Of a stretch of DNA of 64,000 nt, positions 1 to 64,000 are shown piece by piece. The position numbers were made by a program, and so were the translations under genes. Position 1 is the stretch's first letter. The number at the start of each line of letters is the position of its first letter. The notes beneath the pieces were generated by a model. That model worked only from the letters and a program-made list of their open reading frames with translations. It had not been told where the DNA came from and did no database searches. Source of the stretch: Bradyrhizobium diazoefficiens (GTDB lineage Bacteria > Pseudomonadota > Alphaproteobacteria > Rhizobiales > Xanthobacteraceae). The stretch lies in the NCBI RefSeq assembly GCF_016616885.1, contig NZ_CP067102.1, forward strand, positions 372,001 through 436,000, written 5' to 3'.

Positions 1-61
1 AATGGCCGCCTCGATCGCCGCGTCGTCGTTGCTGATCTTCCGCGAGGACGCAGGACGATTC
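1..61 (-). pseudogene. Degenerate tandem remnant of the adjacent ~100-aa cassette gene
   Basis: Read on the minus strand directly after the stop of the neighbouring gene, this stretch shows LAEDQ in one frame and NDDAAIEAA in the next. These match LAEDQRND and AIEAA in the intact neighbour. Aligning the two copies, two bases (GC) are missing after the GATCAG that encodes DQ, which breaks the frame. The rest lies outside the window, so the extent of the copy is unknown. It is best read as the scar of a tandem duplication of the cassette. Confidence 0.6.
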
Positions 62-391
62 TCATTTCGATCCGGTCTCTCGTTCGGCTTTGATGGCGCG
101 ATAACCCCGCTGGCAGAGGACCGAAACCGCAGCTTCGATGGCCCGGTAGTCGTTGCGCTGATCCTCCGCGAGCACGCCGATTTTCACAAAAGCGTCGAGC
201 GTCTGATCGGCGTGCGAGATCACAATGCGCAAACAGCGAGCGCCATTCCGCTGACGCTGGCGATGACGACGCTGACAGTCGCGAACAATCATCCGGTGGT
301 GCGCGAGGCGCTGCATGTCCTTATCAGAGATGTGCGGAATATCAGGTAGCCTCTCTAGCCGCCTCTGGAGCGCTTTCTGCTTCCTGTTCAT
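62..391 (-). CDS. Conserved small cassette protein (partner of the DUF5681-like gene)
   Basis: A 109-aa basic protein of unknown function. Its C-terminal half (GARCLRI, FVKIGVLAEDQRND, AIEAA) is clearly paralogous to the protein encoded near 55.8-56.1 kb. The ATG overlaps the preceding stop as ATGA, implying translational coupling within a three-gene leftward unit. The N-terminus is very rich in Arg/Gln/His, which suggests nucleic-acid contact, but no named domain is recognisable. Such pairs often lie near terminase-like or mobile-element genes; that context is the only functional hint. Confidence 0.7.
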   Translation of the reverse strand: MNRKQKALQRRLERLPDIPHISDKDMQRLAHHRMIVRDCQRRHRQRQRNGARCLRIVISHADQTLDAFVKIGVLAEDQRNDYRAIEAAVSVLCQRGYRAIKAERETGSK

Positions 392-690
392 TTGCGTTGC
401 GACCGGCTGGGCGGTTTCGCCTTCAGGCCGCGCCGCAGCTTCCGCAAGTGATCGGCCACGGCGACATAGCCGAGCGCCCGCAGCAACGGCTCTGCTTCCT
501 CAACCCACTCGCGGTGAGGCTTCGCTTCCATGACGAACCGTTCAACGACCGCGACCTCATCCCAACTCCGCTCGCGCGACACCGCGACCAGATATCCGAT
601 CAACTCTGCGAGCGTCATGATCCCAGAAAGATCATAACCATCACGCTGATCGTGCTGCTCAGCATCAGTGATGATCGGTATCATCGACAT
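388..690 (-). CDS. Hypothetical protein, middle gene of the left cassette
   Basis: A 100-aa protein between the DUF5681-like gene (26-bp overlap upstream) and the 109-aa gene (4-bp ATGA overlap downstream). The overlaps argue that it is translated. It is acidic in the first half and ends in a basic Lys/Arg tail. It has no signal peptide or membrane segment and I do not recognise a family. The paralogous cassette at the right side of the window lacks this gene, so it is a variable component. Confidence 0.6.
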   Translation of the reverse strand: MSMIPIITDAEQHDQRDGYDLSGIMTLAELIGYLVAVSRERSWDEVAVVERFVMEAKPHREWVEEAEPLLRALGYVAVADHLRKLRRGLKAKPPSRSQRK

Positions 691-1117
691 CGATCGCTTT
701 CATGCGTCGGCGGCTAGATGGCGGCAACTCGTTGCCCAACAGCTCGACAGCCTGCCTGAAGTTCGCGACAAAAGTCGTGGCATCAACATCGAGCGTGGCA
801 TTGACGTTAATATCTTTGGGCATCAGGCTCGCGGCGACGCGGATAAACGTGGAGGGATCATTGCGCGCGACACGCTGGATCGCGGCGATTCCTTCGGTTT
901 CCCAGATGGTATGGAAATCCGAAATGAAGGCTTCGGTCAACCGTCGCCGCCGCCCACCGTTGGGATTGCCGCTCTCACCCGGCTTCCATGGCCTCGGGTG
1001 CAAATTAGGATAACCGGGGACTGGGCCGGGCTCACGCGGCTTCGGCTCAGGGCGCAGCGAAGACGATGCTGTAGACCTTCTCTCGCTTAGAGGCCCGGCC
1101 GTGACGACACTGGGCAC
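665..1117 (-). CDS. DUF5681-like protein (terminase small-subunit-like N-terminal motif)
   Basis: A 150-aa protein. Residues about 45-60 carry the KPGESGNPNGGRRRR motif typical of DUF5681 proteins, which are often found next to phage terminase or transposon genes. The following helix-rich part (AFISDFHTIW, IQRVARNDPSTFIRV) matches the right-hand paralogue (LREAYVDDLFAAW, LRQVCQEDPATYLRL). It is the first gene of a leftward overlapping unit. A DNA-recognition role is inferred from the motif and neighbours only. The start is the first ATG; a shorter start is possible. Confidence 0.7.
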   Translation of the reverse strand: MPSVVTAGPLSERRSTASSSLRPEPKPREPGPVPGYPNLHPRPWKPGESGNPNGGRRRRLTEAFISDFHTIWETEGIAAIQRVARNDPSTFIRVAASLMPKDINVNATLDVDATTFVANFRQAVELLGNELPPSSRRRMKAIDVDDTDHH

Positions 1118-1641
1118 GCTCCAGTCTGATCAAATCCTCAGCGGTCAACGGATGGAGGGGAACCTCAATCGCATCTGTGCAAAAAAGGCCGGTTAAAATT
1201 CATCGACACTTTTAGCGACGTGTTGCGCGTACAGCACAGCGACACCGGTTCCACAACTTGAAACTGCATAACTCATTGACCGTTTCCGGATGAGTCACCT
1301 AGCGTTGCTGCCTGTGTCCCGGGTTTCTGACCAGCCGATCAGCGATCTAGTTGAGCGCGCCGACGTCCGGGTGATGAATAGGAATGGGGGCTCCCTATGC
1401 GCGAATGCGCCGGAGCTTTGCCTTGGCTCACGCCGGGCAAGGGGAATGCGGAATGCGTGCGACTGAACTCCAGGCGCGCCATACAAACGGGAACCTTTCC
1501 TCTCCAGTCCAGAACTGAGACGACGTGCCCGGTGACGCCGTGAGCGGCACCCTGCGTCTTGCGGCCAGGCGGTCTTGCTCCTTTGCCGAACATTGGATCA
1601 TTGGCAGCGCGCACTGCGGATATCAGCTTCGCCGGCGCTTG
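1118..1641. other. Intergenic region upstream of the autotransporter
   Basis: About 520 bp between the divergent left cassette and the autotransporter. The autotransporter frame is open from 1525, but the stretch 1525-1641 does not look like a signal sequence and is probably untranslated. A minus-strand frame (1339-1695) overlaps the autotransporter start and is not convincing. No clear promoter, tRNA or terminator was recognised. Confidence 0.5.
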
Positions 1642-4600
1642 ATGAGGGTTTTGCGACAAGCGCACCGCACACTGGGCCTGAAACGCGACCGGCAAGGACT
1701 TGGCGCGATCGGAATTGGCCGTATCGCCGTATGCGGCGGACTGCTGCTGGTCGGTCTGGCCGCCGGACCGGCCGGCGCCGCGGATCGCTTTTGGGATCCG
1801 AGCGGCACGACCGCAGGGCGCGGCGGCGCCGGAGCGTGGGATACGACGTCGTTATTCTGGAGTCCGAACGGCGACGGCGTCAGCGGCCCCTACACGACAT
1901 GGAACAATGCGTCAGTCGACCGCGCCTTCCTTGGTGGCGCCGCGGGCGGCATCGTTACCCTCAACACGGCCATCACCGCAAACAGCCTCGTCTTTGAAAC
2001 GGCCGGCTACACGCTCAACAACAACACGCTGACGCTGTCCGGCGCGACACCGACGATCACCGTCAACTCCAACGTGACCGCGACCATCAACTCCATGCTC
2101 GCCGGTACCGGTGGCCTAACCGTGGCGGGGGGCAATGCCAACAGTACGCTGACCCTGAACGGCGCCAACACGTTCAGCGGCGGCATCAACGTCACCGGGG
2201 GCACACTCGTCGTCAATGGCGACGCGGCGCTTGGCAATGCTGCCAACGGCCTGACGATGGCCGGCGGAACGACCCTCTCCAGCACCGGCGCATTGAACGC
2301 CGGCCGGCTCGTTACGCTCAGCGGTGGCACGGTCACGGTGTCCGGTGCCGGGGTCGGCTCGGTGCGATATACTGGCGCGGGAGGGCTTGCCGTTCAAGGT
2401 GGCGTGACACTCAATAACAATAACAATGACTATACCGGCCAGACCACGACGTCGAATGGCGGCACGGTTTCCTTCACCTCGATCGGCGATCTCGGCGTTG
2501 CGAGCTCGCTCGGCGCGCCGACCACGGTCGCGAATGGCACGGTTGGCGTCAGCGCCTTCGCAGGCGGCAACGGGCTGGCCGTCTATACCGGGAGCGGAAA
2601 CACGTCCAACCGCAACTGGCAAATGACCTCCGACGGCCAGGGTCAGGCCGTCCTGACGAACTCCGGCACAGGTACGCTGACGATCACCGGCAATATCGCC
2701 GCCAGCGGCATCGTTTCGATCCAATTCAACGCACAGACCGCGGATATCGGGCTGCTCGGCATCATCAGCAGCAGCAGCACGCAAACCGTGCTGTTCAACG
2801 GCTCGAGCGCGGCGCGCAGCATCACGCTCGGCGGCAACAATACCTATGCCGGCGCCACCACAATCCAGAACGTCACGGTCAAGGCCAATTCTCTCGCTGA
2901 TACCGGGACTGTAAGCTCGCTTGGCACCGGAACCAGCGGCGGGATCACCATCACCAACGGCAGCCTGACGTATGTCGGCACCGGCGGCAGCAGCAACCGC
3001 GCGATGACGCTTGCGGGCAGCGTCGGCCTTGGCGATAGCGGCACTGGCGGTCTCACCCTCAGTGGCGCGATGACCTTCACGGGGACAGGCAATACCCTGA
3101 CGCTGGGTGGGACTTTTGCAGGCGTGAGCACCCTGTCCGGCGCGCTCACCGGCACCACCAACCTCGCCATGAACGGCGCTGCTGGGAATACCTGGCTCCT
3201 GACCGCCACCAACAACTTCACCGGCACCACCACCGTGAACGGCGGCACGCTGCAGCTCGGCAATGCCCAGGCGCTCGGCCTGGTGCCGCAGGCCCTTGCA
3301 GTCAATGGCGGAACGCTCGACCTTAGCGGCATCAACCTGACCGCGACCACGCTCGCGGGCACCGGCGGCAGCGTGGCGCTGAACGGCGCCAATCTCACGC
3401 TGAACGGCACCACGAGCACCAGCTACGCCGGCAGCCTGACCGGCAATGGCGGCTTCGTCAAAGGCGGCACCGGCACCCTGACGTTGGCCGGCCAGAGCAC
3501 GTATACCGGCAACACCACGGTCAATGGCGGCACGCTGAAGCTCGACTTCTCTCCGGCCGGCGGCGCCACCAGCAACATCCTATCGGCCTCGTCGGCGCTG
3601 AACATGAGCGGCGGCACGCTCAACGTAACTGGCGCGGCGGGCGAAGCGGACACGCAAACCTTCAACGGCTCCAATATTACCGCCGGCAACAACACGATCA
3701 GCGCGACCTCAGGCGGGGGCGGCAGCGTCACCGTCAATCTCGGCCCCATCAGTCACACCGGCGGTCTCGTCAACTTCATCCTGCCCGGCAGCGGCAACAT
3801 CACCACCAGCAATGCGACGCTGGGCGGCTGGGCTACGGTCAACAGCACGGATTATGCGCAGGTCGTCGGCGGCAACATCACGGCGTTCACGGCGTATGCG
3901 AACAAAGATAACGCCGCCACCTGGGTGGGCGGCGACGTCGTCAGCGACGCCGGCGGCGCCGCCAACACGCCCTATTTCGGCACGGTCAGCAGCAATGTGC
4001 AGCTCGGCGGACTGAAGTACACAGCCAACGCCAATTCTACCGTGACGATCGCCGCCGGCAACACGCTCGGCGTCGACGGCACCATCATCGTGGCGCCCTC
4101 GGTCGGCAGTTCGAACCAGACCATCACCGGCGGATCGCTGACCGGCGCTGCCGGCGGCGGCACGCTTGGCGTGCTGCAGAACGGCACCGGCAACTTCACC
4201 ATTTCCTCGACCATCACCGACAATGGCGGCGCGGTCGGCTTCACCAAGGCCGGCACCGGGCTGGTGACACTGAACAACAACAACAGCTACACCGGCGTTA
4301 CGACCGTGAGCGGCGGCACGCTGTCGGTCACCAGCATCGGCAATGGCGGAACGAACAGCGCCATCGGCGCCTCCTCCGCGGCGTCTTCCAACCTGGTGAT
4401 CGAAAGCGGCACGCTGAGCTATAACGGCGCGACCGCCACCACCAACCGCGGCTTCACGCTCGTCAATGGCGGCGCCTCGCGGGCGATCGACGTCGCAGGC
4501 GCGACCAACCTGACCTTCACAGGTTTGGTCACCAGCCCGGACGACGCCGGCCTCACCAAGACCAACACCGGCACCCTGACGCTCGCCAACGGCGGCAACA

Positions 4601-7600
4601 ACTATGTCGGCGCGACCACAGTCAGCGGCGGTGTTCTCTCGGTCAATACGCTGGCCAATGGCGGAAGTGTCAGCGGCATCGGCGCCTCCAGCAGCAACTC
4701 AAGCAACCTGGTCCTCGGGACCGGCGGCACGCTGCAATATACCGGCACCACCGCGAGCAGCGACCGCGGCTTCACGCTCAGTGGCGGTGTGGGAGCGATC
4801 GACGTCAGCAACGTCGCCAGCATTCTGACTCTGAGCGGTACCGCGCTCGGCTCCGGCAGTCTGAACAAGCAGGGCGCTGGCGCGCTGGTGCTGTCGGGCA
4901 CCAATACCTATACCGGCGGTACGAACGTGAGCGGCGGCACGCTGCGCGCCGGCTCGACCCAGGCATTCGGCGATCCGACCTCGAACGGAACGACGGTCGC
5001 GAGCGGTGCCACGCTGGACCTCAACGGCTTCAACAACACGCTGACTTCGCTGAGCGGCGCCGGAAACGTGACGTTGGGCGCGGCGACGCTGACGATCAGC
5101 AGCAATGGCGGCAGCTTCTCGGGCGCCATCAGCGGCACCGGCGGACTGGCGAAGACTGGTGGCGGGACGCAGATCCTGAGCGGCTGCAATAGCACCTATA
5201 CCGGCGCGACCACCATCAGCGGCAGCACCGTTCTGAGCGTCGACTGCCTGGCGAATGGCGGGCAGCCGAGCGCGATCGGCGCGTCAACCAATGCCTCCGC
5301 CAACCTCGTTCTCAACTCTGCCACGCTGAAGTACACCGGCGGCAGCGTGACCACCGACCGCGGGATCACGCTCCAGGGGACTAGCGCAATCATCGTAGAC
5401 GATGGCAACAGCTCCACGACCTCCGTCCTCGAATTCACGGGCAACGTGGTCGGCGGCGGAAGCCTGATCAAACAAGGTTCCGATACGCTGGCGCTGTCCG
5501 GCACCAACACCTACAGTCACACGACCGTGAGCGCCGGCACGCTGCGAGCCGGCTCCACGCAGGCGATCGGCGCCGCAACCATGGCGGTAGCTTCCGGCGC
5601 GACGCTTGATCTCAACGGGTTCAGCAACACGGTTTCCGCGCTTTTCGGGGCCGGCAACGTGACGCTGGGCTCTGGCACGTTGACCATCAACGGCGGCGGG
5701 GGAACATTCAGCGGCGCGATCAGCGGCACCGGCGGACTGACGAAGACTGGCGGCGGGACACAGATTCTGACCGGTTGCAACAACAGCTATACCGGGGCGA
5801 CCACGATCAGTGGCGGCGGGACGCTGAGCGTCGACTGTCTCGCCAATGGCGGCAGCAACAGCGGCCTCGGCGCCTCCGGCGCAGTGGCGGGCAATCTCGT
5901 GCTGAATAACGGCACGCTGACGTACACGGGCGCGGGCGGAGCCGCCGGCACGACCGATCGGTCGTTCACGCTCGGCCCGTCCGGCGGCACACTTGACGCT
6001 TCCGGCACCGGAGCGGTGACCTTCACCGGGGCCGGCCCGATCGCGTTCAGCAGCGCCAACACCGCGCAAATGCTGACATTGACCGGTACAAATACCGGCA
6101 ATAACGGCCTCGCCGCGCAGATCACCGACAATGGCACCGGCAAGACGTCGCTCATCAAAGCCGGGATAGGAACTTGGATCCTCAATAACGCGAACAGCAC
6201 CTACACCGGCGTGACCAGCATCAACGGCGGTGTGCTCGGCGTCAGCCATCTCGCCAACGGCGGTCAGGCCAGCTCGATCGGCGCCTCGTCAAGTGCCGCC
6301 TCCAACCTCGTCATCGGCAACAATTCGGTGCTGCGCTACACCGGCACCGGCGACAGCACTGATCGCCTGTTCACGCTCGCGGCCGGCACCTCCGCGATCG
6401 AATCCTCCGGCACCGGAGCGATCAATTTCACCAACACCGCGGCGATCACCTATTCGGGCAGCGGCACGCGCACGATCGGCTTGGGCGGCACCAATACCTC
6501 CTTCAACACCATGGGTGCGACGATCACCGACGGTCCAGGCGGCGCCACCACGCTGTCCAAGAGCGGCACCGGCACCTGGGTCTTGACCGGGAACAACACC
6601 TACACCGGCAACACCGTCATCAACGACGGCAATCTGATGATCGGCAATGGCGGGACCAGCGGCAATGCCGGTGCCGGCAACGTCATCGTCAACTCCGCCA
6701 CCTCGACGCTGTCGTTCAATCGCAGCGACACCTTCAATTTCAACGGCACGCTGAGCGGACCCGGCTCGATCGCGCAGATCGGCACCGGCACCACCGTGCT
6801 CACCTCCGCCAGCAACAACATCGGCAATACCAGCATCAGCGCCGGCACGCTGCAGGTCAACGGCGGCCTTACCACGGCTACGATCGGCATGACCGGCACC
6901 TCGACGCTGACGGTCAACGGCACGGTGCAGGCGACAGGTGCTGCACCGGCGGCCTTGACCGGCGATGGCGGCGCCAGCACGATCAATATCGCTGCGGGAG
7001 GAATCCTGCGCGCCAACGGCAATCTCGGCGATGGCAATGATACGCTCAATCTCACCGGCACGCTGGACACCGGCGCCGGCACTCTCAACATGGGCGCCGG
7101 CAACGACACCGTCGTGCTCAATGATCCCGCGGTGCTCAGCGGTACCGGCGTCGACAGCGGCGCCGGCACCAACACGTTGCAGGTGAACAACGCCGCGGCG
7201 CGCACGCTCGATGCATCGCAAATCAATTCGTTCCAGATACTAATCAAGCAGAACAACGGCACGCTGACGCTGACCGGCAACAACAATTTCTCCGCGGGCA
7301 CCACCATCCAGGCCGGCACCCTGCAGATCGGCAATGGCGGCGCGTCCGGCACGCTCGGCAGCGGCGACGTGCTTAACAACGGTGCACTCGTCTTCAACCG
7401 CACCGGCACGCTCACGATGACCGGCGCGATCTCCGGCGGCGGTGCGGTGAACCAGATCGGCGGCGGCACGACCATCCTGTCCGGCAATAACAGCTACACC
7501 GGCGCGACCACCGTCGCGGCCGGCACGCTCATCGTCAACGGCGACCAGACCGCGGCGACCGGGGCCACGACAGTCGCGAGCGGGGCAACGCTCGGCGGCA

Positions 7601-10600
7601 GCGGCATCATCGGCGGCGGTGTCACGATCGCGAACGGCGCGACGCTAGCGCCCGGCGACGTCGGCAACGCGCCGGGAACGCTCACAATCAAGCAGAATCT
7701 GACGCTGAACAGCGGCTCGGTCACAAACGTCAATTTCGGTCAGGCGAACGTGGTCGGCGGACCCTTGAACGACCATATCATTGTCGGTGGCAACCTGACT
7801 CTCGCCGGCACGCTCAACGTCTCGACGACGCCCGGCGGCTCGTTCAGCCCCGGTCTCTACCGGGTCATGAGCTACAACGGCATCCTGACGAACAACGGCC
7901 TTGCGATCGGGACGATACCATCGCCGAACTTCTTCCTGCAGACCTCGGTGGCGAACCAGGTCAACCTGGTCAACACGTCGGGCCTGACGCTGAACTTCTG
8001 GGACGGCAATGCCGGTCCGAAGAACGACGGTGTGATCAACGGGGGTAACGGCGTCTGGCAGAACTCTGCGGGCAACGACAACTGGACCACGATCTCGGGA
8101 TCGCCGAACGCACCGTTCACCGACGCGGCGTTTGCGGTGTTTGCCGGGACCGGCGGCAACGTCACGGTCGACAACAGCCTTGGCCAGGTCAGCGCTTCAG
8201 GCATGCAGTTCGCGGCCAATGGCTATCATCTCTCCGGCGGTTCAATCCTGCTGGCCGGCGCCCCTGACTCGGTCATCCGGGTCGGCGACGGCACGGCGGC
8301 GGGCGCAAGCTTCATCGCGACCATCGACAATGTGCTTGATGGCAACACCCGGCTGGTCAAGACCGACCTCGGCACCCTGGTGCTGAACGGCGCCAACACC
8401 TACACCGGCGGCACCGCGATGAACGGCGGCACCGTGCAAGTTTCGAACGATGCCAATCTCGGTGCGGCCGGGGCGGGGCTGTCCTTTGATGGCGGCACGC
8501 TGCGGAACACGGCTGCGATGAGCACGGCACGTGCGGTCACCCTCAACGGCGGAGGCGGCACCTTCCAGACCGACGGCGACCTTTCGGTGTCGACCGCGAT
8601 CGGCGGCGCCGGCGGGCTGACCAAGACCGGTGTGGCCACACTGACGCTGACCGGCGACGGCACCTATACCGGCGGCACCACCATCTCGGCCGGCACGCTG
8701 CAACTCGGTAACGGCGGCACCTCGGGCTCGGTCCTCGGCGACATCGTCAACAACAGCGCGCTGGCCTTCAACCGCTCCGATACGTTCACTCTGCCCGGCG
8801 CCATCTCCGGCACCGGCGCGGTGTCGCAGATCGGCAGCGGCAACACGGTTCTGACCGGCAACAGCACCTATAGCGGCGGCACGACCATTTCCGCCGGCAC
8901 GCTGCAACTCGGCAATGGCGGCACCTCCGGCTCGATTGCCGGCAATGTGCTCAACAACGCCGTGCTCGCCTTCAACCGCTCCGACAGCCTCACCTTCGCC
9001 GGCCTGATTTCCGGCACCGGCGCGGTGAACCAGATCGGCAGCGGCACCACCATCCTGACCGCCAACAACAGCTATACCGGCCCGACCACGGTCTCTACTG
9101 GGACGCTCATCGTCAACGGCGACCAGAGCGCGGCCACAGGGCCGACGTTCGTCGGCAGCGGCGGCACGCTGGGCGGCATCGGCACGATCGGCGGCAGCGT
9201 CGCGGTCGCGGATGGCGCGATCAATCCGGGTAACCCGGGCAACGTCCCGGGCACCCTGACCATCCAGAACAACCTGTCGCTCGCCAGCAATTCGACCCTG
9301 AACTACAATTTCGGTCAGGCCAACGTGGTGGGCGGGGCGTTGAACGACCTCACCATCGTCAAGGGCAACCTGACGCTTGACGGCACGATCAACGTGACGG
9401 CCACCGCCGGCAGCAGCTTCGACGCAGGCATCTACCGCGTCATCAGCTACAGCGGCGGCCTGACGGATAATGGCCTGCAAACGGGCACGATCCCGTCGCC
9501 AAACTACTTCGTCCAGACCTCGGTCGCCAACCAGGTCAACCTGGTCAATACCGCAGGCCTGACGTTGAATTTCTGGGACGGCAATGCCGGGCCGAAGTTC
9601 AACAATGCTGTCAACGGCGGCAACGGCGTCTGGCAAAATTCCGCGGGCAATGACAACTGGACGACGATCGCAGGCGACATCAACGCGCCGTTCACGAATG
9701 CGGCGTTTGCGATCTTCGCTGCCACGCCCGGCACCGTCACGGTCGACAACAGCCTCGGCCAGGTCTCGGCTTCCGGCATGCAGTTCGCCTCCAATGGCTA
9801 TCATCTGGTCGGCGGCGAGATCGCGCTGGCGGGCTCGCCGTCCTCGATCATCCGCGTCGGCGACGGCACGGCGCCCGGCGCAAGCTACGTCGCCACCATC
9901 GACAACGTGCTGAGCGGCAACACGCAGCTGGTCAAGACCGATCTCGGCACGCTGGTTCTGAACGGGATCAACACCTACACGAACGGCGCCGCAATCAACG
10001 GCGGTACCTTGCGCATCTCGCAGGATGCCAATCTCGGCGCGGCGAGTGGTGGCCTCGCTCTCGACGGCGGCACGCTGCAGAACACGGCCGAGTTCACCAG
10101 CGCACGCGGAGTGACCATCGGCGCCGCCGGCGGCACGTTCCAGACCGATGCGGATCTCACGCTCTCCAGCCTGATCTCGGGCGCGGGCTCGCTGACCAAG
10201 ACCGGCAATGCCACCCTCGTCCTCAACGGCAACAACGCCTACGCCGGCCCCACCACCATCTCGGCCGGCACGCTGATCGTTAGCGGCGATCAGTCCGCGG
10301 CAACGGGGCTCACCACCGTCAGCAACGGCGCGATTCTCGCTGGCACAGGTACACTCGGCGGCAGCCTCACAGTAGCCAGCGGCGGCGCCATCAATCCAGG
10401 CAATATCGGCACGCCGGGAACGCTGACAGTCAATGGCGACCTCGCCCTCAGCTCGGGCTCAGTGCTGAACTACCGGTTCGGGCAGGCCAATGTAGTCGGC
10501 GGTGCGCTGAACGACCTCGTCAACGTGCACGGTAGTCTCACGCTTGATGGCACGCTGAACGTCAGCGTCCCTGCCGGTGGCACCTTCGGCCCCGGCATCT

Positions 10601-12948
10601 ATCGCGTGATCAACTACGATGGCTCGCTGATCGACAATGGTCTGGCGCTCGGCACAATTCCAGCGAGCGGCTCGTTCGTCCAGACCTCAATCGCGCACCA
10701 GGTCAATCTGGTCAACGCGGTGGGCCTGACGCTGAATTACTGGGACGGCGCGGCCGGTCCGAAGTTCGACAACGTCATCAACGGTGGCAACGGCGTCTGG
10801 CAGAACTCCGCGGGCAACGATAACTGGACGAATGACACGGGCGCCATCAACGCGCCGTTCACGAACGCGGCCTTCGCGATCTTCTCGGCCGCGCCGGGCA
10901 CGGTGACCGTCGATAACAGCCTCGGGCAGGTCATGGCCTCGGGAATGCAGTTCGCAAGCAACGGCTATCACATCGTCGGCGGCGAGATCGCGCTTGCCGG
11001 TACGCCGACCTCGACCATTCGGGTCGGCGATGGCACGGCGGCCGGTGCGAGCTTCGTCGCGACTATCGACAGCGTGCTGAGCGGCAACACCCAGCTGGTG
11101 AAGACCGATCTTGGCACGCTGGTCCTGAACGGCGTCAATACCTACACCGGCGGTACTTCCGTCAATGGCGGCACGCTCTCGATCTCGAGCGACGCCAATC
11201 TCGGCGCCGCCGGCACCGGCATCACGCTCGACACCGGCACGCTGCAGACCACCGCCGACATCGCGACGGACCGCAACGTCACTGTGCCCTCGACCGGCAC
11301 CTTCCTGACCAATGCCGGCACCACCTTGACCCTCAACGGCACCATTTCGGGCGCCGGCGATGTGGTCAAGGATGGTGCCGGCACGCTGCTCCTGAATGGC
11401 GCGGCGAGCAACGCAGGCGCGACCGTGGTGGCCTCGGGGATCTTGCGCGCGGGTGCGGCCAATGTCCTCAGTTCGGCTTCGGCCTTCACGGTGTTGGGTG
11501 GCGCGACGCTCGATCTCAATGGCCAGAGCCAAACTGTCGCGTCGCTCGGCAATGCGGGCACTGTCAGCCTCAACGGCGCACCGGGCACGACGCTGACTGT
11601 CACCGGCAACTACGTCGGCGCCGGCGGCCTGCTCAACGTCAATACCGCGCTTGGCGACGATGCCTCGGCAACCGACAAGCTCGTGGTTGGAGGCAGCACA
11701 TCAGGCACAAGCGCGGTGAAGGTGACCAATGTCGGAGGAGCCGGAGCGCCGACCAACCAGGGCATCAAGATCATCGATGTCGCCGGCGCTTCCAACGGCA
11801 CGTTTAATCTGCTCGGCGACTATGTTTTCCAGGGCCAGCAGGCGGTCGTCGGCGGTGCCTACGCCTACACGCTGCAGCAGAACACAGGCGACGGCGACTG
11901 GTACCTGAAGTCCGCCCTGGCCAATCCGCCGCCGGCTACTCCAGCCGGCCCGCTGTACCAGCCTGGGGTGCCTCTCTACGAGAACTACGCGCAGGTGCTG
12001 CTCGGCATGAACGAAATGCCCTCGCTGCAGCAGCGCGTCGGCAATCGCTACTGGGGCGGGGCGGACGCGATGGCGAGCACGAATCTCGGCACCGCGCCGA
12101 CCGATGGTTCATGGATGCAATCGGCGTGGTGGGGCCGCATCGACGGCAAACATGCCGACCTGAACCCGTCCACCACCACCGGCTCGACCTACAAGTACGA
12201 TCAAATGAGATTCCAGACCGGGCTGGATGGCGCGGTGCTCGACAACGAGCGCGGCAGGCTGATCGTCGGCATCACCGCACAATACGTCCAGTCGACCGCC
12301 AACATCGCCTCGTTCTTCGGCAATGGCCGCATCCGCGCCGACGGCAGCGGCGTGGGCGGCACGCTGACCTGGTACGGCAATAACGGCTTTTACGTCGATG
12401 CCCAGGCGCAGAGCATGTTCTATCACAGCGACATATTCTCGGCGCTGGTCGGGACCATGACGCACGGCAATCAAGGTTTTGGCTACGGCTTCAGCGTGGA
12501 GAGCGGCAAGCGGTTCGGGATCGGCAATGGCTGGTGGCTGACGCCGCAGGCGCAGCTTGCCTATTCGAAGGTGAGCTTCGACAGCTTCGCCGATCGCTTC
12601 AACGCGCTGGTCTCGATCGGCAACGCCGACAGCCTGCTCGGACGCGCCGGTTTGTCGCTCAATCACCAGAAAACCTGGAACAACGACTCCGGTATCGTCC
12701 GCTCCGACGTCTACGCGATCGGAAATGTCTATTATGAATTCCTGAACGGCACCAAGGTGGACGTGTCAGGCACGAGCTTTGCGAGCGCCAATGACCGGCT
12801 GTGGGGCAGCATCGGTGCCGGCGGCACCTATAGCTGGGCGAATGGCCGTTACGCGATCTTCGGAGAGGTCTCCTACAATGCCAGTCTCGCCAATAGCGGC
12901 GACAGCCATAGCTACAAAGGTACAGGTGGATTCCGCATTGTGTGGTAA
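1642..12948 (+). CDS. Giant autotransporter with passenger-associated (PATR) repeats
   Basis: A type Va secretion autotransporter of about 3,768 aa. The ATG at 1642 is chosen because it gives a long basic signal sequence with a hydrophobic core (IAVCGGLLLVGLA) and an AGA/AD cleavage site; the frame is open further upstream. The mature part begins with a W-rich block, then tens of PATR units of the type GTGTLTLxGxNxYTGxTxxxxGTL, predicting a right-handed beta-helix. A Pro-rich linker near 11,930 leads to a C-terminal beta-barrel of about 270 aa ending in F-R-I-V-W, the usual aromatic barrel terminus. Three large repeat modules lie at 7.7-11.4 kb. Two Cys pairs near 5.2 and 5.8 kb are unusual for a passenger. 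Likely an adhesin; no protease motif is seen. Confidence 0.93.
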   Translation: MRVLRQAHRTLGLKRDRQGLGAIGIGRIAVCGGLLLVGLAAGPAGAADRFWDPSGTTAGRGGAGAWDTTSLFWSPNGDGVSGPYTTWNNASVDRAFLGGAAGGIVTLNTAITANSLVFETAGYTLNNNTLTLSGATPTITVNSNVTATINSMLAGTGGLTVAGGNANSTLTLNGANTFSGGINVTGGTLVVNGDAALGNAANGLTMAGGTTLSSTGALNAGRLVTLSGGTVTVSGAGVGSVRYTGAGGLAVQGGVTLNNNNNDYTGQTTTSNGGTVSFTSIGDLGVASSLGAPTTVANGTVGVSAFAGGNGLAVYTGSGNTSNRNWQMTSDGQGQAVLTNSGTGTLTITGNIAASGIVSIQFNAQTADIGLLGIISSSSTQTVLFNGSSAARSITLGGNNTYAGATTIQNVTVKANSLADTGTVSSLGTGTSGGITITNGSLTYVGTGGSSNRAMTLAGSVGLGDSGTGGLTLSGAMTFTGTGNTLTLGGTFAGVSTLSGALTGTTNLAMNGAAGNTWLLTATNNFTGTTTVNGGTLQLGNAQALGLVPQALAVNGGTLDLSGINLTATTLAGTGGSVALNGANLTLNGTTSTSYAGSLTGNGGFVKGGTGTLTLAGQSTYTGNTTVNGGTLKLDFSPAGGATSNILSASSALNMSGGTLNVTGAAGEADTQTFNGSNITAGNNTISATSGGGGSVTVNLGPISHTGGLVNFILPGSGNITTSNATLGGWATVNSTDYAQVVGGNITAFTAYANKDNAATWVGGDVVSDAGGAANTPYFGTVSSNVQLGGLKYTANANSTVTIAAGNTLGVDGTIIVAPSVGSSNQTITGGSLTGAAGGGTLGVLQNGTGNFTISSTITDNGGAVGFTKAGTGLVTLNNNNSYTGVTTVSGGTLSVTSIGNGGTNSAIGASSAASSNLVIESGTLSYNGATATTNRGFTLVNGGASRAIDVAGATNLTFTGLVTSPDDAGLTKTNTGTLTLANGGNNYVGATTVSGGVLSVNTLANGGSVSGIGASSSNSSNLVLGTGGTLQYTGTTASSDRGFTLSGGVGAIDVSNVASILTLSGTALGSGSLNKQGAGALVLSGTNTYTGGTNVSGGTLRAGSTQAFGDPTSNGTTVASGATLDLNGFNNTLTSLSGAGNVTLGAATLTISSNGGSFSGAISGTGGLAKTGGGTQILSGCNSTYTGATTISGSTVLSVDCLANGGQPSAIGASTNASANLVLNSATLKYTGGSVTTDRGITLQGTSAIIVDDGNSSTTSVLEFTGNVVGGGSLIKQGSDTLALSGTNTYSHTTVSAGTLRAGSTQAIGAATMAVASGATLDLNGFSNTVSALFGAGNVTLGSGTLTINGGGGTFSGAISGTGGLTKTGGGTQILTGCNNSYTGATTISGGGTLSVDCLANGGSNSGLGASGAVAGNLVLNNGTLTYTGAGGAAGTTDRSFTLGPSGGTLDASGTGAVTFTGAGPIAFSSANTAQMLTLTGTNTGNNGLAAQITDNGTGKTSLIKAGIGTWILNNANSTYTGVTSINGGVLGVSHLANGGQASSIGASSSAASNLVIGNNSVLRYTGTGDSTDRLFTLAAGTSAIESSGTGAINFTNTAAITYSGSGTRTIGLGGTNTSFNTMGATITDGPGGATTLSKSGTGTWVLTGNNTYTGNTVINDGNLMIGNGGTSGNAGAGNVIVNSATSTLSFNRSDTFNFNGTLSGPGSIAQIGTGTTVLTSASNNIGNTSISAGTLQVNGGLTTATIGMTGTSTLTVNGTVQATGAAPAALTGDGGASTINIAAGGILRANGNLGDGNDTLNLTGTLDTGAGTLNMGAGNDTVVLNDPAVLSGTGVDSGAGTNTLQVNNAAARTLDASQINSFQILIKQNNGTLTLTGNNNFSAGTTIQAGTLQIGNGGASGTLGSGDVLNNGALVFNRTGTLTMTGAISGGGAVNQIGGGTTILSGNNSYTGATTVAAGTLIVNGDQTAATGATTVASGATLGGSGIIGGGVTIANGATLAPGDVGNAPGTLTIKQNLTLNSGSVTNVNFGQANVVGGPLNDHIIVGGNLTLAGTLNVSTTPGGSFSPGLYRVMSYNGILTNNGLAIGTIPSPNFFLQTSVANQVNLVNTSGLTLNFWDGNAGPKNDGVINGGNGVWQNSAGNDNWTTISGSPNAPFTDAAFAVFAGTGGNVTVDNSLGQVSASGMQFAANGYHLSGGSILLAGAPDSVIRVGDGTAAGASFIATIDNVLDGNTRLVKTDLGTLVLNGANTYTGGTAMNGGTVQVSNDANLGAAGAGLSFDGGTLRNTAAMSTARAVTLNGGGGTFQTDGDLSVSTAIGGAGGLTKTGVATLTLTGDGTYTGGTTISAGTLQLGNGGTSGSVLGDIVNNSALAFNRSDTFTLPGAISGTGAVSQIGSGNTVLTGNSTYSGGTTISAGTLQLGNGGTSGSIAGNVLNNAVLAFNRSDSLTFAGLISGTGAVNQIGSGTTILTANNSYTGPTTVSTGTLIVNGDQSAATGPTFVGSGGTLGGIGTIGGSVAVADGAINPGNPGNVPGTLTIQNNLSLASNSTLNYNFGQANVVGGALNDLTIVKGNLTLDGTINVTATAGSSFDAGIYRVISYSGGLTDNGLQTGTIPSPNYFVQTSVANQVNLVNTAGLTLNFWDGNAGPKFNNAVNGGNGVWQNSAGNDNWTTIAGDINAPFTNAAFAIFAATPGTVTVDNSLGQVSASGMQFASNGYHLVGGEIALAGSPSSIIRVGDGTAPGASYVATIDNVLSGNTQLVKTDLGTLVLNGINTYTNGAAINGGTLRISQDANLGAASGGLALDGGTLQNTAEFTSARGVTIGAAGGTFQTDADLTLSSLISGAGSLTKTGNATLVLNGNNAYAGPTTISAGTLIVSGDQSAATGLTTVSNGAILAGTGTLGGSLTVASGGAINPGNIGTPGTLTVNGDLALSSGSVLNYRFGQANVVGGALNDLVNVHGSLTLDGTLNVSVPAGGTFGPGIYRVINYDGSLIDNGLALGTIPASGSFVQTSIAHQVNLVNAVGLTLNYWDGAAGPKFDNVINGGNGVWQNSAGNDNWTNDTGAINAPFTNAAFAIFSAAPGTVTVDNSLGQVMASGMQFASNGYHIVGGEIALAGTPTSTIRVGDGTAAGASFVATIDSVLSGNTQLVKTDLGTLVLNGVNTYTGGTSVNGGTLSISSDANLGAAGTGITLDTGTLQTTADIATDRNVTVPSTGTFLTNAGTTLTLNGTISGAGDVVKDGAGTLLLNGAASNAGATVVASGILRAGAANVLSSASAFTVLGGATLDLNGQSQTVASLGNAGTVSLNGAPGTTLTVTGNYVGAGGLLNVNTALGDDASATDKLVVGGSTSGTSAVKVTNVGGAGAPTNQGIKIIDVAGASNGTFNLLGDYVFQGQQAVVGGAYAYTLQQNTGDGDWYLKSALANPPPATPAGPLYQPGVPLYENYAQVLLGMNEMPSLQQRVGNRYWGGADAMASTNLGTAPTDGSWMQSAWWGRIDGKHADLNPSTTTGSTYKYDQMRFQTGLDGAVLDNERGRLIVGITAQYVQSTANIASFFGNGRIRADGSGVGGTLTWYGNNGFYVDAQAQSMFYHSDIFSALVGTMTHGNQGFGYGFSVESGKRFGIGNGWWLTPQAQLAYSKVSFDSFADRFNALVSIGNADSLLGRAGLSLNHQKTWNNDSGIVRSDVYAIGNVYYEFLNGTKVDVSGTSFASANDRLWGSIGAGGTYSWANGRYAIFGEVSYNASLANSGDSHSYKGTGGFRIVW
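7672..11370 (+). repeat. Three ~970-bp modules repeated inside the autotransporter passenger
   Basis: Modules start at about 7672, 9247 and 10413, each with PGTLT, then FGQANVVGG, LTLNFWDG (LTLNYWDG in the third), NGVWQNSAGNDNW, VDNSLGQV and LVKTDLGTLVLNG. Spacings are about 1,575 and 1,166 bp, because an extra block of PATR units lies between the first and second. Similarity is high but not perfect at DNA level, implying older amplification with drift. Such modules are hotspots for length variation. Confidence 0.85.
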
Positions 12949-13017
12949 GCGGGGCGATGGCGGTGACTGGCCCTTCAAGATAGCACGGCGCGTGCCCAAC
13001 CCAGCGGAAGATCTATC

Positions 13018-13368
13018 GTGCGAAAAACCGTGAATCATATTAAGCGTTGGCCCCTGGGTATCTTTATCGTGCTCTTCTCGGTAGCAACTGCGACAGCCCA
13101 GCAAGGAAGCCCGCGGCCCGTGCCTTCACGTTCACCGCCCGCGCAAGCCGCACCAAATGCGCCGGCAACGCCCGCGCCTTCTCCGGCGCAGACCCCGCAA
13201 GGCGGCGCTCCGCAACGCACGACCGCAACCTACAACGACTGGGTCCTGCAATGCGAAACACAAGCCGCGCCTGCTTCGAGCAAGGTATGCGAAATCATCC
13301 AGGTCGCGCAGGTCCAAGGCACAAATCAGCCGTTCTCGCGTGTTGCTGTCGTGGCCCCGTCAAAGTCG
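13018..13368 (+). pseudogene. ialB: Truncated invasion-associated locus B (IalB) family gene
   Basis: GTG start preceded by GGAAG. The 124-aa frame has a signal peptide (FIVLFSVATATAQ), a Pro/Ala-rich linker and then the IalB core start YNDWVLQCET with CEIIQVAQVQGTNQPFSRVA. IalB proteins normally continue for roughly another 60-100 residues. Here similarity stops near 13,368 in AT-rich sequence and the frame ends at 13,392. A rearrangement has removed the 3' half, and integrase-like sequence follows. The secreted domain is almost certainly non-functional. Confidence 0.75.
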
Positions 13369-13484
13369 ACAAATCAGTTTAAGATTATCTAGCTATTTCA
13401 ATGATATAAGAGTTCGTAGTTTTATTCTGACCGGCGCGCCAGCGGCTCTAGAAGCACTGAGATTTCAAAAACATCACGCAAATC

Positions 13485-14036
13485 ATGGCTTTGACTGCGC
13501 TCAGGGGGCAGCACTCGGTCGTAGCTTTGATGCGCGCGTTGATGGGACTGATTAAGGACAAAAACGGGACGTACTACGCCCAGCGGAAGGTGACTGAGCG
13601 CCTCCAAGAGGCTGTTGCGCGTGTGCTCAACACCGGCCGGGACCGACAGGTGTTCCTCAAGAAGTCACTCGGCACCAAGCACCTAAAGGCGGCCAACGTG
13701 GCGGTCACACACGTCCTCGCGGATTTCGACCGGACGCTTGCGGATGCTGAGGCGCTGCTGAAGGACCGCCCTGTCATCCCCATCGCTGAACGATGCGCAA
13801 ATAAAGCGCATGGCCGAAACTTATTACGCGGCTCGGTTGGCGAATGACGAGGGGGAACGCCGCGAGGGCACTGGGTCCGAGCCGTTGTTTCAAAGCATTG
13901 CAGCGCAGCTCAGCGCGGCGGGTATCGAATATCAAACCCCATTTGCCGTTGACGTGACGCCAGAGGTGGGCTTGTCGGACCGCGAAGTTCTGAAGCGCGC
14001 TGGCACACTCGAATACGAGCTAGCCCGCATTTCTCA
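13485..14036 (+). pseudogene. N-terminal fragment of a DUF6538-type tyrosine integrase
   Basis: The first frame (from 13,485) reads LMGLIKDKNGTYYAQRKV and QVFLKKSLGTKHLKAANV, typical of the N-terminal arm-binding part of DUF6538 integrases. Near 13,781 the frame breaks. Removing one C from a CCCC run restores PSLNDAQIKRMAETYYA and continues into QLSAAGIEYQTPFAVDV and DREVLKRAGTLEYELA. Similarity ends near 14,036 and the catalytic R/K/HxxR/Y domain is absent. The remnant therefore carries a frameshift and a 3' truncation. Confidence 0.7.
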
Positions 14037-14188
14037 CACGGCCAATTGCTCTGTGATGGGGACGGGAGGATATGGCCCAGGCAACGAGGAGCCGTGGCGC
14101 CGAAAGCGCGGGCGATGATTTGGTTTTGAGTGTCTCCGTTGGGCCTTGTTGGTGATGCCGCCGATTGGGCGCGTCGCGGCGGCGCGTG

Positions 14189-14650
14189 TCAGGCCGGCGA
14201 GGCGCGAGCCTTGGCGGCTTCGGTCAGGCGGCGAGCCGCGTGTCCCCATTCTTCGGCGGCTGGGCAGGCGGACGCCATGGCGATCTTGATGCGGCGGACG
14301 CTGATGCGCACCAGCGCCCCGATCTTCAGGAGCTTGAGGCGGATGGTGCCGCAGGTGGCATCCGCGAAGGTAGTTTCAGCCAGGCCGACGCGCCGTAGGG
14401 CACAGATCAGCACATAGGCCATCGAGGCGAACCACAGCCTGAGCTGATTGGCGCGCATGGTCGCTGCGGAAGTGCGGTCGGCGTAGAGGTCGAGCTGGCA
14501 CTCCTTGATGCGGTTCTCCATGTCGCCGCGGGCGCAGTAGATGTCCTCATAGAGCTGCCGCGCGCCCGCCTCGGTCGGCTTGAGCGAGGTGACGACGAAG
14601 CGCGGATTGGCCTCGCCTTGTGTCCACTCCGCCTTGGCGACGACGCGGCG
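14189..14650 (-). pseudogene. C-terminal fragment of an IS1380-type transposase
   Basis: The minus frame reads EWTQGEANPRFVVTSLK, YCARGDMENRIKECQLDL, MRANQLRLWFASMAYVL and CGTIRLKLLKIGALVRISVR. This is the conserved C-terminal half of IS1380-family DDE transposases, containing the YxxRxxxEN-type segment. The N-terminal catalytic part is missing beyond about 14,650, where unrelated sequence begins. No intact terminal inverted repeats were found. It is a dead insertion-sequence remnant that joins two other broken genes. Confidence 0.65.
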
Positions 14651-14739
14651 TCTTCGGCTCCAGGTACCCGCTGCATTTCTCGCAAAGAAGCATCCGCCCG
14701 CGCGCATTCAGGACAAAGCGAACGACGCCTCGGCTTTTC

Positions 14740-14895
14740 GCGGTGTCCAGTTATAAGGGCGATAAGGTCTGGTACAACCGGTGCAACTTCTCGAGTGGAT
14801 TGATTCACTGCGTCCTGATCAACTACCCCGCGAGCGAAGAGCGCGAGTGGGACGACATCGTAACGCGGATCAGCCTCTCGCTGAGGGGCAGATAA
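14740..14895 (+). pseudogene. Orphan C-terminus of an unrecognised protein
   Basis: A plus-strand frame ending at TAA 14,893-14,895 reads YKGDKVWYNRCNFSSGLIHC and INYPASEEREWDDIVTRISL. It has natural composition, unlike surrounding shadow frames. Its 5' side abuts the transposase fragment near 14,650-14,740, and no start or ribosome-binding site is present. I read it as the tail of a gene cut off by the insertion sequence. The family is not identified. Confidence 0.4.
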
Positions 14896-15207
14896 CTCGG
14901 GTGCGGGATGACTCGCGCCAAGGCGCGTGGCTGCGAGAACACCGAGGTTACGGAGAGGCCGCCGCCTTTGGCTATCCTCGCGAGCGCTAGTTCTGAATAG
15001 CGGGTCGTGAGACCTTTGGCTATCCGCGACAGGCGCCGTAGTTCAACGGCGGGCGACGGTCCCTGCAGGTCAATGCGGGGCCACGATTGTCGTTCCTCCA
15101 ATCTGCCCCAGTTGCCGCCGAAAACTCAAACGGGCGAGAAGCTGACGTCCGGAGCACCCAGCACCCATGCCTGCTAAGGAGCCAAAAAGCGGCTTGCGGT
15201 TTCGATA
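14896..15207. other. Intergenic region, no gene seen
   Basis: About 310 bp between the orphan tail and the hydrolase-cyclase stop. A 12-bp direct repeat (CTTTGGCTATCC) occurs near 14,968 and 15,014. No convincing terminator, promoter or small gene was found. Confidence 0.4.
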
Positions 15208-16533
15208 CTATCCGCTCGCCGCAAACAGATCCCACTTCCCGGGCAGTCCTTTGAGTTCGTAAGAACCGCGCTCTGCGAATTTCAGCCCGGCTCCGGCGAC
15301 GAGGTCCGTGACGACGCGCGACACCAGAACTTCGTCGGATCCGCAATGCGACATCACACGCGCGGCCCCATGCACGGCGATGCCACCAATGTCGTTGCCT
15401 CTAATCTCGATTTCCCCGGTGTGCAGGCCGGCGCGAACGGAGAGCCCGATCTGTTTCGCCGCCGAGCCAAAGGCGAGGGCGCAGCGCACCGCTCGTCCAG
15501 GACCGTCGAAGGTCGCGAGAACGCCATCACCAGTGCTCTTCACCAGATTGCCGCGGTGCTTACCGACAATTTCTCTTGCAATCTGATCGTGATTGCCGAG
15601 CACCCGAAGCCAGCGCTCGTCGCCCATCGCAGTCGCTCTGCGGGTGGAGTCAACAATATCGGTGAATAGCACGGTCGCGAGCACTCGCTCGAACTCAACC
15701 GTGCCATGATCGCGGCGGCCGGTGACGAACTCCTCGATATCTCCGGGCACGGCCTCATTGTTGGCGGTCCAGACCGCGTGGTCCCCAATGGGATATTCGA
15801 TGTATCTGGCGCCCGAAATCGCGGCGGCGAGCTTTCGGCCGAGATCGACCGGCACTTGGAGATCGGCTTTGCTGTGCAACACCAGCGTCGGCACCTGCAA
15901 CGTCGGCAGGATCGCGGTGACGTCGATCTGGCGGTTGAGTCGTAGGAGTGTTCGCAGCGCGCCGGGACTACTCGCCAACCGCTCCCACTTAGCATATTGC
16001 GCGATCACAGCTGGATCGACGGCCTCGCTCGGAGCGATGGTCTTTGTCAGATCGCCGGTACCCCACAGCCTTAGGATCTGCTCGAAGCGTGCTTCCCACG
16101 CCTCATCTGAGAGACGGTCCGCGGATCGGCTGAAACATCCCGTCAGAACTAGGTGCGACACGCGCTCGGGGTATGTCGCGCCGAACATGACACTCATGCA
16201 ACCACCTTCGGAGAACCCGACCAGCGCCGCGCGCCTGGAGCCGATGGTATCCATGACGGCACGGACATCGTCCATACGCACTTCGAGCGACGGCGCACCC
16301 GATATCCGGTCCGACATCCCTTGTCCGCGCTTGTCGAAGGTCACGACCCGGGCGAATCCCGCGAGCCGTCGCAGAAAAGCGGTATATCCTGGCAATTCGT
16401 GCTGAAATTCGATGTGTGAGATGAAGCCGGGAACCAAAATCAGGTCGATCGGCCCGTCGCCCATTACTTGATAGGCGATGCTAACGTCGCCGCTCTGGGC
16501 ATACCGCGTCTCTGGCAGCTTGAAGTCAGTCAT
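15208..16533 (-). CDS. Alpha/beta hydrolase fused to a class III adenylate/guanylate cyclase
   Basis: 441 aa with two domains. Residues 10-270 form an alpha/beta hydrolase with nucleophile elbow G-F-S108-E-G and a likely catalytic His252 (GDHAVW). Residues 285-440 form a class III nucleotide cyclase with the metal-binding Asp in FTDIVDST (Asp292) and in STGDG (Asp336), followed by RAGLHTGEIE. In the late motif GIAVHGAARV the usual Asn is His while the Arg is kept, so activity is plausible but not certain. No membrane segment is seen. The gene is monocistronic on the minus strand. The likely role is cytosolic cyclic-nucleotide signalling gated by a hydrolase-like sensor (inference). Confidence 0.9.
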   Translation of the reverse strand: MTDFKLPETRYAQSGDVSIAYQVMGDGPIDLILVPGFISHIEFQHELPGYTAFLRRLAGFARVVTFDKRGQGMSDRISGAPSLEVRMDDVRAVMDTIGSRRAALVGFSEGGCMSVMFGATYPERVSHLVLTGCFSRSADRLSDEAWEARFEQILRLWGTGDLTKTIAPSEAVDPAVIAQYAKWERLASSPGALRTLLRLNRQIDVTAILPTLQVPTLVLHSKADLQVPVDLGRKLAAAISGARYIEYPIGDHAVWTANNEAVPGDIEEFVTGRRDHGTVEFERVLATVLFTDIVDSTRRATAMGDERWLRVLGNHDQIAREIVGKHRGNLVKSTGDGVLATFDGPGRAVRCALAFGSAAKQIGLSVRAGLHTGEIEIRGNDIGGIAVHGAARVMSHCGSDEVLVSRVVTDLVAGAGLKFAERGSYELKGLPGKWDLFAASG

Positions 16534-16742
16534 CCAGCGGACCTCGGGGCCTGCTCCATTGTCGCCGCCTGAATAGCCGAGATCAACCCCGTAGCATCTG
16601 CCCCTCTGCCTAGACGTCTAAAGCAGGCCCTCGGCCTTGGTCCCGCGCATGTCCGAAGACTGAAGATGAGCAGATCTAGTCCGCTATGCCTCACCGAGCG
16701 GACGTCAATTCGAGGGGGCGTTATCTCGCCGATGGTCTCCGA

Positions 16743-16768
16743 GGAACGTCTGCGCAACGGCTTTCGTT
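16743..16768 (+). promoter_or_regulatory. EcfG-type promoter of csbD
   Basis: GGAAC, 17-bp spacer, CGTT: an exact fit to the alphaproteobacterial general-stress sigma consensus, 36 bp before the csbD start codon. Confidence 0.75.
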
Positions 16769-16804
16769 GTGTAATGGTTGTCCGGACAGCAAAGGAACAT
16801 GATC

Positions 16805-16996
16805 ATGGACCGAGAACACGTGAAGGGCGCTGCCGACAAGGCAAAAGGCGCCATCAAAGAAGGTGCCGGCAAGCTCACTGGCGACAAGGACCTGGAAACT
16901 GAGGGCAAGATCGATAAGGCCAAGGGATCCGCCCGCAACGCTGCGGGAGATGTCAAGGATGCAGCGCGGGACGCCGCAGACGCCCTCAAGAAATAA
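16805..16996 (+). CDS. CsbD family stress protein
   Basis: 63 aa, highly charged, with the CsbD pattern (KGAADKAKGAIKEGAGKLTG and KIDKAKGSARNAAGD). CsbD proteins are small stress-induced proteins of unclear biochemical role. The second ATG is chosen because AAAGGA lies 8 bp upstream; the ATG six bases earlier would leave only 2 bp. An EcfG-type promoter lies upstream and a strong intrinsic terminator downstream, so this is a complete single-gene unit. The group II intron begins right behind the terminator. Confidence 0.9.
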   Translation: MDREHVKGAADKAKGAIKEGAGKLTGDKDLETEGKIDKAKGSARNAAGDVKDAARDAADALKK

Positions 16997-17020
16997 GCAG
17001 AAGACGGAAGATCAAAAGCT

Positions 17021-17046
17021 GGCCGCCTCCGGGCGGCCTTTTTGTT
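17021..17046 (+). terminator. Intrinsic terminator of csbD, used as intron target
   Basis: GGCCGCC-TCCG-GGCGGCC followed by TTTTTGTT. It is a strong GC stem with a T-tract directly upstream of the group II intron 5' end, matching the known preference of class C introns. Confidence 0.9.
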
Positions 17047-17456
17047 GTGTGCCGAGTATGAACGACAGCTTGGAGGTGGAAGTCCTCTATCCAGCCTGAT
17101 GACGGCGAAGGATTAGCGAAGCGCAAGGGCGTCATCGCGAGGTGGGGTCTGAAGAAAGCGTGGAACAAAGCCGCGGCCCGATGGACAAACACCGGATAAC
17201 GAGGCCTACCCGGCCGGACGAGCGAGCAACTGATCGCGAAGTCCACGGTCATCAAAGGTCGGGGTGGCAAATCCGGCGGGGGTGCGGTGAAGGCAGTCGG
17301 TCTTACCTCGGGAGGTCTGCGCTGTGTCCCGGACTCGGGACCGAGGTCGTCGCAAGGCGGCCTGACCGCAGCGCAGAAGTCAGCCGAGGGCATAGTAGGC
17401 GGCAGCGCGCCGCCGAAGGCCTGAACGGTGGAAGTGGTTAGTAGAGCGGCGATCTC

Positions 17457-18845
17457 GTGCAAGCCATGCGGCAGAAGAATCAGATCGAACTGAACTTGGG
17501 CACCGGAACGAGGGGTGAAGCCCCAAGCGCCGCCGCCCAAGAGACTGAAGCCTGCACGGCGAGAACCAGCCTCGAACGCCCGGCGGTCGCGGGGCCGTCG
17601 ATGGAAGACGTTGTCGAGCGTGAGAATCTGAAGACAGCGTTGGCGCAAGTGAAGCGTAACAAGGGAGCGGCAGGCATCGACGGCATGAGCGTCGATGACT
17701 TGCCGGTCTACCTGAAGGAGCATTGGCCTGCGATCCGGGCTCAGTTGCTTGATGGCACTTACAGGCCGCAGCCGGTGCGGCGGGTGAAGATACCGAAGGC
17801 GTCGGGCGGCGTGCGGCTGCTCGGCATTCCGACGGTGCTCGACCGTCTGACCCAGCAGGCGGTGATGCAGGTGCTGCAAGCTGACTGGGACGGAACGTTC
17901 TCCGAGACGAGCTACGGCTTCCGACCGAAGCACTCGGCGCATCAGGCGGTGGAGCAGGCGCAGGCGTATATTGCGTCCGGACACGCCGTCGTCGTGGACA
18001 TCGACCTGGAAAAGTTCTTCGACCGGGTCAACCACGACATCCTGATGGGGCTCGTTGCCAAGCGGGTTGCCGACAAGCGTCTCCTGAAGCTCATCCGCGG
18101 CTTTCTAACCGCAGGTGCGATGGAAGGGGGGCTGGTCAGCCCGACGGAAGAGGGTACGCCGCAGGGCGGTCCGCTCTCGCCGCTGTTGTCGAACCTGATG
18201 CTGGACGTGCTGGATAAGGAATTGGAGAAGCGCGGTCACCGCTTCGTGCGTTACGCCGACGACTGCGACATCTATGTGCGCAGTCAGGAGGCGGGCGAAC
18301 GGGTGTTGGCCGGCATCGAACGGTTCCTCGAAAGGCGCCTCAAGCTCAAGATCAACAAGGCCAAGAGTGCGGTCGCCAAACCGAGTGTCCGCAAGTTCCT
18401 GGGCTTCAGCTTTACCGGCGGAAGCGAACCACCGCGACGGCGCATCGCGCCGCAGGCGCTCGCCCGCTTCAAGGCCAAGGTTCGGGAGCTTACGCGACGC
18501 ACATGCGGCCGAAGCATCGCGCAGATTGCCAAGAAGCTGTCGGCCTACCTGATCGGGTGGCGCGGCTACTTCGGCTTCTGTCAAACTCCTTCGGTGTTGC
18601 GCGTGCTTGACCGGTGGATCAGGCGGCGGTTGCGCGCCATCGTCTGGAAGCAATGGAAGTATGGACCCGCTCGTTTCGCCGAGCTGCGACGCCGCGGCGT
18701 CGGCCGGGACCTGGCAGCGAAAACTGCCGGCGCCCCACATGGCCCTTGGCGGCTCGCGAATAGCCCCGCGCTGACCATTGCTCTGCCAAACAGCTTCTTC
18801 GCCGCACTCGGCTTGGCTTCCGTCGCGGCACAGCGGCCTGCATAA
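17457..18845 (+). CDS. ltrA: Group II intron reverse transcriptase/maturase
   Basis: 462 aa. The reverse transcriptase has YGFRPKHSAHQA (about 153-164), DLEKFFDRVNHD (183-194), GTPQGGPLSPLLSN (233-246) and the catalytic YADD (266-269). It is followed by the maturase (X) domain, ending in GWRGYFGFCQTP and WKQWK. No HNH endonuclease domain is present, as in class C introns, which retrotranspose into single-stranded or terminator-associated targets. The start is GTG 17,457; an ATG at 17,466 is an alternative. It drives splicing and mobility of the host intron. Confidence 0.95.
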   Translation: MQAMRQKNQIELNLGTGTRGEAPSAAAQETEACTARTSLERPAVAGPSMEDVVERENLKTALAQVKRNKGAAGIDGMSVDDLPVYLKEHWPAIRAQLLDGTYRPQPVRRVKIPKASGGVRLLGIPTVLDRLTQQAVMQVLQADWDGTFSETSYGFRPKHSAHQAVEQAQAYIASGHAVVVDIDLEKFFDRVNHDILMGLVAKRVADKRLLKLIRGFLTAGAMEGGLVSPTEEGTPQGGPLSPLLSNLMLDVLDKELEKRGHRFVRYADDCDIYVRSQEAGERVLAGIERFLERRLKLKINKAKSAVAKPSVRKFLGFSFTGGSEPPRRRIAPQALARFKAKVRELTRRTCGRSIAQIAKKLSAYLIGWRGYFGFCQTPSVLRVLDRWIRRRLRAIVWKQWKYGPARFAELRRRGVGRDLAAKTAGAPHGPWRLANSPALTIALPNSFFAALGLASVAAQRPA

Positions 18846-18853
18846 TCCGCCGA

Positions 18854-18885
18854 ACCGCCGTATACGGACCCGTACGTACGGTGGT
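18854..18885 (+). ncRNA. Group II intron domain V
   Basis: A 9-bp lower stem ACCGCCGTA/TACGGTGGT with one G-U pair, a short upper stem TACGG/CCGTA and a two-base CG bulge. The 5' strand carries CGC, consistent with the catalytic triad of class C introns rather than AGC. Confidence 0.8.
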
Positions 18886-19057
18886 GTGGGAGGGGCGGAG
18901 CCGCGAGACTCCCCCCTATCCCGATTTCTGCTGGTCCGTCGGGCAGAGTGCAGACGGCCTTACCTCATGGAACGCGAAAACAACGGCAGCTTGGAATAGC
19001 GGCCAGTGCTCGTCCCGAACTTCAATTGCGAAATCGCTGGACCGGCCGATCTGTGTT

Positions 19058-19249
19058 TTACGCGGTCGCCGCCGCCCGACCGGCGTCGGTGACGCGGTAC
19101 TCGATATCTCCGGACGGAAGCGGTTCGGTTTCCACCAGACCCAGCTCAACGAGTCGCGCCACGATTTCGTGGTCGAACGTCGGCGGGCTAACCCAGGATT
19201 CGCCGAGGAGCTTCCTCAGAAAATCGCGCTCCAGATCGGTCAGTTCCAT
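19058..19249 (-). CDS. Small conserved protein, possibly winged-helix-like
   Basis: 63 aa beginning MELTDLERDFLRKLLGES. Its composition is natural, with alternating helix-forming segments and a short beta-like end (GDIEYRVTDAGRAA), resembling a small winged-helix fold. The ATG at 19,249 is preferred because AGAGGG lies just upstream. It converges on the intron and diverges from the PRC-barrel gene. No catalytic residues are seen and the function is unknown. Confidence 0.65.
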   Translation of the reverse strand: MELTDLERDFLRKLLGESWVSPPTFDHEIVARLVELGLVETEPLPSGDIEYRVTDAGRAAATA

Positions 19250-19339
19250 CTTCGCGCCCTCTGCCATCTCTTCCGCACCGGTATCGCGGCCACCTCATCC
19301 GATGCCCGGGAGATCAACGTTTAGCCGCGGCATCTGCCA

Positions 19340-19364
19340 GGAACGGAGCCATAGTGGCCCCGTT
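19340..19364 (+). promoter_or_regulatory. EcfG-type promoter of the first PRC-barrel gene
   Basis: GGAAC, 16-bp spacer, CGTT, ending 32 bp before the ATG. Confidence 0.75.
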
Positions 19365-19396
19365 GACTTCCAAGGCAACATCCAGGAGGGGCCACC

Positions 19397-19762
19397 ATGG
19401 CCACTATGGAAGATCGCGAGACGTTTAGCCTCATCGGAAGCGACAAGGTCGAGGGCACGAACGTGTACGGGGCCGACGGCGAAAAGGTCGGTTACATCGA
19501 GCGCGTCATGATCGACAAGGTCAGCGGCAAGGTGTCGTACGCGGTGCTCAGCTTCGGCGGCTTGCTCGGCATCGGCGACGATCACTATCCGCTGCCCTGG
19601 CAGGCCCTGAAATACGACACCAACCTCGGCGGCTACGTCACCGGCATCACCCAGGACCAGCTCCGCGGCGCCCCCAAATACGCCGACGAGAGCAGTTGGA
19701 ATTGGAGCGACCCGGCGAGGACGCGCTCCGTGAACGCCTATTACGGTGTGCCAGTGGCTTGA
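19397..19762 (+). CDS. PRC-barrel domain protein
   Basis: 121 aa, no signal peptide. A PRC-barrel spans about residues 10-85 (VEGTNVYGADGEKVGYIERV, KVSYAVLSFGGLLGIGDDHY, PLPWQAL). The strong ribosome-binding site AGGAGG lies 10 bp before the ATG. PRC-barrel proteins of this length are common soluble stress proteins in rhizobia, with an unproven link to membrane or RNA binding. It is a paralogue of the genes at 21,141 and 40,938. The truncated response regulator downstream may once have shared its transcript. Confidence 0.9.
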   Translation: MATMEDRETFSLIGSDKVEGTNVYGADGEKVGYIERVMIDKVSGKVSYAVLSFGGLLGIGDDHYPLPWQALKYDTNLGGYVTGITQDQLRGAPKYADESSWNWSDPARTRSVNAYYGVPVA

Positions 19763-19873
19763 CACGGCGCACTCTGGTGCCCGGCTGCCTGACGGCGGAG
19801 GTCGCTCTTCCGCCGGACCGCGGGCCAACGCACCGCCGCACGCGAGACGACCCGGCCCGGTCGCCGAGGAGAC

Positions 19874-20165
19874 TTGAAAGTGAGTGATGCCGTTCGTGTT
19901 CTGGTCGTGGAGGATGAGGCTCTCATCGCAAGCTTCGTCGAGGACGCCTTGTCCGACGTCGGTTTCGAGGCCTGCTCGGTCCATTCGGGGGAGGAAGCCA
20001 TGTCCACTTTTTGCGATGGCCGCGAGGGATGTCGGGTGCTGCTGACGGACATCAACCTGGGTGCCGGCATCAGCGGCTGGGAGCTGGCGCGGCAGATCAG
20101 GGAAATCACGCCTGGCTTTCCTGTGGTCTACATGACGAGCGCCAGAGTTTCCGATCCTTCGATCG
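19874..20165 (+). pseudogene. Truncated response regulator receiver domain
   Basis: The frame starts DAVRVLVVEDEALIASFVED with the acidic pocket (EDE) and has a phosphorylatable Asp in LLTDINL, followed by PVVYMTS. The last third, with the conserved Lys (KPF), is missing: after about residue 97 the frame runs antisense through a neighbouring small gene. It cannot form a complete receiver. The same start, even shorter, occurs near 50.2 kb, so both copies derive from one locus. Confidence 0.65.
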
Positions 20166-20245
20166 AGCCCGTAAGGGTGGCAGCGGATCGTCGCTCGCAC
20201 GCGCCATTCTTTAGCCACGCGTTGCGGCCGCGGCGCGCGCCCCTC

Positions 20246-20425
20246 GACCGCCATCCAGTCCCGCAGCAGGCCTATGTCCTCTCTCGAAAAGGACGCTCGC
20301 CGCTTGAGATCGTCCAGCGTCTCACCGGGATGGCATCGCTCGAAATCCTCGCGGATCAGCGACTCGAGGTAGGTCCGCTCCCACGCGCCGGCTGGATCGA
20401 GATACTGGTGCGAGTAGGTCTTCAT
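20246..20425 (-). pseudogene. Small conserved protein, 3' end lost (copy 1)
   Basis: The minus frame YLESLIREDFERCHPGETLD, then DLKRRASFSREDIGLLRDWM, is closely related to the complete 71-aa protein at 50,281-50,496. After about 60 residues the frame does not stop as in that copy but runs on for hundreds of codons antisense to other genes, so the native end is gone. The start ATG (20,425) has only a weak ribosome-binding site. Function unknown. Confidence 0.55.
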
Positions 20426-20560
20426 GGTTGTCGTTTCGATGCACGCCGTCGAGGGCGGTCCGGATGCCGGCACAACGGCAGGAGTGATTGTTGGTTCACG
20501 AATGGATCTGTCCGTCGAGGACGGATTCGCAGAGGTTCTTGAGGGAGAGGCACCGAGGCG

Positions 20561-20585
20561 GGAACCTGTGCAAGTCCAGGCCGTT
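20561..20585 (+). promoter_or_regulatory. EcfG-type promoter of the zinc-ribbon gene (copy 1)
   Basis: GGAAC, 16-bp spacer, CGTT, 35 bp before the ATG. The corresponding site at 50,636 is also intact. Confidence 0.7.
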
Positions 20586-20953
20586 CGCAGCCATGGGACT
20601 TGCCTGGAAGGAGCCATCAGATGATCGAAACCGATACGCTTTTGGAGAAATGTCCCCGCTGCGGCGCCTGGCCCATGGCCGCGAACCTGCAGCGGACGTC
20701 ATCCGCGCAGCCGGATATCCGGTTCAGGTGTCCAAGGTGCCATAGTGACGAGGCGGGCCGGCTGCGTCGCCCGTTCGTGCAGCGCGGCCCGGAGCAGAAT
20801 CTGGACGCGGCCTAAAGATGAAGATCCGGTCCCATTCTGAAAGCCACATCGTCGAGCTCGAAGACGGCTCGAAATGGCAGGTGTTTCCAGGCGATCTGGA
20901 TCTCACGCTCGCCTGGAAACCCGAAACCGATTTAGCGGTCGCCGTGGCCGACG
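20581..20953 (+). repeat. 373-bp near-identical duplication, copy 1
   Basis: Matches 50,656-51,029 with, by eye, only two differences: one inserted G and one G/A substitution. It contains the zinc-ribbon gene and the first 45 codons of the next gene. The boundaries fall inside the promoter spacer on the left and inside a gene on the right. Confidence 0.9.
20621..20815 (+). CDS. Small zinc-ribbon protein
   Basis: 64 aa. Two CPRC knuckles (CPRCGAW near residue 11 and CPRCHSD near residue 37) form a classic zinc ribbon. AAGGAG lies 7-12 bp before the ATG. The partner could be nucleic acid or protein. It is followed after 2 bp by the next gene. This copy is intact, whereas the duplicate at 50,697 is frameshifted. 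Confidence 0.75.
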   Translation: MIETDTLLEKCPRCGAWPMAANLQRTSSAQPDIRFRCPRCHSDEAGRLRRPFVQRGPEQNLDAA

Positions 20954-21009
20954 CTATTCCGCCAGGCGCGGCTGAAGCACCTATCTGTTTACAGCCAATT
21001 CCGGGATAG
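20818..21009 (+). pseudogene. Truncated copy of the 81-aa conserved gene
   Basis: The first 45 residues (SHIVELEDGSKWQVFPGDLD and on to TDLAVAVAD) are identical to the gene at 50,894-51,139. At 20,953, the right edge of the duplication, the sequence becomes unrelated and the frame ends after 18 foreign residues. The missing half includes VKVRVIPAGESWPV, so the product is probably not functional. Confidence 0.7.
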
Positions 21010-21140
21010 GAATTATTAGCTGCCGCTGACGAGACGATAAGGTGTCAGCTGGTGCGCTACGTTAGTTTTTGGCTCGCGACCAATGCGCCAAGTGTCACGT
21101 ATATTCTAAGGCAGCGGGATGCCAGGTGAGCTGCCTACCG

Positions 21141-21521
21141 TTATAGACCACCTGGTCGCGCCTCCCAGTACATAGGCGTTCCGTAATACTGGTGGGTGCG
21201 CGTTTCCCAGTCTCGATCTTGCCACGAGTCATCACTGAACTCAGGCGCATCTCTCAGCTGTTGCTCGGTGATATTGGTTCGAAAACCACTACGCGACGTA
21301 TCATATGTCAGAGCGCCCCAGGGAATGGGGTAATGGCTGTGGCCTAACCCGACAAATCCGCCAAAGCTCATGACGGCATAAGCCACGCGACCTGACACCT
21401 TGTCGATGATGAGGTGATCTATCTCACCGATATTCTTCCCGTCTGCTCCATAAACCTCGGTTCCTTGAATGTCTTCGCTTGAGATGCATTGATGATCCGG
21501 ATGGGCTGTTGCGCGGGCCAT
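21141..21521 (-). CDS. PRC-barrel domain protein
   Basis: 126 aa, soluble. The PRC-barrel spans about 14-85 (IQGTEVYGADGKNIGEIDHL, RVAYAVMSFGGFVGLGHSHY, PIPWGAL). It is about as long as the 19,397 paralogue, and both end in a Tyr-rich tail (YYGTP here, YYGVP there). Its own EcfG-type promoter lies 37 bp upstream. A general-stress role is likely; the molecular function is unknown. Confidence 0.9.
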   Translation of the reverse strand: MARATAHPDHQCISSEDIQGTEVYGADGKNIGEIDHLIIDKVSGRVAYAVMSFGGFVGLGHSHYPIPWGALTYDTSRSGFRTNITEQQLRDAPEFSDDSWQDRDWETRTHQYYGTPMYWEARPGGL

Positions 21522-21557
21522 GGCTTCGTCTCCCTCACAAGTGGATTTTGTCGGCTT

Positions 21558-21582
21558 AACTCGGCCGCTACGTGGGCGTTCC
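21558..21582 (-). promoter_or_regulatory. EcfG-type promoter of the second PRC-barrel gene
   Basis: On the minus strand: GGAAC, 16-bp spacer, AGTT. The position before the start fits; the first base of the -10 box deviates. Confidence 0.6.
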
Positions 21583-22171
21583 TAGCTTGGGAGAACATTT
21601 CAGAACGCGCGCCCCAGTCTTTTTGAGCGAGCGGTCGCTGTTCAACGATGCGCATTCCGCAATGCTCGATTTGGCCCTTCTGGGACATGCGGGTCAGTCC
21701 GAGTGTCGACTTTGCGCTAATGGCGCTGACGGCGCCGCCGATCTCGAGACTGTCCGCGCTGCATTTGAAAGCAGCGTGCCAATGCGCCGAGGACGATTTC
21801 CGGGCGTACAGCCGGCAATTGGCCTTCACGGACTGATGACAATGTGGGAGGGCGGCCGGTTGCCAGCGCAAAACGAGGACGGCCGATCCACATGCTTTTG
21901 CGGCCGTCGCCGGTGGAGTCAAGTTTCACGGAAAAATCCAAGCCGCAAACATCGTCGCCGAGAAGAAGCGCCTCGTTTGAATTCGCCGCCATTCGCTCCT
22001 ACGCCGAACTCTAAGTCGCCGGTTGGCATCGCATCGAGGCTGGCATTTGAAACTTGCCGCCGCTACAGGAACACTCGAGAACGGGAGACGGGTCCAATCG
22101 GGCAGAACGCTGCATGCAAACGCGCATTTTCCCAATCTAATCGTCCCCACTGCTGGCAGGCAGAGGCGTCC
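21583..22171. other. Gene-poor region between PRC-barrel and AI-2E permease genes
   Basis: About 590 bp. Long open frames exist on both strands, but none has a ribosome-binding site, recognisable motif or consistent composition. No terminator was recognised. It may hold decayed sequence. Confidence 0.4.
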
Positions 22172-24211
22172 TCAATAATTGCGCCCCCTTCTCCTACCAG
22201 CAGATCGCGGTGCTCGAGATCGGTGCGCTTCGGTTCGTTTTGCTTCTCCTTCGGGTGGGGCGGTCGAGCGATGTGCCTCTTCGATGCAAAGTTCTACTGC
22301 CTTGCGGAGCGACTTCGCATAGAAATCCGCGCCGATCGGCTCGTCATCCAGACTCTCTTCATCCTCTGAGTCTTTGGTCGATCCCCATAGGCCGACGAGG
22401 AGCGTGGCGTGTGGCATTTTGCGACGCAGACGCCGAAGAAGGAAGCGTAGATGCACCGGACTTGCGCTTCCAAGGCAAGACACGCACACCATCCTTATAT
22501 TGGCTGTATCAAGCCCAAAGATGCTGGAAGCCGAGGCAGCCGTCGAAGGCTCGATGCGGGCGCCGATGCCATGTTTTTCGAGAAGCTGCGCGATCATGTT
22601 CGCCGTCGCTTCGTCAAGAAGATCTCGCGCGCCGATGCACAATACAGGCTTTCCGTCTCGCCAATCGGACCTTAACGGCGCAGTCGGTACAACGGGCAGC
22701 GATAGATCGGGAGTGTCGACTACTTCGATTTCAAGTGTGTTGGAGTCATGGAGGTCCTTACTGCTTTTGACAGGTGGAGCGCAGTCATCGTGATCGGAAA
22801 GATCGTCGATAACGCCGTCGACAGCTTCCTTAATCCGGTGGAGGCGCTCCAGGTCCAGAGCGCCGCGTCGCGCGTCAGAGCGCGCCAGCAGTAACCCAGG
22901 GATTGCAATCTCGTCGTAGTAGGCGCAGAGGGATTTCTCCTTCATGAACTTCTCGGCTTGGTCCGCGGCCTCGTCGGGATCACCGGCCAGCATACGTTGA
23001 AAAAAATTCTGTTCTGGCGTGAGCGCCGGCTGATCACCTAGGATCACATCCAAGAACTCCAATCGTTCGACGTGACGCCCCAATACCACCAGGCACACCG
23101 TCAGGGGTGTCGAAAGCAGAAGTCCAATTGGCCCCCATAACCAGGTCCAGAAGGCTGCAGCCACCACCACAGCTACCGGCGAGAGCCCTGTGTTGTGGCC
23201 ATACAGCATGGGTTCCACAATTTGGCTGAGGATCGGTTCTACGATCACGAACAAGGCCACCGTCCATAAGAACATGGACCACCCCGGATCAACCGCGATG
23301 GCAAGCGCCGCAGGGACTGCGGCAGCGATGAATGCGCCGATATAAGGAACGAAGCGCATCAGAGCCGCGAAGATGCCCCACAACACTGGGTTGGGAATGC
23401 CGATCATCGCAAGACTGATCCCGATGACAATCCCGAACGTTGCGTTGATGCAGGTTTGCGTCAGGAAATACCGGCTCAGTCGCCGACCGGCATCGTCGAT
23501 TGCTTCGGACGTGCGCCCCAAGTCCTGCGCGCCTGCGAGTCGGACAAAACGGCCCCGCAGATCTTCGCGAAAAAGCAGCATAAAAATCACGAAAACGATA
23601 ACAATGCCCGTCGTCGCCAGAGGCGCCAACAGCGGCCCGACGATTGCTTGCACTACATCGAACGGTTTAGGCGGCGGCTGTTGGATTTCCACCGGCAGTG
23701 GCTTAACCTGGGGTTCTCCTGCAGAAGTCTGGGCGGGCTGAGGAGAGCTTGCATTCTTTCGTCCTTGCTCCTGCGGCTTGGAGATTTCCTGGCGGAGATC
23801 TCCGAGCATATCCTTTAGCCGATTGTAGATCCTCGGACTGAGCGCGACGTCTTGGACCGAATGAATCTTATCGCTGATCGTCAGCTGGTAGCGGGGCAGG
23901 TTCTCGGCGAGTTGTGCGACCTGCTGGGTCATAATGGCGCCGAGCCCGAAAATCAGCAGAAATGCAAGCGCCACCGCGGCAAGAACTGAGCCCACGCGGC
24001 CGGCATGTAAGCGACGAAAAAGCCGGGCAACCGGAGCGAGCACGAAGCTCAACAGCAACGCAAGGACAACCGGCACAAAGAGCTCACGCCCGAAATAGAG
24101 CAATGCCACAAGGGCCAGGCCGATGAAGAGATTGCTCGCGACCACCGCAGGCAACAGAGGGCTCGCGATGTGGATTCCAGGCAAGGTCCACTGACGGGAT
24201 GGGCCCGGCAT
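22172..24211 (-). CDS. AI-2E family (PerM-type) permease with a large cytoplasmic C-terminal domain
   Basis: 679 aa. Residues 20-400 are the permease: an N-terminal helix pair, a long soluble loop (100-190), then RYFLTQTCINATFGIVIGIS, NPVLWGIFAALMRFVPYIGA and PLTVCLVVLGRHV. Members export small molecules or Na+/Li+. Residues 400-640 are an extra domain. Its end (KPVLCIGARDLLDEATANMI and a later RRLRRKMPHATLLVGLW) looks like a Rossmann-type cobalamin-binding-like fold without its His motif (inference). The tail is basic. The gene is monocistronic. Confidence 0.85.
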   Translation of the reverse strand: MPGPSRQWTLPGIHIASPLLPAVVASNLFIGLALVALLYFGRELFVPVVLALLLSFVLAPVARLFRRLHAGRVGSVLAAVALAFLLIFGLGAIMTQQVAQLAENLPRYQLTISDKIHSVQDVALSPRIYNRLKDMLGDLRQEISKPQEQGRKNASSPQPAQTSAGEPQVKPLPVEIQQPPPKPFDVVQAIVGPLLAPLATTGIVIVFVIFMLLFREDLRGRFVRLAGAQDLGRTSEAIDDAGRRLSRYFLTQTCINATFGIVIGISLAMIGIPNPVLWGIFAALMRFVPYIGAFIAAAVPAALAIAVDPGWSMFLWTVALFVIVEPILSQIVEPMLYGHNTGLSPVAVVVAAAFWTWLWGPIGLLLSTPLTVCLVVLGRHVERLEFLDVILGDQPALTPEQNFFQRMLAGDPDEAADQAEKFMKEKSLCAYYDEIAIPGLLLARSDARRGALDLERLHRIKEAVDGVIDDLSDHDDCAPPVKSSKDLHDSNTLEIEVVDTPDLSLPVVPTAPLRSDWRDGKPVLCIGARDLLDEATANMIAQLLEKHGIGARIEPSTAASASSIFGLDTANIRMVCVSCLGSASPVHLRFLLRRLRRKMPHATLLVGLWGSTKDSEDEESLDDEPIGADFYAKSLRKAVELCIEEAHRSTAPPEGEAKRTEAHRSRAPRSAGRRRGRNY

Positions 24212-24269
24212 ATCTCAAAGGCTCGGTTTCGGTTCTGCTCAGCTCACCTTAATTACGGCCGGATGTTCC

Positions 24270-24659
24270 CTTTTGTTCCTGCGATCGGCGCCTCTGACTT
24301 ACGCAAAGAAGAACTTGTTGCAACACGGTAGGAACCGAAGATTGGTTTCTCTCACAAGCTGGCGCTTCTGGAGGATTTCGAGGATTCCGATCGGCCGGCA
24401 TCGGAGCACGACGCCCGGATACGTCTGGGATACGTGGATGATGAGGACGTCCAACGGGTCCCCGTCTTCGGCTTGTGTCGAGGGAATGAAGCCCCAATCA
24501 TACGGATAGGTGAGCCCCGCCATTTAGGGGCTTCGCAAGCGTGAACACCTTCAGCTCCGGATCGAACTCTAATTTGCAGGTGCTTCCACGGGGCCTTTCG
24601 ATCACGGCGTAGATGTTTTTCTCGTCGGCCCACGTCGGGAGCTTGCTCAGGTTCGTCAT
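24270..24659 (-). pseudogene. Frameshifted inorganic pyrophosphatase remnant
   Basis: Starts with an ATG at 24,659 and reads YAVIERPRGSTCKLEFDPEL in one frame. After an extra A in AAA near 24,525 it continues in another frame as AGLTYPYDWGFIPSTQAEDG and DPLDVLIIH. A second shift near 24,345 leads to a frame with ERNQSSVP, and similarity then fades. The active-site DGDPLDV core survives but no single frame holds it all. The intact homologue is at 48,868. Confidence 0.75.
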
Positions 24660-24771
24660 GGGTCTGCAGGCGCTGCGTTGTCTGGCCTTTGAAACGGCAA
24701 CGTGAATCGTTTGTTCCTCCCTTCGCGCCGCGCCGGCGTTACTCACGCTGACGCGCAATAGCCCCATGAGG

Positions 24772-25038
24772 CTACTTGGGAGGCTCGACCGTAGTTTTTG
24801 TCGATCCGTCGGGCGCCGGCTGCATCCGTGGCGGGCTTTGCCCTTGGGGACTTTCCGGAGGCGCACCACCTGAACCGGTGTTGGTAGGCCCGGTCCAGCC
24901 CTGCGGCTGCAATTGACCCTTGTCTTCGGGCGCCGAACGCCCGCTCGGCGCGGCAAGGTCGTCCGCCGGCTTGGCAGGCTGTGCTATCGCCAAACCAGCG
25001 GACAGCACAAGACATATCGATGCTAGTCGGACGCGCAC
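24772..25038 (-). CDS. Small secreted Pro/Gln-rich protein
   Basis: 88 aa. Signal peptide (RLASICLVLSAGLAIAQ), then a low-complexity chain rich in Pro, Gly and Gln. GTG at 25,038 is preferred because GGAGG sits 5 bp upstream; a GTG six bases earlier overlaps that site. It is divergent from the 25,154 gene with back-to-back EcfG-type promoters. Probably periplasmic and stress-induced; no motif. Confidence 0.65.
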   Translation of the reverse strand: MRVRLASICLVLSAGLAIAQPAKPADDLAAPSGRSAPEDKGQLQPQGWTGPTNTGSGGAPPESPQGQSPPRMQPAPDGSTKTTVEPPK

Positions 25039-25068
25039 TGACACCTCCGTTGACCCTGATCAACGAAG

Positions 25069-25093
25069 AACTTCCCGCCGATCCTGCCGTTCC
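25069..25093 (-). promoter_or_regulatory. EcfG-type promoter (leftward, secreted protein)
   Basis: Minus strand GGAAC, 16-bp spacer, AGTT, 31 bp before the GTG. Its GGAAC lies 8 bp from the GGAAC of the rightward promoter. Confidence 0.6.
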
Positions 25094-25101
25094 TGTTCAT
25101 C

Positions 25102-25127
25102 GGAACCGAATTGCTGATTCCTTCGTT
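25102..25127 (+). promoter_or_regulatory. EcfG-type promoter (rightward, basic protein)
   Basis: GGAAC, 17-bp spacer, CGTT, 27 bp before the ATG: an exact consensus match. Confidence 0.75.
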
Positions 25128-25153
25128 CAAGAACGACTTACAGGAGGACTTTA

Positions 25154-25441
25154 ATGGCAAGAGCATCATGGAAGCGACCCGGCTCGCCGATCGGCAAGAA
25201 GGGCCCGCGCAAGGCAAATCCGTCATATAAGCGTCGTACGCGTGAACTGTGGTCGAGCGCCGATGTGAAAATGCTCAAGCAGCTCGCGAAGGGCAACACG
25301 CCGACCGGAGTCATGAGCGTCAAACTTCAACGTCCCGTCGCGGCTATCCGCAGCAAGGCGCAACGCGAAGGGATTTCCCTGAAACCCATCAACCGTTCGC
25401 CCTACAACCGGCGCGCAACGAAGAGGCGTTCACATCGCTAG
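25154..25441 (+). CDS. Small basic SANT/Myb-like protein
   Basis: 95 aa, strongly basic at both ends. The middle (ELWSSADVKMLKQLAKGNTP, then RPVAAIRSKAQREGISL) resembles a SANT/Myb-type helical DNA-binding unit: a Trp, a three-helix pattern and an IRSKA recognition-helix-like segment. GGAGG lies 9 bp before the ATG. A stress-induced nucleoid or regulatory role is an inference; the family is not firmly identified. Confidence 0.7.
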   Translation: MARASWKRPGSPIGKKGPRKANPSYKRRTRELWSSADVKMLKQLAKGNTPTGVMSVKLQRPVAAIRSKAQREGISLKPINRSPYNRRATKRRSHR

Positions 25442-25604
25442 GACTTGTTGGGCTCGGCGTTTACATCGTCTGCCTCTAAGGCGACGCCAGGATCACGCCC
25501 TCCGTGCTGACCACCATGACCAACTGATTGGGTCTTGGGTCCAAACCAGCTGCGGATGGTTTTCACAAAGCCCGCAGATGCACAGATTGGACAGTGTTGC
25601 TCAT

Positions 25605-25748
25605 CTAGAGGTTATCGGGAGTGCGCACCGGAGAAGATTTGCTTTGATTCCGCAACTCTTGTTGGGCCAATTCCCAAGATTCCTTGTCGCGGCCTTCAGG
25701 CCGCTCGGCCTTTTCCCAGAGCTGATGGGCGTAGGTGCGTATCTTCAT
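25605..25748 (-). CDS. DUF2934 family small protein
   Basis: 47 aa beginning MKIRTYAHQLWEKAERPEGR, with the DUF2934 signature (I-R-x-x-A-x-x-L-W-E-x-A-x-R-P-E-G, then W-E-L-A). This family is frequent in rhizobial stress islands, with no known function. The ATG at 25,748 has a weak GGAA upstream. It is too short for standard length cut-offs, and the opposite strand shows a longer but featureless frame. Confidence 0.65.
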   Translation of the reverse strand: MKIRTYAHQLWEKAERPEGRDKESWELAQQELRNQSKSSPVRTPDNL

Positions 25749-25944
25749 TGGTTCCAGTAGCTGCGGTCGACTCCCAGATGCGTGATGGCTGGTACTAAGT
25801 AGTGAGCAGGACGGAAAGAATCGAGATACATCGGTTGGGCGGTGGGGGATTTCGCCAACCCAAACCGCCGCTCCCGTCCCAAGATGGACCTCACGACACG
25901 GTCACGTTGTCAACTGCGTGGAGCTCTGCACCATTTAGGACCCA

Positions 25945-26559
25945 TCATGTCACGGGTCGCGCCGCTTCCTTGACAACCTGGCCCGTGGTCGCCATTCCGG
26001 CGGCGTAGGCCGCTCCCGCGCCGAGAAGAAGGGCGCAGAAGCTTGCAAACATCGCATATGCGAAGTGCTTCCGGGCCGCATCAATTTGAGCGGGTGTTGC
26101 AATTCGCGTCGTCGCGCCGACGGTTTCCCGTCCCGTGTTGTTCGACCAGTACGCGATGCGCGTGCTGGCGGAATATGACGGCCCGACGAGGTTGCTGGCG
26201 ATGCTGGTCGCCGACGCCGGCAACATCGCCGCCGCACCGACCACCACGACGGTTGCGACCGCCCAGGCGGCCATCGCATGCCCGACCCGACCGAGGCCGG
26301 TCTGATCCGGCGAATTGGCTGCCGCCACGGCGCCACCCAGAAATGCGGCGATGATGCCTGAGACCGCCCACCACACGAATGCCGCCCAGCCTGCGCCAGC
26401 AGGCGCCGATGAAGCGGTGGGAATGTCGATCGCGAGCAGACCGATGCCGAACCCCAGCATGGTCAGCAGGATCTGGACAACCAACGAAGTGAACACGCCG
26501 GCCAGTACGGCTGACCAAGTCCAGCCAAAAAACAAATTGGGAACGGTGCGTGTAGCCAT
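25945..26559 (-). CDS. Membrane protein (often labelled PhnA-like in rhizobia)
   Basis: 204 aa with four likely transmembrane helices: AVLAGVFTSLVVQILLTMLG, WAAFVWWAVSGIIAAFLGG, MAAWAVATVVVVGAAAMLP and FASFCALLLGAGAAYAAGM. GGAGGA sits before the ATG at 26,559. Many rhizobial homologues are named PhnA-like, although they resemble no phosphonate enzyme. An EcfG-type promoter lies upstream. The function in the inner membrane is unknown. Confidence 0.8.
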   Translation of the reverse strand: MATRTVPNLFFGWTWSAVLAGVFTSLVVQILLTMLGFGIGLLAIDIPTASSAPAGAGWAAFVWWAVSGIIAAFLGGAVAAANSPDQTGLGRVGHAMAAWAVATVVVVGAAAMLPASATSIASNLVGPSYSASTRIAYWSNNTGRETVGATTRIATPAQIDAARKHFAYAMFASFCALLLGAGAAYAAGMATTGQVVKEAARPVT

Positions 26560-26594
26560 GGCGAAATCCTCCAACAGCCTATGCTCCGGTTCGA

Positions 26595-26619
26595 AACGCG
26601 TGGTTGAGTCGTCCGTTCC
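26595..26619 (-). promoter_or_regulatory. EcfG-type promoter of the membrane protein
   Basis: Minus strand GGAAC, 16-bp spacer, CGTT, 36 bp before the start: a consensus match. Confidence 0.7.
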
Positions 26620-26684
26620 TGTTGCAGGAACTTCGGATGGCTTCCGGACTTGGTTTTCGGGGAAACAACAGGAGGATAGGCGCC

Positions 26685-26768
26685 ATGACATTTGGCCGAG
26701 GCGCATTATTGTGGCTGCTGGGCATTCCGATTCCGGTAATCCTGCTGCTGGCACTGTTCTGGCGTTAG
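26685..26768 (+). CDS. 27-aa one-helix membrane peptide
   Basis: The ATG has GGAGGA 8 bp upstream. After MTFGRG comes one hydrophobic helix (LLGIPIPVILLLALFW) and a final Arg. Tiny peptides with the same layout are common in rhizobia. It is divergent from the PhnA-like gene; a GGAAC box lies upstream but its spacing to a GTT is wrong. Translation is likely from the ribosome-binding site and composition. Confidence 0.6.
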   Translation: MTFGRGALLWLLGIPIPVILLLALFWR

Positions 26769-26942
26769 CCAGCAATCGACCGCCTCGGCGCTCAAAAGCT
26801 GCCGGGCAGAGGTGGCGGGTTTCAATGGCGGGGTTCGCGGTCCGTGACCGGCAAACCGGAGAAGTAAACAAGCAGGACGAGAACCGCCCGTGCGCGCGCT
26901 AGGTGCTACGCCACACCGGCTTCCGTCTCGTCGCTCTCACGA

Positions 26943-27800
26943 TCAGATGAAAGGTTTCCCGCCTGTTACAGCGAGCGTCGCACCGGACGTATAGCTCGAG
27001 AGCGGATCGGCGAGCATGACATAGGCAGTTGCGAGCTCAGCCGGCTGCCCGGCTCGTTTCATCGGCACCTGCTTGCCGAAGTTCTTTACTGTGTCCGGCG
27101 GCATGGTTGACGGGATCAGCGGCGTCCAGATCGGGCCCGGCGCGACGGCGTTCACGCGTATGCCCTTTTCGGCAAGCATCTGGGCAAGACCGCCCGTGAA
27201 GTTCTGGATCGCCCCCTTGGTGGCCGCATACGCCAGCAGGATGGGGTTTGGCATGTCGGCATTCACGGAAGCGGTGTTGATGATGGCGGACCCGGACTTC
27301 ATATGCGCAACGGCCGCCTTGGAGAGATAGAACATTGCATGGATGTTGACCTCGAACGTGCTCTGCCATTCGTCATCACTGATATCCGCGATATCCTTGA
27401 ACATAGCCTGATGGGCCGCATTGTTGACGAGGATATCGATCCCGCCGAGCTCATCGACGGCGCGTTGAATGACGGCACGGCAGTAATCCGGCTTTCGCAG
27501 GTCTCCGGAAAACAAGATAGCCTTGCGGCCCTCCTTCTCGACGAGAGCCTTCACCTCCTCGGCATCTTGATGCTCATCGAGATAAGAAATAAGCACGTCG
27601 GCCCCCTCGCGGGCATATGCAATCGCCACCGCTCGCCCGATCCCGCTGTCTCCGCCGGTAATGACGGCCTTCTTTCCTGCAAGACGGTCCGATCCCCTGT
27701 AGCTTTCCTCGCCATGGTCCGGACGTGGCTTCATCGCCGATGTCGAGCCGGGCATCGGTTGCTTTTGGCTGGGATAGGGGGGGCGCGGATAATCTAGCAT
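26943..27800 (-). CDS. SDR family oxidoreductase (YghA/GSP39 type)
   Basis: 285 aa NAD(P)-dependent short-chain dehydrogenase with the 40-residue N-terminal extension typical of the general-stress subgroup. Cofactor motif TGGDSGIG (48-55), NNAA (126-129), catalytic Ser178, Tyr191 and Lys195 (YAATK), then the PG motif (NAVAPGPIWTPL). The ATG is preceded by AGGAG. Substrate unknown, probably aldehydes or sugars. A short conserved remnant lies upstream. Confidence 0.92.
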   Translation of the reverse strand: MLDYPRPPYPSQKQPMPGSTSAMKPRPDHGEESYRGSDRLAGKKAVITGGDSGIGRAVAIAYAREGADVLISYLDEHQDAEEVKALVEKEGRKAILFSGDLRKPDYCRAVIQRAVDELGGIDILVNNAAHQAMFKDIADISDDEWQSTFEVNIHAMFYLSKAAVAHMKSGSAIINTASVNADMPNPILLAYAATKGAIQNFTGGLAQMLAEKGIRVNAVAPGPIWTPLIPSTMPPDTVKNFGKQVPMKRAGQPAELATAYVMLADPLSSYTSGATLAVTGGKPFI

Positions 27801-27992
27801 AGCATTCTCCTACGACCATCAATGGCGTCCGCAGCGGAAGCGCGTTCGCCAGAGAGCGCGGCATTCTTGTTAGTTTCGAGCGCAATCTTCTGCGCGACCA
27901 TCACCTCGCCGGCAGACAAGACACCAACCGCTCCTCGCCGTTCCCGCGCCCGTCGAGCTAGTGGACGTTCGCGGCCATGTTCTGCGTAGGCA
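27795..27992 (-). pseudogene. Fragment related to the 139-aa gene at 44,912
   Basis: A minus frame reads VLSAGEVMVAQKIALETNKN, resembling GDVMLAQKIALETCEG near the C-terminus of the protein at 44,912-45,331. A well-placed AGGAGG precedes an ATG near 27,992, but that frame stops after 11 codons, so a frameshift or deletion separates start and body. It could instead encode a 35-aa peptide from an internal ATG. Weak evidence. Confidence 0.3.
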
Positions 27993-28101
27993 TGGATGCA
28001 CCTCCTGTGCTCCGCGATGATTGAGCAAACAACTGGTTGGACGCGACGTTCCTCGATCCCCAATGTTCTTGCTGCGGTGGCCTGCATCGAAGGGGTTAGC
28101 C

Positions 28102-29264
28102 TCAACGTCCGCCCTTGCCGTTGCGATTGGTGAAGCGGGCGTTACCGAGGCCGGTTCCGATCGTCAGCACGCCCCACCGTTTCACGTCCTTCATGAACGG
28201 GACCTCGGACAGGCCCTGCACCACGCCGTCGTTACGCATGACGATGGTCGTGTCGTGTTCTCCGATCTGAGGGATGGCTTCGACCAGAGTTGCCGGCAGA
28301 TTGAACTTGCTGCTCTCCCAGTTGCCGGGCAGGTTCTGCGCGCCCTTTACGATCGAGCCGTCGCTCTCGATGACGCCAGGACACGCGATGCCAATGAACG
28401 GCGCGAGCTTGAATCCCTCGTTCTCCGCCTTCGTGGTCAGGTCCTTGAGCATTTTGACGAGACACTTAACCGCTTCCTCTCGGCTCGGTTCGTCGTCGGC
28501 ATGACGCCACAGCTCGGATTTCCACATGCACGCCTTGGAGAGATCAGGTGCCTTCTTGCGACGTGTTTCCACGACGCCACAGCGGATATTCGTGCCTCCA
28601 ATGTCGACGGCAAGAATGGAAATCATGAGCTTCGAAGATCCAGGACGGAGCGAGATGGAGCGCGCCAATCAGGCCTGCATCGTCCGGGTTCTGATGAATC
28701 GGCAGCATCTCGATCTTGAAGTTCTGGGCCTTCAGGATGATTTCAGCGCGCGCGATGGCGAGTTCGCCGAGCCGACTATTGCTCAAGCCGCCACCCACCA
28801 CAATGCGCTCGGTCTTCTCCCAGGCTTTGGTCTTGAGGAAGCGACGCGTCACGTGGGCAAGCTCCTGTGCGAAGTCCTCTATAGCGCTCTGCACGACCGC
28901 CCAAGCCTCGGTGTCGTCGCCGACCAGGATGGCGTCAAGTTCCTTCTTGCTGAATGTCTTCGGCAAGCTCCTTGCCGAACGGGTCTTCGCCGGACTTACG
29001 CAGCGGCTTCCGCCACTTTTCGAGAGTGTCCCGGAAGGCGGTCTTGCTGGCGCGATTCCCCAGAAATCCTTCCTCATCCTTCAGCTCAATATTGAAGCTG
29101 TCGACCTCCACTGACGGGAGGTGGGAGGCGCCGTGAGCGGCAATGCCGGTGGTCGTGATCGTTTCGCCAGCGGCGAAGCTCTTGGGACGCAATAGATCTC
29201 CCAGCATCGCGAGGGCCGACACGACGGCGCCCCCGGCGAGGAAGCGGATGACGTACTCGGTCAT
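28102..29264 (-). pseudogene. ROK family sugar-kinase-like gene with two frameshifts and a foreign N-terminus
   Basis: Three consecutive frames together give an almost full ROK-type protein: ELKDEEGFLGNRASKTAFRD, then AIEDFAQELAHVTRRFLKTK with IVVGGGLSNSRLGELA, then ILAVDIGGTNIRCGVVE (phosphate-binding DIGGTN) to TIGTGLGNARF. Breaks near 28,965 and 28,618 are each repaired by removing one T. The first 31 codons (MTEYVIRFLAGGAVVSALAM and LGDLLRPKSFA) look like the start of a DUF3147-type membrane protein fused in frame. The start overlaps the cupin stop (ATGA). Confidence 0.7.
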
Positions 29265-29866
29265 TTCACTTTCCTCCACATTTTCAAGAGCGGACCGCCG
29301 ATACCGTAGACCGGATCCTTGCGTGGCACAGACACCTTCGGGATGGACTTGAGCGCGCGCGGACGATCCTCAACCGTCGTGCATTCGTCGTACGTCCCTG
29401 TCGGCGGGTAGGCGCCGATGACGAGGAAGTCATTGTCTGCGCCTAGGCACTGATGGCCCGTGCCGGCGGGAAGAACGGCGACGTCGCCGGCCTTCAACGT
29501 GAAGATCCGCCCCTTACTGCCGCCGAAACGAACGCGCCCTTTTCCGCGCGCAATGCCGAGCACCTCATGGATTTGGGAGTGATAGTGAACGTAGTCGTAG
29601 ATGCCGTTGCGCCAGGTATCACCCCACCCATTCGCCTCGAACAGGTCTTCGATCTCGGCCGCCGGGTCGTGGCGCTCATCGAAACTGACTGCATGGCGAT
29701 AAATGACCAGCGGCCATCGCGGATGATTGGGGATGAGACCGTCATCCTTGAACCGAACGGTGTGCGGCTTTCGCGCTTGCGCGAAGTCCATCGCTTTCCG
29801 CTTGCCGGGGCGCCGCAAACCGGTGGCGCGTTCCGCATACCCCTTTAGATCCTCAAGGGTCGGCAT
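29261..29866 (-). CDS. Cupin domain protein (YjlB-like)
   Basis: 201 aa soluble protein. The cupin barrel covers about 85-165, with HYHSQIHEVLGIARG (metal-ligand-like HxH and E), then GDVAVLPAGTGHQCL with the second-motif His. The end (RKDPVYGIGGPLLKMW) is typical of YjlB proteins, whose reaction is unknown. GGAGA lies before the ATG. The stop overlaps the next ATG. It forms a leftward operon with the broken PAP2 gene upstream and the broken ROK gene downstream, and is the only intact member. Confidence 0.85.
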   Translation of the reverse strand: MPTLEDLKGYAERATGLRRPGKRKAMDFAQARKPHTVRFKDDGLIPNHPRWPLVIYRHAVSFDERHDPAAEIEDLFEANGWGDTWRNGIYDYVHYHSQIHEVLGIARGKGRVRFGGSKGRIFTLKAGDVAVLPAGTGHQCLGADNDFLVIGAYPPTGTYDECTTVEDRPRALKSIPKVSVPRKDPVYGIGGPLLKMWRKVK

Positions 29867-30446
29867 GATCGTTCTCCGTCGAAGCGTCGAGCGGGTAACC
29901 GGTGCACAGCCGCACGAACTGTACAAGAACCGCTCCCAGTGCAAAACCTTGCGACGACATTGCTCGCCCAGTGCGCCAGGACGACTAAGCGCGTCAGCGA
30001 GATGCCGACCGCGACGGCGCGGATCGCAAGACGCGGGCCGGCCGGCAAGGCGCCGGCCGCCGATGCCAAGGCCCCAATGTGCAGCGCGTGGCCGGAAGGA
30101 AAGGCGTCCTCTCGTATCCTGGAAAATGGGACACCGTGGAGGTGCCTGATCTCCGTTCTGCGGTCCGGTCGGGTCTGGTCGAACGGACGTTTCAAACCAT
30201 GGGCAGCAGCGACGCCGCCACGGTGACCAGCAGAGCATGATTGCCCGCGCGCCGCAGCGGCTCGCCCTGCCCGCGCGACGCCAGCCAGCCAGCCGCCGCC
30301 AGAACCAGAAGGACCTTCTCGCCGGCGCCCCAAGTCAGGGCGCGGGCTCCCATCTCCGGAGCCGGCGCAGTGTTGCGCGCGATGAAGCGTGCGGCCACAT
30401 CCGCTTTGGTCGGCCGGACGGTACCGGAAAGCTTGTGATATCGCCC
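29853..30446 (-). pseudogene. PAP2-type membrane phosphatase split over three frames
   Basis: Segments in three frames match a PAP2 (phosphatidic acid phosphatase type 2) protein: TKADVAARFIARNTAP to LLVTVAASLLP, then LKRPFDQTRPDR (KxxxxxxRP motif), PSGHALHIGALASAAGALP (PSGH motif) and RLVVLAHWASNVVA (His of motif 3), then GFALGAVLVQF. The first break, near 30,197, needs one added base; the second, near 29,948, needs one base removed. Its tail overlaps the cupin start. The exact start is unclear. Confidence 0.65.
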
Positions 30447-30596
30447 AACGCAAGCGAATGCTCGGAACCAATCTTGCGGCCCATTGCGGGATAGAACTCC
30501 CTCGGAGATCCGTCGGACGCGAGTCGATGTCATGCCGCATGAACGGGAAGCCGCCGAAGCAGACGATGTGGCTTCCTCCGCGGCTGTCATCTGTCG

Positions 30597-32141
30597 CTAT
30601 TCCGCGGCCTGGACACTCGGCGGAATTTCCACCGGCGCGAGCGGAGATACGGCAGGCCCATTGAGCGCGGTACCATCCGGCGCGAATTGAGAACCGTGGC
30701 AGGGGCAGTCCCAGCATTGTTCTAGCGAATTCCAATGCACGACACAGCCAAGATGGGTGCAGCTTGCCGACAGCAGGCGCAACTCGCCCTGGCGATCGCG
30801 GCTGGCGGCAATCTTCTTCAATCCGTTCCGAACCAGCCGGCCCTCTCCCAAGCGAAGCCGCTCCACCGAGGCAAGCGCATCGGCGCCGAGATATTCCGCA
30901 AAGTTCTTCAGCGGCGTGATGTTCTCACTGATGAAGGTGGTGATGTTCTTGAAGATCTTGCGCTCGGGCAAATAGACGGCCTCCCAGCTATTGCCGCCGA
31001 CCGTAATCAGATCCGCAATCAGAAGGCCTGCCACGAGACCATTGGTTATGCCCTGTCCGGAATCGCCGCTGACGAGGAAAACATGCTCTTCGTCCGGGCT
31101 GCGTCCAACGAAGCCGGTGAAGTCCATGGGTTCGAGCACTTGGCCAGACCAACGATGGGTGATCTGGCCGATATTTGGCAACCGCGTTCGCGTCCACCGT
31201 TCGAGTGCGGAAAAGCGCGCCTGGCCATCGTCGACCTCGCCGGACTTGTGGTCTTCACCGCCGACGATCACGATGTCCTCATCCGCCGAAGCCGGCTGCA
31301 GGCGGACATAGTGATAGGGATCGAGCGTGTCCCAATACAGCGCATCCGGCAGCGAGCCGGCCGGGACCTTGGCCGCAATCACATAGGTGCGATAGGGTGC
31401 CTGCTTGGTATGGATCGCGGCCCGCAGATTGACCGGCGAGTTCGTCGCGACGACAACGTCCGTGACCCGCACCTCGCCGCTTGAAGTCTTGAGAACGATT
31501 TCTCCGCGACCGCGCTCGATCGTCTCGACGCAGGTGTCACCGTAAAGCCTAGCGCCGCGCCGATGCAGCGCTTTCGCCAATCCGGCAAGGTATTTGGTCG
31601 GATGAAAGCGCGCCTGTTGGGGGAAACGAAGCGAGCGCGCAAGACCGCCGTCATGGATGGGTGTCGGATCGCTGCAAAGCTCGACGGGAATTCCAAGCTT
31701 CCTACAGCTTTCGAATTCCTCATCCAGATGCGATGGCAGGGTCTCCGGCGCCAACACCCAAAAGCCATCGACGCGGCGGAAATCACAATCAATTCCCTCG
31801 GCGGACTGGATCGCCTGCGCGCGGTCGATCGCGGCGGCGACGCTCTGGTAATACAGCCGGGCGCAATCCTCACCGCGGACCCTGATCAGCTCCTTGTAGT
31901 CGTCGTCCAAGGCTGTTGCCAAATGCGCAGTGGTGCGCGCCGTCATTCCGCTGCCGATACGACCGCGGTCGAGCACGATGACCGAGCGCCCGCGCGCGGC
32001 CAGTTCATAGGCCACCGACAGACCGGCGATGCCGGCACCGACCACGCCGACGTCGGCACGTGCCTGCCCCAAATAGCGCGCAGCCGCCGGAATGAACGCC
32101 TCCATCCAAAGCGATTTGGTATCCTCATCCAGCACGTTCAT
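30597..32141 (-). CDS. FAD-dependent oxidoreductase with C-terminal Rieske domain
   Basis: 514 aa. DAO-type flavoprotein: GAGIAGLSVAYELAARG (FAD-binding, 35-51), ARTTAHL, and RWSGQVLEPMDFTGFVG with DSGQGITNG near the end of the FAD part. Residues 440-514 form a Rieske [2Fe-2S] domain with CTHLGC (461-466) and CPCHGS (479-484). The ATG at 32,141 has GGAGG upstream. Such fusions are common in rhizobial stress islands; the electron donor and substrate are unknown. An EcfG-type promoter is directly upstream. Confidence 0.92.
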   Translation of the reverse strand: MNVLDEDTKSLWMEAFIPAAARYLGQARADVGVVGAGIAGLSVAYELAARGRSVIVLDRGRIGSGMTARTTAHLATALDDDYKELIRVRGEDCARLYYQSVAAAIDRAQAIQSAEGIDCDFRRVDGFWVLAPETLPSHLDEEFESCRKLGIPVELCSDPTPIHDGGLARSLRFPQQARFHPTKYLAGLAKALHRRGARLYGDTCVETIERGRGEIVLKTSSGEVRVTDVVVATNSPVNLRAAIHTKQAPYRTYVIAAKVPAGSLPDALYWDTLDPYHYVRLQPASADEDIVIVGGEDHKSGEVDDGQARFSALERWTRTRLPNIGQITHRWSGQVLEPMDFTGFVGRSPDEEHVFLVSGDSGQGITNGLVAGLLIADLITVGGNSWEAVYLPERKIFKNITTFISENITPLKNFAEYLGADALASVERLRLGEGRLVRNGLKKIAASRDRQGELRLLSASCTHLGCVVHWNSLEQCWDCPCHGSQFAPDGTALNGPAVSPLAPVEIPPSVQAAE

Positions 32142-32164
32142 GGCATTTGTCCTCCGGCATACAA

Positions 32165-32190
32165 ACGAAGAGCAAAGCGCAACTGTTCCT
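32165..32190 (-). promoter_or_regulatory. EcfG-type promoter of the FAD/Rieske gene
   Basis: Minus strand GGAAC, 17-bp spacer, CGTT, 24 bp from the ATG, giving a very short leader that still contains GGAGG. Confidence 0.7.
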
Positions 32191-32399
32191 TTGAACAGAG
32201 GCCTCCGCATTCGAGCCCAAATGTACCGGACCTATATGGACTGTCATGGTGCAGCTTCAGCTTCGAGGCCTCCTCGGGCCTCAGATTGAGCGCTGCAACA
32301 CTGCCGCCGCTGACACCCCACCGCCGACCGTGCCGTCGATGACGGCCGAGCCGAGTAACGATCGCTTTGTCCCCAGAAACGGACCTTATGAGTACGAGC

Positions 32400-32843
32400 C
32401 TAACCGTCAGTATCGTCCTGGGATCTGCGTGCGCGGCCTCTGGCTGCGCCTCTTCTCTCCGCTGCGACCGCCTTGGCGCGCTCCTCGCAGCGGGCGCGAA
32501 GCTCCTCCAACTCGTCCGCCGAGAGATGCTCGATGCCGACGAAAGAATTCTGGACGCTACCGGTTCGGATGAGCTCATCCAACTTGACCTGGATCGCTGC
32601 GCTGTCCCGGTTCTGTGAGTTCTGGATTAGGAAGACCATCAGAAAGGTCACGATGGTCGTACCTGTGTTGATGACGAGCTGCCACGTATCGGAGAATCGG
32701 AACAGAGGTCCCGTAACGGCCCAGATCATGATCACTGCGCAGGCCAAGACAAAGGCCGATGCCCGGCCTGCCGCCTGCGAGGCCTTGTTTGCGATGGACG
32801 CGAACAACCGCCGCGGATGCCGCTCGCTTTGCTGATGGCGCAT
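32400..32843 (-). CDS. Low-affinity iron permease family protein
   Basis: 147 aa. Two transmembrane helices (ASAFVLACAVIMIWAVTGPL and INTGTTIVTFLMVFLIQNSQ) with the signature TGTTIVTFLMVFLIQNSQNRD of the family named after fungal Fet4. It is followed by a cytosolic helical part and an Arg-rich tail. Bacterial members are of unproven transport function. GGAGG lies 6 bp before the ATG. Confidence 0.85.
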   Translation of the reverse strand: MRHQQSERHPRRLFASIANKASQAAGRASAFVLACAVIMIWAVTGPLFRFSDTWQLVINTGTTIVTFLMVFLIQNSQNRDSAAIQVKLDELIRTGSVQNSFVGIEHLSADELEELRARCEERAKAVAAERRGAARGRARRSQDDTDG

Positions 32844-32892
32844 GCAATCCTCCTTCTATCGAACCGTAACCAAACGCCCTGAACAACGCTGC

Positions 32893-33970
32893 TCACGGGA
32901 CGATCGGAGACGCGGGCGTGCCGAGGTGTTCGGAGCCGGCCGAGAGGTGGGCGGGCCTGGCGGCGAGAAGCCGTCGATAGTGAGTCTCGTAGGTCCGTGC
33001 CATCCGGTCCGAGGTGGAGCGCTCTTCGAACCGCACCCGGACTTTACGCCGGTCGATCCGGGCCAGCTTTTTCACCGCCCGGACCGCCTCCGCTTCGTTC
33101 TCGACGATGGTCACTCCTTCGTCGACGACCTCCGGCACCGATCCGGCCCGATAGGCGATCACGGGCGTCCCGCGGGCCATCGCCTCGATCATCACCAGGC
33201 CGAACGGCTCCGGCCACTTGATTGGAAACAGCAGGCCGCAGCGGCCGACAGAAACGTGCTGCTTGCCGCGTTGTCCACCTCGCCGACGAGCTCGACCCGA
33301 GTGCCGTCGATCTCCGGCTGGATGTGCTTCTCGAAGTAGCCGGTTTCGCCGCGAGGCACCTTCGCGGCGATCCGCAGCGGCATGCCGGCCGCCCGCGCGA
33401 TCCGGATGGCGCCCTCCGGCCCCTTGTCCGGCGTGAGCCGTCCGAGGAAGGCGAGGTACGATCCGGGAGCGTAGGACGGCCGAAACCGGCCGGCAAGCCG
33501 TGATGCACCGTCCCGGACCAGTTCGCATCCTCGAGCGGAGAGCGCTGGTTGTCGGAAATCGAGACGAAGCACTTCTCGCGAAACTGCCGAACCACCTCGC
33601 CGATGCCAGGCAGGTCGAGGCGTCCGTGCAGGGTGGTGAGGAACGGGATCCCGCACCGGCTGAGCGCCGGCAGGTGCAGCCAGTCGATGTGTGCATGAAT
33701 AACGTCGAACTCGCGGGCGCGACGCGAGACCGCTTCGATCAACAGCGTACAGGCCGTGTTCGGGTCGACGCGCGGGCGCCCGAGACGCAAGGCGCGCGGC
33801 CACACCGCATGCAGCTCTCCGCGCGTCCTGGAATCGCCGCTCGCGAACAGGGTCACCTCATGGCCGAGCTCGACCAGCTCGTCGACCAGCCAAGCCACAA
33901 CCCTTTCCGTACCGCCGTAAAGTTTCGGGGGAACGCTTTCGGCCAACGGAGCGATCTGGACGATCCGCAT
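32893..33970 (-). pseudogene. GT4 glycosyltransferase with two frameshifts
   Basis: Three frames together match the intact glycosyltransferase at 39,449: RIVQIAPLAESVPPKLYGGT to VSISDNQRSPLEDANW, then RPSYAPGSYLAFLGRLTPDK to VELVGEVDN, then LFPIKWPEPFGLVMIEAMAR (EX7E region) to the end. Both breaks (near 33,485 and 33,243) correspond to one missing base. The protein would otherwise be about 355 aa. A one-helix peptide gene lies just upstream. Confidence 0.8.
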
Positions 33971-33983
33971 CGGCCTCCGCCCC

Positions 33984-34115
33984 TCAGCTCTCCGCCGCGC
34001 TACGCGAGGCGGCGCATACCAGCAGAAGGCCGGCGACAAGCGCGATCAGGACCCTTTCAACCGATAACTCGGCAAGTCCGTGCGCTCGCCGGCGACGCGC
34101 TAAAACCGTTCTCAT
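33984..34115 (-). CDS. 43-aa one-helix peptide upstream of the GT4 gene
   Basis: An Arg-rich N-terminus followed by VERVLIALVAGLLLVCAAS and a short tail. It ends 13 bp before the glycosyltransferase start, and an EcfG-type promoter ends 25 bp before its ATG. A similar 40-aa peptide precedes the intact glycosyltransferase at 39,449, so the arrangement is repeated. No good ribosome-binding site is visible, so translation is less certain. Confidence 0.45.
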   Translation of the reverse strand: MRTVLARRRRAHGLAELSVERVLIALVAGLLLVCAASRSAAES

Positions 34116-34139
34116 GGGCCTCGCACACCAATTCCGACC

Positions 34140-34164
34140 AACGGTGACGCGGCGGCTTCGTTCC
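34140..34164 (-). promoter_or_regulatory. EcfG-type promoter of the broken GT4 locus
   Basis: Minus strand GGAAC, 16-bp spacer, CGTT: a consensus match. Confidence 0.65.
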
Positions 34165-34230
34165 TGTGCGCGACTCGCGGCTTCCGACCGCCTCGCCAGG
34201 GGACCGGCACCCTATAATAGTCGTCACCGA

Positions 34231-34521
34231 TTAGCGGCATCGATGGTTGCGGATTTCCGAACTGGGATTTGCCTGCATGAGCTGACCGACGGTCTTATTT
34301 GGCCGCTGAGCGGCTTCGACCCGTAGGATATCGGCGCGCTTGCAGAGCGCCGACGCCAGTAACATCAGGAACAGTGCGCGATTTGCCCGGTATCTGGCGG
34401 CGGCTCTGCTGGTTTCCGACCCCTGCATGAGCAGTCGGCCATTGGACGTGCAGAGATACCACCTGAATGTCCGGCGGCGCTGCCTCAGATTGATTTCGAA
34501 GAGCGGCAGGTGATCGGGCAT
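34231..34521 (-). CDS. Conserved small protein, YegP/DUF1508-like start
   Basis: 96 aa. LFEINLRQRRRTFRWYLCTS, then GRLLMQGSETSRAAARYRAN resembles small proteins with a YegP-like beta strand pair (FE-x-R-x-x-x-x-x-x-W-x-x-x-x-x-x-G). The second half is a helix (ALFLMLLASALC) and a basic tail. The ribosome-binding site is weak. Function unknown. Confidence 0.55.
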   Translation of the reverse strand: MPDHLPLFEINLRQRRRTFRWYLCTSNGRLLMQGSETSRAAARYRANRALFLMLLASALCKRADILRVEAAQRPNKTVGQLMQANPSSEIRNHRCR

Positions 34522-34671
34522 GGCCTTTTTGTCGGCAATATACTTCGTCGTCCTCGGTGCGTTACGCAGGGTTCAAGAGTTCACGAAAAAAGTTTTGAAA
34601 CCGCAAAAGATCGAAGATTGCCTCTCGCAATCGGAGCTCGGGTGCAACGAAGGACCGATAGAGCGCCACCA

Positions 34672-35001
34672 TCATGCGGACTGCCGCTGCGCGGCGGCCC
34701 AAGGCCGCCGCAGCCGCATGGGGACGCCGCCCGGTCGGGGCGGATCGTCGTCCTCTCCGTCCAGCCGCCGCAACGCGGCGAGAATATCGGCCAGGCGAAG
34801 GGTGTAGCCCATGCCCGGGATTTCTCGCAGGGCGGGACAGGATTCGACCGCGAACATCTCGGATGCCCAGGACGAGAGGATGATCCTCTTCTCCGGGATG
34901 GAGAGTTCGCCGTCGTTCAGGACATCGTCCGGAGACGCATAGTGCGCGGCCGGATGGAAAAGGGGATCGAGATTGCCGGTGATCGTGTTGGCATTGCTCA
35001 T
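34672..35001 (-). CDS. Conserved hypothetical protein next to sHsp genes
   Basis: 109 aa, soluble. DPLFHPAAHYASPDDVLNDG, then LSIPEKRIILSSWASEMFAV predicts a helix-turn-helix-like compact N-terminus; the end is Arg-rich. GGGAG lies before the ATG. It follows the two Hsp20 genes after 77 bp in the same direction and probably belongs to their transcript. Homologues occur beside sHsp genes in rhizobia (recollection, not checked). Confidence 0.7.
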   Translation of the reverse strand: MSNANTITGNLDPLFHPAAHYASPDDVLNDGELSIPEKRIILSSWASEMFAVESCPALREIPGMGYTLRLADILAALRRLDGEDDDPPRPGGVPMRLRRPWAAAQRQSA

Positions 35002-35078
35002 CTGTTGGCTCCCTGCGCTCCTTTCGGGACTGCTTCGATTAGTAGCCGGACGGCGGCGGGGCCGCCGTCCGGCTGTCG

Positions 35079-35570
35079 CTACTGGGTGTTGATGGCGATG
35101 CGCTTGACGCCCGCCCGCGGGTTCTCGGACTTCGGCAGAGACACGGTTAGGACGCCGTTCTTGAACGAAGCCTCCGCCTTGTCCTCCTCGACGTCTTCGA
35201 GCGGGATCCGCCGCTCGAAGGCGCCGTAAGTCCGCTCTGTGAAGTATCTGCCTTCGTCCTTGCGCTCGTTCTTCTTCTCGCCTCGGAGAGTCAGGACGCC
35301 GCCGGCGATCTCGATCTGGACGTCGTTCTCCGTCATGCCGGGCAGTTCGGCCGTGATGGTGAGCGCCTTGTCGGTCTCGCTGAGCTCGATCTTGGGCCAG
35401 CCGAATTGCCCTTCCATCAGCGGTGACAGACCCGTACCGCCGAAGCCGCGGAAGACATCGTCGAACAGACGGTTCATCTCGCGATGCAGCGTCATGAATG
35501 GATCGTAGCTACCGCGCGCCGGCGCGAGCTCCTGGTTTCTCGACCGGGGGATGAGATCACGAATTGCCAT
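35079..35570 (-). CDS. Hsp20 small heat-shock protein (class C type)
   Basis: 163 aa. Variable N-terminus, then an alpha-crystallin domain (about 60-155) with ELPGMTENDVQIEIAGGVLT, LRGEKKNERKDEG, ERTYGAFERRIPLEDVEED and FKNGVLTVSLPKS, the canonical A-x-x-x-n-G-v-L end. ATG with AGGAG upstream. It is an ATP-independent holdase chaperone. Second gene of the leftward sHsp operon, 83 bp after the first. Confidence 0.93.
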   Translation of the reverse strand: MAIRDLIPRSRNQELAPARGSYDPFMTLHREMNRLFDDVFRGFGGTGLSPLMEGQFGWPKIELSETDKALTITAELPGMTENDVQIEIAGGVLTLRGEKKNERKDEGRYFTERTYGAFERRIPLEDVEEDKAEASFKNGVLTVSLPKSENPRAGVKRIAINTQ

Positions 35571-35653
35571 TTGATTGTTCTCCTTCATCAGGTGCGGCAG
35601 GGTGCGCGGTCGCGCTTGCGCACGCCGCGTTCCCGACGAACTTCGAATTGGCG

Positions 35654-36115
35654 TCAGGCTGCCTTTTTCTGCTCGATCTGCGCCGAGGAAGAAGCGCCGC
35701 CGCCAATCTGGATCCGGCGCGGCTTCATGGCTTCCGGCACCTCGCGGACGAGGTCGATGATCAGCAGCCCGTCCTGGAACGACGCTTGCTTGACCTGGAC
35801 GTAGTCGGCGAGGTTGAACACGCGCCGGAACGGACGTGCCGCGATCCCCTGGAAGAGATATTCGCCGGCCGGCTTCTCGGGCTTCCTGCCCTCGATGGTG
35901 AGCGCATTCTGCTCGGCCGTCACCGCGATGTCGTCCGCGCCGAAGCCTGCGACGGCCAACGTGATCCGGTAGTGATCCTCGCTGGAGCGTTCGATGTTGT
36001 AGGGGGGATAGTTGTCCTCGTTCGTCTGCCGCAGCGTGCTGTCGACGAGGTCGGCCAGATGGTCGAAGCCGATGGTGGAGCGCCACAGGGGCGCGAAGTC
36101 AAACGTGGTCCTCAT
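35654..36115 (-). CDS. Hsp20 small heat-shock protein (class A, IbpA-like)
   Basis: 153 aa. IbpA-type: FDFAPLWRSTIGFDHLADLV, then YPPYNIERSSEDHYRITLAV, GNRxP-equivalent LTIEGRKPEK and YLFQGIAARPFRRVFNLADY. The C-terminal I-x-I anchor is RIQIGG. Class A and C sHsps usually form separate oligomers. The ribosome-binding site GGAGGA lies within a ROSE-like thermometer, and an RpoH-type promoter is upstream. First gene of the operon. Confidence 0.93.
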   Translation of the reverse strand: MRTTFDFAPLWRSTIGFDHLADLVDSTLRQTNEDNYPPYNIERSSEDHYRITLAVAGFGADDIAVTAEQNALTIEGRKPEKPAGEYLFQGIAARPFRRVFNLADYVQVKQASFQDGLLIIDLVREVPEAMKPRRIQIGGGASSSAQIEQKKAA

Positions 36116-36140
36116 AACCAAGTCCTCCAAAAGAGCAAGA
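36116..36140 (-). promoter_or_regulatory. ROSE-like RNA thermometer
   Basis: In the sHsp leader, TTGCT lies five bases 5' of GGAGGA. This TTGCT/AGGA pair with a bulged G is the hallmark of ROSE elements, which hide the ribosome-binding site at low temperature and melt on heat shock. Confidence 0.7.
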
Positions 36141-36252
36141 TGGGTACGAAGGAGCGCAGGGCGGAAATCCAGAAGGGTCCGAAGTTTCCAGACCGGCGCC
36201 CGCGCCGGACCCGAGCTGGCATCCGGCACACCGCTCTCGCGGCAACAAAAAA

Positions 36253-36279
36253 ACTAGAAAAGCGCAAAAGCGTTTCAAG
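36253..36279 (-). promoter_or_regulatory. Candidate RpoH-type promoter of the sHsp operon
   Basis: Minus strand CTTGAAA (36,273-36,279), 13-bp spacer, TTCTAGT as -10. The -35 is a perfect heat-shock box; the -10 is a weaker fit. The leader would be about 130 nt, room for the ROSE stems. Confidence 0.55.
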
Positions 36280-36675
36280 ATGCCGCCAAAAAAATTTGAA
36301 ACGGCGCGCTGGCGGCACGATTCAGGACCGGTGGCGGAGACCCTTGATAGTCACGTCAGGCCAAATAAATCTGTCCCCGGAAGCTTGCTCTTCCGACTTT
36401 TCTAAACCGCAAAAGCTGGTGACCGACCACGTCACGCGACGCTGCCGTCGGATCTCCGCCAAGGCATCGTCCGTGACGCCCCAGAAGCATTCGCCCTATA
36501 GGAAACGTCGCACAGAAGCGGTCGATCAAGAGCGCACCCGCTCGCATCGGGATGACCGGCTCGCACCGCGCAGACGTAAGCTCTCGAATAGGCGCCGGGC
36601 ATGCAGCTCCGGTAGCCGTGTGGCAATTGGTTCCGACCACCCCTCGGGAAAAAGAGGAAGTCCTGCCGCTCTCCC
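36280..36675. other. Intergenic region between sHsp operon and DUF1236 gene
   Basis: About 400 bp between divergent transcription units. It contains A/T-rich stretches near the heat-shock promoter (GTTTCAAA again near 36,300). No gene with a plausible start or composition was found. Confidence 0.4.
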
Positions 36676-36701
36676 GGAACGATTGCCATCATTCACGGGT
36701 T
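36676..36701 (+). promoter_or_regulatory. EcfG-type promoter of the DUF1236 gene
   Basis: GGAAC, 17-bp spacer, GGTT, 35 bp before the ATG. Confidence 0.65.
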
Positions 36702-36736
36702 CTCGCAGCGCCGCATCCAGCGGCCAGGAGAGACTC

Positions 36737-37078
36737 ATGAAGAAGCTGCTGCTGATGTCTGCGGCCGCCGCGCTCGTCTCGACGGGCGCGATGGCTCAGT
36801 CGACGGTGGTCACCACCACAGGCGCCGGTCATGCCGCCGTGCAGATCGAGCCGGAATACCGCACCAAGATCCGCACCTACGTGACCGAGCACAAGATCCG
36901 CCCGGTCGAGACGCGCGAGAAGATCGTCGTAGGTCAGCCCGTTCCGCGCGATGTCGAACTCGAGGCGGTGCCCGCCGACTGGGGTCCGTCGCTCACCAAA
37001 TACCGCTACGTCTACTCCGGCGAACGCGTGATGCTGGTCGATCCGTCGACGCGCACCGTGGTCCAAGAGGTGGACTAA
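36737..37078 (+). CDS. DUF1236 domain periplasmic protein
   Basis: 113 aa. Signal peptide (KKLLLMSAAAALVSTGAMAQ) and one DUF1236 domain (about 45-113): EHKIRPVETREKIVVGQPVP, RDVELEAVP, YVYSGERVMLVDPSTRTVVQ. This small beta-rich domain is common in secreted rhizobial proteins and its function is unknown. GGAG lies before the ATG at 36,737. The larger protein at 42,174 carries two copies of the same domain. Confidence 0.88.
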   Translation: MKKLLLMSAAAALVSTGAMAQSTVVTTTGAGHAAVQIEPEYRTKIRTYVTEHKIRPVETREKIVVGQPVPRDVELEAVPADWGPSLTKYRYVYSGERVMLVDPSTRTVVQEVD

Positions 37079-37171
37079 GTCCACCGCGGCGGGTCGCGGG
37101 AGGAGGCGGCCCGCTGCAAGCCGGCGTTCGGCACCCGCCGAGAAGCGACTCCTGAACTGCGAGTGCGGTCC

Positions 37172-37594
37172 ATGCCGATCATCCGATACTTCGTATTCGT
37201 GGGCGGGCTGCTGCTGGCGCTGCTCTTCGCCGCGGACCGCTACCTGCCGGCGCCGGTCGAGCGTACCGACGCGACCGATACCGGCAGGACGACCATCAGG
37301 ATCCGGTCGGCGAAGAACCTTCCGGAGAAGATCGTCTTCGACACGCGGCCGCGCGCCGATGTTCCGAAGATGGCGCAGGCTTATTCGATGCCGGAAGAAC
37401 CGCAGCAATCGGCGCGAGAGGCGATGGCCTCGATGCCTGCGGCACCGCCTCCCGACGCCAAGAAAGAGCCGCCTGAGCGCAAACGCGCGGAAGCTCGTCC
37501 GCAGGCGAAGCGGTGGGCGAAATCCGCGAGAAGACCAGCCGAACCACGGCTGGCGTTCGACCGGCACGATTTCTTCACCGGCGGATGGTGGTGA
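37172..37594 (+). CDS. Membrane-anchored hypothetical protein
   Basis: 140 aa. One N-terminal helix (YFVFVGGLLLALLFAADRYL), then a Pro/Lys/Arg-rich periplasmic chain containing RIRSAKNLPEKIVFDTRPR and ending in a basic region with GGWW. The second ATG (37,172) is preferred. It is probably a small envelope protein, co-directional with the DUF1236 gene 93 bp upstream. Similar proteins are frequent in Bradyrhizobium; no function is known. Confidence 0.7.
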   Translation: MPIIRYFVFVGGLLLALLFAADRYLPAPVERTDATDTGRTTIRIRSAKNLPEKIVFDTRPRADVPKMAQAYSMPEEPQQSAREAMASMPAAPPPDAKKEPPERKRAEARPQAKRWAKSARRPAEPRLAFDRHDFFTGGWW

Positions 37595-37624
37595 TCTGCA
37601 ATATCCCTCTTCACGCAACGAGAA

Positions 37625-37649
37625 GGCCGCGCTCGTTCCGAACGCGGCC
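37625..37649. terminator. Bidirectional hairpin between convergent genes
   Basis: GGCCGCG-N11-CGCGGCC, 30 bp after one stop and 28 bp before the other. There is no strong T-tract on either side. Confidence 0.5.
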
Positions 37650-37676
37650 TGACGGGCCGAGAGCGAGGGTGCCGCC

Positions 37677-38075
37677 TCACCAGTGGTGATGATGCCAGCG
37701 GTGCCGCACGACCGGATAGGCGCCGCCGTAATAGGCGTAGGCGGGCCGGACGATGCGACGGTACCGATAACCATAGGACACCGGTGCCGTGTAGTAGGTC
37801 GTGGCGTAGCCGCCGCCCCATCGATAGGGCGCATCGTAGGCGTAGGGTCCGCCATAATACCCGGCGCCGTAGTAGCCGGGACCGTAGTCGTAGTAGCCCG
37901 GTCCCCAGGCATACGCCGAGGAGGCAAGCCCGCCGATCACCGCGCCGGCGATCAGGCCCCCGGCGATGCCGGGTCCCCAGCCCCCTCGCCAATGAGCTTC
38001 AGCCGGCGACGGCGCTGCGATCGAGCCGAGACCGAGAGCGCCGATCGTCGCGGCCACCATTGCAATCTTCTTCAT
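37677..38075 (-). CDS. Gly/Tyr-rich secreted protein
   Basis: 132 aa. Signal peptide ending SPAEAHW, a glycine-zipper-like segment (GIAGGLIAGAVIGGLASSAY), then many GYYG/YYG repeats and a His-rich C-terminus. Such proteins probably coat or insert in the envelope; the His tail may bind metal. AGGAG lies before the ATG at 38,075. It converges with the 37,172 gene. Confidence 0.75.
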   Translation of the reverse strand: MKKIAMVAATIGALGLGSIAAPSPAEAHWRGGWGPGIAGGLIAGAVIGGLASSAYAWGPGYYDYGPGYYGAGYYGGPYAYDAPYRWGGGYATTYYTAPVSYGYRYRRIVRPAYAYYGGAYPVVRHRWHHHHW

Positions 38076-38343
38076 CGGATCACTCCTTTGCACGTTTCTC
38101 GCCCGGCCAGCCAACGGGAAAAACAGGCAATGGTTGCTTTTTGCCCAAGTGCCGAGGGGCAATGGGGTGCACGGCGCCGCTGCGGCAGTCACTCGAAAAT
38201 TTCGAGCTTGGACACAAACATTTCGACCGAAGAGGGGGTTCAATCCGCGTGCGGTGCGGCGACTTTCGGAGCTTGCCGAGTTGGACTTCGCGTGTAGACT
38301 CGGCAGGATATTGGGGCGCTTAACATTCTTGAATTCGGCGCCC

Positions 38344-38586
38344 GTGCGATTGCGCTACGATTGTTTTTCCTTTGGGGGTTTCCCATGTTTCGGTCCGGCA
38401 ACGACCGCGCTTCTGCGCGCCGTCCTCGACGAAGTCTGCGAAGACGTCTCGCGCTATGAGACCGGCGCCCGCACCCACGTGGCGTCCAGGATTCTGGAAG
38501 CCGCCACCAAGAGCGACACTTCGCGCGACAGGCTGAAGCAGGTCGGCCGCGAGGCTCTCCACGATGCGCCAACGATGTGGCGATAG
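38344..38586 (+). CDS. Conserved hypothetical protein
   Basis: About 80 aa with an uncertain GTG start. The core ALLRAVLDEVCEDVSRYETG, then ARTHVASRILEAATKSDTSR is a natural all-helical sequence and ends EALHDAPTMWR. No ribosome-binding site fits well before the core, so the start may lie elsewhere. It is followed 17 bp later by the next gene. Function unknown. Confidence 0.55.
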   Translation: MRLRYDCFSFGGFPCFGPATTALLRAVLDEVCEDVSRYETGARTHVASRILEAATKSDTSRDRLKQVGREALHDAPTMWR

Positions 38587-38603
38587 GCGGAGGAGAGCGG
38601 GAG

Positions 38604-38996
38604 GTGAATTTCCAGGTCACAGTGCTGAAGATCCTGGTGAGCTATCCCGACGGTTTCGCCCTCATGGCGGACCTCAAGCGCGACATGGCAATCCTGGCGA
38701 CGAGCGGACGTGACTGGGCCGAGCGGACCAAGTGCCTGGCCGCGCGCGTGCCGGATCTGGACATCTTCTCGCAAGGACTGGTCGAGCGCCTGAACGGCGG
38801 TTGGCGTATCACCGAGAAGGGCCGCGGACTGCTGGAGTTCGAAGCCCGGCCTGGCCAGCCGGATCCGGCAAGCGAACCACCCATAGCTGAACCGTTGCCG
38901 GCGCCTCGTCTTCACGACTCAGCACGGCTTGAGCGAGCCCAACGCCGGCAACGCCGCCGAGCCGCCCGCGACCGCACGCGGGCGAAAGCTTCCTGA
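38604..38996 (+). CDS. Conserved protein, winged-helix-like N-terminus
   Basis: 130 aa. The GTG at 38,604 is chosen because GGAGGAGAG precedes it; an upstream in-frame GTG overlaps the previous stop. The conserved part (residues 1-75) reads VTVLKILVSYPDGFALMADL to RLNGGWRITEKGRGLLEFEA, the layout of a small winged helix. The C-terminus is disordered and strongly basic. A DNA-binding role is possible; nothing shows a target. Confidence 0.65.
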   Translation: MNFQVTVLKILVSYPDGFALMADLKRDMAILATSGRDWAERTKCLAARVPDLDIFSQGLVERLNGGWRITEKGRGLLEFEARPGQPDPASEPPIAEPLPAPRLHDSARLERAQRRQRRRAARDRTRAKAS

Positions 38997-39107
38997 TCGA
39001 CCTGTCGAGCGCTTCTCCGCCAAAGGTCGAAGCTTCGGGAAAAACTAGAAACTTTCGCCATCGCGCTGAGTTGGCAGCGACTGGATGCGGTCGTTTGGAG
39101 CGTGAGG

Positions 39108-39317
39108 ATGGTCGACGAAGTCACGGTGAGAAGGGCGGCAGAGACAGCCTGGACCATGTACCGGGCGGCGCACCCTGACGTCGACGTTCAGGACAGCCGC
39201 CGCTGCCTGCTCGAGCGCTATCTGCACAGGAGACGGGAAGAGCGAGAGAGCGATGCCGAAGAACTCACCAGCTTCGGGATAGCCTACCTGTACCAGCTTC
39301 CCGAAGACGAATGTTGA
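39108..39317 (+). CDS. Small conserved hypothetical protein
   Basis: 69 aa. VDEVTVRRAAETAWTMYRAA, then LERYLHRRREERESDAEELT and IAYLYQLPEDEC: helical, acidic at the end. The ATG at 39,108 has GGAG at suitable spacing. It is 5 bp upstream of the one-helix peptide gene and may be co-transcribed with the glycosyltransferase. Function unknown. Confidence 0.65.
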   Translation: MVDEVTVRRAAETAWTMYRAAHPDVDVQDSRRCLLERYLHRRREERESDAEELTSFGIAYLYQLPEDEC

Positions 39318-39322
39318 CGGGC

Positions 39323-39445
39323 ATGAAGATGTTCGTCGGGCGCGTGGTTCGCGAGAGCACAAGGCCCAGTTGGACGCTGCTTGCGATTTCATACCTCCTT
39401 TCTGCGGTCATCGTGATTGCCCTGCGGTCCGTGGTCGGGGCCTAG
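39323..39445 (+). CDS. 40-aa one-helix peptide upstream of the intact GT4 gene
   Basis: Basic N-terminus (RVVRESTRPS) followed by one helix (LLAISYLLSAVIVIALRSVV) and stop, 3 bp before the glycosyltransferase ATG. This spacing implies coupled translation. The broken glycosyltransferase at 32,893 has a similar one-helix peptide before it. It could anchor or modulate the transferase at the membrane (inference). Confidence 0.55.
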   Translation: MKMFVGRVVRESTRPSWTLLAISYLLSAVIVIALRSVVGA

Positions 39446-39448
39446 CCG

Positions 39449-40549
39449 ATGCGGATCGCCCAGCTTGCTCCGTTGGCCGAGAGCGTTCCGCCGAAGCTTT
39501 ATGGCGGCACGGAGCGCGTGATCGCGTGGCTTGTCGACGAACTGGTCGAGCTCGGACACGACGTCACCCTGTTCGCGAGCGGGGATTCGAAGACGAAGGG
39601 AAAGCTCCATCCCGTCTGGCCGCGCGCGCTACGCCTGGGGCGGAGGGGTGCGGATCCGAACGCCGCATGCGCGCTGCTGATCGAAGCCATCGCCGAGCGC
39701 GCGGGCGACTTCGACGTAATCCACTCCCACGTCGACTGGCTGCCTCTTCCGGTGCTGAGCCGGACCGGCATGCCGTTCCTCACGACGATGCACGGCCGCC
39801 TCGATCTTCCCGGCCTGTCCGACGTGATCGGGGCTTTCCCGAACGCGCCATTCGTCTCGATTTCCGACAACCAGCGTCGACCGCTTCCCGACGCGAACTG
39901 GATCGCGACGATCCAGCACGGTCTGCCCAAGGATCTGCTACGGCCCTCCTACGAACCGGGTTCGTATCTGGCCTTTCTTGGGCGGCTGACGGCGGACAAG
40001 GGACCGGAAGCCGCCATACGCATCGCACGCGCCGCGCGGATGCCGCTGCGGATAGCGGCCAAAATACCTCGCGCGGAGACGGCCTACTTCAAGAAGAAGC
40101 TCGAGCCGAACATCGATGGCGGGGAGATCCAACTTGTCGGCGAAGTGGACGAAATCAGGAAGCAGCCGTTCCTCGCCGGGGCCGCCGCCTTGCTGTTTCC
40201 GATCGGGTGGCCGGAGCCGTTCGGTCTCGTCATGATCGAAGCGATGGCGTGCGGGACGCCCGTGATTGCCTACCGAGCGGGTTCGGTGCCCGAAGTGGTG
40301 GAAGACGGCGCCACCGGCTTTATCGTGGATAACGAGGAGCAGGCGATCAGGGCGGTGAACGAACTGGGCCGGCTGGACAGAAGAGTGGTCCGCGCCCGGT
40401 TCGAGGAGCGCTTTGCCGCGAGCCGGATGGCGAAGGAATACGAACGCCGATATCGCGAGCTGCTCGGTCGCGGAGGACGCGAAGGATTCGAGAAGGGGGC
40501 AGCCATATCTCTTTCCGCAGTCGGAACAGCTTCTGAGTCTCTTCGTTGA
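39449..40549 (+). CDS. GT4 family glycosyltransferase
   Basis: 366 aa GT-B fold enzyme. N-terminal acceptor domain starting RIAQLAPLAESVPPKLYGGT with the GGTE loop; the middle FLGRLTADKGPEAAIRIAR starts the donor domain; the EX7E motif region is EPFGLVMIEAMACGTPVIAY (family GT4). It transfers an activated sugar, possibly in trehalose, polysaccharide or glycolipid synthesis. Soluble or peripheral. Intact paralogue of the broken gene at 32,893. Confidence 0.9.
   Translation: MRIAQLAPLAESVPPKLYGGTERVIAWLVDELVELGHDVTLFASGDSKTKGKLHPVWPRALRLGRRGADPNAACALLIEAIAERAGDFDVIHSHVDWLPLPVLSRTGMPFLTTMHGRLDLPGLSDVIGAFPNAPFVSISDNQRRPLPDANWIATIQHGLPKDLLRPSYEPGSYLAFLGRLTADKGPEAAIRIARAARMPLRIAAKIPRAETAYFKKKLEPNIDGGEIQLVGEVDEIRKQPFLAGAAALLFPIGWPEPFGLVMIEAMACGTPVIAYRAGSVPEVVEDGATGFIVDNEEQAIRAVNELGRLDRRVVRARFEERFAASRMAKEYERRYRELLGRGGREGFEKGAAISLSAVGTASESLR
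40523..40547 (+). promoter_or_regulatory. EcfG-type promoter of the 60-aa secreted protein
   Basis: GGAAC, 16-bp spacer, CGTT, located inside the end of the glycosyltransferase gene. Confidence 0.7.
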
Positions 40550-40570
40550 GTTGCCGATCGGGAGGCTCGC

Positions 40571-40753
40571 ATGAAAACCATTCTTTCCGCGACGGCGGCT
40601 TTTGTTGTTTTCGCGACGGCGGCACTTGCGGACGAAGTACCTCCTCCGCAGCCGAAGGTCCAGCAGAACGACGACCCTGCGAAACAAACGGAAGACTGTT
40701 CGAAGCAGGTTTGGCCGCATTTTTCGCAGGCTTGCCTCCGCCCCGAAGGCTAG
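40571..40753 (+). CDS. 60-aa secreted protein
   Basis: Signal peptide (TILSATAAFVVFATAALA) and a 40-residue mature part rich in Pro, Gln and charged residues, with two Cys (EDCSKQVWP and SQACLRP) that may form a disulfide. GGGAG lies before the ATG. Driven by its own EcfG-type promoter. Function unknown, periplasmic. Confidence 0.7.
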   Translation: MKTILSATAAFVVFATAALADEVPPPQPKVQQNDDPAKQTEDCSKQVWPHFSQACLRPEG

Positions 40754-40864
40754 GGGATTGCCGTGCGGCTTGTGACCATCGAACATCGGTAGTGGACTGG
40801 TCCGGACGCCGCGAAGTCTTGATCGAATCCTTTCAGACCACCATTCCGAGCTGAAGAGTGACCA

Positions 40865-40889
40865 GGAACGAGTGGCAATCGCGGGCGTT
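40865..40889 (+). promoter_or_regulatory. EcfG-type promoter of the secreted PRC-barrel gene
   Basis: GGAAC, 16-bp spacer, CGTT, 48 bp before the ATG. Confidence 0.7.
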
Positions 40890-40937
40890 GGGCCGGGCAT
40901 CTGAAAGGGTGCTGGTTCACGTTGGAGGAGATAATCG

Positions 40938-41450
40938 ATGAAAAGCTTTCTCGCCGTTGCTCTGCTTGGCACTGCCGTGATCGGCGGCGCCGCGTTCGCC
41001 CAATCCACTCAGCCAGCCGATCGCGGCGCCCCGGCGGCCACCGCCCACCCAGCCGATGCGAAGATGGCGCTGAAGGGCAACTGGCGCGCCTCGAAGCTCA
41101 TGGGGCTGAACGTCTACAACGAAGCCAACGAGAAGCTCGGCGACATCAACGAGCTGCTCGTCGACAAGAGCGGCAAGATCAACGCGGTGGTGATCGGCAT
41201 CGGCGGCTTCCTGGGAATGGGCGAGCACGACATCGCCGTCTCGATCGACAAGCTGAAATTTGCGGAAGAGCCTGTCCGGACCAGCTCGAGCAGCACCTCG
41301 ACCACCTCGCGCGACACCACCACCGGCGCCGCGTCGACGACGACCACGAACCGCAACGCAAACGATTGGGTACCCGACCACGCCGTCATGAGTGGCAACA
41401 AGGAGCAATTGAAGGCGCTCCCGCAGTTCAAATACTCGGACTACAACTAA
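40938..41450 (+). CDS. Secreted PRC-barrel protein
   Basis: 170 aa. Signal peptide (FLAVALLGTAVIGGAAFAQ), then a PRC-barrel (about 48-105: ASKLMGLNVYNEANEKLGDI, INELLVDKSGKINAVVIGIG) and a Ser/Thr-rich linker, ending HAVMSGNKEQLKALPQF. Unlike the other two PRC proteins here it is exported. GGAGGAG lies before the ATG and a strong terminator follows. A periplasmic stress role is likely. Confidence 0.88.
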   Translation: MKSFLAVALLGTAVIGGAAFAQSTQPADRGAPAATAHPADAKMALKGNWRASKLMGLNVYNEANEKLGDINELLVDKSGKINAVVIGIGGFLGMGEHDIAVSIDKLKFAEEPVRTSSSSTSTTSRDTTTGAASTTTTNRNANDWVPDHAVMSGNKEQLKALPQFKYSDYN

Positions 41451-41474
41451 CAGGACGAGCGTTCTTGGAGATTA

Positions 41475-41502
41475 GGGCCCCCACCGCGGGGCCCTTTTTC
41501 TG
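41475..41502 (+). terminator. Intrinsic terminator of the secreted PRC-barrel gene
   Basis: GGGCCCC-CACC-GCGGGGCCC followed by TTTTTCTG. Confidence 0.85.
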
Positions 41503-41534
41503 TCCTCAGGGGCCCGGCGAAGCGATCCTGCACG

Positions 41535-41570
41535 AAAAAAACGGCCCGCCCGAATTACCGGGCAGGCCGT
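41535..41570 (-). terminator. Intrinsic terminator of the 26-aa peptide gene
   Basis: Minus strand ACGGCCTGCCCG-N6-CGGGCGGGCCGT followed by seven T. It faces the terminator of the convergent PRC-barrel gene. Confidence 0.8.
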
Positions 41571-41590
41571 TCACGCGCGCGGGCAATCGC

Positions 41591-41671
41591 TTAGTGCATG
41601 TGAACTATCCAATAGCCGACGCCGCCAACAACGAGCACGGCGGGAACGGCCCATAAAATCAGGACAGGCAT
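41591..41671 (-). CDS. 26-aa one-helix membrane peptide
   Basis: GGAGGAGAAG directly before the ATG, an almost entirely hydrophobic helix (LILWAVPAVLVVGGVGYWIV) and a short HMH tail. A dedicated intrinsic terminator follows 20 bp after the stop, which strongly supports a real short gene. Function unknown, inner membrane. Confidence 0.7.
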   Translation of the reverse strand: MPVLILWAVPAVLVVGGVGYWIVHMH

Positions 41672-41724
41672 CTTCTCCTCCAATTGCCGTTTTCGCGAGG
41701 TCGGCTCGGCCCCGCGATAGCCGT

Positions 41725-41952
41725 TTACTGTTCGGTGCAGACCTTGGTGGTCTTCACGGCGGACTCGGCTTCCGTCTTGGTCTTGTAGACGCCGTCGCCC
41801 ACGACCGTCGTGGTGGTCGTCGTCGGCTTGGTGTCAACGACGGTGCACTTCTTGGTAGTCGCGTCGCGCACGATGTAGAACTCGGCGGCGCTGGCGGCCT
41901 GGGTGCCGAGGGCGAAGGCGGCGAGAGCGCCGCATACGATCAGCTTCGTCAT
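41725..41952 (-). CDS. 75-aa secreted protein
   Basis: Signal peptide (KLIVCGALAAFALGTQAASA), then EFYIVRDATTKKCTVVDTKP, a run of six Thr and TEAESAVKTTKVCTEQ. Two Cys in the mature part may pair. Short proteins of this FYIVxDxxTKKCxVV type are abundant in Bradyrhizobium; function unknown. GGAGGAG lies before the ATG at 41,952, and an EcfG-type promoter is upstream. Confidence 0.8.
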   Translation of the reverse strand: MTKLIVCGALAAFALGTQAASAAEFYIVRDATTKKCTVVDTKPTTTTTTVVGDGVYKTKTEAESAVKTTKVCTEQ

Positions 41953-41988
41953 GGTGTCTCCTCCAATGGCTTCTAAGTAGTTACTGCC

Positions 41989-42013
41989 AACGAGAGGGCT
42001 CGCGCGAAGTTCC
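41989..42013 (-). promoter_or_regulatory. EcfG-type promoter of the 75-aa secreted protein
   Basis: Minus strand GGAAC, 16-bp spacer, CGTT, 37 bp before the start: a consensus match. Confidence 0.7.
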
Positions 42014-42121
42014 GTTTGTTCCCGATGCGGCGCGCCGCCCCAATGCGAGAATGATTCCTCTGCCGACCGGAAGAATTTTCGGCTGCGCCGTTTCAGACGA
42101 TTTACCGAAACTTCCCGATCA

Positions 42122-42146
42122 GGAACCCGGCGCTTTGTCCGGTGTT
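42122..42146 (+). promoter_or_regulatory. EcfG-type promoter of the double-DUF1236 gene
   Basis: GGAAC, 16-bp spacer, TGTT, 28 bp before the ATG; the first -10 base deviates. Confidence 0.55.
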
Positions 42147-42173
42147 GTTCGGCGACCAATTAGGAGGATTCAG

Positions 42174-43265
42174 ATGAACAAGCGTTTATTCTTGGCCACG
42201 ACCGCCGCAGTCGCGCTCGCAACTTCGGCTCTCGCGCAATCTTCTCCGAGCACGTCGAGCTCCATTCCGTCAGCTACGCAGCGTCAGCAGGATTCAACAT
42301 CGGCGCCGCCGCCGTCCTCTTCGACGTCGACACCGTTGTCCAACTCCTCTTCGGGATCCGCGCAGACCAATCCTTCGAATTCGGCCCAGACGCAGCCTCC
42401 GTCATCGACCGGCCAGAGCGCTGCAGGCCAAACCTCCGGTACGGGCACCAACACCACGCAGGCGCCCACGTCGAACAACTCTACCAACCAGGCGCAGACC
42501 AGCCAGCCCTCCAGCCAGACCAATCCGCCTTCGAACCAGGCGCAGACCAATCCGCCTGCGAACAATCAGACGCAGAGCGCGAACCCACCGGCTTCGGGCA
42601 CCACTCAGGCGCAGTCCCCGACGGGTAGCAATTCGACCACCACGGCCCAGCAGCCGGCGAACACGGCCGATCGCTCGAACACGAACGTGGATGCGTCTGT
42701 AAATATCAACGATCAGCAGCGGACGCGGATCAGCACGTCGATTTCGCACCTGAACGTGCAGCCGCTCAACAACGTGAATTTCTCGTTGTCGGTCGGCACG
42801 GCCGTGCCGCGCGATGTGCGTCTACAGCCGCTGCCTGCGGAGGTCGTCGAGATCGTGCCGCAGTACCGGGGCTACAACTTCGTGCTGGTGAAGGACGAGA
42901 TCGTGATCGTGGAGCCCTCCAGCTACAAGATCGTCGCGGTCCTGCCGTACTCGGGCCGCTCCACGGCGGCCGCTCCGGCGCCCGCCGAGCAGCGCAAGAC
43001 GACGTTCACCGATAGGGACCGCGAGGTGATCCGCAAGCACGCCAAGGCACGTCCCGTCGAGCGCGAGCGACAAACGACCGGCAGCACGGTCCGAACCGAG
43101 ATCCGCCGGGGCGAGCGCGTGCCGGAGGGCGTCGAAATCGACGCCTTCCCCGACGAGGTCTATCGCGAGGCGCCGAGTCTGCGGGAGTACCGGTACATTC
43201 ACCGGGATAGCCGCACCTACATCGTCGAGCCGCAGGAACGTCGCGTCATCGAAGAAATCGACTGA
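42174..43265 (+). CDS. Secreted protein with Ser/Thr/Gln-rich linker and two DUF1236 domains
   Basis: 363 aa. Signal peptide (RLFLATTAAVALATSALAQ); residues 25-165 are a low-complexity NPPSNQAQT-type linker; then two DUF1236 domains: SVGTAVPRDVRLQPLPAEVV (about 205-265) and RRGERVPEGVEIDAFPDEVY (about 308-363). The linker may span peptidoglycan. AGGAGG lies before the ATG. The next small secreted gene starts 25 bp later. Function unknown, envelope-associated. Confidence 0.85.
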   Translation: MNKRLFLATTAAVALATSALAQSSPSTSSSIPSATQRQQDSTSAPPPSSSTSTPLSNSSSGSAQTNPSNSAQTQPPSSTGQSAAGQTSGTGTNTTQAPTSNNSTNQAQTSQPSSQTNPPSNQAQTNPPANNQTQSANPPASGTTQAQSPTGSNSTTTAQQPANTADRSNTNVDASVNINDQQRTRISTSISHLNVQPLNNVNFSLSVGTAVPRDVRLQPLPAEVVEIVPQYRGYNFVLVKDEIVIVEPSSYKIVAVLPYSGRSTAAAPAPAEQRKTTFTDRDREVIRKHAKARPVERERQTTGSTVRTEIRRGERVPEGVEIDAFPDEVYREAPSLREYRYIHRDSRTYIVEPQERRVIEEID

Positions 43266-43290
43266 TCGCGCCAAACGGAGGAAGACGAAC

Positions 43291-43608
43291 ATGAAGACAA
43301 TTGTGCTCGGTGCTTTCGCGACGGCCTTGTTGGCGTCGGCTGCCTCGGCCGCTCCGCTCAATCCGGCCTCGCTCGGGTCGGCGGAGGTGGCCAACGTCGA
43401 TCAGGTTCGCCTGGTCTGCAATGAGTATGGCCGCTGCTACCGCACCCGCGGCCCCCGCTACGTCCAGCGGTACTACGGCGGAGACGACGGCTATGTGGTG
43501 CGCCGGAGCTACGGCTCCTATGGCGGGCCCGGCTACTACGATCGCGGCTACGGCTATTACGGCGGTGGCCCAAGCATCGGTTTCAGCTTCGGCACCCGGA
43601 GCTGGTGA
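43291..43608 (+). CDS. Gly/Tyr-rich secreted protein
   Basis: 105 aa. Signal peptide (TIVLGAFATALLASAASA), a short conserved part VDQVRLVCNEYGRCYRTRGP with two Cys, then tyrosine/glycine repeats. GGAGGAAG lies before the ATG, 25 bp after the DUF1236 gene, so probably the same transcript. Similar in style to the 37,677 protein but with a different conserved core. Function unknown. Confidence 0.75.
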   Translation: MKTIVLGAFATALLASAASAAPLNPASLGSAEVANVDQVRLVCNEYGRCYRTRGPRYVQRYYGGDDGYVVRRSYGSYGGPGYYDRGYGYYGGGPSIGFSFGTRSW

Positions 43609-43617
43609 ACTAAAGGA

Positions 43618-43642
43618 AAGGGCCGCTCTCTGAGTGGCCCTT
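43618..43642 (+). terminator. Weak terminator hairpin
   Basis: AAGGGCC-N11-GGCCCTT after the Gly/Tyr-rich gene; a short T-run only. Confidence 0.45.
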
Positions 43643-43647
43643 GCGAC

Positions 43648-43839
43648 ATGGATTACGTTTTCTCGGTGATGAGATGTCCGCTGAAGCTCTTCAGCCGGAA
43701 GGAGCAATTGCTGGCGCGGCTCGAAGCCGATCCTGGCGCGAACGAGCGCGCCGAAATCCAGACGCTCCTCGCCAAGATCGAGACCGCGCTGAAGTTGCTT
43801 GGTACCCGGGATTCCGCCGCTACGGGCGAAGATCAATAG
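43648..43839 (+). CDS. Small conserved helical protein (copy A)
   Basis: 63 aa. The core SRKEQLLARLEADPGANERA, then EIQTLLAKIETALKLL is a helical hairpin shared with the 55-aa protein at 54,597 (DPGPNERAEIERLLAKIETA). The first residues differ and the start may be the second ATG at 43,669. Function unknown; presence of two copies supports a real gene. Confidence 0.65.
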   Translation: MDYVFSVMRCPLKLFSRKEQLLARLEADPGANERAEIQTLLAKIETALKLLGTRDSAATGEDQ

Positions 43840-44229
43840 TCCTTGGGGAGCACAGGATTGAGAAGGCGAAAGCTTCACCGAAGCCTTCGCCTCGCGGCGC
43901 TTCCCAGGATTGGCGGACGAAGGCCCCAGCTCCGGGGGGCAGGGGGCTATGAGCTGGGGCCAGTACGGGGTCGCCCCTTGGGGCAGGGGCCTCGGGAAAA
44001 CTTGGCACTCGCGCTTTCGTTCCTCTTCTTCGCGCTGCGAAGTTTCGGATCGGGTCGCCAGGAAAGACGCGGAGGTCCCGTCCGCGTCTGCGACGATTTT
44101 CGTCGCCGCCCGCCGCCTGCACGCTCGCAGGACGCGAGCGGGGGCAGTCTGCGAAAGTTAAAATTGGCCGCTAAGAAGCAATGCTCCCTCAGCAGATCAG
44201 CGCTACGATGCGCCCTGCTGGGGGCAACA
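43840..44229 (+). other. Gene-free stretch with a perfect inverted repeat
   Basis: About 390 bp. Apart from the 11-bp inverted repeat at 43,922-43,961 there is no recognisable gene. Several short frames are open but lack ribosome-binding sites. Confidence 0.4.
43922..43961. repeat. Perfect 11-bp inverted repeat with 18-nt loop
   Basis: GGCCCCAGCTC / GAGCTGGGGCC. It could be a stem-loop in RNA or a protein-binding palindrome; there is no T-tract, so a terminator is unlikely. Confidence 0.6.
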
Positions 44230-44457
44230 ATGGCCATCTACCGAATACTTCAAAACTCGCCTCTTGAGCCTGAAGAGATCACGCGCCTTTCGACGGCTTA
44301 TGAACAGGCCCTGCGTACGATTGGCGTACAGGATCGCAACGACCCCCTCACCGAACTGATTGCCAAGAAGATCATCGAGATCGGTCAGACCGGCCTCAAG
44401 GACTCCGCTGCGATCTGCGGACGGGCCGTCGAGGAATTAGGCCTGCCGAAAGGTTGA
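44230..44457 (+). CDS. Conserved 75-aa protein
   Basis: Begins MAIYRILQNSPLEPEEITRL, then AYEQALRTIGVQDRNDPLTE and IAKKIIEIGQTGLKD. This helical family is widespread in Bradyrhizobium with unknown function. The region downstream, including the gene's last codons, recurs near 49.59-49.83 kb, where the gene itself has an internal deletion. No strong ribosome-binding site is visible. Confidence 0.7.
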   Translation: MAIYRILQNSPLEPEEITRLSTAYEQALRTIGVQDRNDPLTELIAKKIIEIGQTGLKDSAAICGRAVEELGLPKG

Positions 44458-44542
44458 TTCCGCGGAGGCGTGCACCCAAGGGACGGATCCGACGGCGGTC
44501 CGGGCTACGGCGATCGCGGCTAAGGTTCGGCCGCGAGTAGAG

Positions 44543-44760
44543 CAGCTAACCCGACGGCGGCCCCTTTTCCTCGCCGAGCTCCCTGATCATGCGGACGATC
44601 TCCTCCGGATGGAAGGGCTTCCGCACAATCCGGCTGCTGCCGGGGACAAAGCGTGGTGGGGCGGGCGAAAAGCCCGTCGCGTAGATGACCGGCAGCTCCG
44701 GATCCTGCTCTCAGCAGCGCTTCGCGATCTGCCATCCATCGACCTGTCCAGGCAGCCGGC
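44543..44760 (-). pseudogene. Response regulator fragment with a nonsense codon
   Basis: Minus frame DGWQIAKRC-stop-EQDPELPVIYATGFSPAPPR to FHPEEIVRMIRELGEEKG matches the intact regulator at 49,739-50,104. The CGA expected after KRC is TGA, and the N-terminal half with the phosphorylation site is absent. Together with the 44,230 gene it forms the older copy of a duplicated block. Confidence 0.7.
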
Positions 44761-44911
44761 GCAGCCATCCGCGCGGCAAGCTTCGCCAACGCCGTGCGCG
44801 CTCGGTCGACGACTATTACGATGGCATACCAGCTCCGTGCGCTGCACCGCCAGAAGCTCCACGGCCAAGTGGCCGCAAAGAAGCCTGCGCCAGAACGGGC
44901 GACATGAGTCC

Positions 44912-45331
44912 TCACCCGAGCGGCCGTGCTTGCCTGAAATGGAAACCGTTAGGCGCGAACCTCCGGGCCAAACTGAGCACTTCACCCTCGCACGTTTCCA
45001 GCGCGATCTTCTGTGCGAGCATGACGTCACCGATCGGCAGACTGCCGATGGGCATGAAACACAATCCCACCTGTCGGCGACCTGTCTCGTCGAGCTCGCA
45101 CACGTTAACCGAGGCCCCGGCGTGGATCCTGTAACGCATTCCGCTGTCGCTCCCGATCACCTCGAAATAGCCCTTCCTCACGAACTGCTCCCGCTGCGCC
45201 GGCGATAGCCATTCCCGCAAGAGCCGCAGCGACCGGCCCTCCGCCGTGCCCTCGGCGCCGTGCCTGATGAAGAGCGCTCTCGCCGCCTTCATTCGGGAGC
45301 GGCCGCCCCGCGAAGGTTGATAGCCGAACAT
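44912..45331 (-). CDS. Conserved hypothetical protein
   Basis: 139 aa, soluble. SLRLLREWLSPAQREQFVRK, then YFEVIGSDSGMRYRIHAGAS, CELDETGRRQVGLCFMPIGS and GDVMLAQKIALETCEGEVLS. The sequence looks like a compact domain that recognises a sequence or nucleotide, with conserved Cys in the second half. It starts 9 bp after the 73-aa gene upstream, so an operon is likely. A fragment of a relative lies near 27.9 kb. Function unknown. Confidence 0.75.
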   Translation of the reverse strand: MFGYQPSRGGRSRMKAARALFIRHGAEGTAEGRSLRLLREWLSPAQREQFVRKGYFEVIGSDSGMRYRIHAGASVNVCELDETGRRQVGLCFMPIGSLPIGDVMLAQKIALETCEGEVLSLARRFAPNGFHFRQARPLG

Positions 45332-45340
45332 GATTGCCCG

Positions 45341-45562
45341 CTACCCGCCGACCAATCTGGGGAAGAAGACAGTTTCCTTCGCAGTCGGGTCGAACGATCT
45401 GATCTGCGAAACCTGACCTTGGCCCGTGCGGACCGCCGCGGTGAAGCCGTTATTGGTGAGTTCGTAGAACCGCTGTTCCGCTCTTGCCAGTTCTGGTGCG
45501 TTATCCGCGTTGAAATAATGCCGGCTGTCGCCGCTACGGTCCATAACGATCTGAATTGCCAT
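45341..45562 (-). CDS. Conserved 73-aa protein
   Basis: AIQIVMDRSGDSRHYFNADN, then ARAEQRFYELTNNGFTAAVR and ETVFFPRLVGG. GGAGGA sits well before the ATG at 45,562. Soluble, with a mixed alpha/beta pattern. It is first in a two-gene leftward unit with the 139-aa protein. I do not recognise a named family. Confidence 0.7.
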   Translation of the reverse strand: MAIQIVMDRSGDSRHYFNADNAPELARAEQRFYELTNNGFTAAVRTGQGQVSQIRSFDPTAKETVFFPRLVGG

Positions 45563-46554
45563 GATCGTCCTCCTCGGATTGCTGGTGACCAAGGACCTCA
45601 ATCGAGTATCCGACCGACGTCACAGAATATCAAGAGTTCGTCGCAACGGCGGAAGGATCGACGCAGGAGCGGGAGACTGGGCAAAGCGATCGCGCCACCA
45701 CCCGTGTCAAGGCCGCGCAACGCCTCGACCCGTCCAAAATGCCGCTCAGCCGGCGGAGGAGTTGCTAATGCCGATGAAGGTGGCGTCGGTACGGCAGTGC
45801 AGTCTCCGCGGAGGTCCTGATCAGTGACCAGTTTTGGCAGCTCCATTCAGCCCGAGGTCGATCTCATCGCGCTCCTCGCAACTCTGGCTCGATGAAGCGC
45901 AGGCCGAGAGCACGGTAGAACTTCCTTGGCGCCAATCACGCTGCGGCTCTTGTGCAGACCGTCTTGATCGAGCCGCACGCCGCGAGCGCGCGAACTCGCT
46001 TGAGGTGGGCCGCGGACCAGTCGCGCGCAGCACCGTGGCCTTCAGTGCCGCAAATCAGCGACGCTTTTGATAGGCAGGCGTCATTCCAACTAGACGGAAA
46101 AAGACCGCCCGAAGGCGGTCTCTTCAGTTAAGCGCCGGGCCAAAATAGATCGGGATCAAACGTCCTCCGCCCGGAGTGGTTACAGCTAACCACCTTTCAA
46201 CGAGTGCGGCCTGACAAATATAGTTGCAGTTCTGAAATGGAACAGAGCGCGTCTTGCAGGCACTGTCGCGTCTCCGCGCTCTATTCACAGTCGATCGAGG
46301 CGGATGATCCCACTTCGAAGCCGTCCGCCAGCTCTTCGCTGCTCCAAACTTGAGACGCAGCTACGAAGAGATCGAAACGGAAACCCTGCTTAGTGAACGG
46401 CTACCCGCGACCGTCGGGCGCTCCCGCAGCAGGCGAACGCAGACGGCGCCTTTCGATGAAGATCCCGCTCTCACTCGAAGAGAGCTCGATGATATTAATC
46501 TCTTTGTTCGTTGCGGCCTCGATGGCCGCGGGTCGCCGTGGTCCTCAACTCGTC
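45563..46554. other. Long gene-poor region
   Basis: About 990 bp. Open frames on the plus strand lack starts and consistent composition. A strong minus-strand terminator lies at 46,096-46,122, about 430 nt beyond the porin stop, so the minus strand here may be a long 3' leader or an sRNA locus. No other signal was seen. Confidence 0.45.
46096..46122 (-). terminator. Orphan intrinsic terminator
   Basis: Minus strand GACCGCC-TTCG-GGCGGTC followed by TTTTT: a perfect stem with a UUCG tetraloop. The nearest minus-strand gene (porin) ends 430 bp upstream. Confidence 0.8.
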
Positions 46555-47946
46555 CTAGAATTTCAGAGTCGTTCTCAGTCCGAAGATCGATGCATTTTTA
46601 AGCTGCTTTCCGGCAAAGGGTCCGGAGGGCAGGGGCGCGCCGCCCCCTGGATGGATGACGTACTGGACGTTGGGCTGCACTGTCCAACCGTCTCTGATCT
46701 GATACTGATAGACCGCGGTCAGCAGACCTTCGAAGCCCCGGAGCGGCCAGTCGGGACCGACGAAGGCTCGATAATCCGCATCCAGCGCCTGCGCCCCCTT
46801 GGACACGTGTGCATAGCCTGCTGCGATCCCAAACTTGTCATCCGGGCGGGTGTCGCTGAGACCGATGAACTCGAGACCCGCATCGGCATAGAGGTCGATC
46901 AGATTGCGGTCGGCAGGCGCCCCGGCAACGCGGGCGAAGACGCCGACGCCGCGATCGTCACTGCGTGGCAGTCGATAGATCTGCTGTTCAAAGACCATCC
47001 AGCCGCCGATATCGCCCGAGAGCAGCAAGGGTTCCCCGCTGCTGGCGGGCGACGCGAGCGAGACGCCATTGGATGCGAGACGCTGATCGGCGAAAGATCC
47101 GAAGTGACGCCAGCCACCGAACTTGATCTGACCGGCCAGATCGGGGTCGCCCTTCTTGTTGTTCCACGCATACTGGATCTGCCCGAGCAAGAGCGGCGGA
47201 TCATTGACGCGGAAGTTCACGCCATAGCGATTGCGTTCTTGTGGGTCGCTGGGACCAGGCCCTGCCTGGTTGCCGTCGAATATTCCCCCAAGGATGGACC
47301 ATTGGTCGGTGATGTTGACGAGGAGTCGCGCTCCCACCGCCGCCAAAGGTGGCGAGGGGCCGCCGCTGGGCAGGTCGAGTGAAGTGATCGCGGGCCAGCC
47401 CATGGAAGAGTTGGTAAAGACATCGGTGTACTTCGTGTTGAAGAACTCGCTATCAGCCGCGAGCTGGCCGAATTTGAGCGATACCTTTTTCGCGCCCCAC
47501 TGCTTCTCGAAATAGGCCTCATATAGCCGGGTCGACGGCAGCGCCTCGATACCGCTCACGACGAAGAAGTTCTGGAGATTGATGCGCGATAGTCCATCGC
47601 CGTGAATCTGGAACATGTTGGCGTGAAACGTGAGTTTATCGATCCCGACGAGCTTCTGCAGATCGAGATCTACGGCGAGGTTCAGTCGACCTTCGTACAC
47701 CGCCCCTTGCTTCAATCCACCGGAGGCGTTGCCGAGCACCTCGCCGATATAGGTCGCCGCGAACTTCACTCCATTTTTCTGCAGCGGGTTAGGCAGCAAA
47801 CCGAGCGTCTTTTCCTCGATCGTGCTTTCGCCGGTGTCGGGGTCGGCCGGCTTGTCCTCGTCGGTTTTTTTGTCCTCCTGCGCAAGCGCGGGGGTGGCCA
47901 CAAGCAGACCAAGAATGAAAAGCGAGCGCGCGATGCAGTGCTTCAT
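46555..47946 (-). CDS. Carbohydrate porin, OprB family
   Basis: 463 aa outer-membrane porin. Signal peptide (SLFILGLLVATPALAQ), an acidic periplasmic lead, then alternating beta strands with OprB hallmarks: KNGVKFAATYIGEVLGNASG, NLQNFFVVSGIEALPSTRLY, FFNTKYTDVFTNSSMGWPA and a C-terminal IFGLRTTLKF ending in Phe. It mediates uptake of sugars. The ATG at 47,946 has only a modest ribosome-binding site. Monocistronic. Confidence 0.9.
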   Translation of the reverse strand: MKHCIARSLFILGLLVATPALAQEDKKTDEDKPADPDTGESTIEEKTLGLLPNPLQKNGVKFAATYIGEVLGNASGGLKQGAVYEGRLNLAVDLDLQKLVGIDKLTFHANMFQIHGDGLSRINLQNFFVVSGIEALPSTRLYEAYFEKQWGAKKVSLKFGQLAADSEFFNTKYTDVFTNSSMGWPAITSLDLPSGGPSPPLAAVGARLLVNITDQWSILGGIFDGNQAGPGPSDPQERNRYGVNFRVNDPPLLLGQIQYAWNNKKGDPDLAGQIKFGGWRHFGSFADQRLASNGVSLASPASSGEPLLLSGDIGGWMVFEQQIYRLPRSDDRGVGVFARVAGAPADRNLIDLYADAGLEFIGLSDTRPDDKFGIAAGYAHVSKGAQALDADYRAFVGPDWPLRGFEGLLTAVYQYQIRDGWTVQPNVQYVIHPGGGAPLPSGPFAGKQLKNASIFGLRTTLKF

Positions 47947-48188
47947 TCCATTCGACTGGGCCAACTGGAACCGAGCCTCCTTCGGCGAGATGCACATTGG
48001 GCCACGGCCGGCCTTTCGATTCAAGCGCATTGATCGCCAGCGGAACTTCATCGCCGGCGCGGCCGGAAGGAAGGCGATGGGGATCGGGTCAATGTCGTTC
48101 GAAAGCGTATTTGGAGAGGCCTCTCGAGCGAGCGGCCCGACCGCGGGAATGATTTTTTCAACGCAAAGCAAAGCCCCCCGGCGGGCTT

Positions 48189-48213
48189 GGAACCAACATT
48201 TTGCTGGCCGGTT
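48189..48213 (+). promoter_or_regulatory. EcfG-type promoter of the DUF892 gene
   Basis: GGAAC, 16-bp spacer, GGTT, 35 bp before the ATG. Confidence 0.65.
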
Positions 48214-48248
48214 TCTCGCCCGTACCAATTCAAGAGAGGAGCGATCCC

Positions 48249-48746
48249 ATGGCAAGCGGGAAGAATTTGAAGGAGCTGTTTCATGACACGCTGAAAGACA
48301 TCTATTTTGCGGAAAAGAAGATCCTGTCGACCTTGCCGAAAATGGCGAAGGCGGCCCAGTCCAAGGATCTCAACGCCGCCTTCCAAAAACATGAGACCGA
48401 GACCGAAGAGCACGTGGCTCGACTCGAACAGGTGTTTGAGGAAATCGGCGAAACGCCGCGAGGCAAGACTTGCGATGCCATCATGGGCATCATCGAGGAG
48501 GGCCAAGAGGTTATGAAGGAATTCAAGGGCGCGCCCGCCCTCGATGCCGGTCTCCTTGCGGCGGCGCAGGCGGTCGAACATTATGAGATCGCCCGCTATG
48601 GGACGCTGAAGACCTGGGCCGCCGAGCTAGGGCTGAAACAGTCCGTGAAGCTGCTGGAAGCAACCCTTGCCGAAGAAAAGAAGACGGATGAGACCTTGAC
48701 GAAGCTCGCCGAGAGTGAGGTCAATCAACACGCCCAAGCGGCTTGA
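48249..48746 (+). CDS. DUF892 (YciE/YciF) ferritin-like stress protein
   Basis: 165 aa four-helix bundle: LKELFHDTLKDIYFAEKKIL, then FQKHETETEEHVARLEQVFE, GLLAAAQAVEHYEIARYGTL and LLEATLAEEKKTDETLTKLA. Conserved Glu/His (EHYE, HETE) are the di-metal ligands of this ferritin-like family. Known members respond to osmotic and general stress. AGAGAGGAG precedes the ATG; EcfG-type promoter upstream. Confidence 0.93.
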   Translation: MASGKNLKELFHDTLKDIYFAEKKILSTLPKMAKAAQSKDLNAAFQKHETETEEHVARLEQVFEEIGETPRGKTCDAIMGIIEEGQEVMKEFKGAPALDAGLLAAAQAVEHYEIARYGTLKTWAAELGLKQSVKLLEATLAEEKKTDETLTKLAESEVNQHAQAA

Positions 48747-48867
48747 AGAAAGGCTCATCCCCGTCTGGCCCCGTTGCCGTGAGTGGGCGGCGGGGCCGCC
48801 CCGGTCTCTACAATTGGAATCCAACGCCTGGTTGCTTGCATCTCATCTATCCGAGAAACAGTGCGCT

Positions 48868-49404
48868 ATGCCCAATTTCTTCAACCTGCCACCCTTCACA
48901 GAAGACGGCGACGTGCACGTCGTCGTCGAAACACCGCGCGGCAGCCGCACCAAGTTCGCGTACGACCCGAAGCTTGAATGCTTCGCGCTCAGCAAATCGC
49001 TGCTGACCGGCCTTACGTATCCACACGACTGGGGCTTCGTGCCCTCGACCAAAGCCGATGATGGCGACCCGCTGGACGTCATGGTGATCCATGATGCGGC
49101 GACCTTCCCCGGCCTGGTCGTTACCTGCCGGGTCATCGGAATCCTCCAGATCGCGCAGAAGAGCAAAAGCAAAGCCGAGCGCAATGACCGTCTCTTTGCC
49201 GTGCCACGGCGCTCGCACTCCGAGCAGGCTTTGAAGGACATCGATGATCTAACGAAGCCGATCCGTGAGGAGCTTGAAAAGTTCTTCAAGGCGACCGACG
49301 AACTTGAAGACAAGAAGCTCAACATCATCGGCTGGAAGGGACCTAAGGCTGCGGTGCAGGCCATCAAGGATGCGGCAAAGGCTTTCGCGAAAGACGATAG
49401 GTAG
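48868..49404 (+). CDS. ppa: Inorganic pyrophosphatase family protein
   Basis: 178 aa. VVVETPRGSRTKFAYDPKLE, LTGLTYPHDWGFVPSTKADD, GDPLDVMVIHDA (metal-binding Asp cluster of family I pyrophosphatases) and VIGILQIAQKSKSKAERNDR. It hydrolyses PPi to phosphate. The ATG has a weak ribosome-binding site. The broken copy at 24,270 is a distant paralogue. Monocistronic or read through from DUF892. Confidence 0.88.
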   Translation: MPNFFNLPPFTEDGDVHVVVETPRGSRTKFAYDPKLECFALSKSLLTGLTYPHDWGFVPSTKADDGDPLDVMVIHDAATFPGLVVTCRVIGILQIAQKSKSKAERNDRLFAVPRRSHSEQALKDIDDLTKPIREELEKFFKATDELEDKKLNIIGWKGPKAAVQAIKDAAKAFAKDDR

Positions 49405-49738
49405 CTTTAGACCTTGGCGCGCCGCTTCTTCGATACTGGAGATTTCAAGGCGACCGCGCGGGAGCTCAGAAGGGCAAGCACGCGCTGAAGCAAGGTTGAT
49501 CGCGCGAGCCGGTAGCGCGAAGCCTTCGATGCCCGCAAGCACGCCGACGAACCATCGCCAGCACATCGGAGACGGGCCCGGGTCGAACATCTACCGAATA
49601 CTTCAAAACTCGCATCTTGGGCCTGACGAAATTACGCTGCCAAAAGGTTGATTCCGCGGGAAGGGCGTGGTGCACCCAAGCGACGGATCCGACGGCGGTC
49701 CAGGCTACGGCGATCGCAAGGCTCGGCCGCGAGAGCAG
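49405..49738. other. Remnant-bearing spacer
   Basis: About 330 bp. The only recognisable content is the deleted copy of the 75-aa gene (49,587-49,652) and its downstream flank, duplicated from about 44.4-44.55 kb. Confidence 0.5.
49587..49652 (+). pseudogene. Internally deleted copy of the 75-aa gene
   Basis: IYRILQNSHLGPDEIT is followed directly by LPKG and stop, matching the first 18 and last 4 residues of the 44,230 gene. The ATG is missing. The following about 85 bp match the flank of the first copy. Confidence 0.75.
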
Positions 49739-50104
49739 CTAACCCGGCGGCGCTTCCTTTTCCTCGCCGAGCTCCTTGATCATGCGGACGATCTCCTCCG
49801 GATGGAAGGGCTTCTGGACGATCCGGCTGCCCGGGACGGGGCGTGGTGTGGCGGGCGAAAAGCCCGTCGCGTAGATGACCGGCAATTCCGGATCGCTTTC
49901 GCGGCAGCGCTCCGCGATCTGCCAGCCGTCGATGTTCCCGGGCAGCCTGACGTCGGTGACCAGCACGTCCGCGACGTGGCGCTTGCACCAGTCCAGCGCC
50001 TCTTCCCCGTTGCTCGCGTGGATGACGTGGTAGCCCGCATCGCGCAGCGCTTCGACAACGAATTCACGGATAAGGGGGTCGTCCTCGACGAGAAGTACGC
50101 TCAC
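49739..50104 (-). CDS. Single-domain response regulator
   Basis: 121 aa receiver: VLLVEDDPLIREFVVEALRD (acidic pocket), phosphorylatable Asp in VLVTDVRLPGNIDGW, conserved Thr in IYATGF and Lys in IVQKPFHPEEIV. No output domain, so it acts through partners. The GTG at 50,104 is chosen but lacks a good ribosome-binding site; an EcfG-type promoter ends 39 bp upstream. The broken copy lies at 44,543. Confidence 0.85.
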   Translation of the reverse strand: MSVLLVEDDPLIREFVVEALRDAGYHVIHASNGEEALDWCKRHVADVLVTDVRLPGNIDGWQIAERCRESDPELPVIYATGFSPATPRPVPGSRIVQKPFHPEEIVRMIKELGEEKEAPPG

Positions 50105-50142
50105 TGGCGGCTCACTTGGGATAGCGTTCGCAACGCATGTCG

Positions 50143-50167
50143 AACTGCCCAATTGCGTCGTCGTTCC
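50143..50167 (-). promoter_or_regulatory. EcfG-type promoter of the response regulator
   Basis: Minus strand GGAAC, 16-bp spacer, AGTT. Confidence 0.55.
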
Positions 50168-50280
50168 TGGCGTGAGCGGGACTGGAGGGCTCAAGCGGCC
50201 TCGGCGCAACGCGAGGGATAGGGAAATCGGCAAGGCCGTTCGTGTGCTGGTAGTAAAGGATGAAGCTCCGATCTGCAGCT

Positions 50281-50496
50281 TCATCGAGGACGCCCCATGG
50301 TCGCCCGAGCGGCCGCTACGGCCATCCAGTCCCGCAGCAGTCCTCTGTCCTCTTTCGAAAAGGACGCGCGCCGCTTGAGATCGTCCAAGGTCTCGCCCGG
50401 ATGGCATTGCCCGTAATCGTCGCGGATCAGCGACTCGAGATAGCTCGGGTCCCCCTCGCTGCCGGGATCGAGATGCTGGGGCGAGTCGGTTCTCAT
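50281..50496 (-). CDS. Small conserved protein (intact copy)
   Basis: 71 aa. YLESLIRDDYGQCHPGETLD, then DLKRRASFSKEDRGLLRDWM and a short basic end. AGAGGA precedes the ATG at 50,496. Helical, soluble, no known family. It is the intact version of the gene broken at 20,246. A short receiver-domain start (AVRVLVVKDEAPICSFIEDA) on the other strand near 50,233-50,295 is a remnant. Confidence 0.65.
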   Translation of the reverse strand: MRTDSPQHLDPGSEGDPSYLESLIRDDYGQCHPGETLDDLKRRASFSKEDRGLLRDWMAVAAARATMGRPR

Positions 50497-50635
50497 GGAT
50501 TTCCTCTGGCGCACGTGGTGGCGGCGTCACGATGCAGCACATAACGGACATAACGGGAAGAGCAGTCGTTGGTTCGGGCGCAGATCCTTGCCTGGCGCCA
50601 CGTCGACGGCGTCCAGGTCTGGAAGGTGCCGAGAC

Positions 50636-50660
50636 GGAACCTCCGCAAGTTCAAGCCGTT
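50636..50660 (+). promoter_or_regulatory. EcfG-type promoter of the duplicated zinc-ribbon locus
   Basis: GGAAC, 16-bp spacer, CGTT. Its spacer differs from copy 1 while both boxes are conserved. Confidence 0.65.
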
Positions 50661-51029
50661 CGCAGCCATGGGACTTGCCTGGAAGGAGCCATCAGATGAT
50701 CGAAACCGATACGCTTTTGGGAGAAATGTCCCCGCTGCGGCGCCTGGCCCATGGCCGCGAACCTGCAGCGGACGTCATCCGCGCAGCCGGATATCCGGTT
50801 CAGGTGTCCAAGATGCCATAGTGACGAGGCGGGCCGGCTGCGTCGCCCGTTCGTGCAGCGCGGCCCGGAGCAGAATCTGGACGCGGCCTAAAGATGAAGA
50901 TCCGGTCCCATTCTGAAAGCCACATCGTCGAGCTCGAAGACGGCTCGAAATGGCAGGTGTTTCCAGGCGATCTGGATCTCACGCTCGCCTGGAAACCCGA
51001 AACCGATTTAGCGGTCGCCGTGGCCGACG
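50656..51029 (+). repeat. 374-bp near-identical duplication, copy 2
   Basis: Matches 20,581-20,953 with one extra G (after CTTTTG at about 50,720) and one substitution near 50,814. Both arms keep the promoter -10 and gene order. Confidence 0.9.
50697..50891 (+). pseudogene. Frameshifted zinc-ribbon gene (copy 2)
   Basis: Identical to the gene at 20,621 except for a G inserted in the ninth codon region (TTGG to TTGGG). This replaces both CPRC knuckles with an unrelated frame that stops after 41 codons. The rest of the sequence is nearly untouched, so inactivation is recent or a read error. Confidence 0.8.
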
Positions 51030-51139
51030 ACGAGGTGGCCTCGCACGCGCTGGTCGGCGGCGGCGTAAAGGTCCGCGTCATACCAGCCGGCGAAAGCTGG
51101 CCCGTGCGTGAGGTCAAGAACGCGCTGAAGCAAGGGTGA
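50894..51139 (+). CDS. Conserved 81-aa protein (intact copy)
   Basis: SHIVELEDGSKWQVFPGDLD, then LTLAWKPETDLAV, VGGGVKVRVIPAGESWPVRE. The small beta-rich domain resembles short OB- or SH3-like modules (inference only). It follows the zinc-ribbon frame by 2 bp. The truncated copy is at 20,818. Confidence 0.75.
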   Translation: MKIRSHSESHIVELEDGSKWQVFPGDLDLTLAWKPETDLAVAVADDEVASHALVGGGVKVRVIPAGESWPVREVKNALKQG

Positions 51140-51207
51140 TCGCGCCGGTCCGAAGCACTTCGCCGCGTCGCGAGCCGTTCGCGATTTTCGTTGTGCGTGG
51201 AATAGCC

Positions 51208-51309
51208 TCAGAACATGCCGACCAAGGCGAAGACGGCGACCTCGATCAGGAAGGCGCTGGTCATGATGGCAACCGTGACGATCGCGTCGCCTGTCGACAA
51301 GGAATTCAT
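51208..51309 (-). CDS. 33-aa one-helix membrane peptide
   Basis: GAGG before the ATG, then MNSLSTGDAIVTVAIMTSAF and a continuing hydrophobic helix ending in MF. Its composition is natural. The surrounding longer frame is featureless. Function unknown. Confidence 0.5.
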   Translation of the reverse strand: MNSLSTGDAIVTVAIMTSAFLIEVAVFALVGMF

Positions 51310-51449
51310 GAAATGCCTCGCGCATTGCGAAGCCCCGAAGCCTTGAGAGGTCAATTCACCGATCGGCGGAAGGTTGCGGACCAGTCCTACGGAACCTGTA
51401 GTGAAACGCCATCTGCGCGCGCGATCAGGACGCGGGACGGCGTCATCCT

Positions 51450-51836
51450 TTATCCTTTGGCGCCGCCAGTATTGAGAAGCTGCGCGACCGCGGTGACGAG
51501 TTGCGCCGGCGCGAATGGTTTGGTGAGAAGGATGCTGTTCGGCACTCCGAGCCTGGCCCAGTCGCCGGGGGGGGTCCCGGTCACGTAGACGACGGGGAAG
51601 TCGGCGGCGCGCTCTCTGACCAGGCGAGCGAGATCCCAGCCGGTCGTCGCACCCTTCAGGCCGACGTCCGTCACAAGCGCGCGAAACTCATAGATACCGC
51701 TCCGCAGGACGGTCGCCGCCTCCTCGGCCGAGGACAGGATTTGCGGCCGGAAGCCGGCTTCGCTCAATGCCTCCTCCAGCATCTCCTGGATCTGGTAGTC
51801 GTCCTCCGCGACCAGCACGGTGAGAGAGTCGGTCAA
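51450..51836 (-). CDS. Single-domain response regulator
   Basis: 128 aa if started at TTG 51,836 (GGGGG upstream); no ATG fits. Receiver features: VLVAEDDYQIQEMLEEALSE, Asp in LVTDVGLKGATTGW, Thr in VYVTGTPPG and Lys in LLTKPFAPAQLVTAV. No output domain. A GGAAC box upstream has CGTA instead of CGTT, so EcfG control is uncertain. Confidence 0.85.
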   Translation of the reverse strand: MTDSLTVLVAEDDYQIQEMLEEALSEAGFRPQILSSAEEAATVLRSGIYEFRALVTDVGLKGATTGWDLARLVRERAADFPVVYVTGTPPGDWARLGVPNSILLTKPFAPAQLVTAVAQLLNTGGAKG

Positions 51837-52139
51837 CTCGATGCCCCCTTGCGAAGTACCGGCGATTCTACGCAGCGGGGCCCATTCGGGTTCCCGTAGA
51901 AGTATTAAAAGTGGACCGAAACCCGCCTGGGTAGCTGGGCCATCGTGCCTGCTGGCTGTCCGTAGACTCACAGAATCCAAAATGCGCGGCGGATGGCCTT
52001 ATGTATTCCACAGCACCGGGGCTGGCGTTTTCATCGCTATTGATATTTTTGCCGGTGGGCCGCAGGCGGTTCGTCTGCGGCCATTTTGCATGCGGCCCCC
52101 GGAATGCGGCGGATCGCTGTTGTCGACGGGGCCGGAGGA

Positions 52140-53294
52140 TCAGCCGCTGCGGGCCGCGCCCACCGTATCGGCCATCCTCGCACCACGCGCGCCCATCGGC
52201 TTCTCGGATCCAGTTGTCGTGTCGCGCACTGTCTGGTGCTCCATCTCGGCGTCGAGCTCGGCTCCGAGCAGGATCACGATCGCTGAGATCCAGAGCCAGG
52301 TCATGAAGCCGATCGCGGCGCCGAGCGAGCCGTAGGTCTCGTTGAACTTGCCGAAACTGGCGGCATACCATGAGAACAACGCGGAGGCGCCAAGCCACAG
52401 CACGGTCGCAACCACGCTGCCCCAGGTGATCCAGCGCCAGCGCGGCGCCTCGCGGCTGGGGCCGAAGCGATAGATGAGCGCGAGCCCCAATGCGACCGCG
52501 ACGAACATCGCGGGCCATCGGGCGAGGCGAATGAGGAGATCGGCGGCGTCCGAAAGCCCGACGAAGTTCAGCACCACCGGCAGCACGACGACGGCGCCGA
52601 GCGCGATCAGGACGAAGACGATGCCGGCGAGCGTGAAGGAGAGCGACGCCGCGTTCAACTTCACGAAGCCGCGCTTCTCCTTCTCGCCGTAGACGATGTT
52701 GAGCGTGTCGAACAGCGACTTCATCGCCGCGTTCGCGCTCCAGAGCGAGACCCCCAAGCCGATCGTGAAGGTGAGACCGAGCGTCTGGTTGCCCTTCGAG
52801 GCGACGCGCGTGAGCTGATCTCTGGCGACATCGATCGCGCCGCCCGGAATGAATCCGGAGACCTGGTCGAGATGCTTGGCGATGCTGCCCGGATCCGAGA
52901 AGAGGCCGTAGATCGCGACGAGGGCTGCCAGCGCCGGGAAGATCGCGAGCAGGCTGTAGTAGGTCATGCCGGCGGCGAGCGCGAGGACGCGGTGCTCGGA
53001 GATGTTGCCGTAGACCCGCAGCAGGATATCCTTCCATCCCTTCGCCGGAATCTCGGACGGCGATTCCGCCTCCCGGCCCCGATCGGCGCCTTCGGTCGCC
53101 AGACCGATCGCCGAGGCGTCGCGATCGGGCGCCTCCTTGCGGGGAAGAGCTTCTTCTTTGTCGGACCGGGCCACGTTCTCAGGCGGAGACAGGCGATCCC
53201 ACAGGAAGGCGACCGCAAGAAGTCCCAGTGCTGCCGCGAGGCTCCACCCGCCGCGCTCCGTACGCCGGGTATCCGGCTCCGGCATCTTGACCAT
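52140..53294 (-). CDS. YihY/virulence factor BrkB family membrane protein
   Basis: 384 aa. An N-terminal helix and charged linker (1-95), then the YihY domain with six helices: HRVLALAAGMTYYSLLAIFP, IGLGVSLWSANAAMKSLFDT, YGSLGAAIGFMTWLWISAIV and ILLGAELDAEMEHQT, which are the family signatures. Role unproven, probably in the envelope. GGAGG lies before the ATG. Monocistronic. Confidence 0.92.
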   Translation of the reverse strand: MVKMPEPDTRRTERGGWSLAAALGLLAVAFLWDRLSPPENVARSDKEEALPRKEAPDRDASAIGLATEGADRGREAESPSEIPAKGWKDILLRVYGNISEHRVLALAAGMTYYSLLAIFPALAALVAIYGLFSDPGSIAKHLDQVSGFIPGGAIDVARDQLTRVASKGNQTLGLTFTIGLGVSLWSANAAMKSLFDTLNIVYGEKEKRGFVKLNAASLSFTLAGIVFVLIALGAVVVLPVVLNFVGLSDAADLLIRLARWPAMFVAVALGLALIYRFGPSREAPRWRWITWGSVVATVLWLGASALFSWYAASFGKFNETYGSLGAAIGFMTWLWISAIVILLGAELDAEMEHQTVRDTTTGSEKPMGARGARMADTVGAARSG

Positions 53295-53449
53295 CGAATT
53301 CCTCCGCGGAATTCAATCGCACCGCGGAGAATGAGTTCCTCTTCGGTAGGTTTCGCAACGCGCGCGGCGGTGGCCAACGAACGCAAGGTCCAGTCACTGA
53401 TCTCGCCGCCATCCTTTCGATCGCGCTCTCGAGGTGCCCAAACGCGGGC

Positions 53450-53765
53450 TCAGGCGCTCTTGGCGCCGGGCCATGCGACCACTTGTCCCGACATGACGAG
53501 ACGGTCGCGGCCGCCGTCCTTGGCGGCATAGAGCGCGCGGTCGGCCGCCGCCACCAGGGAGCCGCATTCCAGCGCACCCTGCGAGGGCATGTTGGTCGCG
53601 CCACCGAGACTCACCGTGACGATCTTGGACGGCAGGTTCAGCGCGTGCAGCATGCCGAGGTCGCGCAGCGCCCGGCGGACATTCTCGCCGACGAGCTCGC
53701 AGCCCTCCGCGTCCGTGTTCGGCAGCAGCAGCGCGAACTCCTCGCCGCCGCGAGAAGCGGGCTGA
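53450..53765 (-). pseudogene. C-terminal GGDEF-domain fragment
   Basis: The minus frame starts at SRGGEEFALLLPNTDAEGCE and ends AADRALYAAKDGGRDRLVMS. This is the diguanylate cyclase half with the GGEEF active loop but without the N-terminal substrate-binding half or any sensor. Upstream of 53,765 the frame is antisense to another gene and has no start. It is a deletion remnant. Confidence 0.8.
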
Positions 53766-53771
53766 GTTGCC

Positions 53772-54140
53772 ATGGAAGACGAGAGGACTCGATTGCTCGA
53801 TGAGGCCCAGAGGTGCCGGCGCCTGGCGGCCTCGATCAACGATCCGAACATCGCGCGGCTCAATGCGCTGGCCGACGAATACGAACGGCGTGCCAACGCT
53901 TCGCAACCGCAAAGGGCCGGAACGGGTGAGCTCTTCCGTCAGGCCTCGCCCGACGCGGATAGGGCCGCGACCGGTGGGACGACACGCAGCGGCGGTAGTG
54001 GACGCTCGGTGGAGCGGGAAACCGGTGAAGGCTTGCCGCCGTTGGCGTCGTATCGCTCCGCCAGCGCCAGCAATCGTCTTCGGGTAAATGGGTCGGCCCT
54101 TCCGGCGAGTTCGCGCACGCGATGCGCCATCGTCCGGTAG
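53772..54140 (+). CDS. Small conserved protein with run-on C-terminus
   Basis: 122 aa. Only the first 45 residues (RTRLLDEAQRCRRLAASIND and ARLNALADEYERRA) look conserved and helical. The rest runs antisense through the convergent 53,939 gene and is probably non-native, so the original end may have been lost when the two genes were joined. Its start lies against the broken GGDEF gene. Function unknown. Confidence 0.5.
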   Translation: MEDERTRLLDEAQRCRRLAASINDPNIARLNALADEYERRANASQPQRAGTGELFRQASPDADRAATGGTTRSGGSGRSVERETGEGLPPLASYRSASASNRLRVNGSALPASSRTRCAIVR

Positions 54141-54160
54141 AATTCCTGCTCCAGCGCCAT
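53939..54160 (-). CDS. Small conserved helical protein
   Basis: 73 aa. EQEFYRTMAHRVRELAGRAD, then PFTRRRLLALAERYDANGGK and a Pro-rich tail. The relation to the plus-strand neighbour (both have ALADEYER/ALAERYD-like ends) suggests the same broad family. Convergent overlap with the 53,772 frame. Function unknown. Confidence 0.6.
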   Translation of the reverse strand: MALEQEFYRTMAHRVRELAGRADPFTRRRLLALAERYDANGGKPSPVSRSTERPLPPLRVVPPVAALSASGEA

Positions 54161-54313
54161 GACCCGTCACCCCACCAACGCTACCGAAGCGAGAAGTTGA
54201 GTAAATCGGCCGGTGACGTCAAGTGCCATCCGCTCGCTGCGGTGTGCTCTGCGATTCCTATTGAGCGAGCGACCGTTGCGGAACTAAGCTGTTCGCGGCA
54301 GGGGGAAATCCAG

Positions 54314-54496
54314 ATGTCCGAGCTGCGCCTGATCCGAAAGCGGTGTCCGCACTGCGGGAGAGCGATGAAGCTTGTGCCCGAGCCGACGGGCCGGGGCGAC
54401 GAGCGATACGTCTGCCACGCCTGCGAGGAGGACCCGCTGCACGACCCCGCCGCCTTGAAGTGGGTCGAGAGCCCGCTGCGGCCGCCGGCGAAGTAG
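54314..54496 (+). CDS. 60-aa zinc-ribbon protein
   Basis: CPHCGRAM and CHACEEDP form a zinc ribbon after a basic start (SELRLIRKR). GGGGG lies 8 bp before the ATG. Of the two-knuckle type but not closely related to the 20,621 protein. Function unknown. Confidence 0.7.
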   Translation: MSELRLIRKRCPHCGRAMKLVPEPTGRGDERYVCHACEEDPLHDPAALKWVESPLRPPAK

Positions 54497-54596
54497 CGCT
54501 CGGCATGGGCCGCCGGTCGGGACGACAGGACTGGCGGGATCGTCACCGGCGTACCAAGTCTCTGGAAGATGCCGCTCAAAACCCCGGGGGAAGTCG

Positions 54597-54764
54597 ATGT
54601 CGACGGTCGCGAATTTGCTTGCGCGGAAGGAACGGCTCATGGAGCAGCTTGAGAGCGATCCCGGGCCGAACGAGCGCGCTGAAATCGAAAGACTGCTCGC
54701 GAAGATCGAGACCGCGCTGAGTCTGCTCGAACCGGGAGAGGCCGCCAGTCCGAGCGACGAGTGA
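54597..54764 (+). CDS. Small conserved helical protein (copy B)
   Basis: 55 aa starting MSTVANLLARKERLMEQLES, with DPGPNERAEIERLLAKIETA identical in pattern to the 43,648 protein. GGGGGAAG lies before the ATG. It is shorter than usual gene-finding limits but strongly supported by the paralogue. Confidence 0.7.
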   Translation: MSTVANLLARKERLMEQLESDPGPNERAEIERLLAKIETALSLLEPGEAASPSDE

Positions 54765-54779
54765 ACTTAGTTTGCCCTG

Positions 54780-55028
54780 TCACAGCGCGCTCAGGTCGTC
54801 CGGCACGTCCCCGAACTTCCGGATCAGCTTGGCGTCGCCGAAGTCGCCGGTGGCAGGATCTCCGGTTCGGCTGAAGGCCAGCGCGCCGGCGCAGCCGGGT
54901 TTGCGCGACAGCGCCTCGGCTCGCATGACGGCGGCGTTGGCGCTGAGGCATTCCGCCGCCTCACCGGCGGCTAGGCCGTCGTCGGAGAAAACGAACGGTA
55001 GAGCGACGTAGTAGGTCACATCAGCCAT
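54780..55028 (-). CDS. Conserved hypothetical protein
   Basis: 82 aa. DVTYYVALPFVFSDDGLAAG, then SANAAVMRAEALSRKPGCAG and IRKFGDVPDDLSAL. The compact alpha/beta pattern matches small proteins common in Bradyrhizobium. The ATG at 55,028 is preferred over one 9 bp earlier because of GGAG. Convergent with the 54,597 gene. Function unknown. Confidence 0.7.
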   Translation of the reverse strand: MADVTYYVALPFVFSDDGLAAGEAAECLSANAAVMRAEALSRKPGCAGALAFSRTGDPATGDFGDAKLIRKFGDVPDDLSAL

Positions 55029-55102
55029 CTGCTCCATCCTTGTGTTCTCGAGCCTCTGGGAGCCGCCCGCGAGCGTAGCCGGTAGACACCTTGGTCCTTG
55101 AG

Positions 55103-55301
55103 TCGAGCCGTTGAGGCGCGGCAGAAGGCGTCTGCCTAATATCGCGTAACAACCGATCTCGCCAAGGCAAGAGCGGCTTGGGCATCGAAGCGCAGCGCAA
55201 AGACTGCTATTTTTTCTGTACCTCCCCTTGGGTCCACCTACCGCCGAAAAAAAAGGTGGCCACCCCCTCGGCTATGAGGTCAAAAAAGCGGGGCCCTGTG
55301 C
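55103..55301 (+). repeat. Direct repeat (199 bp), left copy
   Basis: Almost identical to 56,024-56,221 (one extra G by eye). It begins with the last codons of the cassette gene (VEARQKASA-stop) and ends with CCCTGTGC. It contains the hairpin GGTCCACCT/AGGTGGCC with an A-tract. It marks a tandem duplication of about 921 bp. Confidence 0.92.
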
Positions 55302-55438
55302 TTGAGTCCCCGCAGCGCCCCCTAAATCGACGCCAGTTAGCGCTAAGGCTTTGGAAATGTTAGAGTGGCTGTCGCTGAGATGGGATTTTGCATCCGGGTT
55401 CTCAGCCTGTTTCCATTAATGCATTAACCAGGAAGGCC

Positions 55439-55780
55439 ATGGAGGCCAGCGTGAAGCTCACTCGAGCGCTGGAGATCGCCGGCAAGGCTCGGATCAGGCG
55501 GCGTATTGCGGCACCGAGTGATGCCGCCAGCGAGCGGGTGGCTCCGTCGTCTGAGCGGCCGGTTGCCTTGCGCGATAGCTACGGTCGTTTTCTCAAAGGC
55601 TGGGTTGGTGGTCCAGGTCGGCCGTCGCGCGACCTCTTGCGGGAAGCTTATGTCGACGACTTGTTCGCAGCTTGGAAGCGGCATGGTCGGCGGGCGCTCC
55701 GACAAGTCTGCCAGGAGGACCCGGCCACATATCTGCGCCTCATGATCGGCTTGGTGCGGAAGATGCGATCCGGTGACTGA
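55439..55780 (+). CDS. DUF5681-like protein (right cassette)
   Basis: 113 aa. DSYGRFLKGWVGGPGRPSRD, then LREAYVDDLFAAWKRHGRRA and VCQEDPATYLRLMIGLVRKM. Paralogue of the 665-1,117 gene at the other end of the window. The ATG at 55,439 is chosen because AGGAAGG precedes it. It overlaps the next gene by 8 bp, so the two are coupled. A terminase-associated or DNA-binding role is inferred. Confidence 0.7.
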   Translation: MEASVKLTRALEIAGKARIRRRIAAPSDAASERVAPSSERPVALRDSYGRFLKGWVGGPGRPSRDLLREAYVDDLFAAWKRHGRRALRQVCQEDPATYLRLMIGLVRKMRSGD

Positions 55781-56060
55781 GATGGATGCGACACCGAACG
55801 AGCTGCTCGTCGAGCGCATCGCCAAACGGAAGCGGCAGAACGTGCAGCGGGTGCAGCGGTGCCGGAAGCGCAAGCAGGCTGGTGCGCGCTGTGTGCGCAT
55901 CGAGGTCGTGGATTGGGCCGAGGCGCTCGACGCGTTCATAAAGATCGGCGTGCTCGCGGAGGATCAGCGCACCAATGATAGGGCGATCGAGGCGGCCATT
56001 GCGCAGTTGTGCAGGGCGGGGTTTCGAGCCGTTGAGGCGCGGCAGAAGGCGTCTGCCTAA
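55773..56060 (+). CDS. Cassette partner protein (right copy)
   Basis: 95 aa. Basic middle (RKRQNVQRVQRCRKRKQAG), then the conserved end ALDAFIKIGVLAEDQRTNDR, AIEAA shared with the 62-391 gene. GTG 55,773 overlaps the previous stop; ATG 55,782 is an alternative. Its last nine codons lie inside the direct repeat. Function unknown. Confidence 0.7.
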   Translation: MTEMDATPNELLVERIAKRKRQNVQRVQRCRKRKQAGARCVRIEVVDWAEALDAFIKIGVLAEDQRTNDRAIEAAIAQLCRAGFRAVEARQKASA

Positions 56061-56221
56061 TATCGCGTAACAACCGATCTCGCCAAGGCAAGAGCGGCTT
56101 GGGCATCGAAGCGCAGCGCAAAGACTGCTATTTTTTCTGTACCTCCCCTTGGGTCCACCTACCGCCGAAAAAAAAGGTGGCCACCCCCTCGGCTATGAGG
56201 TCAAAAAACGGGGCCCTGTGC
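56024..56221 (+). repeat. Direct repeat (198 bp), right copy
   Basis: Pairs with 55,103-55,301. It starts inside the cassette partner gene and ends at the boundary to the PIN-like locus, whose upstream gene it appears to have cut. Confidence 0.92.
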
Positions 56222-56280
56222 CGGAGCGACAGGTCCGCGAAGCTGTGAAATTTGAGCAAGAGTTGCGCAAGGCTGCTTGA
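56222..56280 (+). pseudogene. Tail of a truncated gene upstream of the PIN-like gene
   Basis: The frame ends RQVREAVKFEQELRKAA and a TGA that overlaps the TTG start of the PIN-like frame (TTGA). Its 5' part is replaced by the direct repeat. The overlap suggests a former two-gene unit of toxin-antitoxin layout (inference). Confidence 0.4.
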
Positions 56281-56522
56281 AAATAGCGTTTGACGAGAAC
56301 GTTCCGATTGCAATGGTCAAAGTCTTCCAGACTTTCGCCAACGAACGACAATTGAAACGGAAGATCGGCGCGTTTGAGATCACAAGCGCCATGCAATACA
56401 CGCCGAATTCAGGCGACGATGATTATCTCAAGAAGAACGATGCGCCTTGGATCAAGCGATTTGCTGCTGCGGGAGGCAATTCGGGCGACACGGAGATGAA
56501 GGTATGTGCCGCACGAGAGTAG
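56277..56522 (+). pseudogene. PIN-like domain protein, truncated
   Basis: Starts LKIAFDENVPIAMVKVFQTF (TTG), then DDDYLKKNDAPWIKRFAAAG and SGDTEMK: a PIN-like (PIN_10/DUF5615-type) N-terminal half with the first acidic residues (DEN) and SGDTEM. After DTEMK the frame should read YVPHE, which is present one base out of register. The C-terminal half with further conserved residues is not seen. Probably a dead toxin-like RNase gene. Confidence 0.6.
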
Positions 56523-57107
56523 GGGAGGATGGTTGGCAGGCTCCTGAGTGACGCCAGCATCGCGGTTGGGGAAATATGAGAACTCCAAAGCAACTGGCTG
56601 AATATTGGAAGACCATATGGGCCTTGAGCGATATCCCGCCCTCATTCTGGAAGCGAGCGTACATCTGGGTAGTCTTCAAGAGATCAGTCCACCCCGCATC
56701 GACTGAACGCTCGCAGGGTGTATGTCCAAGTGTATGTAGCCTAAGTGACTGTTCTAACCGTCCTCTCCTGACCACCCGAAAACTGTCTGTGAATCTTAAT
56801 GGCGGGCGCGCCCCCTGCAAGTCGGCTGGGGCCCTCTCGCGGCTGGTTACAGGTCTCACCGCAAGAGCGGGGCGGTCAGCCGGCGATAGGAGCTGATCCT
56901 CAACCATGTTCGTGCATGCACCGTCGAGGCCGCAGGCCCTGTTGGTGATTGATCCGATTCATCTCCGTTTCAAGCAGCGGCTTTGCGTCAGGATCGCAAA
57001 TTCGATGCTCGATCGGATGACCGCAACCACTGACCAGCTATGCAAGCACCAAAGCCATGCGGTCGAATCTGGTAATCACTTGCTTGGTGCAGACCACTAG
57101 AACTTCG
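56523..57107. other. Gene-poor region after the PIN-like remnant
   Basis: About 585 bp. Short frames on both strands lack ribosome-binding sites and domain motifs. Possibly decayed sequence from the toxin-like locus. Confidence 0.4.
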
Positions 57108-57689
57108 TTATGGAATGGTCAGGCAAATCTTCTGTTGGCAGGAGTGCAGACCGTTACCCAAGATGTTCACAATCAACTGCCACCGGAATCCGAGCCGTCG
57201 GGCAGCCGCCTCCGTTGCCGGCCAACCCTCTGATGGCGTCGTAGCCAGAAAGTCTGCTTGTGTCTGAGTAAGGCCGAGGCTCTGCAAATAGGCGCTCATC
57301 AACACGGCGCCTTCTGGCGAAGCAACCCCAGTTCTAGAGTCGTAGGGCATATGGAACACAAGCAGCGTGTTGCGCTGGACAATCGCGTGCCGACCAGAAA
57401 ACCAAATCAATGTGCAGGCCGATGCACATGGTGCCCAAGTGCTCGCCCACGTATCAAACCCACGGTTGCTTACGATGGTGCCGATCTTCATGGCGCTCAA
57501 GAGGTTCCCGCCGTTGCTTCCGAGCTTGACGATGGTGCCTGCCGGCATGTTCGCCGTGCGAGCATCAAAGATTCTCTCATCTCCGGAATCGATCTTGCCA
57601 GTCAGGTAGACAATGCCGTTACTCGCGGTAATTTGGGATGCATGTACCGGGGTGGCCAGCAATATGAGAGCTAGGATCAACCGTTTCAT
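57108..57689 (-). CDS. ClpP-like periplasmic protein
   Basis: 193 aa. Signal peptide (RLILALILLATPVHAS), then GTIVKLGSNGGNLLSAMKIG and CASACTLIWFSGRHA (Ser-containing C-x-S-x-C motif of the COG3904-type ClpP-like proteins), VFHMPYDSRTG with the His. A periplasmic serine protease-like fold is likely. GAGGAAG lies before the ATG at 57,689. Monocistronic. Confidence 0.75.
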   Translation of the reverse strand: MKRLILALILLATPVHASQITASNGIVYLTGKIDSGDERIFDARTANMPAGTIVKLGSNGGNLLSAMKIGTIVSNRGFDTWASTWAPCASACTLIWFSGRHAIVQRNTLLVFHMPYDSRTGVASPEGAVLMSAYLQSLGLTQTQADFLATTPSEGWPATEAAARRLGFRWQLIVNILGNGLHSCQQKICLTIP

Positions 57690-58072
57690 GGTTGCTTCCT
57701 CTGACGAGACTCTCTGAGTCTTGGGCGCTCCGCCCCGGCGGAAAGCCTGCCTTCGCATTGTGCGACTTTATCGCACAGCGGGCGATCCTGCCATGATCTC
57801 GACGAAGTGTCCGCCGACCGCCGCTGTATCGATAAATTGTATCGAACCGTTCAATTGTGCTCGTGACTATCACAGGGGTAGTCCACACGAGGTAGCACTG
57901 CCTGCAACCTGGCGAGCGACTAAGGCGCTCACTTTTCCCCTACACGCAGGCCAAATGCTTGTCGCCGTAAGTCACACGCAGTCCGGCATGGCGCTTCAGA
58001 CCATGGTGTGCGACGGTGTAGGCATCCAGCATATGACCAAGTCGGCCGGCGATAATCTTGGCCAGAAGGATG
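57690..58072. other. Intergenic region
   Basis: About 380 bp. A plus-strand frame spans it but has no plausible start context. No promoter or terminator was recognised. Confidence 0.35.
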
Positions 58073-58336
58073 TCACTCGAAACATATGGTTACCCTGATA
58101 TGCCCGCACTGGGAATCGCAGTACATCTGTTCAACCGCGGGCCGTAGCGGCATCCCAAGCGCATCGAGAACCGTGGCCATGCATTGGAGTTCATCCGGCT
58201 CGCCGTAACGGCTTTCCAATATCACCGTGGGACCTTTATCCTCAGAATATTTCGGCACTGAGCGCTTGAGTTCGCGCTCAAGCGAGTCGTGCACGATGTT
58301 ACAAAAGCACGGCTCGTCGTAGTATCTGTCAGCCAT
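58073..58336 (-). CDS. Hypothetical protein
   Basis: 87 aa. YDEPCFCNIVHDSLERELKR, then GPTVILESRYGEPDELQCMA and MYCDSQCGHIRVTICFE. Several Cys, with CDSQC near the end, might bind metal. The ATG at 58,336 has AAAGGG upstream. No family recognised. Confidence 0.45.
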   Translation of the reverse strand: MADRYYDEPCFCNIVHDSLERELKRSVPKYSEDKGPTVILESRYGEPDELQCMATVLDALGMPLRPAVEQMYCDSQCGHIRVTICFE

Positions 58337-58449
58337 TTGTCGGCCCTTTGTCATTGGCAATAAGCCCCAACGGTTGTTTTACACATCTCATCGAGTACAA
58401 CGCCCATCGATTGATTGCGGCGTACCGTCGCTGTTGCGTGTGAGGGCGC

Positions 58450-58927
58450 TCATCTGGCCCTCCGATAGACGAGACTGGTGCCACCGCTGGTTTGGACGGC
58501 CGCACTCGTCTCGGTGAGTGCGACTACCAACCGGCCGTTTAGCAACCAGACAAGGCCAATTTGGTCGTAACGGCCCAGCCGGTCATAAGATGGATGCGGT
58601 TGCTCTGGCGGGGTGTGCAGGCCGAATAGGTCCTGCGGCGTCCAGCCGAGCGCGGCGGCTTTGTCACCCCACTTGGCCAGAAAACAGCGGCTGTCGTGGA
58701 CGGCTTGCTGCCAACGATCGGCTTCGATGTAGTCGGGGCAGCGTTCGCAGAGCGCAGCAAAAATGCGCGCGTAAGGGTGCCCACCCGCTAAAACCAGCTA
58801 GAGTTGCTAAAGTTTCGGGTTGCCGTTCCAGCGCTTTAGCAGGTTTAGCGGGTTTAGATGGGCCCGCCTCTTGAATCGCATTTTCAAGAAAGGCGTGGGG
58901 ATCAAACTTGGTGAAGGCGAAAGTCAT
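58450..58927 (-). pseudogene. Frameshifted accessory gene downstream of the DUF3987 gene
   Basis: One frame (from ATG 58,927, FAFTKFDPHAFLENAIQEAG) runs to about 58,790. The continuation YARIFAALCERCPDYIEADR, GWTPQDLFGLHTPPEQPHPS and WLLNGRLVVALTE is in another frame to 58,450. The two together make the accessory protein usually encoded beside DUF3987/primase genes in integrative elements. It begins 5 bp after the DUF3987 stop. Confidence 0.6.
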
Positions 58928-58932
58928 GGCCG

Positions 58933-60687
58933 TCAGCCCCCCACGATTTCCCAAACCTCCCGACGGAAGGAGCCTGCAACCTCTCCGGCTGGAGCGGCGA
59001 CAAGCCAGCCATGGCCGATGAGCAGGTTAACTGCACGGCGAGCATGGGCCTTATCGCGGATGGAGTTCGGGCCGCGCTGGTAGATGTCAGGCAGGGACAC
59101 GAGCGTGCTTTGCTTTAGCCAGACCGTGCGGAGCCAAGTCAGAAGGGCCTGCGCCTCATGCAGATCGCTACTCGCGCGACTTGCACCAAAGAGCCGGATT
59201 GCCTCGGCCGCGTAGTGTTGCGCGAGCGCTATTCCAGCCTCCATCTCGGTCGAGCCGACCTCACTTGCGTCAATGTTGCCGAACAACGTCAGTACAGCGG
59301 CGATTCGCGCAGCGTGTTCGGGCAATTTGTTAGCAAGCCCGCGTATCGGCTCGAGTTCGCCGCCAATTCCCAATCGCGCTTCTATGTGATCATGGAAGGC
59401 AATCCATAAACGCCGCGCGGTCATTGACAGCGGCACACTGCGGGGGGTCAACTCGTTTTGCCTTCCGTCAGCCATTGCCATCGGCGACTCCAAGATGTCG
59501 AGGAGCGCTCGCCCATATGCCAACATTGAGCTGTCACTTTTTGCCGATGCCTCGCGCCAGATGCGGGTGCCGCTCGCTGGTTCAGGCGCGGTTAGCAGGA
59601 CTCGCGACAGAAGGCCTTGCTCGAGAAGCAGTCGATCCCCGAGCCAGATGCTGCCGACATCCGGCTGCGCCATCAAATGCAAAGCCACCCGCCTTCCGGG
59701 CAATATCGTCACGCCGTCTAGCGCGCGCACGCGCTTGAGTGGTTCGCCATCCCATACAGCGGATAGACCAGTGGCGGTCCGCAGCTTGGCATCGTCGCTC
59801 ATCCCGTGCCCGCCGATAAATTGACCGCCTTCGGCTGCGAAAATTCCAACGCTCGGCTGCCCCACGGCCAGCAGCTTGCAGAGACCCTCGAATGTGGGCT
59901 CGTTGCAGGTGAGCACCGGCGTCAACGGCCGGATGGGTGCGGCGCCAAGCGCATCCAGCGCCGTTTTGATGCGCGCGCGGTCGCCGCGCGCACTTTTCAT
60001 CGCAACTTCACGGGCCTTCTTCCATGCGGCCTCCGCGTTCTCGAATTGCAGCATTTCGTCAACAAACGCCGCACGCAGGGCGGCCTCACGCTTGTGAATG
60101 GGCCATAACGCCTCGCGGTCAACAGCACTCTTGCGCTCGCCAGTGGCAGCAATGCTGATGAAGAATCCAGACGTTGGCCTTGCGTGCCCCGTCGGCAATT
60201 CGACATCAGCGTGACCTTGAACGGTGAGGGTGGCTGCGGCGAGCACAGCCTGCCCGCAAATTGCGATCGGCGCCTGCACGCGGTCATTGATCGCACGGGC
60301 CGCTGACCCAAGAAGTGGGCCAAGCGCATCGACAGGGAACGGATCAGCCGCCGGCGGCTCGCGCATGAGTGCTCGCGGCGCTTCGGATTTTGCCTCGGTG
60401 GTACGCGCGGCGTTGTCCTCGTGGGGCGCGTCGTCTGTTGATGATCGCGGCGCGATGGTTTCCACGGTGGCTACTCCCGGCGGGAAGTCCGGGGCGATAC
60501 TGTGCGCATCGGCGACACGCACTCCATTCGTCAACAGATAGGCTGGCACGCGACAATCGGATTCGCCGGGCCGTGGGCCGTTGGCCTCGCTCCATTCGCC
60601 AGTCGCTTGCCAGTGCCCCACGACCTTCTTCCACGCAGCGTCGCGAGCGACCGAATCGGAAAACGCCTGACTGCGGAAATTACTCAT
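58933..60687 (-). CDS. DUF3987 (YfjI-like) protein
   Basis: 584 aa. N-terminal linker (1-120), then the DUF3987 domain: ICGQAVLAAATLTVQGHADV, GHARPTSGFFISIAATGERK (GxxxS/T-containing nucleotide-binding-like loop with GERKSA), LTCNEPTFEGLCKLLAVGQP, FAAEGGQFIGGHGM. Typical replication-module partner of integrative elements, maybe helicase-like. The start overlaps the primase stop (ATGA). Confidence 0.85.
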   Translation of the reverse strand: MSNFRSQAFSDSVARDAAWKKVVGHWQATGEWSEANGPRPGESDCRVPAYLLTNGVRVADAHSIAPDFPPGVATVETIAPRSSTDDAPHEDNAARTTEAKSEAPRALMREPPAADPFPVDALGPLLGSAARAINDRVQAPIAICGQAVLAAATLTVQGHADVELPTGHARPTSGFFISIAATGERKSAVDREALWPIHKREAALRAAFVDEMLQFENAEAAWKKAREVAMKSARGDRARIKTALDALGAAPIRPLTPVLTCNEPTFEGLCKLLAVGQPSVGIFAAEGGQFIGGHGMSDDAKLRTATGLSAVWDGEPLKRVRALDGVTILPGRRVALHLMAQPDVGSIWLGDRLLLEQGLLSRVLLTAPEPASGTRIWREASAKSDSSMLAYGRALLDILESPMAMADGRQNELTPRSVPLSMTARRLWIAFHDHIEARLGIGGELEPIRGLANKLPEHAARIAAVLTLFGNIDASEVGSTEMEAGIALAQHYAAEAIRLFGASRASSDLHEAQALLTWLRTVWLKQSTLVSLPDIYQRGPNSIRDKAHARRAVNLLIGHGWLVAAPAGEVAGSFRREVWEIVGG

Positions 60688-61655
60688 CGCGCCCTCTCGC
60701 TCAAAATGTCGGCGATGTCGGTGTCTTCGAGGTTCGGCGTGATCAGCCGCACCTCACGGCCCGCCGCACTCCATGTTTTTGCGCAGTGACGCGCCGCGTC
60801 TTGGCCGGTACTGTTCGCATCGTTATCGGCGAGAATTGTTAGTACCTCGATGCCAGTAAGGACGGGGAATTTCTTGATAGCGCCCGCGCAGCCGAGCGCC
60901 CATGCCGGGCGTAGGCCAAATGTCATTGCGCTCAGAGTAGTTTCAACGCCCTCGCCAACAAAAAGCCCGTGCTCAATCTCATCGTCGGCCGAAAGCTTGA
61001 TCGCGGCACCACTCGTGGGCCCGAGTGTGAGGCGATTAATTTTGGAGCCAGTAGGGGTCAGGGCCGTCCGATGAATTGCGCGGGGCTCATTGGTGATCAC
61101 GCACCGATACAAGGCCAACAAACACGGGTGTCGGACACCGGGGCCGAAAGGGCACAATGGATGAAAGCGTAGGACCTCATCGACCCGTGGCGGCAATTCG
61201 AGACAGCGAGTAGCGGTGAGATAGCGCGCAGCAAGCGTGCCCCTGATAGGCCGCGCCTCGAACCAGATCGCGAAGGCACTATCTCGGTTTTCCGCGCATT
61301 TGCGATCTTCGTCGGCGCGATCTGGTCTTACTGCATCTCGTATCCTAATCGGGGGCGCAGGTCTCCCCCCGTCGCCTGCAAGTCGCTGCACTGCCTCAGT
61401 AAAGTCGCAGCCATCGAGGTGTTGAAGAAGGCCGATCACATCGCCGCCGCGCTGACAACGGCGGCAATTCCAGACGCCCTTCGCGACGTTCACGCCAAAC
61501 CGATCGCAGCCGCCGCACACCGGACATGGACCGATAAGTTCACGCCCGACGCGGCGCAGCTCGATGCCGTGGCGTTCGAGTTCGTCCGCAATCGGCACCC
61601 CGCGCGCCTTGATGATCTTGTCCGCCGGGATGCGGCGCTCGGCGGTGGCGATCAT
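60684..61655 (-). CDS. CHC2 zinc-finger/Toprim primase-like protein
   Basis: 323 aa. Zinc finger CPVCGGCDRFG with CRRC (about 44-70) as in DnaG-type CHC2 domains, then a Toprim-like part: GLFVGEGVETTLSAM (EG motif) and LTILADNDANSTGQDAA (DxD-like). Synthesises primers for the mobile element. ATGA overlaps on both sides link it to its neighbours. Confidence 0.87.
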   Translation of the reverse strand: MIATAERRIPADKIIKARGVPIADELERHGIELRRVGRELIGPCPVCGGCDRFGVNVAKGVWNCRRCQRGGDVIGLLQHLDGCDFTEAVQRLAGDGGRPAPPIRIRDAVRPDRADEDRKCAENRDSAFAIWFEARPIRGTLAARYLTATRCLELPPRVDEVLRFHPLCPFGPGVRHPCLLALYRCVITNEPRAIHRTALTPTGSKINRLTLGPTSGAAIKLSADDEIEHGLFVGEGVETTLSAMTFGLRPAWALGCAGAIKKFPVLTGIEVLTILADNDANSTGQDAARHCAKTWSAAGREVRLITPNLEDTDIADILSERAR

Positions 61656-61912
61656 GAGCGGGCCTCAACCTGTTCCGGCCGTGACCTCGTTCGCACGGCG
61701 CCCACCGGCTTAAGTCTGGCTCTGGCCCATGCGATTGCCTGACTCGGCTTGAACGCCGGAAGTCTTCCCCAGTAACCCTCGACCGGCGGACCGATATTGA
61801 TGGCTGGGGAGCAGTACTTCGAGACCGTGCTTTTCGATATCTGAAATCCGGCCTCTGTCAGAAAACTCGCGAGCGGCGCGTATCCGACGATGAGTTTCTC
61901 GTCTATGTCCAT
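61652..61912 (-). CDS. Small DNA-binding-like protein
   Basis: 86 aa. GYAPLASFLTEAGFQISKST, then VSKYCSPAINIGPP with YWGRLPAFKPSQAIAWARAR. A layout of a short helix-turn-helix regulator, as in AlpA/excisionase-type proteins of integrative elements. Coupled to the primase gene by ATGA. The function is inferred from position. Confidence 0.6.
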   Translation of the reverse strand: MDIDEKLIVGYAPLASFLTEAGFQISKSTVSKYCSPAINIGPPVEGYWGRLPAFKPSQAIAWARARLKPVGAVRTRSRPEQVEARS

Positions 61913-62027
61913 GGCACCACGTCCTCTGACGTTTGATCACGATGCCGAACGCTAGAACAGGTGAGCGGATACTGGGGAGGGGGCTAGATTCGCATTCTTC
62001 AAGAATGCGAGAAATTCTACTGGTGGT

Positions 62028-62408
62028 TTACTTCATTGGCTCGTTGAGCCAGCGATAGAGCGTCGAGAGCGATATAGTTGGACGCCCAAGCTCGCGCAGA
62101 CGATCGTTCACCCAACCCAGCCGGACTTTCGCCGGATCACCAGCGCGCGCCTCCTCATGGATTAGAGCGAGTAGGCGTCTTTTGTCTCGATCTTTCGCGG
62201 CCCGCGCACGTCCGGCTTGATCGGCTAGGGCCTTGTGCCGTTCGTCACGCCGTATCTTGTCCACGTCCTCGCGTGTGGGAGGACGCACAGGCTCCGACAA
62301 AGGTTGAAACCACGCGATGGTGGTTGGTTGGCTCTTCGGCGCAGAGGCCTGTCGGCGCCGCTGAGCGGTGCTCTGTCGTGGCCTACGCCGTCGCGTCTTG
62401 TTAGGCAT
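62028..62408 (-). CDS. Basic protein with C-terminal helix-turn-helix
   Basis: 126 aa. Very basic N-terminus (NKTRRRRPRQSTAQRRRQAS), a charged helical middle, then VNDRLRELGRPTISLSTLYR with a W, resembling a resolvase-type helix-turn-helix. It lies in the integrative-element module on the same strand. Probably a regulator or DNA-binding factor. Confidence 0.55.
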   Translation of the reverse strand: MPNKTRRRRPRQSTAQRRRQASAPKSQPTTIAWFQPLSEPVRPPTREDVDKIRRDERHKALADQAGRARAAKDRDKRRLLALIHEEARAGDPAKVRLGWVNDRLRELGRPTISLSTLYRWLNEPMK

Positions 62409-62477
62409 CGCGCCTCCGCAAAGAAGAGGAACGGCGGCACGCGTTCGGCCCGTTAGCCTAGCTGCCGCTTGGCGATA

Positions 62478-62954
62478 TTAACCGCGCGGCTTAAAAAGCA
62501 CCAAGGTCAAGAATGCTTCGCGTTGGGCGTCAGTACCGTTCATGAAAAATTCGACAGCCTCGCGCGCATTGCGAACCGTAATTTTTGCCTCATCAATGGT
62601 GAAATCACGCGACGGATCATAGCCGCGATATTTCTCAGCTCGTGGAGTTCGCACAGTATCCGTGCAAAGTCGGCGACCGGACCAACGCCGCCCGACGGCA
62701 CATATGGTGCCACGGGAGGCAGCGGGGCGACTCAACTGTCCGCAAAGCGTCATCAAGCGAGCGTGATCAACGCTCCGATACACCAAGCTATACCGTGGCG
62801 TTGCCCGATTGCTCGATGGAACAACCATGTCGGCCGCAGCCGTCAGCGTGAAATGGTACAATCCGTAATATGCTGCGGAGATCGCGCGGCGTAGGTCGGT
62901 TTGCAGGGGCTGGCCTGTGGCTAGCAACGCATCTGCCTGATCGAACAAACGCAA
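62478..62954 (-). CDS. HEPN-like protein with an internally scrambled stretch
   Basis: 158 aa. DLRRAISAAYYGLYHFTLTA, then YSLVYRSVDHARLMTLCGQL and YDPSRDFTIDEAKITVRNAR with EAVEFFM match a HEPN-type RNase-toxin-like family. Between about residues 80 and 108 the frame looks foreign. The +1 reading gives LPPVAPYVPSGGVGPVADFA and ARILCELHELRNIA, the expected sequence. A +1 (in CCCC) and a later -1 shift would explain this. The stretch includes the RN-containing motif, so activity is doubtful. Confidence 0.55.
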   Translation of the reverse strand: MRLFDQADALLATGQPLQTDLRRAISAAYYGLYHFTLTAAADMVVPSSNRATPRYSLVYRSVDHARLMTLCGQLSRPAASRGTICAVGRRWSGRRLCTDTVRTPRAEKYRGYDPSRDFTIDEAKITVRNAREAVEFFMNGTDAQREAFLTLVLFKPRG

Positions 62955-62975
62955 AAGGATCAGGAGGCGACATCG

Positions 62976-63248
62976 TCAGGGACGCGCTTCGATGTAACGT
63001 ACGATGGGAAAGCGGCCCTCACCGGCGTCCGCCAGTCGCCGGATAACCTCGGATACCGTGAGCGCCGAAGGCTTTCCCATGATCGCCGCTGACGATCCGG
63101 CCGTAAGTTCGATGGTGATTTCGATCGCCTCACCGCCCTTGGAGTCGATCGCGGGTGCGGTTGTTACATTGGTAAAGCCGATGTGGTTTTCCCGCGCAGC
63201 TTCGCTCGCAATCTCTTTGATCCTATCGTCGGTCAACATACTGCTCAT
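62976..63248 (-). CDS. Partner gene of the HEPN-like protein
   Basis: 90 aa. SMLTDDRIKEIASEAARENH, then NVTTAPAIDSKGGEAIEITI and LTVSEVIRRLADAGEGRFPI. Acidic, possibly antitoxin-like by position only: its stop lies 22 bp before the HEPN-like frame. GGAGGA precedes the ATG at 63,248. Confidence 0.55.
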   Translation of the reverse strand: MSSMLTDDRIKEIASEAARENHIGFTNVTTAPAIDSKGGEAIEITIELTAGSSAAIMGKPSALTVSEVIRRLADAGEGRFPIVRYIEARP

Positions 63249-63360
63249 TTGGTCCTCCACCGCACAGTTTATCTGATGTCATAGGGGGGCATGAAATTTT
63301 TGCCGGTACATCGCCGAGGGGGCCGCCCACGTTTTGCCGCCCTAGAGTATCTGGGGGGTG

Positions 63361-64000
63361 TCACGGCTCGGCCCTAGCCAGCAGCACGACATTGTCGGCC
63401 GGCGGATTGAGGATGCGCTCGACTAGCGCCGCGAGAGCCTCGAACGCACGGCGCTTTTCGGGCAAGTATTGGTGTCGGTCGTATACACCGCGCACGCCGC
63501 CAATCACGTGGCCTAAGCAGCGCTCGGCATGGTCGCTCGGTACGCCAGCGCGCGACATCAGCGACCGCGCGGTGCGCCGCAGATCGTGCAGCGTCCAGCG
63601 CGGCAGCGTCGCGTCGAGGTCGTGCTCGCGTAATTTCGCAAGTACCTTGTCATCGAAGGCACGCTTGAACTTGGAAAAGCCGCTGAGTGGGTGCTTGCCG
63701 TCAGTGGTGAACACCAGTCCGCTTTTGCCGATCTTCGGCACGGCGGTAAGGATGGCTTGAGCGGCTGACGACAGTGGAACTACCAATTCGAGCCCCGTCT
63801 TGTAGCGCTCTTGCGGGATGGTCCATTCGTCGCCGGAGACCTCGCTGCGTTGCATAGAAGCCGCCTCATTGCGCCGCGCAGCGGTCAGGATTAAGAACTG
63901 CACGAGGTAGCCAAACGCTGTCTCTGGGGCTTCTGCGGCCTGCCACACCGCCCGCAATTCGGCATCGGTCAGGATGCGTTGCCGCCGCCTCTGGCTCGGG
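63361..64000 (-). CDS. Tyrosine recombinase/integrase (5' end beyond the window)
   Basis: C-terminal catalytic domain of a phage-type integrase: R in LTAARRNEAASM, K in PQERYKTGL, HxxR in LHDLRRTARS, GH in ERCLGHVIG and the nucleophile Tyr in VYDRHQY. The frame continues past 64,000 (QRILTDAELRAVWQ). Integrates the element; its 3' end faces the module on the left. Confidence 0.9.
   Translation of the reverse strand, partial: PSQRRRQRILTDAELRAVWQAAEAPETAFGYLVQFLILTAARRNEAASMQRSEVSGDEWTIPQERYKTGLELVVPLSSAAQAILTAVPKIGKSGLVFTTDGKHPLSGFSKFKRAFDDKVLAKLREHDLDATLPRWTLHDLRRTARSLMSRAGVPSDHAERCLGHVIGGVRGVYDRHQYLPEKRRAFEALAALVERILNPPADNVVLLARAEP

Follow-up and report, generated by a model that had tools for sequence, protein, structure and literature searches.

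In R. etli, the promoter motif of EcfG1 is reported as GGAAC-N16-CGTT (PMC3892343), and in S. melonis that of EcfG as GGAAC-N17-20-GTT, with targets including a PRC-barrel gene and glycosyltransferases (PMC6599016). Small RNAs have also been placed under this type of control. GsrN of Caulobacter is an EcfG-dependent sRNA with a C-rich loop, and GsrN-like RNAs of B. diazoefficiens were predicted from their position at the EcfG locus (PMC5869019); ReC64 of R. etli is likewise EcfG-dependent (PMC3892343), and 23 sRNAs of S. meliloti have predicted sigma-E2 motifs (PMC3616915). Separately, the insertion of islands at tRNA genes is said to be frequent in Bradyrhizobium (PMC11218460). The locus described here appears to unite these themes: very probably, it is a tRNA-Thr island of stress cargo under EcfG-type promoters, run by the PhyR-NepR-EcfG system of its host.

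A genomic island at a tRNA-Thr gene

The analysis covered a window of 64 kb, i.e., the whole stretch of DNA under study (1..64000; positions refer to it unless prefixed C1). What the original prediction had missed is that the region of interest forms the cargo of a genomic island at tRNA-Thr. The island spans 68.5 kb (68,465 bp), from a tRNA-Thr(CGT) gene (C1:368428-368503) to a direct repeat of the 3' end of that gene (46 nt, 97.8%, C1:436923-436968); it fills the window and continues 3.5 kb to the left, up to the tRNA-Thr gene, and 0.97 kb to the right, up to the repeat. An intact tyrosine recombinase of 407 aa lies ~0.3 kb from the 46-nt repeat, with its C-terminal part inside the window (63361..64000, minus strand, continuing to 64584). 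No symbiosis genes were seen among the island proteins scanned. The GC content of the island (62.1%) is not telling, since it falls between that of the flanks (64.5%) and that of three other chromosome stretches (60.3%). At the same site, none of the 12 relatives compared has the island. Elsewhere in the genome, five sites form a smaller cluster at C1:1312-1324 kb that looks chromosomal and would suit a reading of the present locus as an ordinary, vertically inherited cluster of stress genes that is merely dense; however, the tRNA-Thr repeat, the integrase and the lack of the island at this site in all 12 relatives contradict this reading, which we regard as very improbable.

Related modules occur, rearranged, on plasmids and in seven chromosomes of other Bradyrhizobium. 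A 24.3-kb portion of the cargo is matched by 129 plasmid records, none over more than 80% of its length, and the best coverage at one place among the plasmid matches listed is 11%; thus, relatives share modules and not the island, and there is no support for equating the entire island with any known plasmid segment. On plasmid pUSDA123-1, CGTT sites fall below the control (6 vs. 13), and in two of the seven related chromosome regions the excess is small (1 vs. 0.56 and 2 vs. 0.89).

Density, spacing and conservation of the EcfG-type sites

A pattern scan of both strands for GGAAC-N16/17-NGTT returned 20 sites in the 64-kb window, 10 per strand, of which 12 end in CGTT. All 20 lie in the cargo region 16743..50660, the first starting at 16743 and the last ending at 50660, and none elsewhere in the window. 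The clustering first proposed is therefore confirmed, including the absence of sites left of 16 kb or right of 51 kb, but the proposed numbers (about 18 sites, 11 with an exact CGTT) were too low. Because the sites at 20561 and 50636 belong to the two copies of a single duplicated segment, ~19 are independent. Outside the cargo region, a CGTT site with an 18-nt spacer is found at 62428.

Seventeen of the 20 sites (16 and the minus-strand site at 50143) lie 22-48 nt ahead of a start codon; the original prediction had given a range of 24-60 bp. The remaining three, all on the minus strand, are exceptions: that at 43999 has no ORF and precedes a candidate sRNA, that at 28028 precedes an 11-codon ORF, and for that at 34140 neither an obvious target nor a counterpart in relatives was found.

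Chance clustering in GGAAC-rich sequence was weighed against these counts. The stretch does contain somewhat more GGAAC (2.06 per kb) than the window outside it (1.26) or three control stretches (1.53); nevertheless, at least 12 CGTT sites would be expected with a Poisson P of ~1e-12, and the excess is restricted to the N16/17 spacings, which makes this explanation virtually inconceivable. By spacing, 16 NGTT sites have N16 and four have N17, with at most two for each of 21 other spacings (8 to 30), and the same preference is seen in 80 related loci. When the 33.9-kb stretch was resampled with a first-order Markov model (n = 300), the mean was 0.72 CGTT sites (maximum 5 per resample) and 1.67 NGTT sites (maximum 8), vs. 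12 and 20 observed.

Across the whole genome (8,085,095 bases), 145 CGTT sites were found vs. 167 for a reversed control pattern. The genome as a whole is thus at chance level for the exact pattern, which alone cannot list the remaining regulon, and the notion of a genome full of such sites is rejected. The 12 CGTT sites in 34 kb represent the genome maximum, at 21x the density of the remaining genome. The next best separate 34-kb stretch holds five, and the equal genome-wide density that the original prediction had named as evidence against itself was not found. When the 145 sites were placed at random (n = 2000), the highest maximum was 8. A weak peak was also noted for the two-way overlapping pattern GGAAC-N17-GTTCC (8, vs. 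0-5 at other lengths).

A footprint comparison showed that the EcfG-type promoters are conserved in relatives beyond their surroundings: 405 of 408 core positions are kept, as compared with 649 of 826 in the spacer and 644 of 765 downstream.

Cargo genes and a candidate small RNA

At the left end of the cargo, a CGTT site precedes csbD (16743..16996, plus strand; gene 16799-16996) and is kept on plasmid pCC829_1. A group II intron with its reverse transcriptase (17131..18925, plus strand; Rfam RF02001, RF01998 and RF00029, domains RVT_1 and GIIM) separates csbD from PRC-barrel gene 1 (19397-19762), whose CGTT site (19340..19762, plus strand) is kept in three relatives, in one of them as GGTT. 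A 64-aa ORF at 20621 with weak zinc-ribbon similarity follows behind a CGTT site (20561..20815, plus strand); its shortened second copy, also with a CGTT site, occupies 50636..50821 (plus strand). PRC-barrel gene 2 has an AGTT site (21141..21582, minus strand; site 21558-21582) kept in two relatives. Next are a pyrophosphatase gene split between two frames (24299..24717, minus strand; CGTT site 24693-24717, kept in B. cytisi) and a divergent pair comprising an 88-aa ORF with no Pfam match (24772..25093, minus strand; AGTT site 25069-25093) and a 95-aa ORF (25102..25441, plus strand) whose CGTT site is kept in three relatives. CGTT sites also precede a 204-aa membrane-like protein (25945..26619, minus strand; site 26595-26619) and an FAD/Rieske oxidoreductase (30597..32189, minus strand; site 32164-32189, kept in five relatives).

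Further right, DUF1236 gene 1 carries a GGTT site (36676..37078, plus strand). A glycosyltransferase family 4 gene (39449..40549, plus strand), without a site directly upstream, opens a recurring module. To its right lie a 60-aa ORF (40523..40753, plus strand; CGTT site kept in two relatives) and PRC-barrel gene 3 (40865..41450, plus strand), the CGTT site of which is kept in eight relatives, seven as CGTT. A 75-aa ORF (41725..42013, minus strand; site 41989-42013, CGTT kept in seven relatives) diverges from DUF1236 gene 2 (42122..43265, plus strand; gene 42174-43265), whose TGTT site is kept in five. The remaining targets are a DUF892 gene with a GGTT site (48189..48746, plus strand) and a single-domain response regulator with a GTG start, 38 nt behind its AGTT site (49739..50167, minus strand; site 50143-50167).

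Not all cargo follows this pattern. An Hsp20 gene pair (35079..36226, minus strand) lies directly behind a ROSE RNA thermometer (RF00435, 36109-36226; 46.3 bits, cut-off 45) and is not EcfG-type; the arrangement is like that of rhizobial ROSE thermometers of small heat-shock genes, with no difference seen, and is an ordinary carried part. For the OprB porin, the pattern scan of the window found no EcfG-type site directly upstream. Several genes are broken: the pyrophosphatase and a glycosyltransferase persist as frame-split remnants, and a response-regulator remnant contains a stop. These remnants, together with the duplicated segment and the intron insertion, could indicate a decaying island whose promoters are relics of little present effect. 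Since conservation in relatives is far higher for the core bases than for the spacer, and many of the ORFs behind sites remain open and have high-identity matches elsewhere, this reading is improbable.

The AGTT site at 43999-44023 has no ORF; directly downstream lies the candidate sRNA (43912-43998; together 43912..44023, minus strand), for which an exposed C-rich loop is predicted. Covariation support for this RNA's fold is modest, with two of 17 pairs changing on both sides. An EcfG-type promoter stands directly upstream in 38 of 41 sRNA copies above 45 bits and in 12 of the 15 copies left out of model building. This genome holds two strong copies (C1:0.416 and 3.268 Mb), and several genomes carry more than one; the model found none at 1.10 Mb, where the EcfG locus lies. 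Of 150 genomes of the order, seven were matched: four from the same genus, this genome among them, scored at least 75 bits, and three others scored 25.6-29.6 bits. A reach beyond the genus is therefore unsupported, strong matches being confined to Bradyrhizobium. Rfam gave no match on the candidate (window positions 16000-56000, E up to 1). On 11 stretches with other copies, it gave three sub-threshold matches on or near the copies, namely mir-4928 (25.2 bits, cut-off 100), suhB (21.3, cut-off 41) and Pseudomon-1 (21.1, cut-off 50); as no cut-off was reached, membership in a known Rfam family is unsupported. In a survey of papers on Bradyrhizobium or EcfG sRNAs, a literature not searchable by sequence, none was recognisable as this family.

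Probable host control and comparison with known systems

No match to EcfG or PhyR was found in the island (68,465 bp, E up to 1), so the island should depend on those of its host. Outside the island, the genome has an intact PhyR-NepR-EcfG locus (ecfG at C1:1.10 Mb), and the phyR-nepR boundary carries GGAAC..AGTT and GGAAC..GGTT, both strands being represented. Alternatively, the promoters might be read by a different ECF sigma factor or an EcfG paralogue, either one recognising a similar -35 box; the cluster would then belong to that factor's regulon, outside the general stress response. GAAC-like -35 boxes are indeed also used by other ECF factors. Moreover, many alphaproteobacteria are reported to have more than one EcfG (PMC3892343). 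However, the motif is identical with that published for R. etli EcfG1 and resembles the S. melonis EcfG motif, GGAAC..AGTT and GGAAC..GGTT stand at the PhyR-NepR boundary of this genome, and CsbD, PRC-barrel and DUF892 proteins suit a stress role; we consider a different sigma factor unlikely.

Reading by the host's EcfG is preferred, and we infer that EcfG would transcribe from the island sites. Density, spacing, footprints, gene content and the PhyR-NepR-EcfG locus support, at the level of sequence, a coherent cluster under putative EcfG-type promoters. To this extent the regulon originally predicted stands; it was incomplete in overlooking the island, the genes that are not EcfG-type, the broken genes and the site ahead of an RNA.

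The island's anatomy, its absence from the 12 relatives, the density, spacing and conservation of the promoters, the host regulators and the plasmid modules are established. The island would have inserted into a chromosomal tRNA-Thr(CGT) gene of Bradyrhizobium, most probably by means of its own tyrosine recombinase. It would have brought a mosaic cargo of small genes for stress protection (CsbD, PRC-barrel, DUF1236, DUF892, pyrophosphatase, the FAD/Rieske enzyme, and small proteins of membrane or secreted type) together with a candidate sRNA; many of these have an EcfG-type promoter of their own. Under stress, host PhyR would bind NepR, freeing EcfG to switch the cargo on. The island may still be mobile and may benefit its host under stress.

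A broader proposal, which we find about evenly balanced, is that the Bradyrhizobium general stress regulon grows via shared mobile cassettes that are pre-wired to EcfG but lack EcfG itself. Such cassettes would be reshuffled between conjugative plasmids and the tRNA island, with the recipient's sensors setting the timing, and would add post-transcriptional control through C-rich, EcfG-driven sRNAs of a family specific to Bradyrhizobium. Acquired genes need recipient control, and the present locus is a clear example of many genes that seem to come already connected to a conserved stress sigma factor of the host, which would help to explain the spread of stress tolerance among soil and symbiotic bradyrhizobia. 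Whether an island or plasmid obeys the EcfG of a new host is a directly testable question, and the sRNA family may offer another entry point into the general stress response of a crop-inoculant genus. Judged by titles and the opening lines of abstracts, the literature on EcfG with genomic islands, horizontal gene transfer or plasmid-borne genes held no such island, and no paper was found that joins three of the terms PRC-barrel, CsbD, DUF892 and Bradyrhizobium.

Compared with the alphaproteobacterial EcfG regulon, the locus has the same promoter type and shares PRC-barrel and glycosyltransferase target classes with S. melonis. It differs in that its sites are concentrated in a single acquired island that encodes neither EcfG nor PhyR, while the rest of this genome is no richer in exact sites than the reversed control. 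GsrN and ReC64 have an EcfG-type promoter directly ahead of a small RNA, as does the candidate sRNA. A C-rich loop like that described for GsrN is also predicted for the candidate. Unlike GsrN, the candidate is multi-copy in several genomes and lies, here, away from the EcfG locus. Finally, the island shares tRNA insertion, a direct repeat, an integrase, and transposase and intron remnants with other Bradyrhizobium tRNA islands, from which it is set apart by a cargo that appears to consist mainly of host-regulated stress genes.

A tRNA-Thr island with a dense cluster of EcfG-type sites

The window lies within a 68.5-kb genomic island bounded by a tRNA-Thr(CGT) gene, 3.5 kb left of the window, and, 0.9 kb right of the window, by a 46-nt repeat that matches the 3′ end of that gene at 97.8% identity and adjoins an intact integrase of 407 aa. 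The distance from the tRNA to the polysaccharide deacetylase gene, the first core gene of the right flank, is 71.7 kb here versus 1.3-4.2 kb in 12 relatives, chosen among the 57 genomes of the genus (out of 60) in which the upstream HemY-like gene is present; the subsequent core genes keep their order in these 12. At the relatives' tRNA site, the island proteins gave solely weak cross-matches, those of its SDR (26-29%, 12/12) and pyrophosphatase (30-51%, 3/12) proteins. At 62.1%, the GC content of the island falls between those of both flanks (64.5%) and of three other stretches (60.3%).

The left part of the island encodes a PATR-repeat autotransporter-like protein of 3768 aa (1642-12948), and the right part, close to the integrase, carries DUF3987 and primase-like (CHC2, Toprim) genes (58933-61655). 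Remnants of another integrase (DUF6538, below the cut-off) and of a DDE transposase (13542-14707) lie left of the cargo region (16743-50660), and a group II intron with its own reverse transcriptase (17131-18925) is inserted between csbD and a PRC-barrel gene. Two copies of a segment of some 0.7 kb (20242-20939 and 50313-51015, 30,075 bases apart) bracket most of the cargo; each contains an EcfG-type site, and the ORF of the second copy is shortened.

All 20 sites of the form GGAAC-N16/17-NGTT in the window, including 12 that end in CGTT, fall within the cargo region and occupy the middle half of the island. The original prediction of a general-stress regulon in this stretch had counted 18 and 11; its cluster stands, with corrected tallies. 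First-order resampling of the stretch gave means of 1.67 NGTT and 0.72 CGTT sites, and 100 kb of its own flanks (40 kb left, 60 kb right) held 3 NGTT sites. Across the genome (8,085,095 bases on one contig, C1, of which the window is 372001-436000), 145 CGTT sites were found (N16, 95; N17 class, 50) versus 167 for the reversed pattern. Nevertheless, a sliding 34-kb count reached 12 in the stretch versus 5 in the next-densest separate one, and 2000 random placements reached 8 at most. CGTT density is 0.354 per kb within the stretch and 0.0165 elsewhere, a 21-fold difference that bears out the proposed local enrichment. The second densest cluster, 5 CGTT sites at C1:1312-1324 kb (locus L165:7550-18796), has an AI-2E-like transporter and a CsbD-like ORF nearby.

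Target genes and conservation of the sites

An ORF, picked on length and Shine-Dalgarno-like letters, starts 22-48 nt downstream of 16 sites, and 15 of these 16 ORFs have at least two Shine-Dalgarno-like tetramers. A 17th site (50143, minus strand) lies 38 nt upstream of the GTG of a response regulator. Genes behind sites include csbD, three PRC-barrel and two DUF1236 genes, DUF892, a pyrophosphatase and a FAD/Rieske oxidoreductase, besides small or membrane-like proteins and an ORF weakly similar to zinc ribbons. No site was found directly upstream of the glycosyltransferase at 39449, and no clear target follows the minus-strand sites at 28028 and 34140; the site at 43999 (minus) precedes a candidate RNA.

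Between the window sites and their relatives (51 pairs), the eight core bases agree at 405/408 positions, the spacer at 649/826 and the 15 nt downstream at 644/765. The whole core is kept in 48 pairs, where the spacer rate would give 13, although these counts are not independent, as the relatives share ancestry. For the 19 of 20 sites with a relative, core exceeded spacer agreement at 16 and equaled it at 3.

Spacing was assessed around relatives of the FAD/Rieske gene (80 loci retained out of 253). GGAAC-CGTT pairs numbered 125 at N16, 42 at N17, 31 at N28 and 3-16 at any other spacing between 8 and 30. With four plasmid stretches added (84 loci), every letter before GTT peaked at N16 (A 37, C 139, G 55, T 35), and thus the non-CGTT boxes appear real as a class. 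Sites overlapping on both strands (GGAAC..GTTCC) occur in three loci (L001:1828-1855, L087:23171-23197 and L089:4307-4333), one at the PhyR-NepR boundary; they are perhaps two-way promoters.

Related modules on chromosomes and plasmids

In a set of 60 genus genomes, the 20-60 kb surrounding each of the seven nearest PRC-barrel relatives (86-96%) were compared. The run of glycosyltransferase, PRC-barrel, 75-aa ORF, DUF1236 and 105-aa ORF is complete in four (G007, G040, G047 and G058) and partial in three. These regions hold 7, 7, 4, 4, 4, 2 and 1 CGTT sites, where other spacings predict 0.33-0.89; the excess is little in G040 and G007. Three 20-kb control stretches of the window's own genome contained no CGTT sites.

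The plasmids p195_2, pCC829_1 and pS11L-1, typed as conjugative, carry differing mixes drawn from Hsp20 pairs, ferritin-like or DUF892, pyrophosphatase, FAD oxidoreductase, DUF1236, PRC-barrel, CsbD and porin genes, and pUSDA123-1, typed as mobilizable, has the glycosyltransferase and PRC-barrel genes. Whole-plasmid CGTT counts versus the reversed control were 18 vs 5 (p195_2), 29 vs 8 (pCC829_1), 48 vs 28 (pS11L-1) and 6 vs 13 (pUSDA123-1); the whole genomes that hold the B. cytisi and B. liaoningense loci gave 154 vs 165 and 141 vs 156. Among the plasmid records listed, none has more than 11% of a 24.3-kb part of the cargo in a single place. The modules have probably moved among replicons, and the cargo may well be protective under stress.

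Host regulators and a candidate small RNA

The genome has one NepR match, at C1:1.10 Mb together with EcfG and PhyR (Pfam), and the phyR-nepR boundary carries GGAAC..AGTT on one strand and GGAAC..GGTT on the other. Within the 68,465-bp island, EcfG and PhyR gave no match at E up to 1; a NepR match (27%, E 0.58) was regarded as chance. The motif reported for R. etli EcfG1 is identical to that of the window (PMC3892343) and that of S. melonis is close to it (PMC6599016). Much of the cargo is very probably transcribed by EcfG, and its dependence on the host factor is quite likely. The Hsp20 pair is preceded by a ROSE RNA thermometer (36109-36226; 46.3 bits, barely exceeding the cut-off of 45), which indicates that control layers are mixed within the island.

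In a candidate EcfG-driven sRNA (43912-44023, minus strand, site included), a stem capped by a C-rich loop and a terminator-like hairpin are predicted downstream of the site. A DNA search with the promoter in the query found relatives in 21/60 genus genomes (E up to 0.001). A covariance model restricted to the transcript, built from 26 copies preselected for carrying the promoter, matched in 35/60 (E up to 0.01) and exceeded 45 bits at 39 places in 19 genomes. Including two copies from the order search, 38/41 copies above 45 bits show an exact GGAAC-N16/17-NGTT where the model begins, as do 12/15 outside the model-building set, with GAAAC in two of the three misses, and 3/5 weaker matches inspected. 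Strong matches among 150 order genomes, an unlisted number of them from the genus, were restricted to that genus. The fold of the window copy has z -2.2 (5/200 shuffles equally good), and that of the copy at C1:3.268 Mb has z -4.7 (0/200). No T-run is present in the window copy, whose terminator may therefore be weak. Bradyrhizobium chromosomes carry related copies, and the plasmids pCC829_1 and pS11L-1 carry near-identical starts of promoter plus RNA. GsrN (PMC5869019) offers a functional model for the candidate, which is not itself assigned to GsrN.
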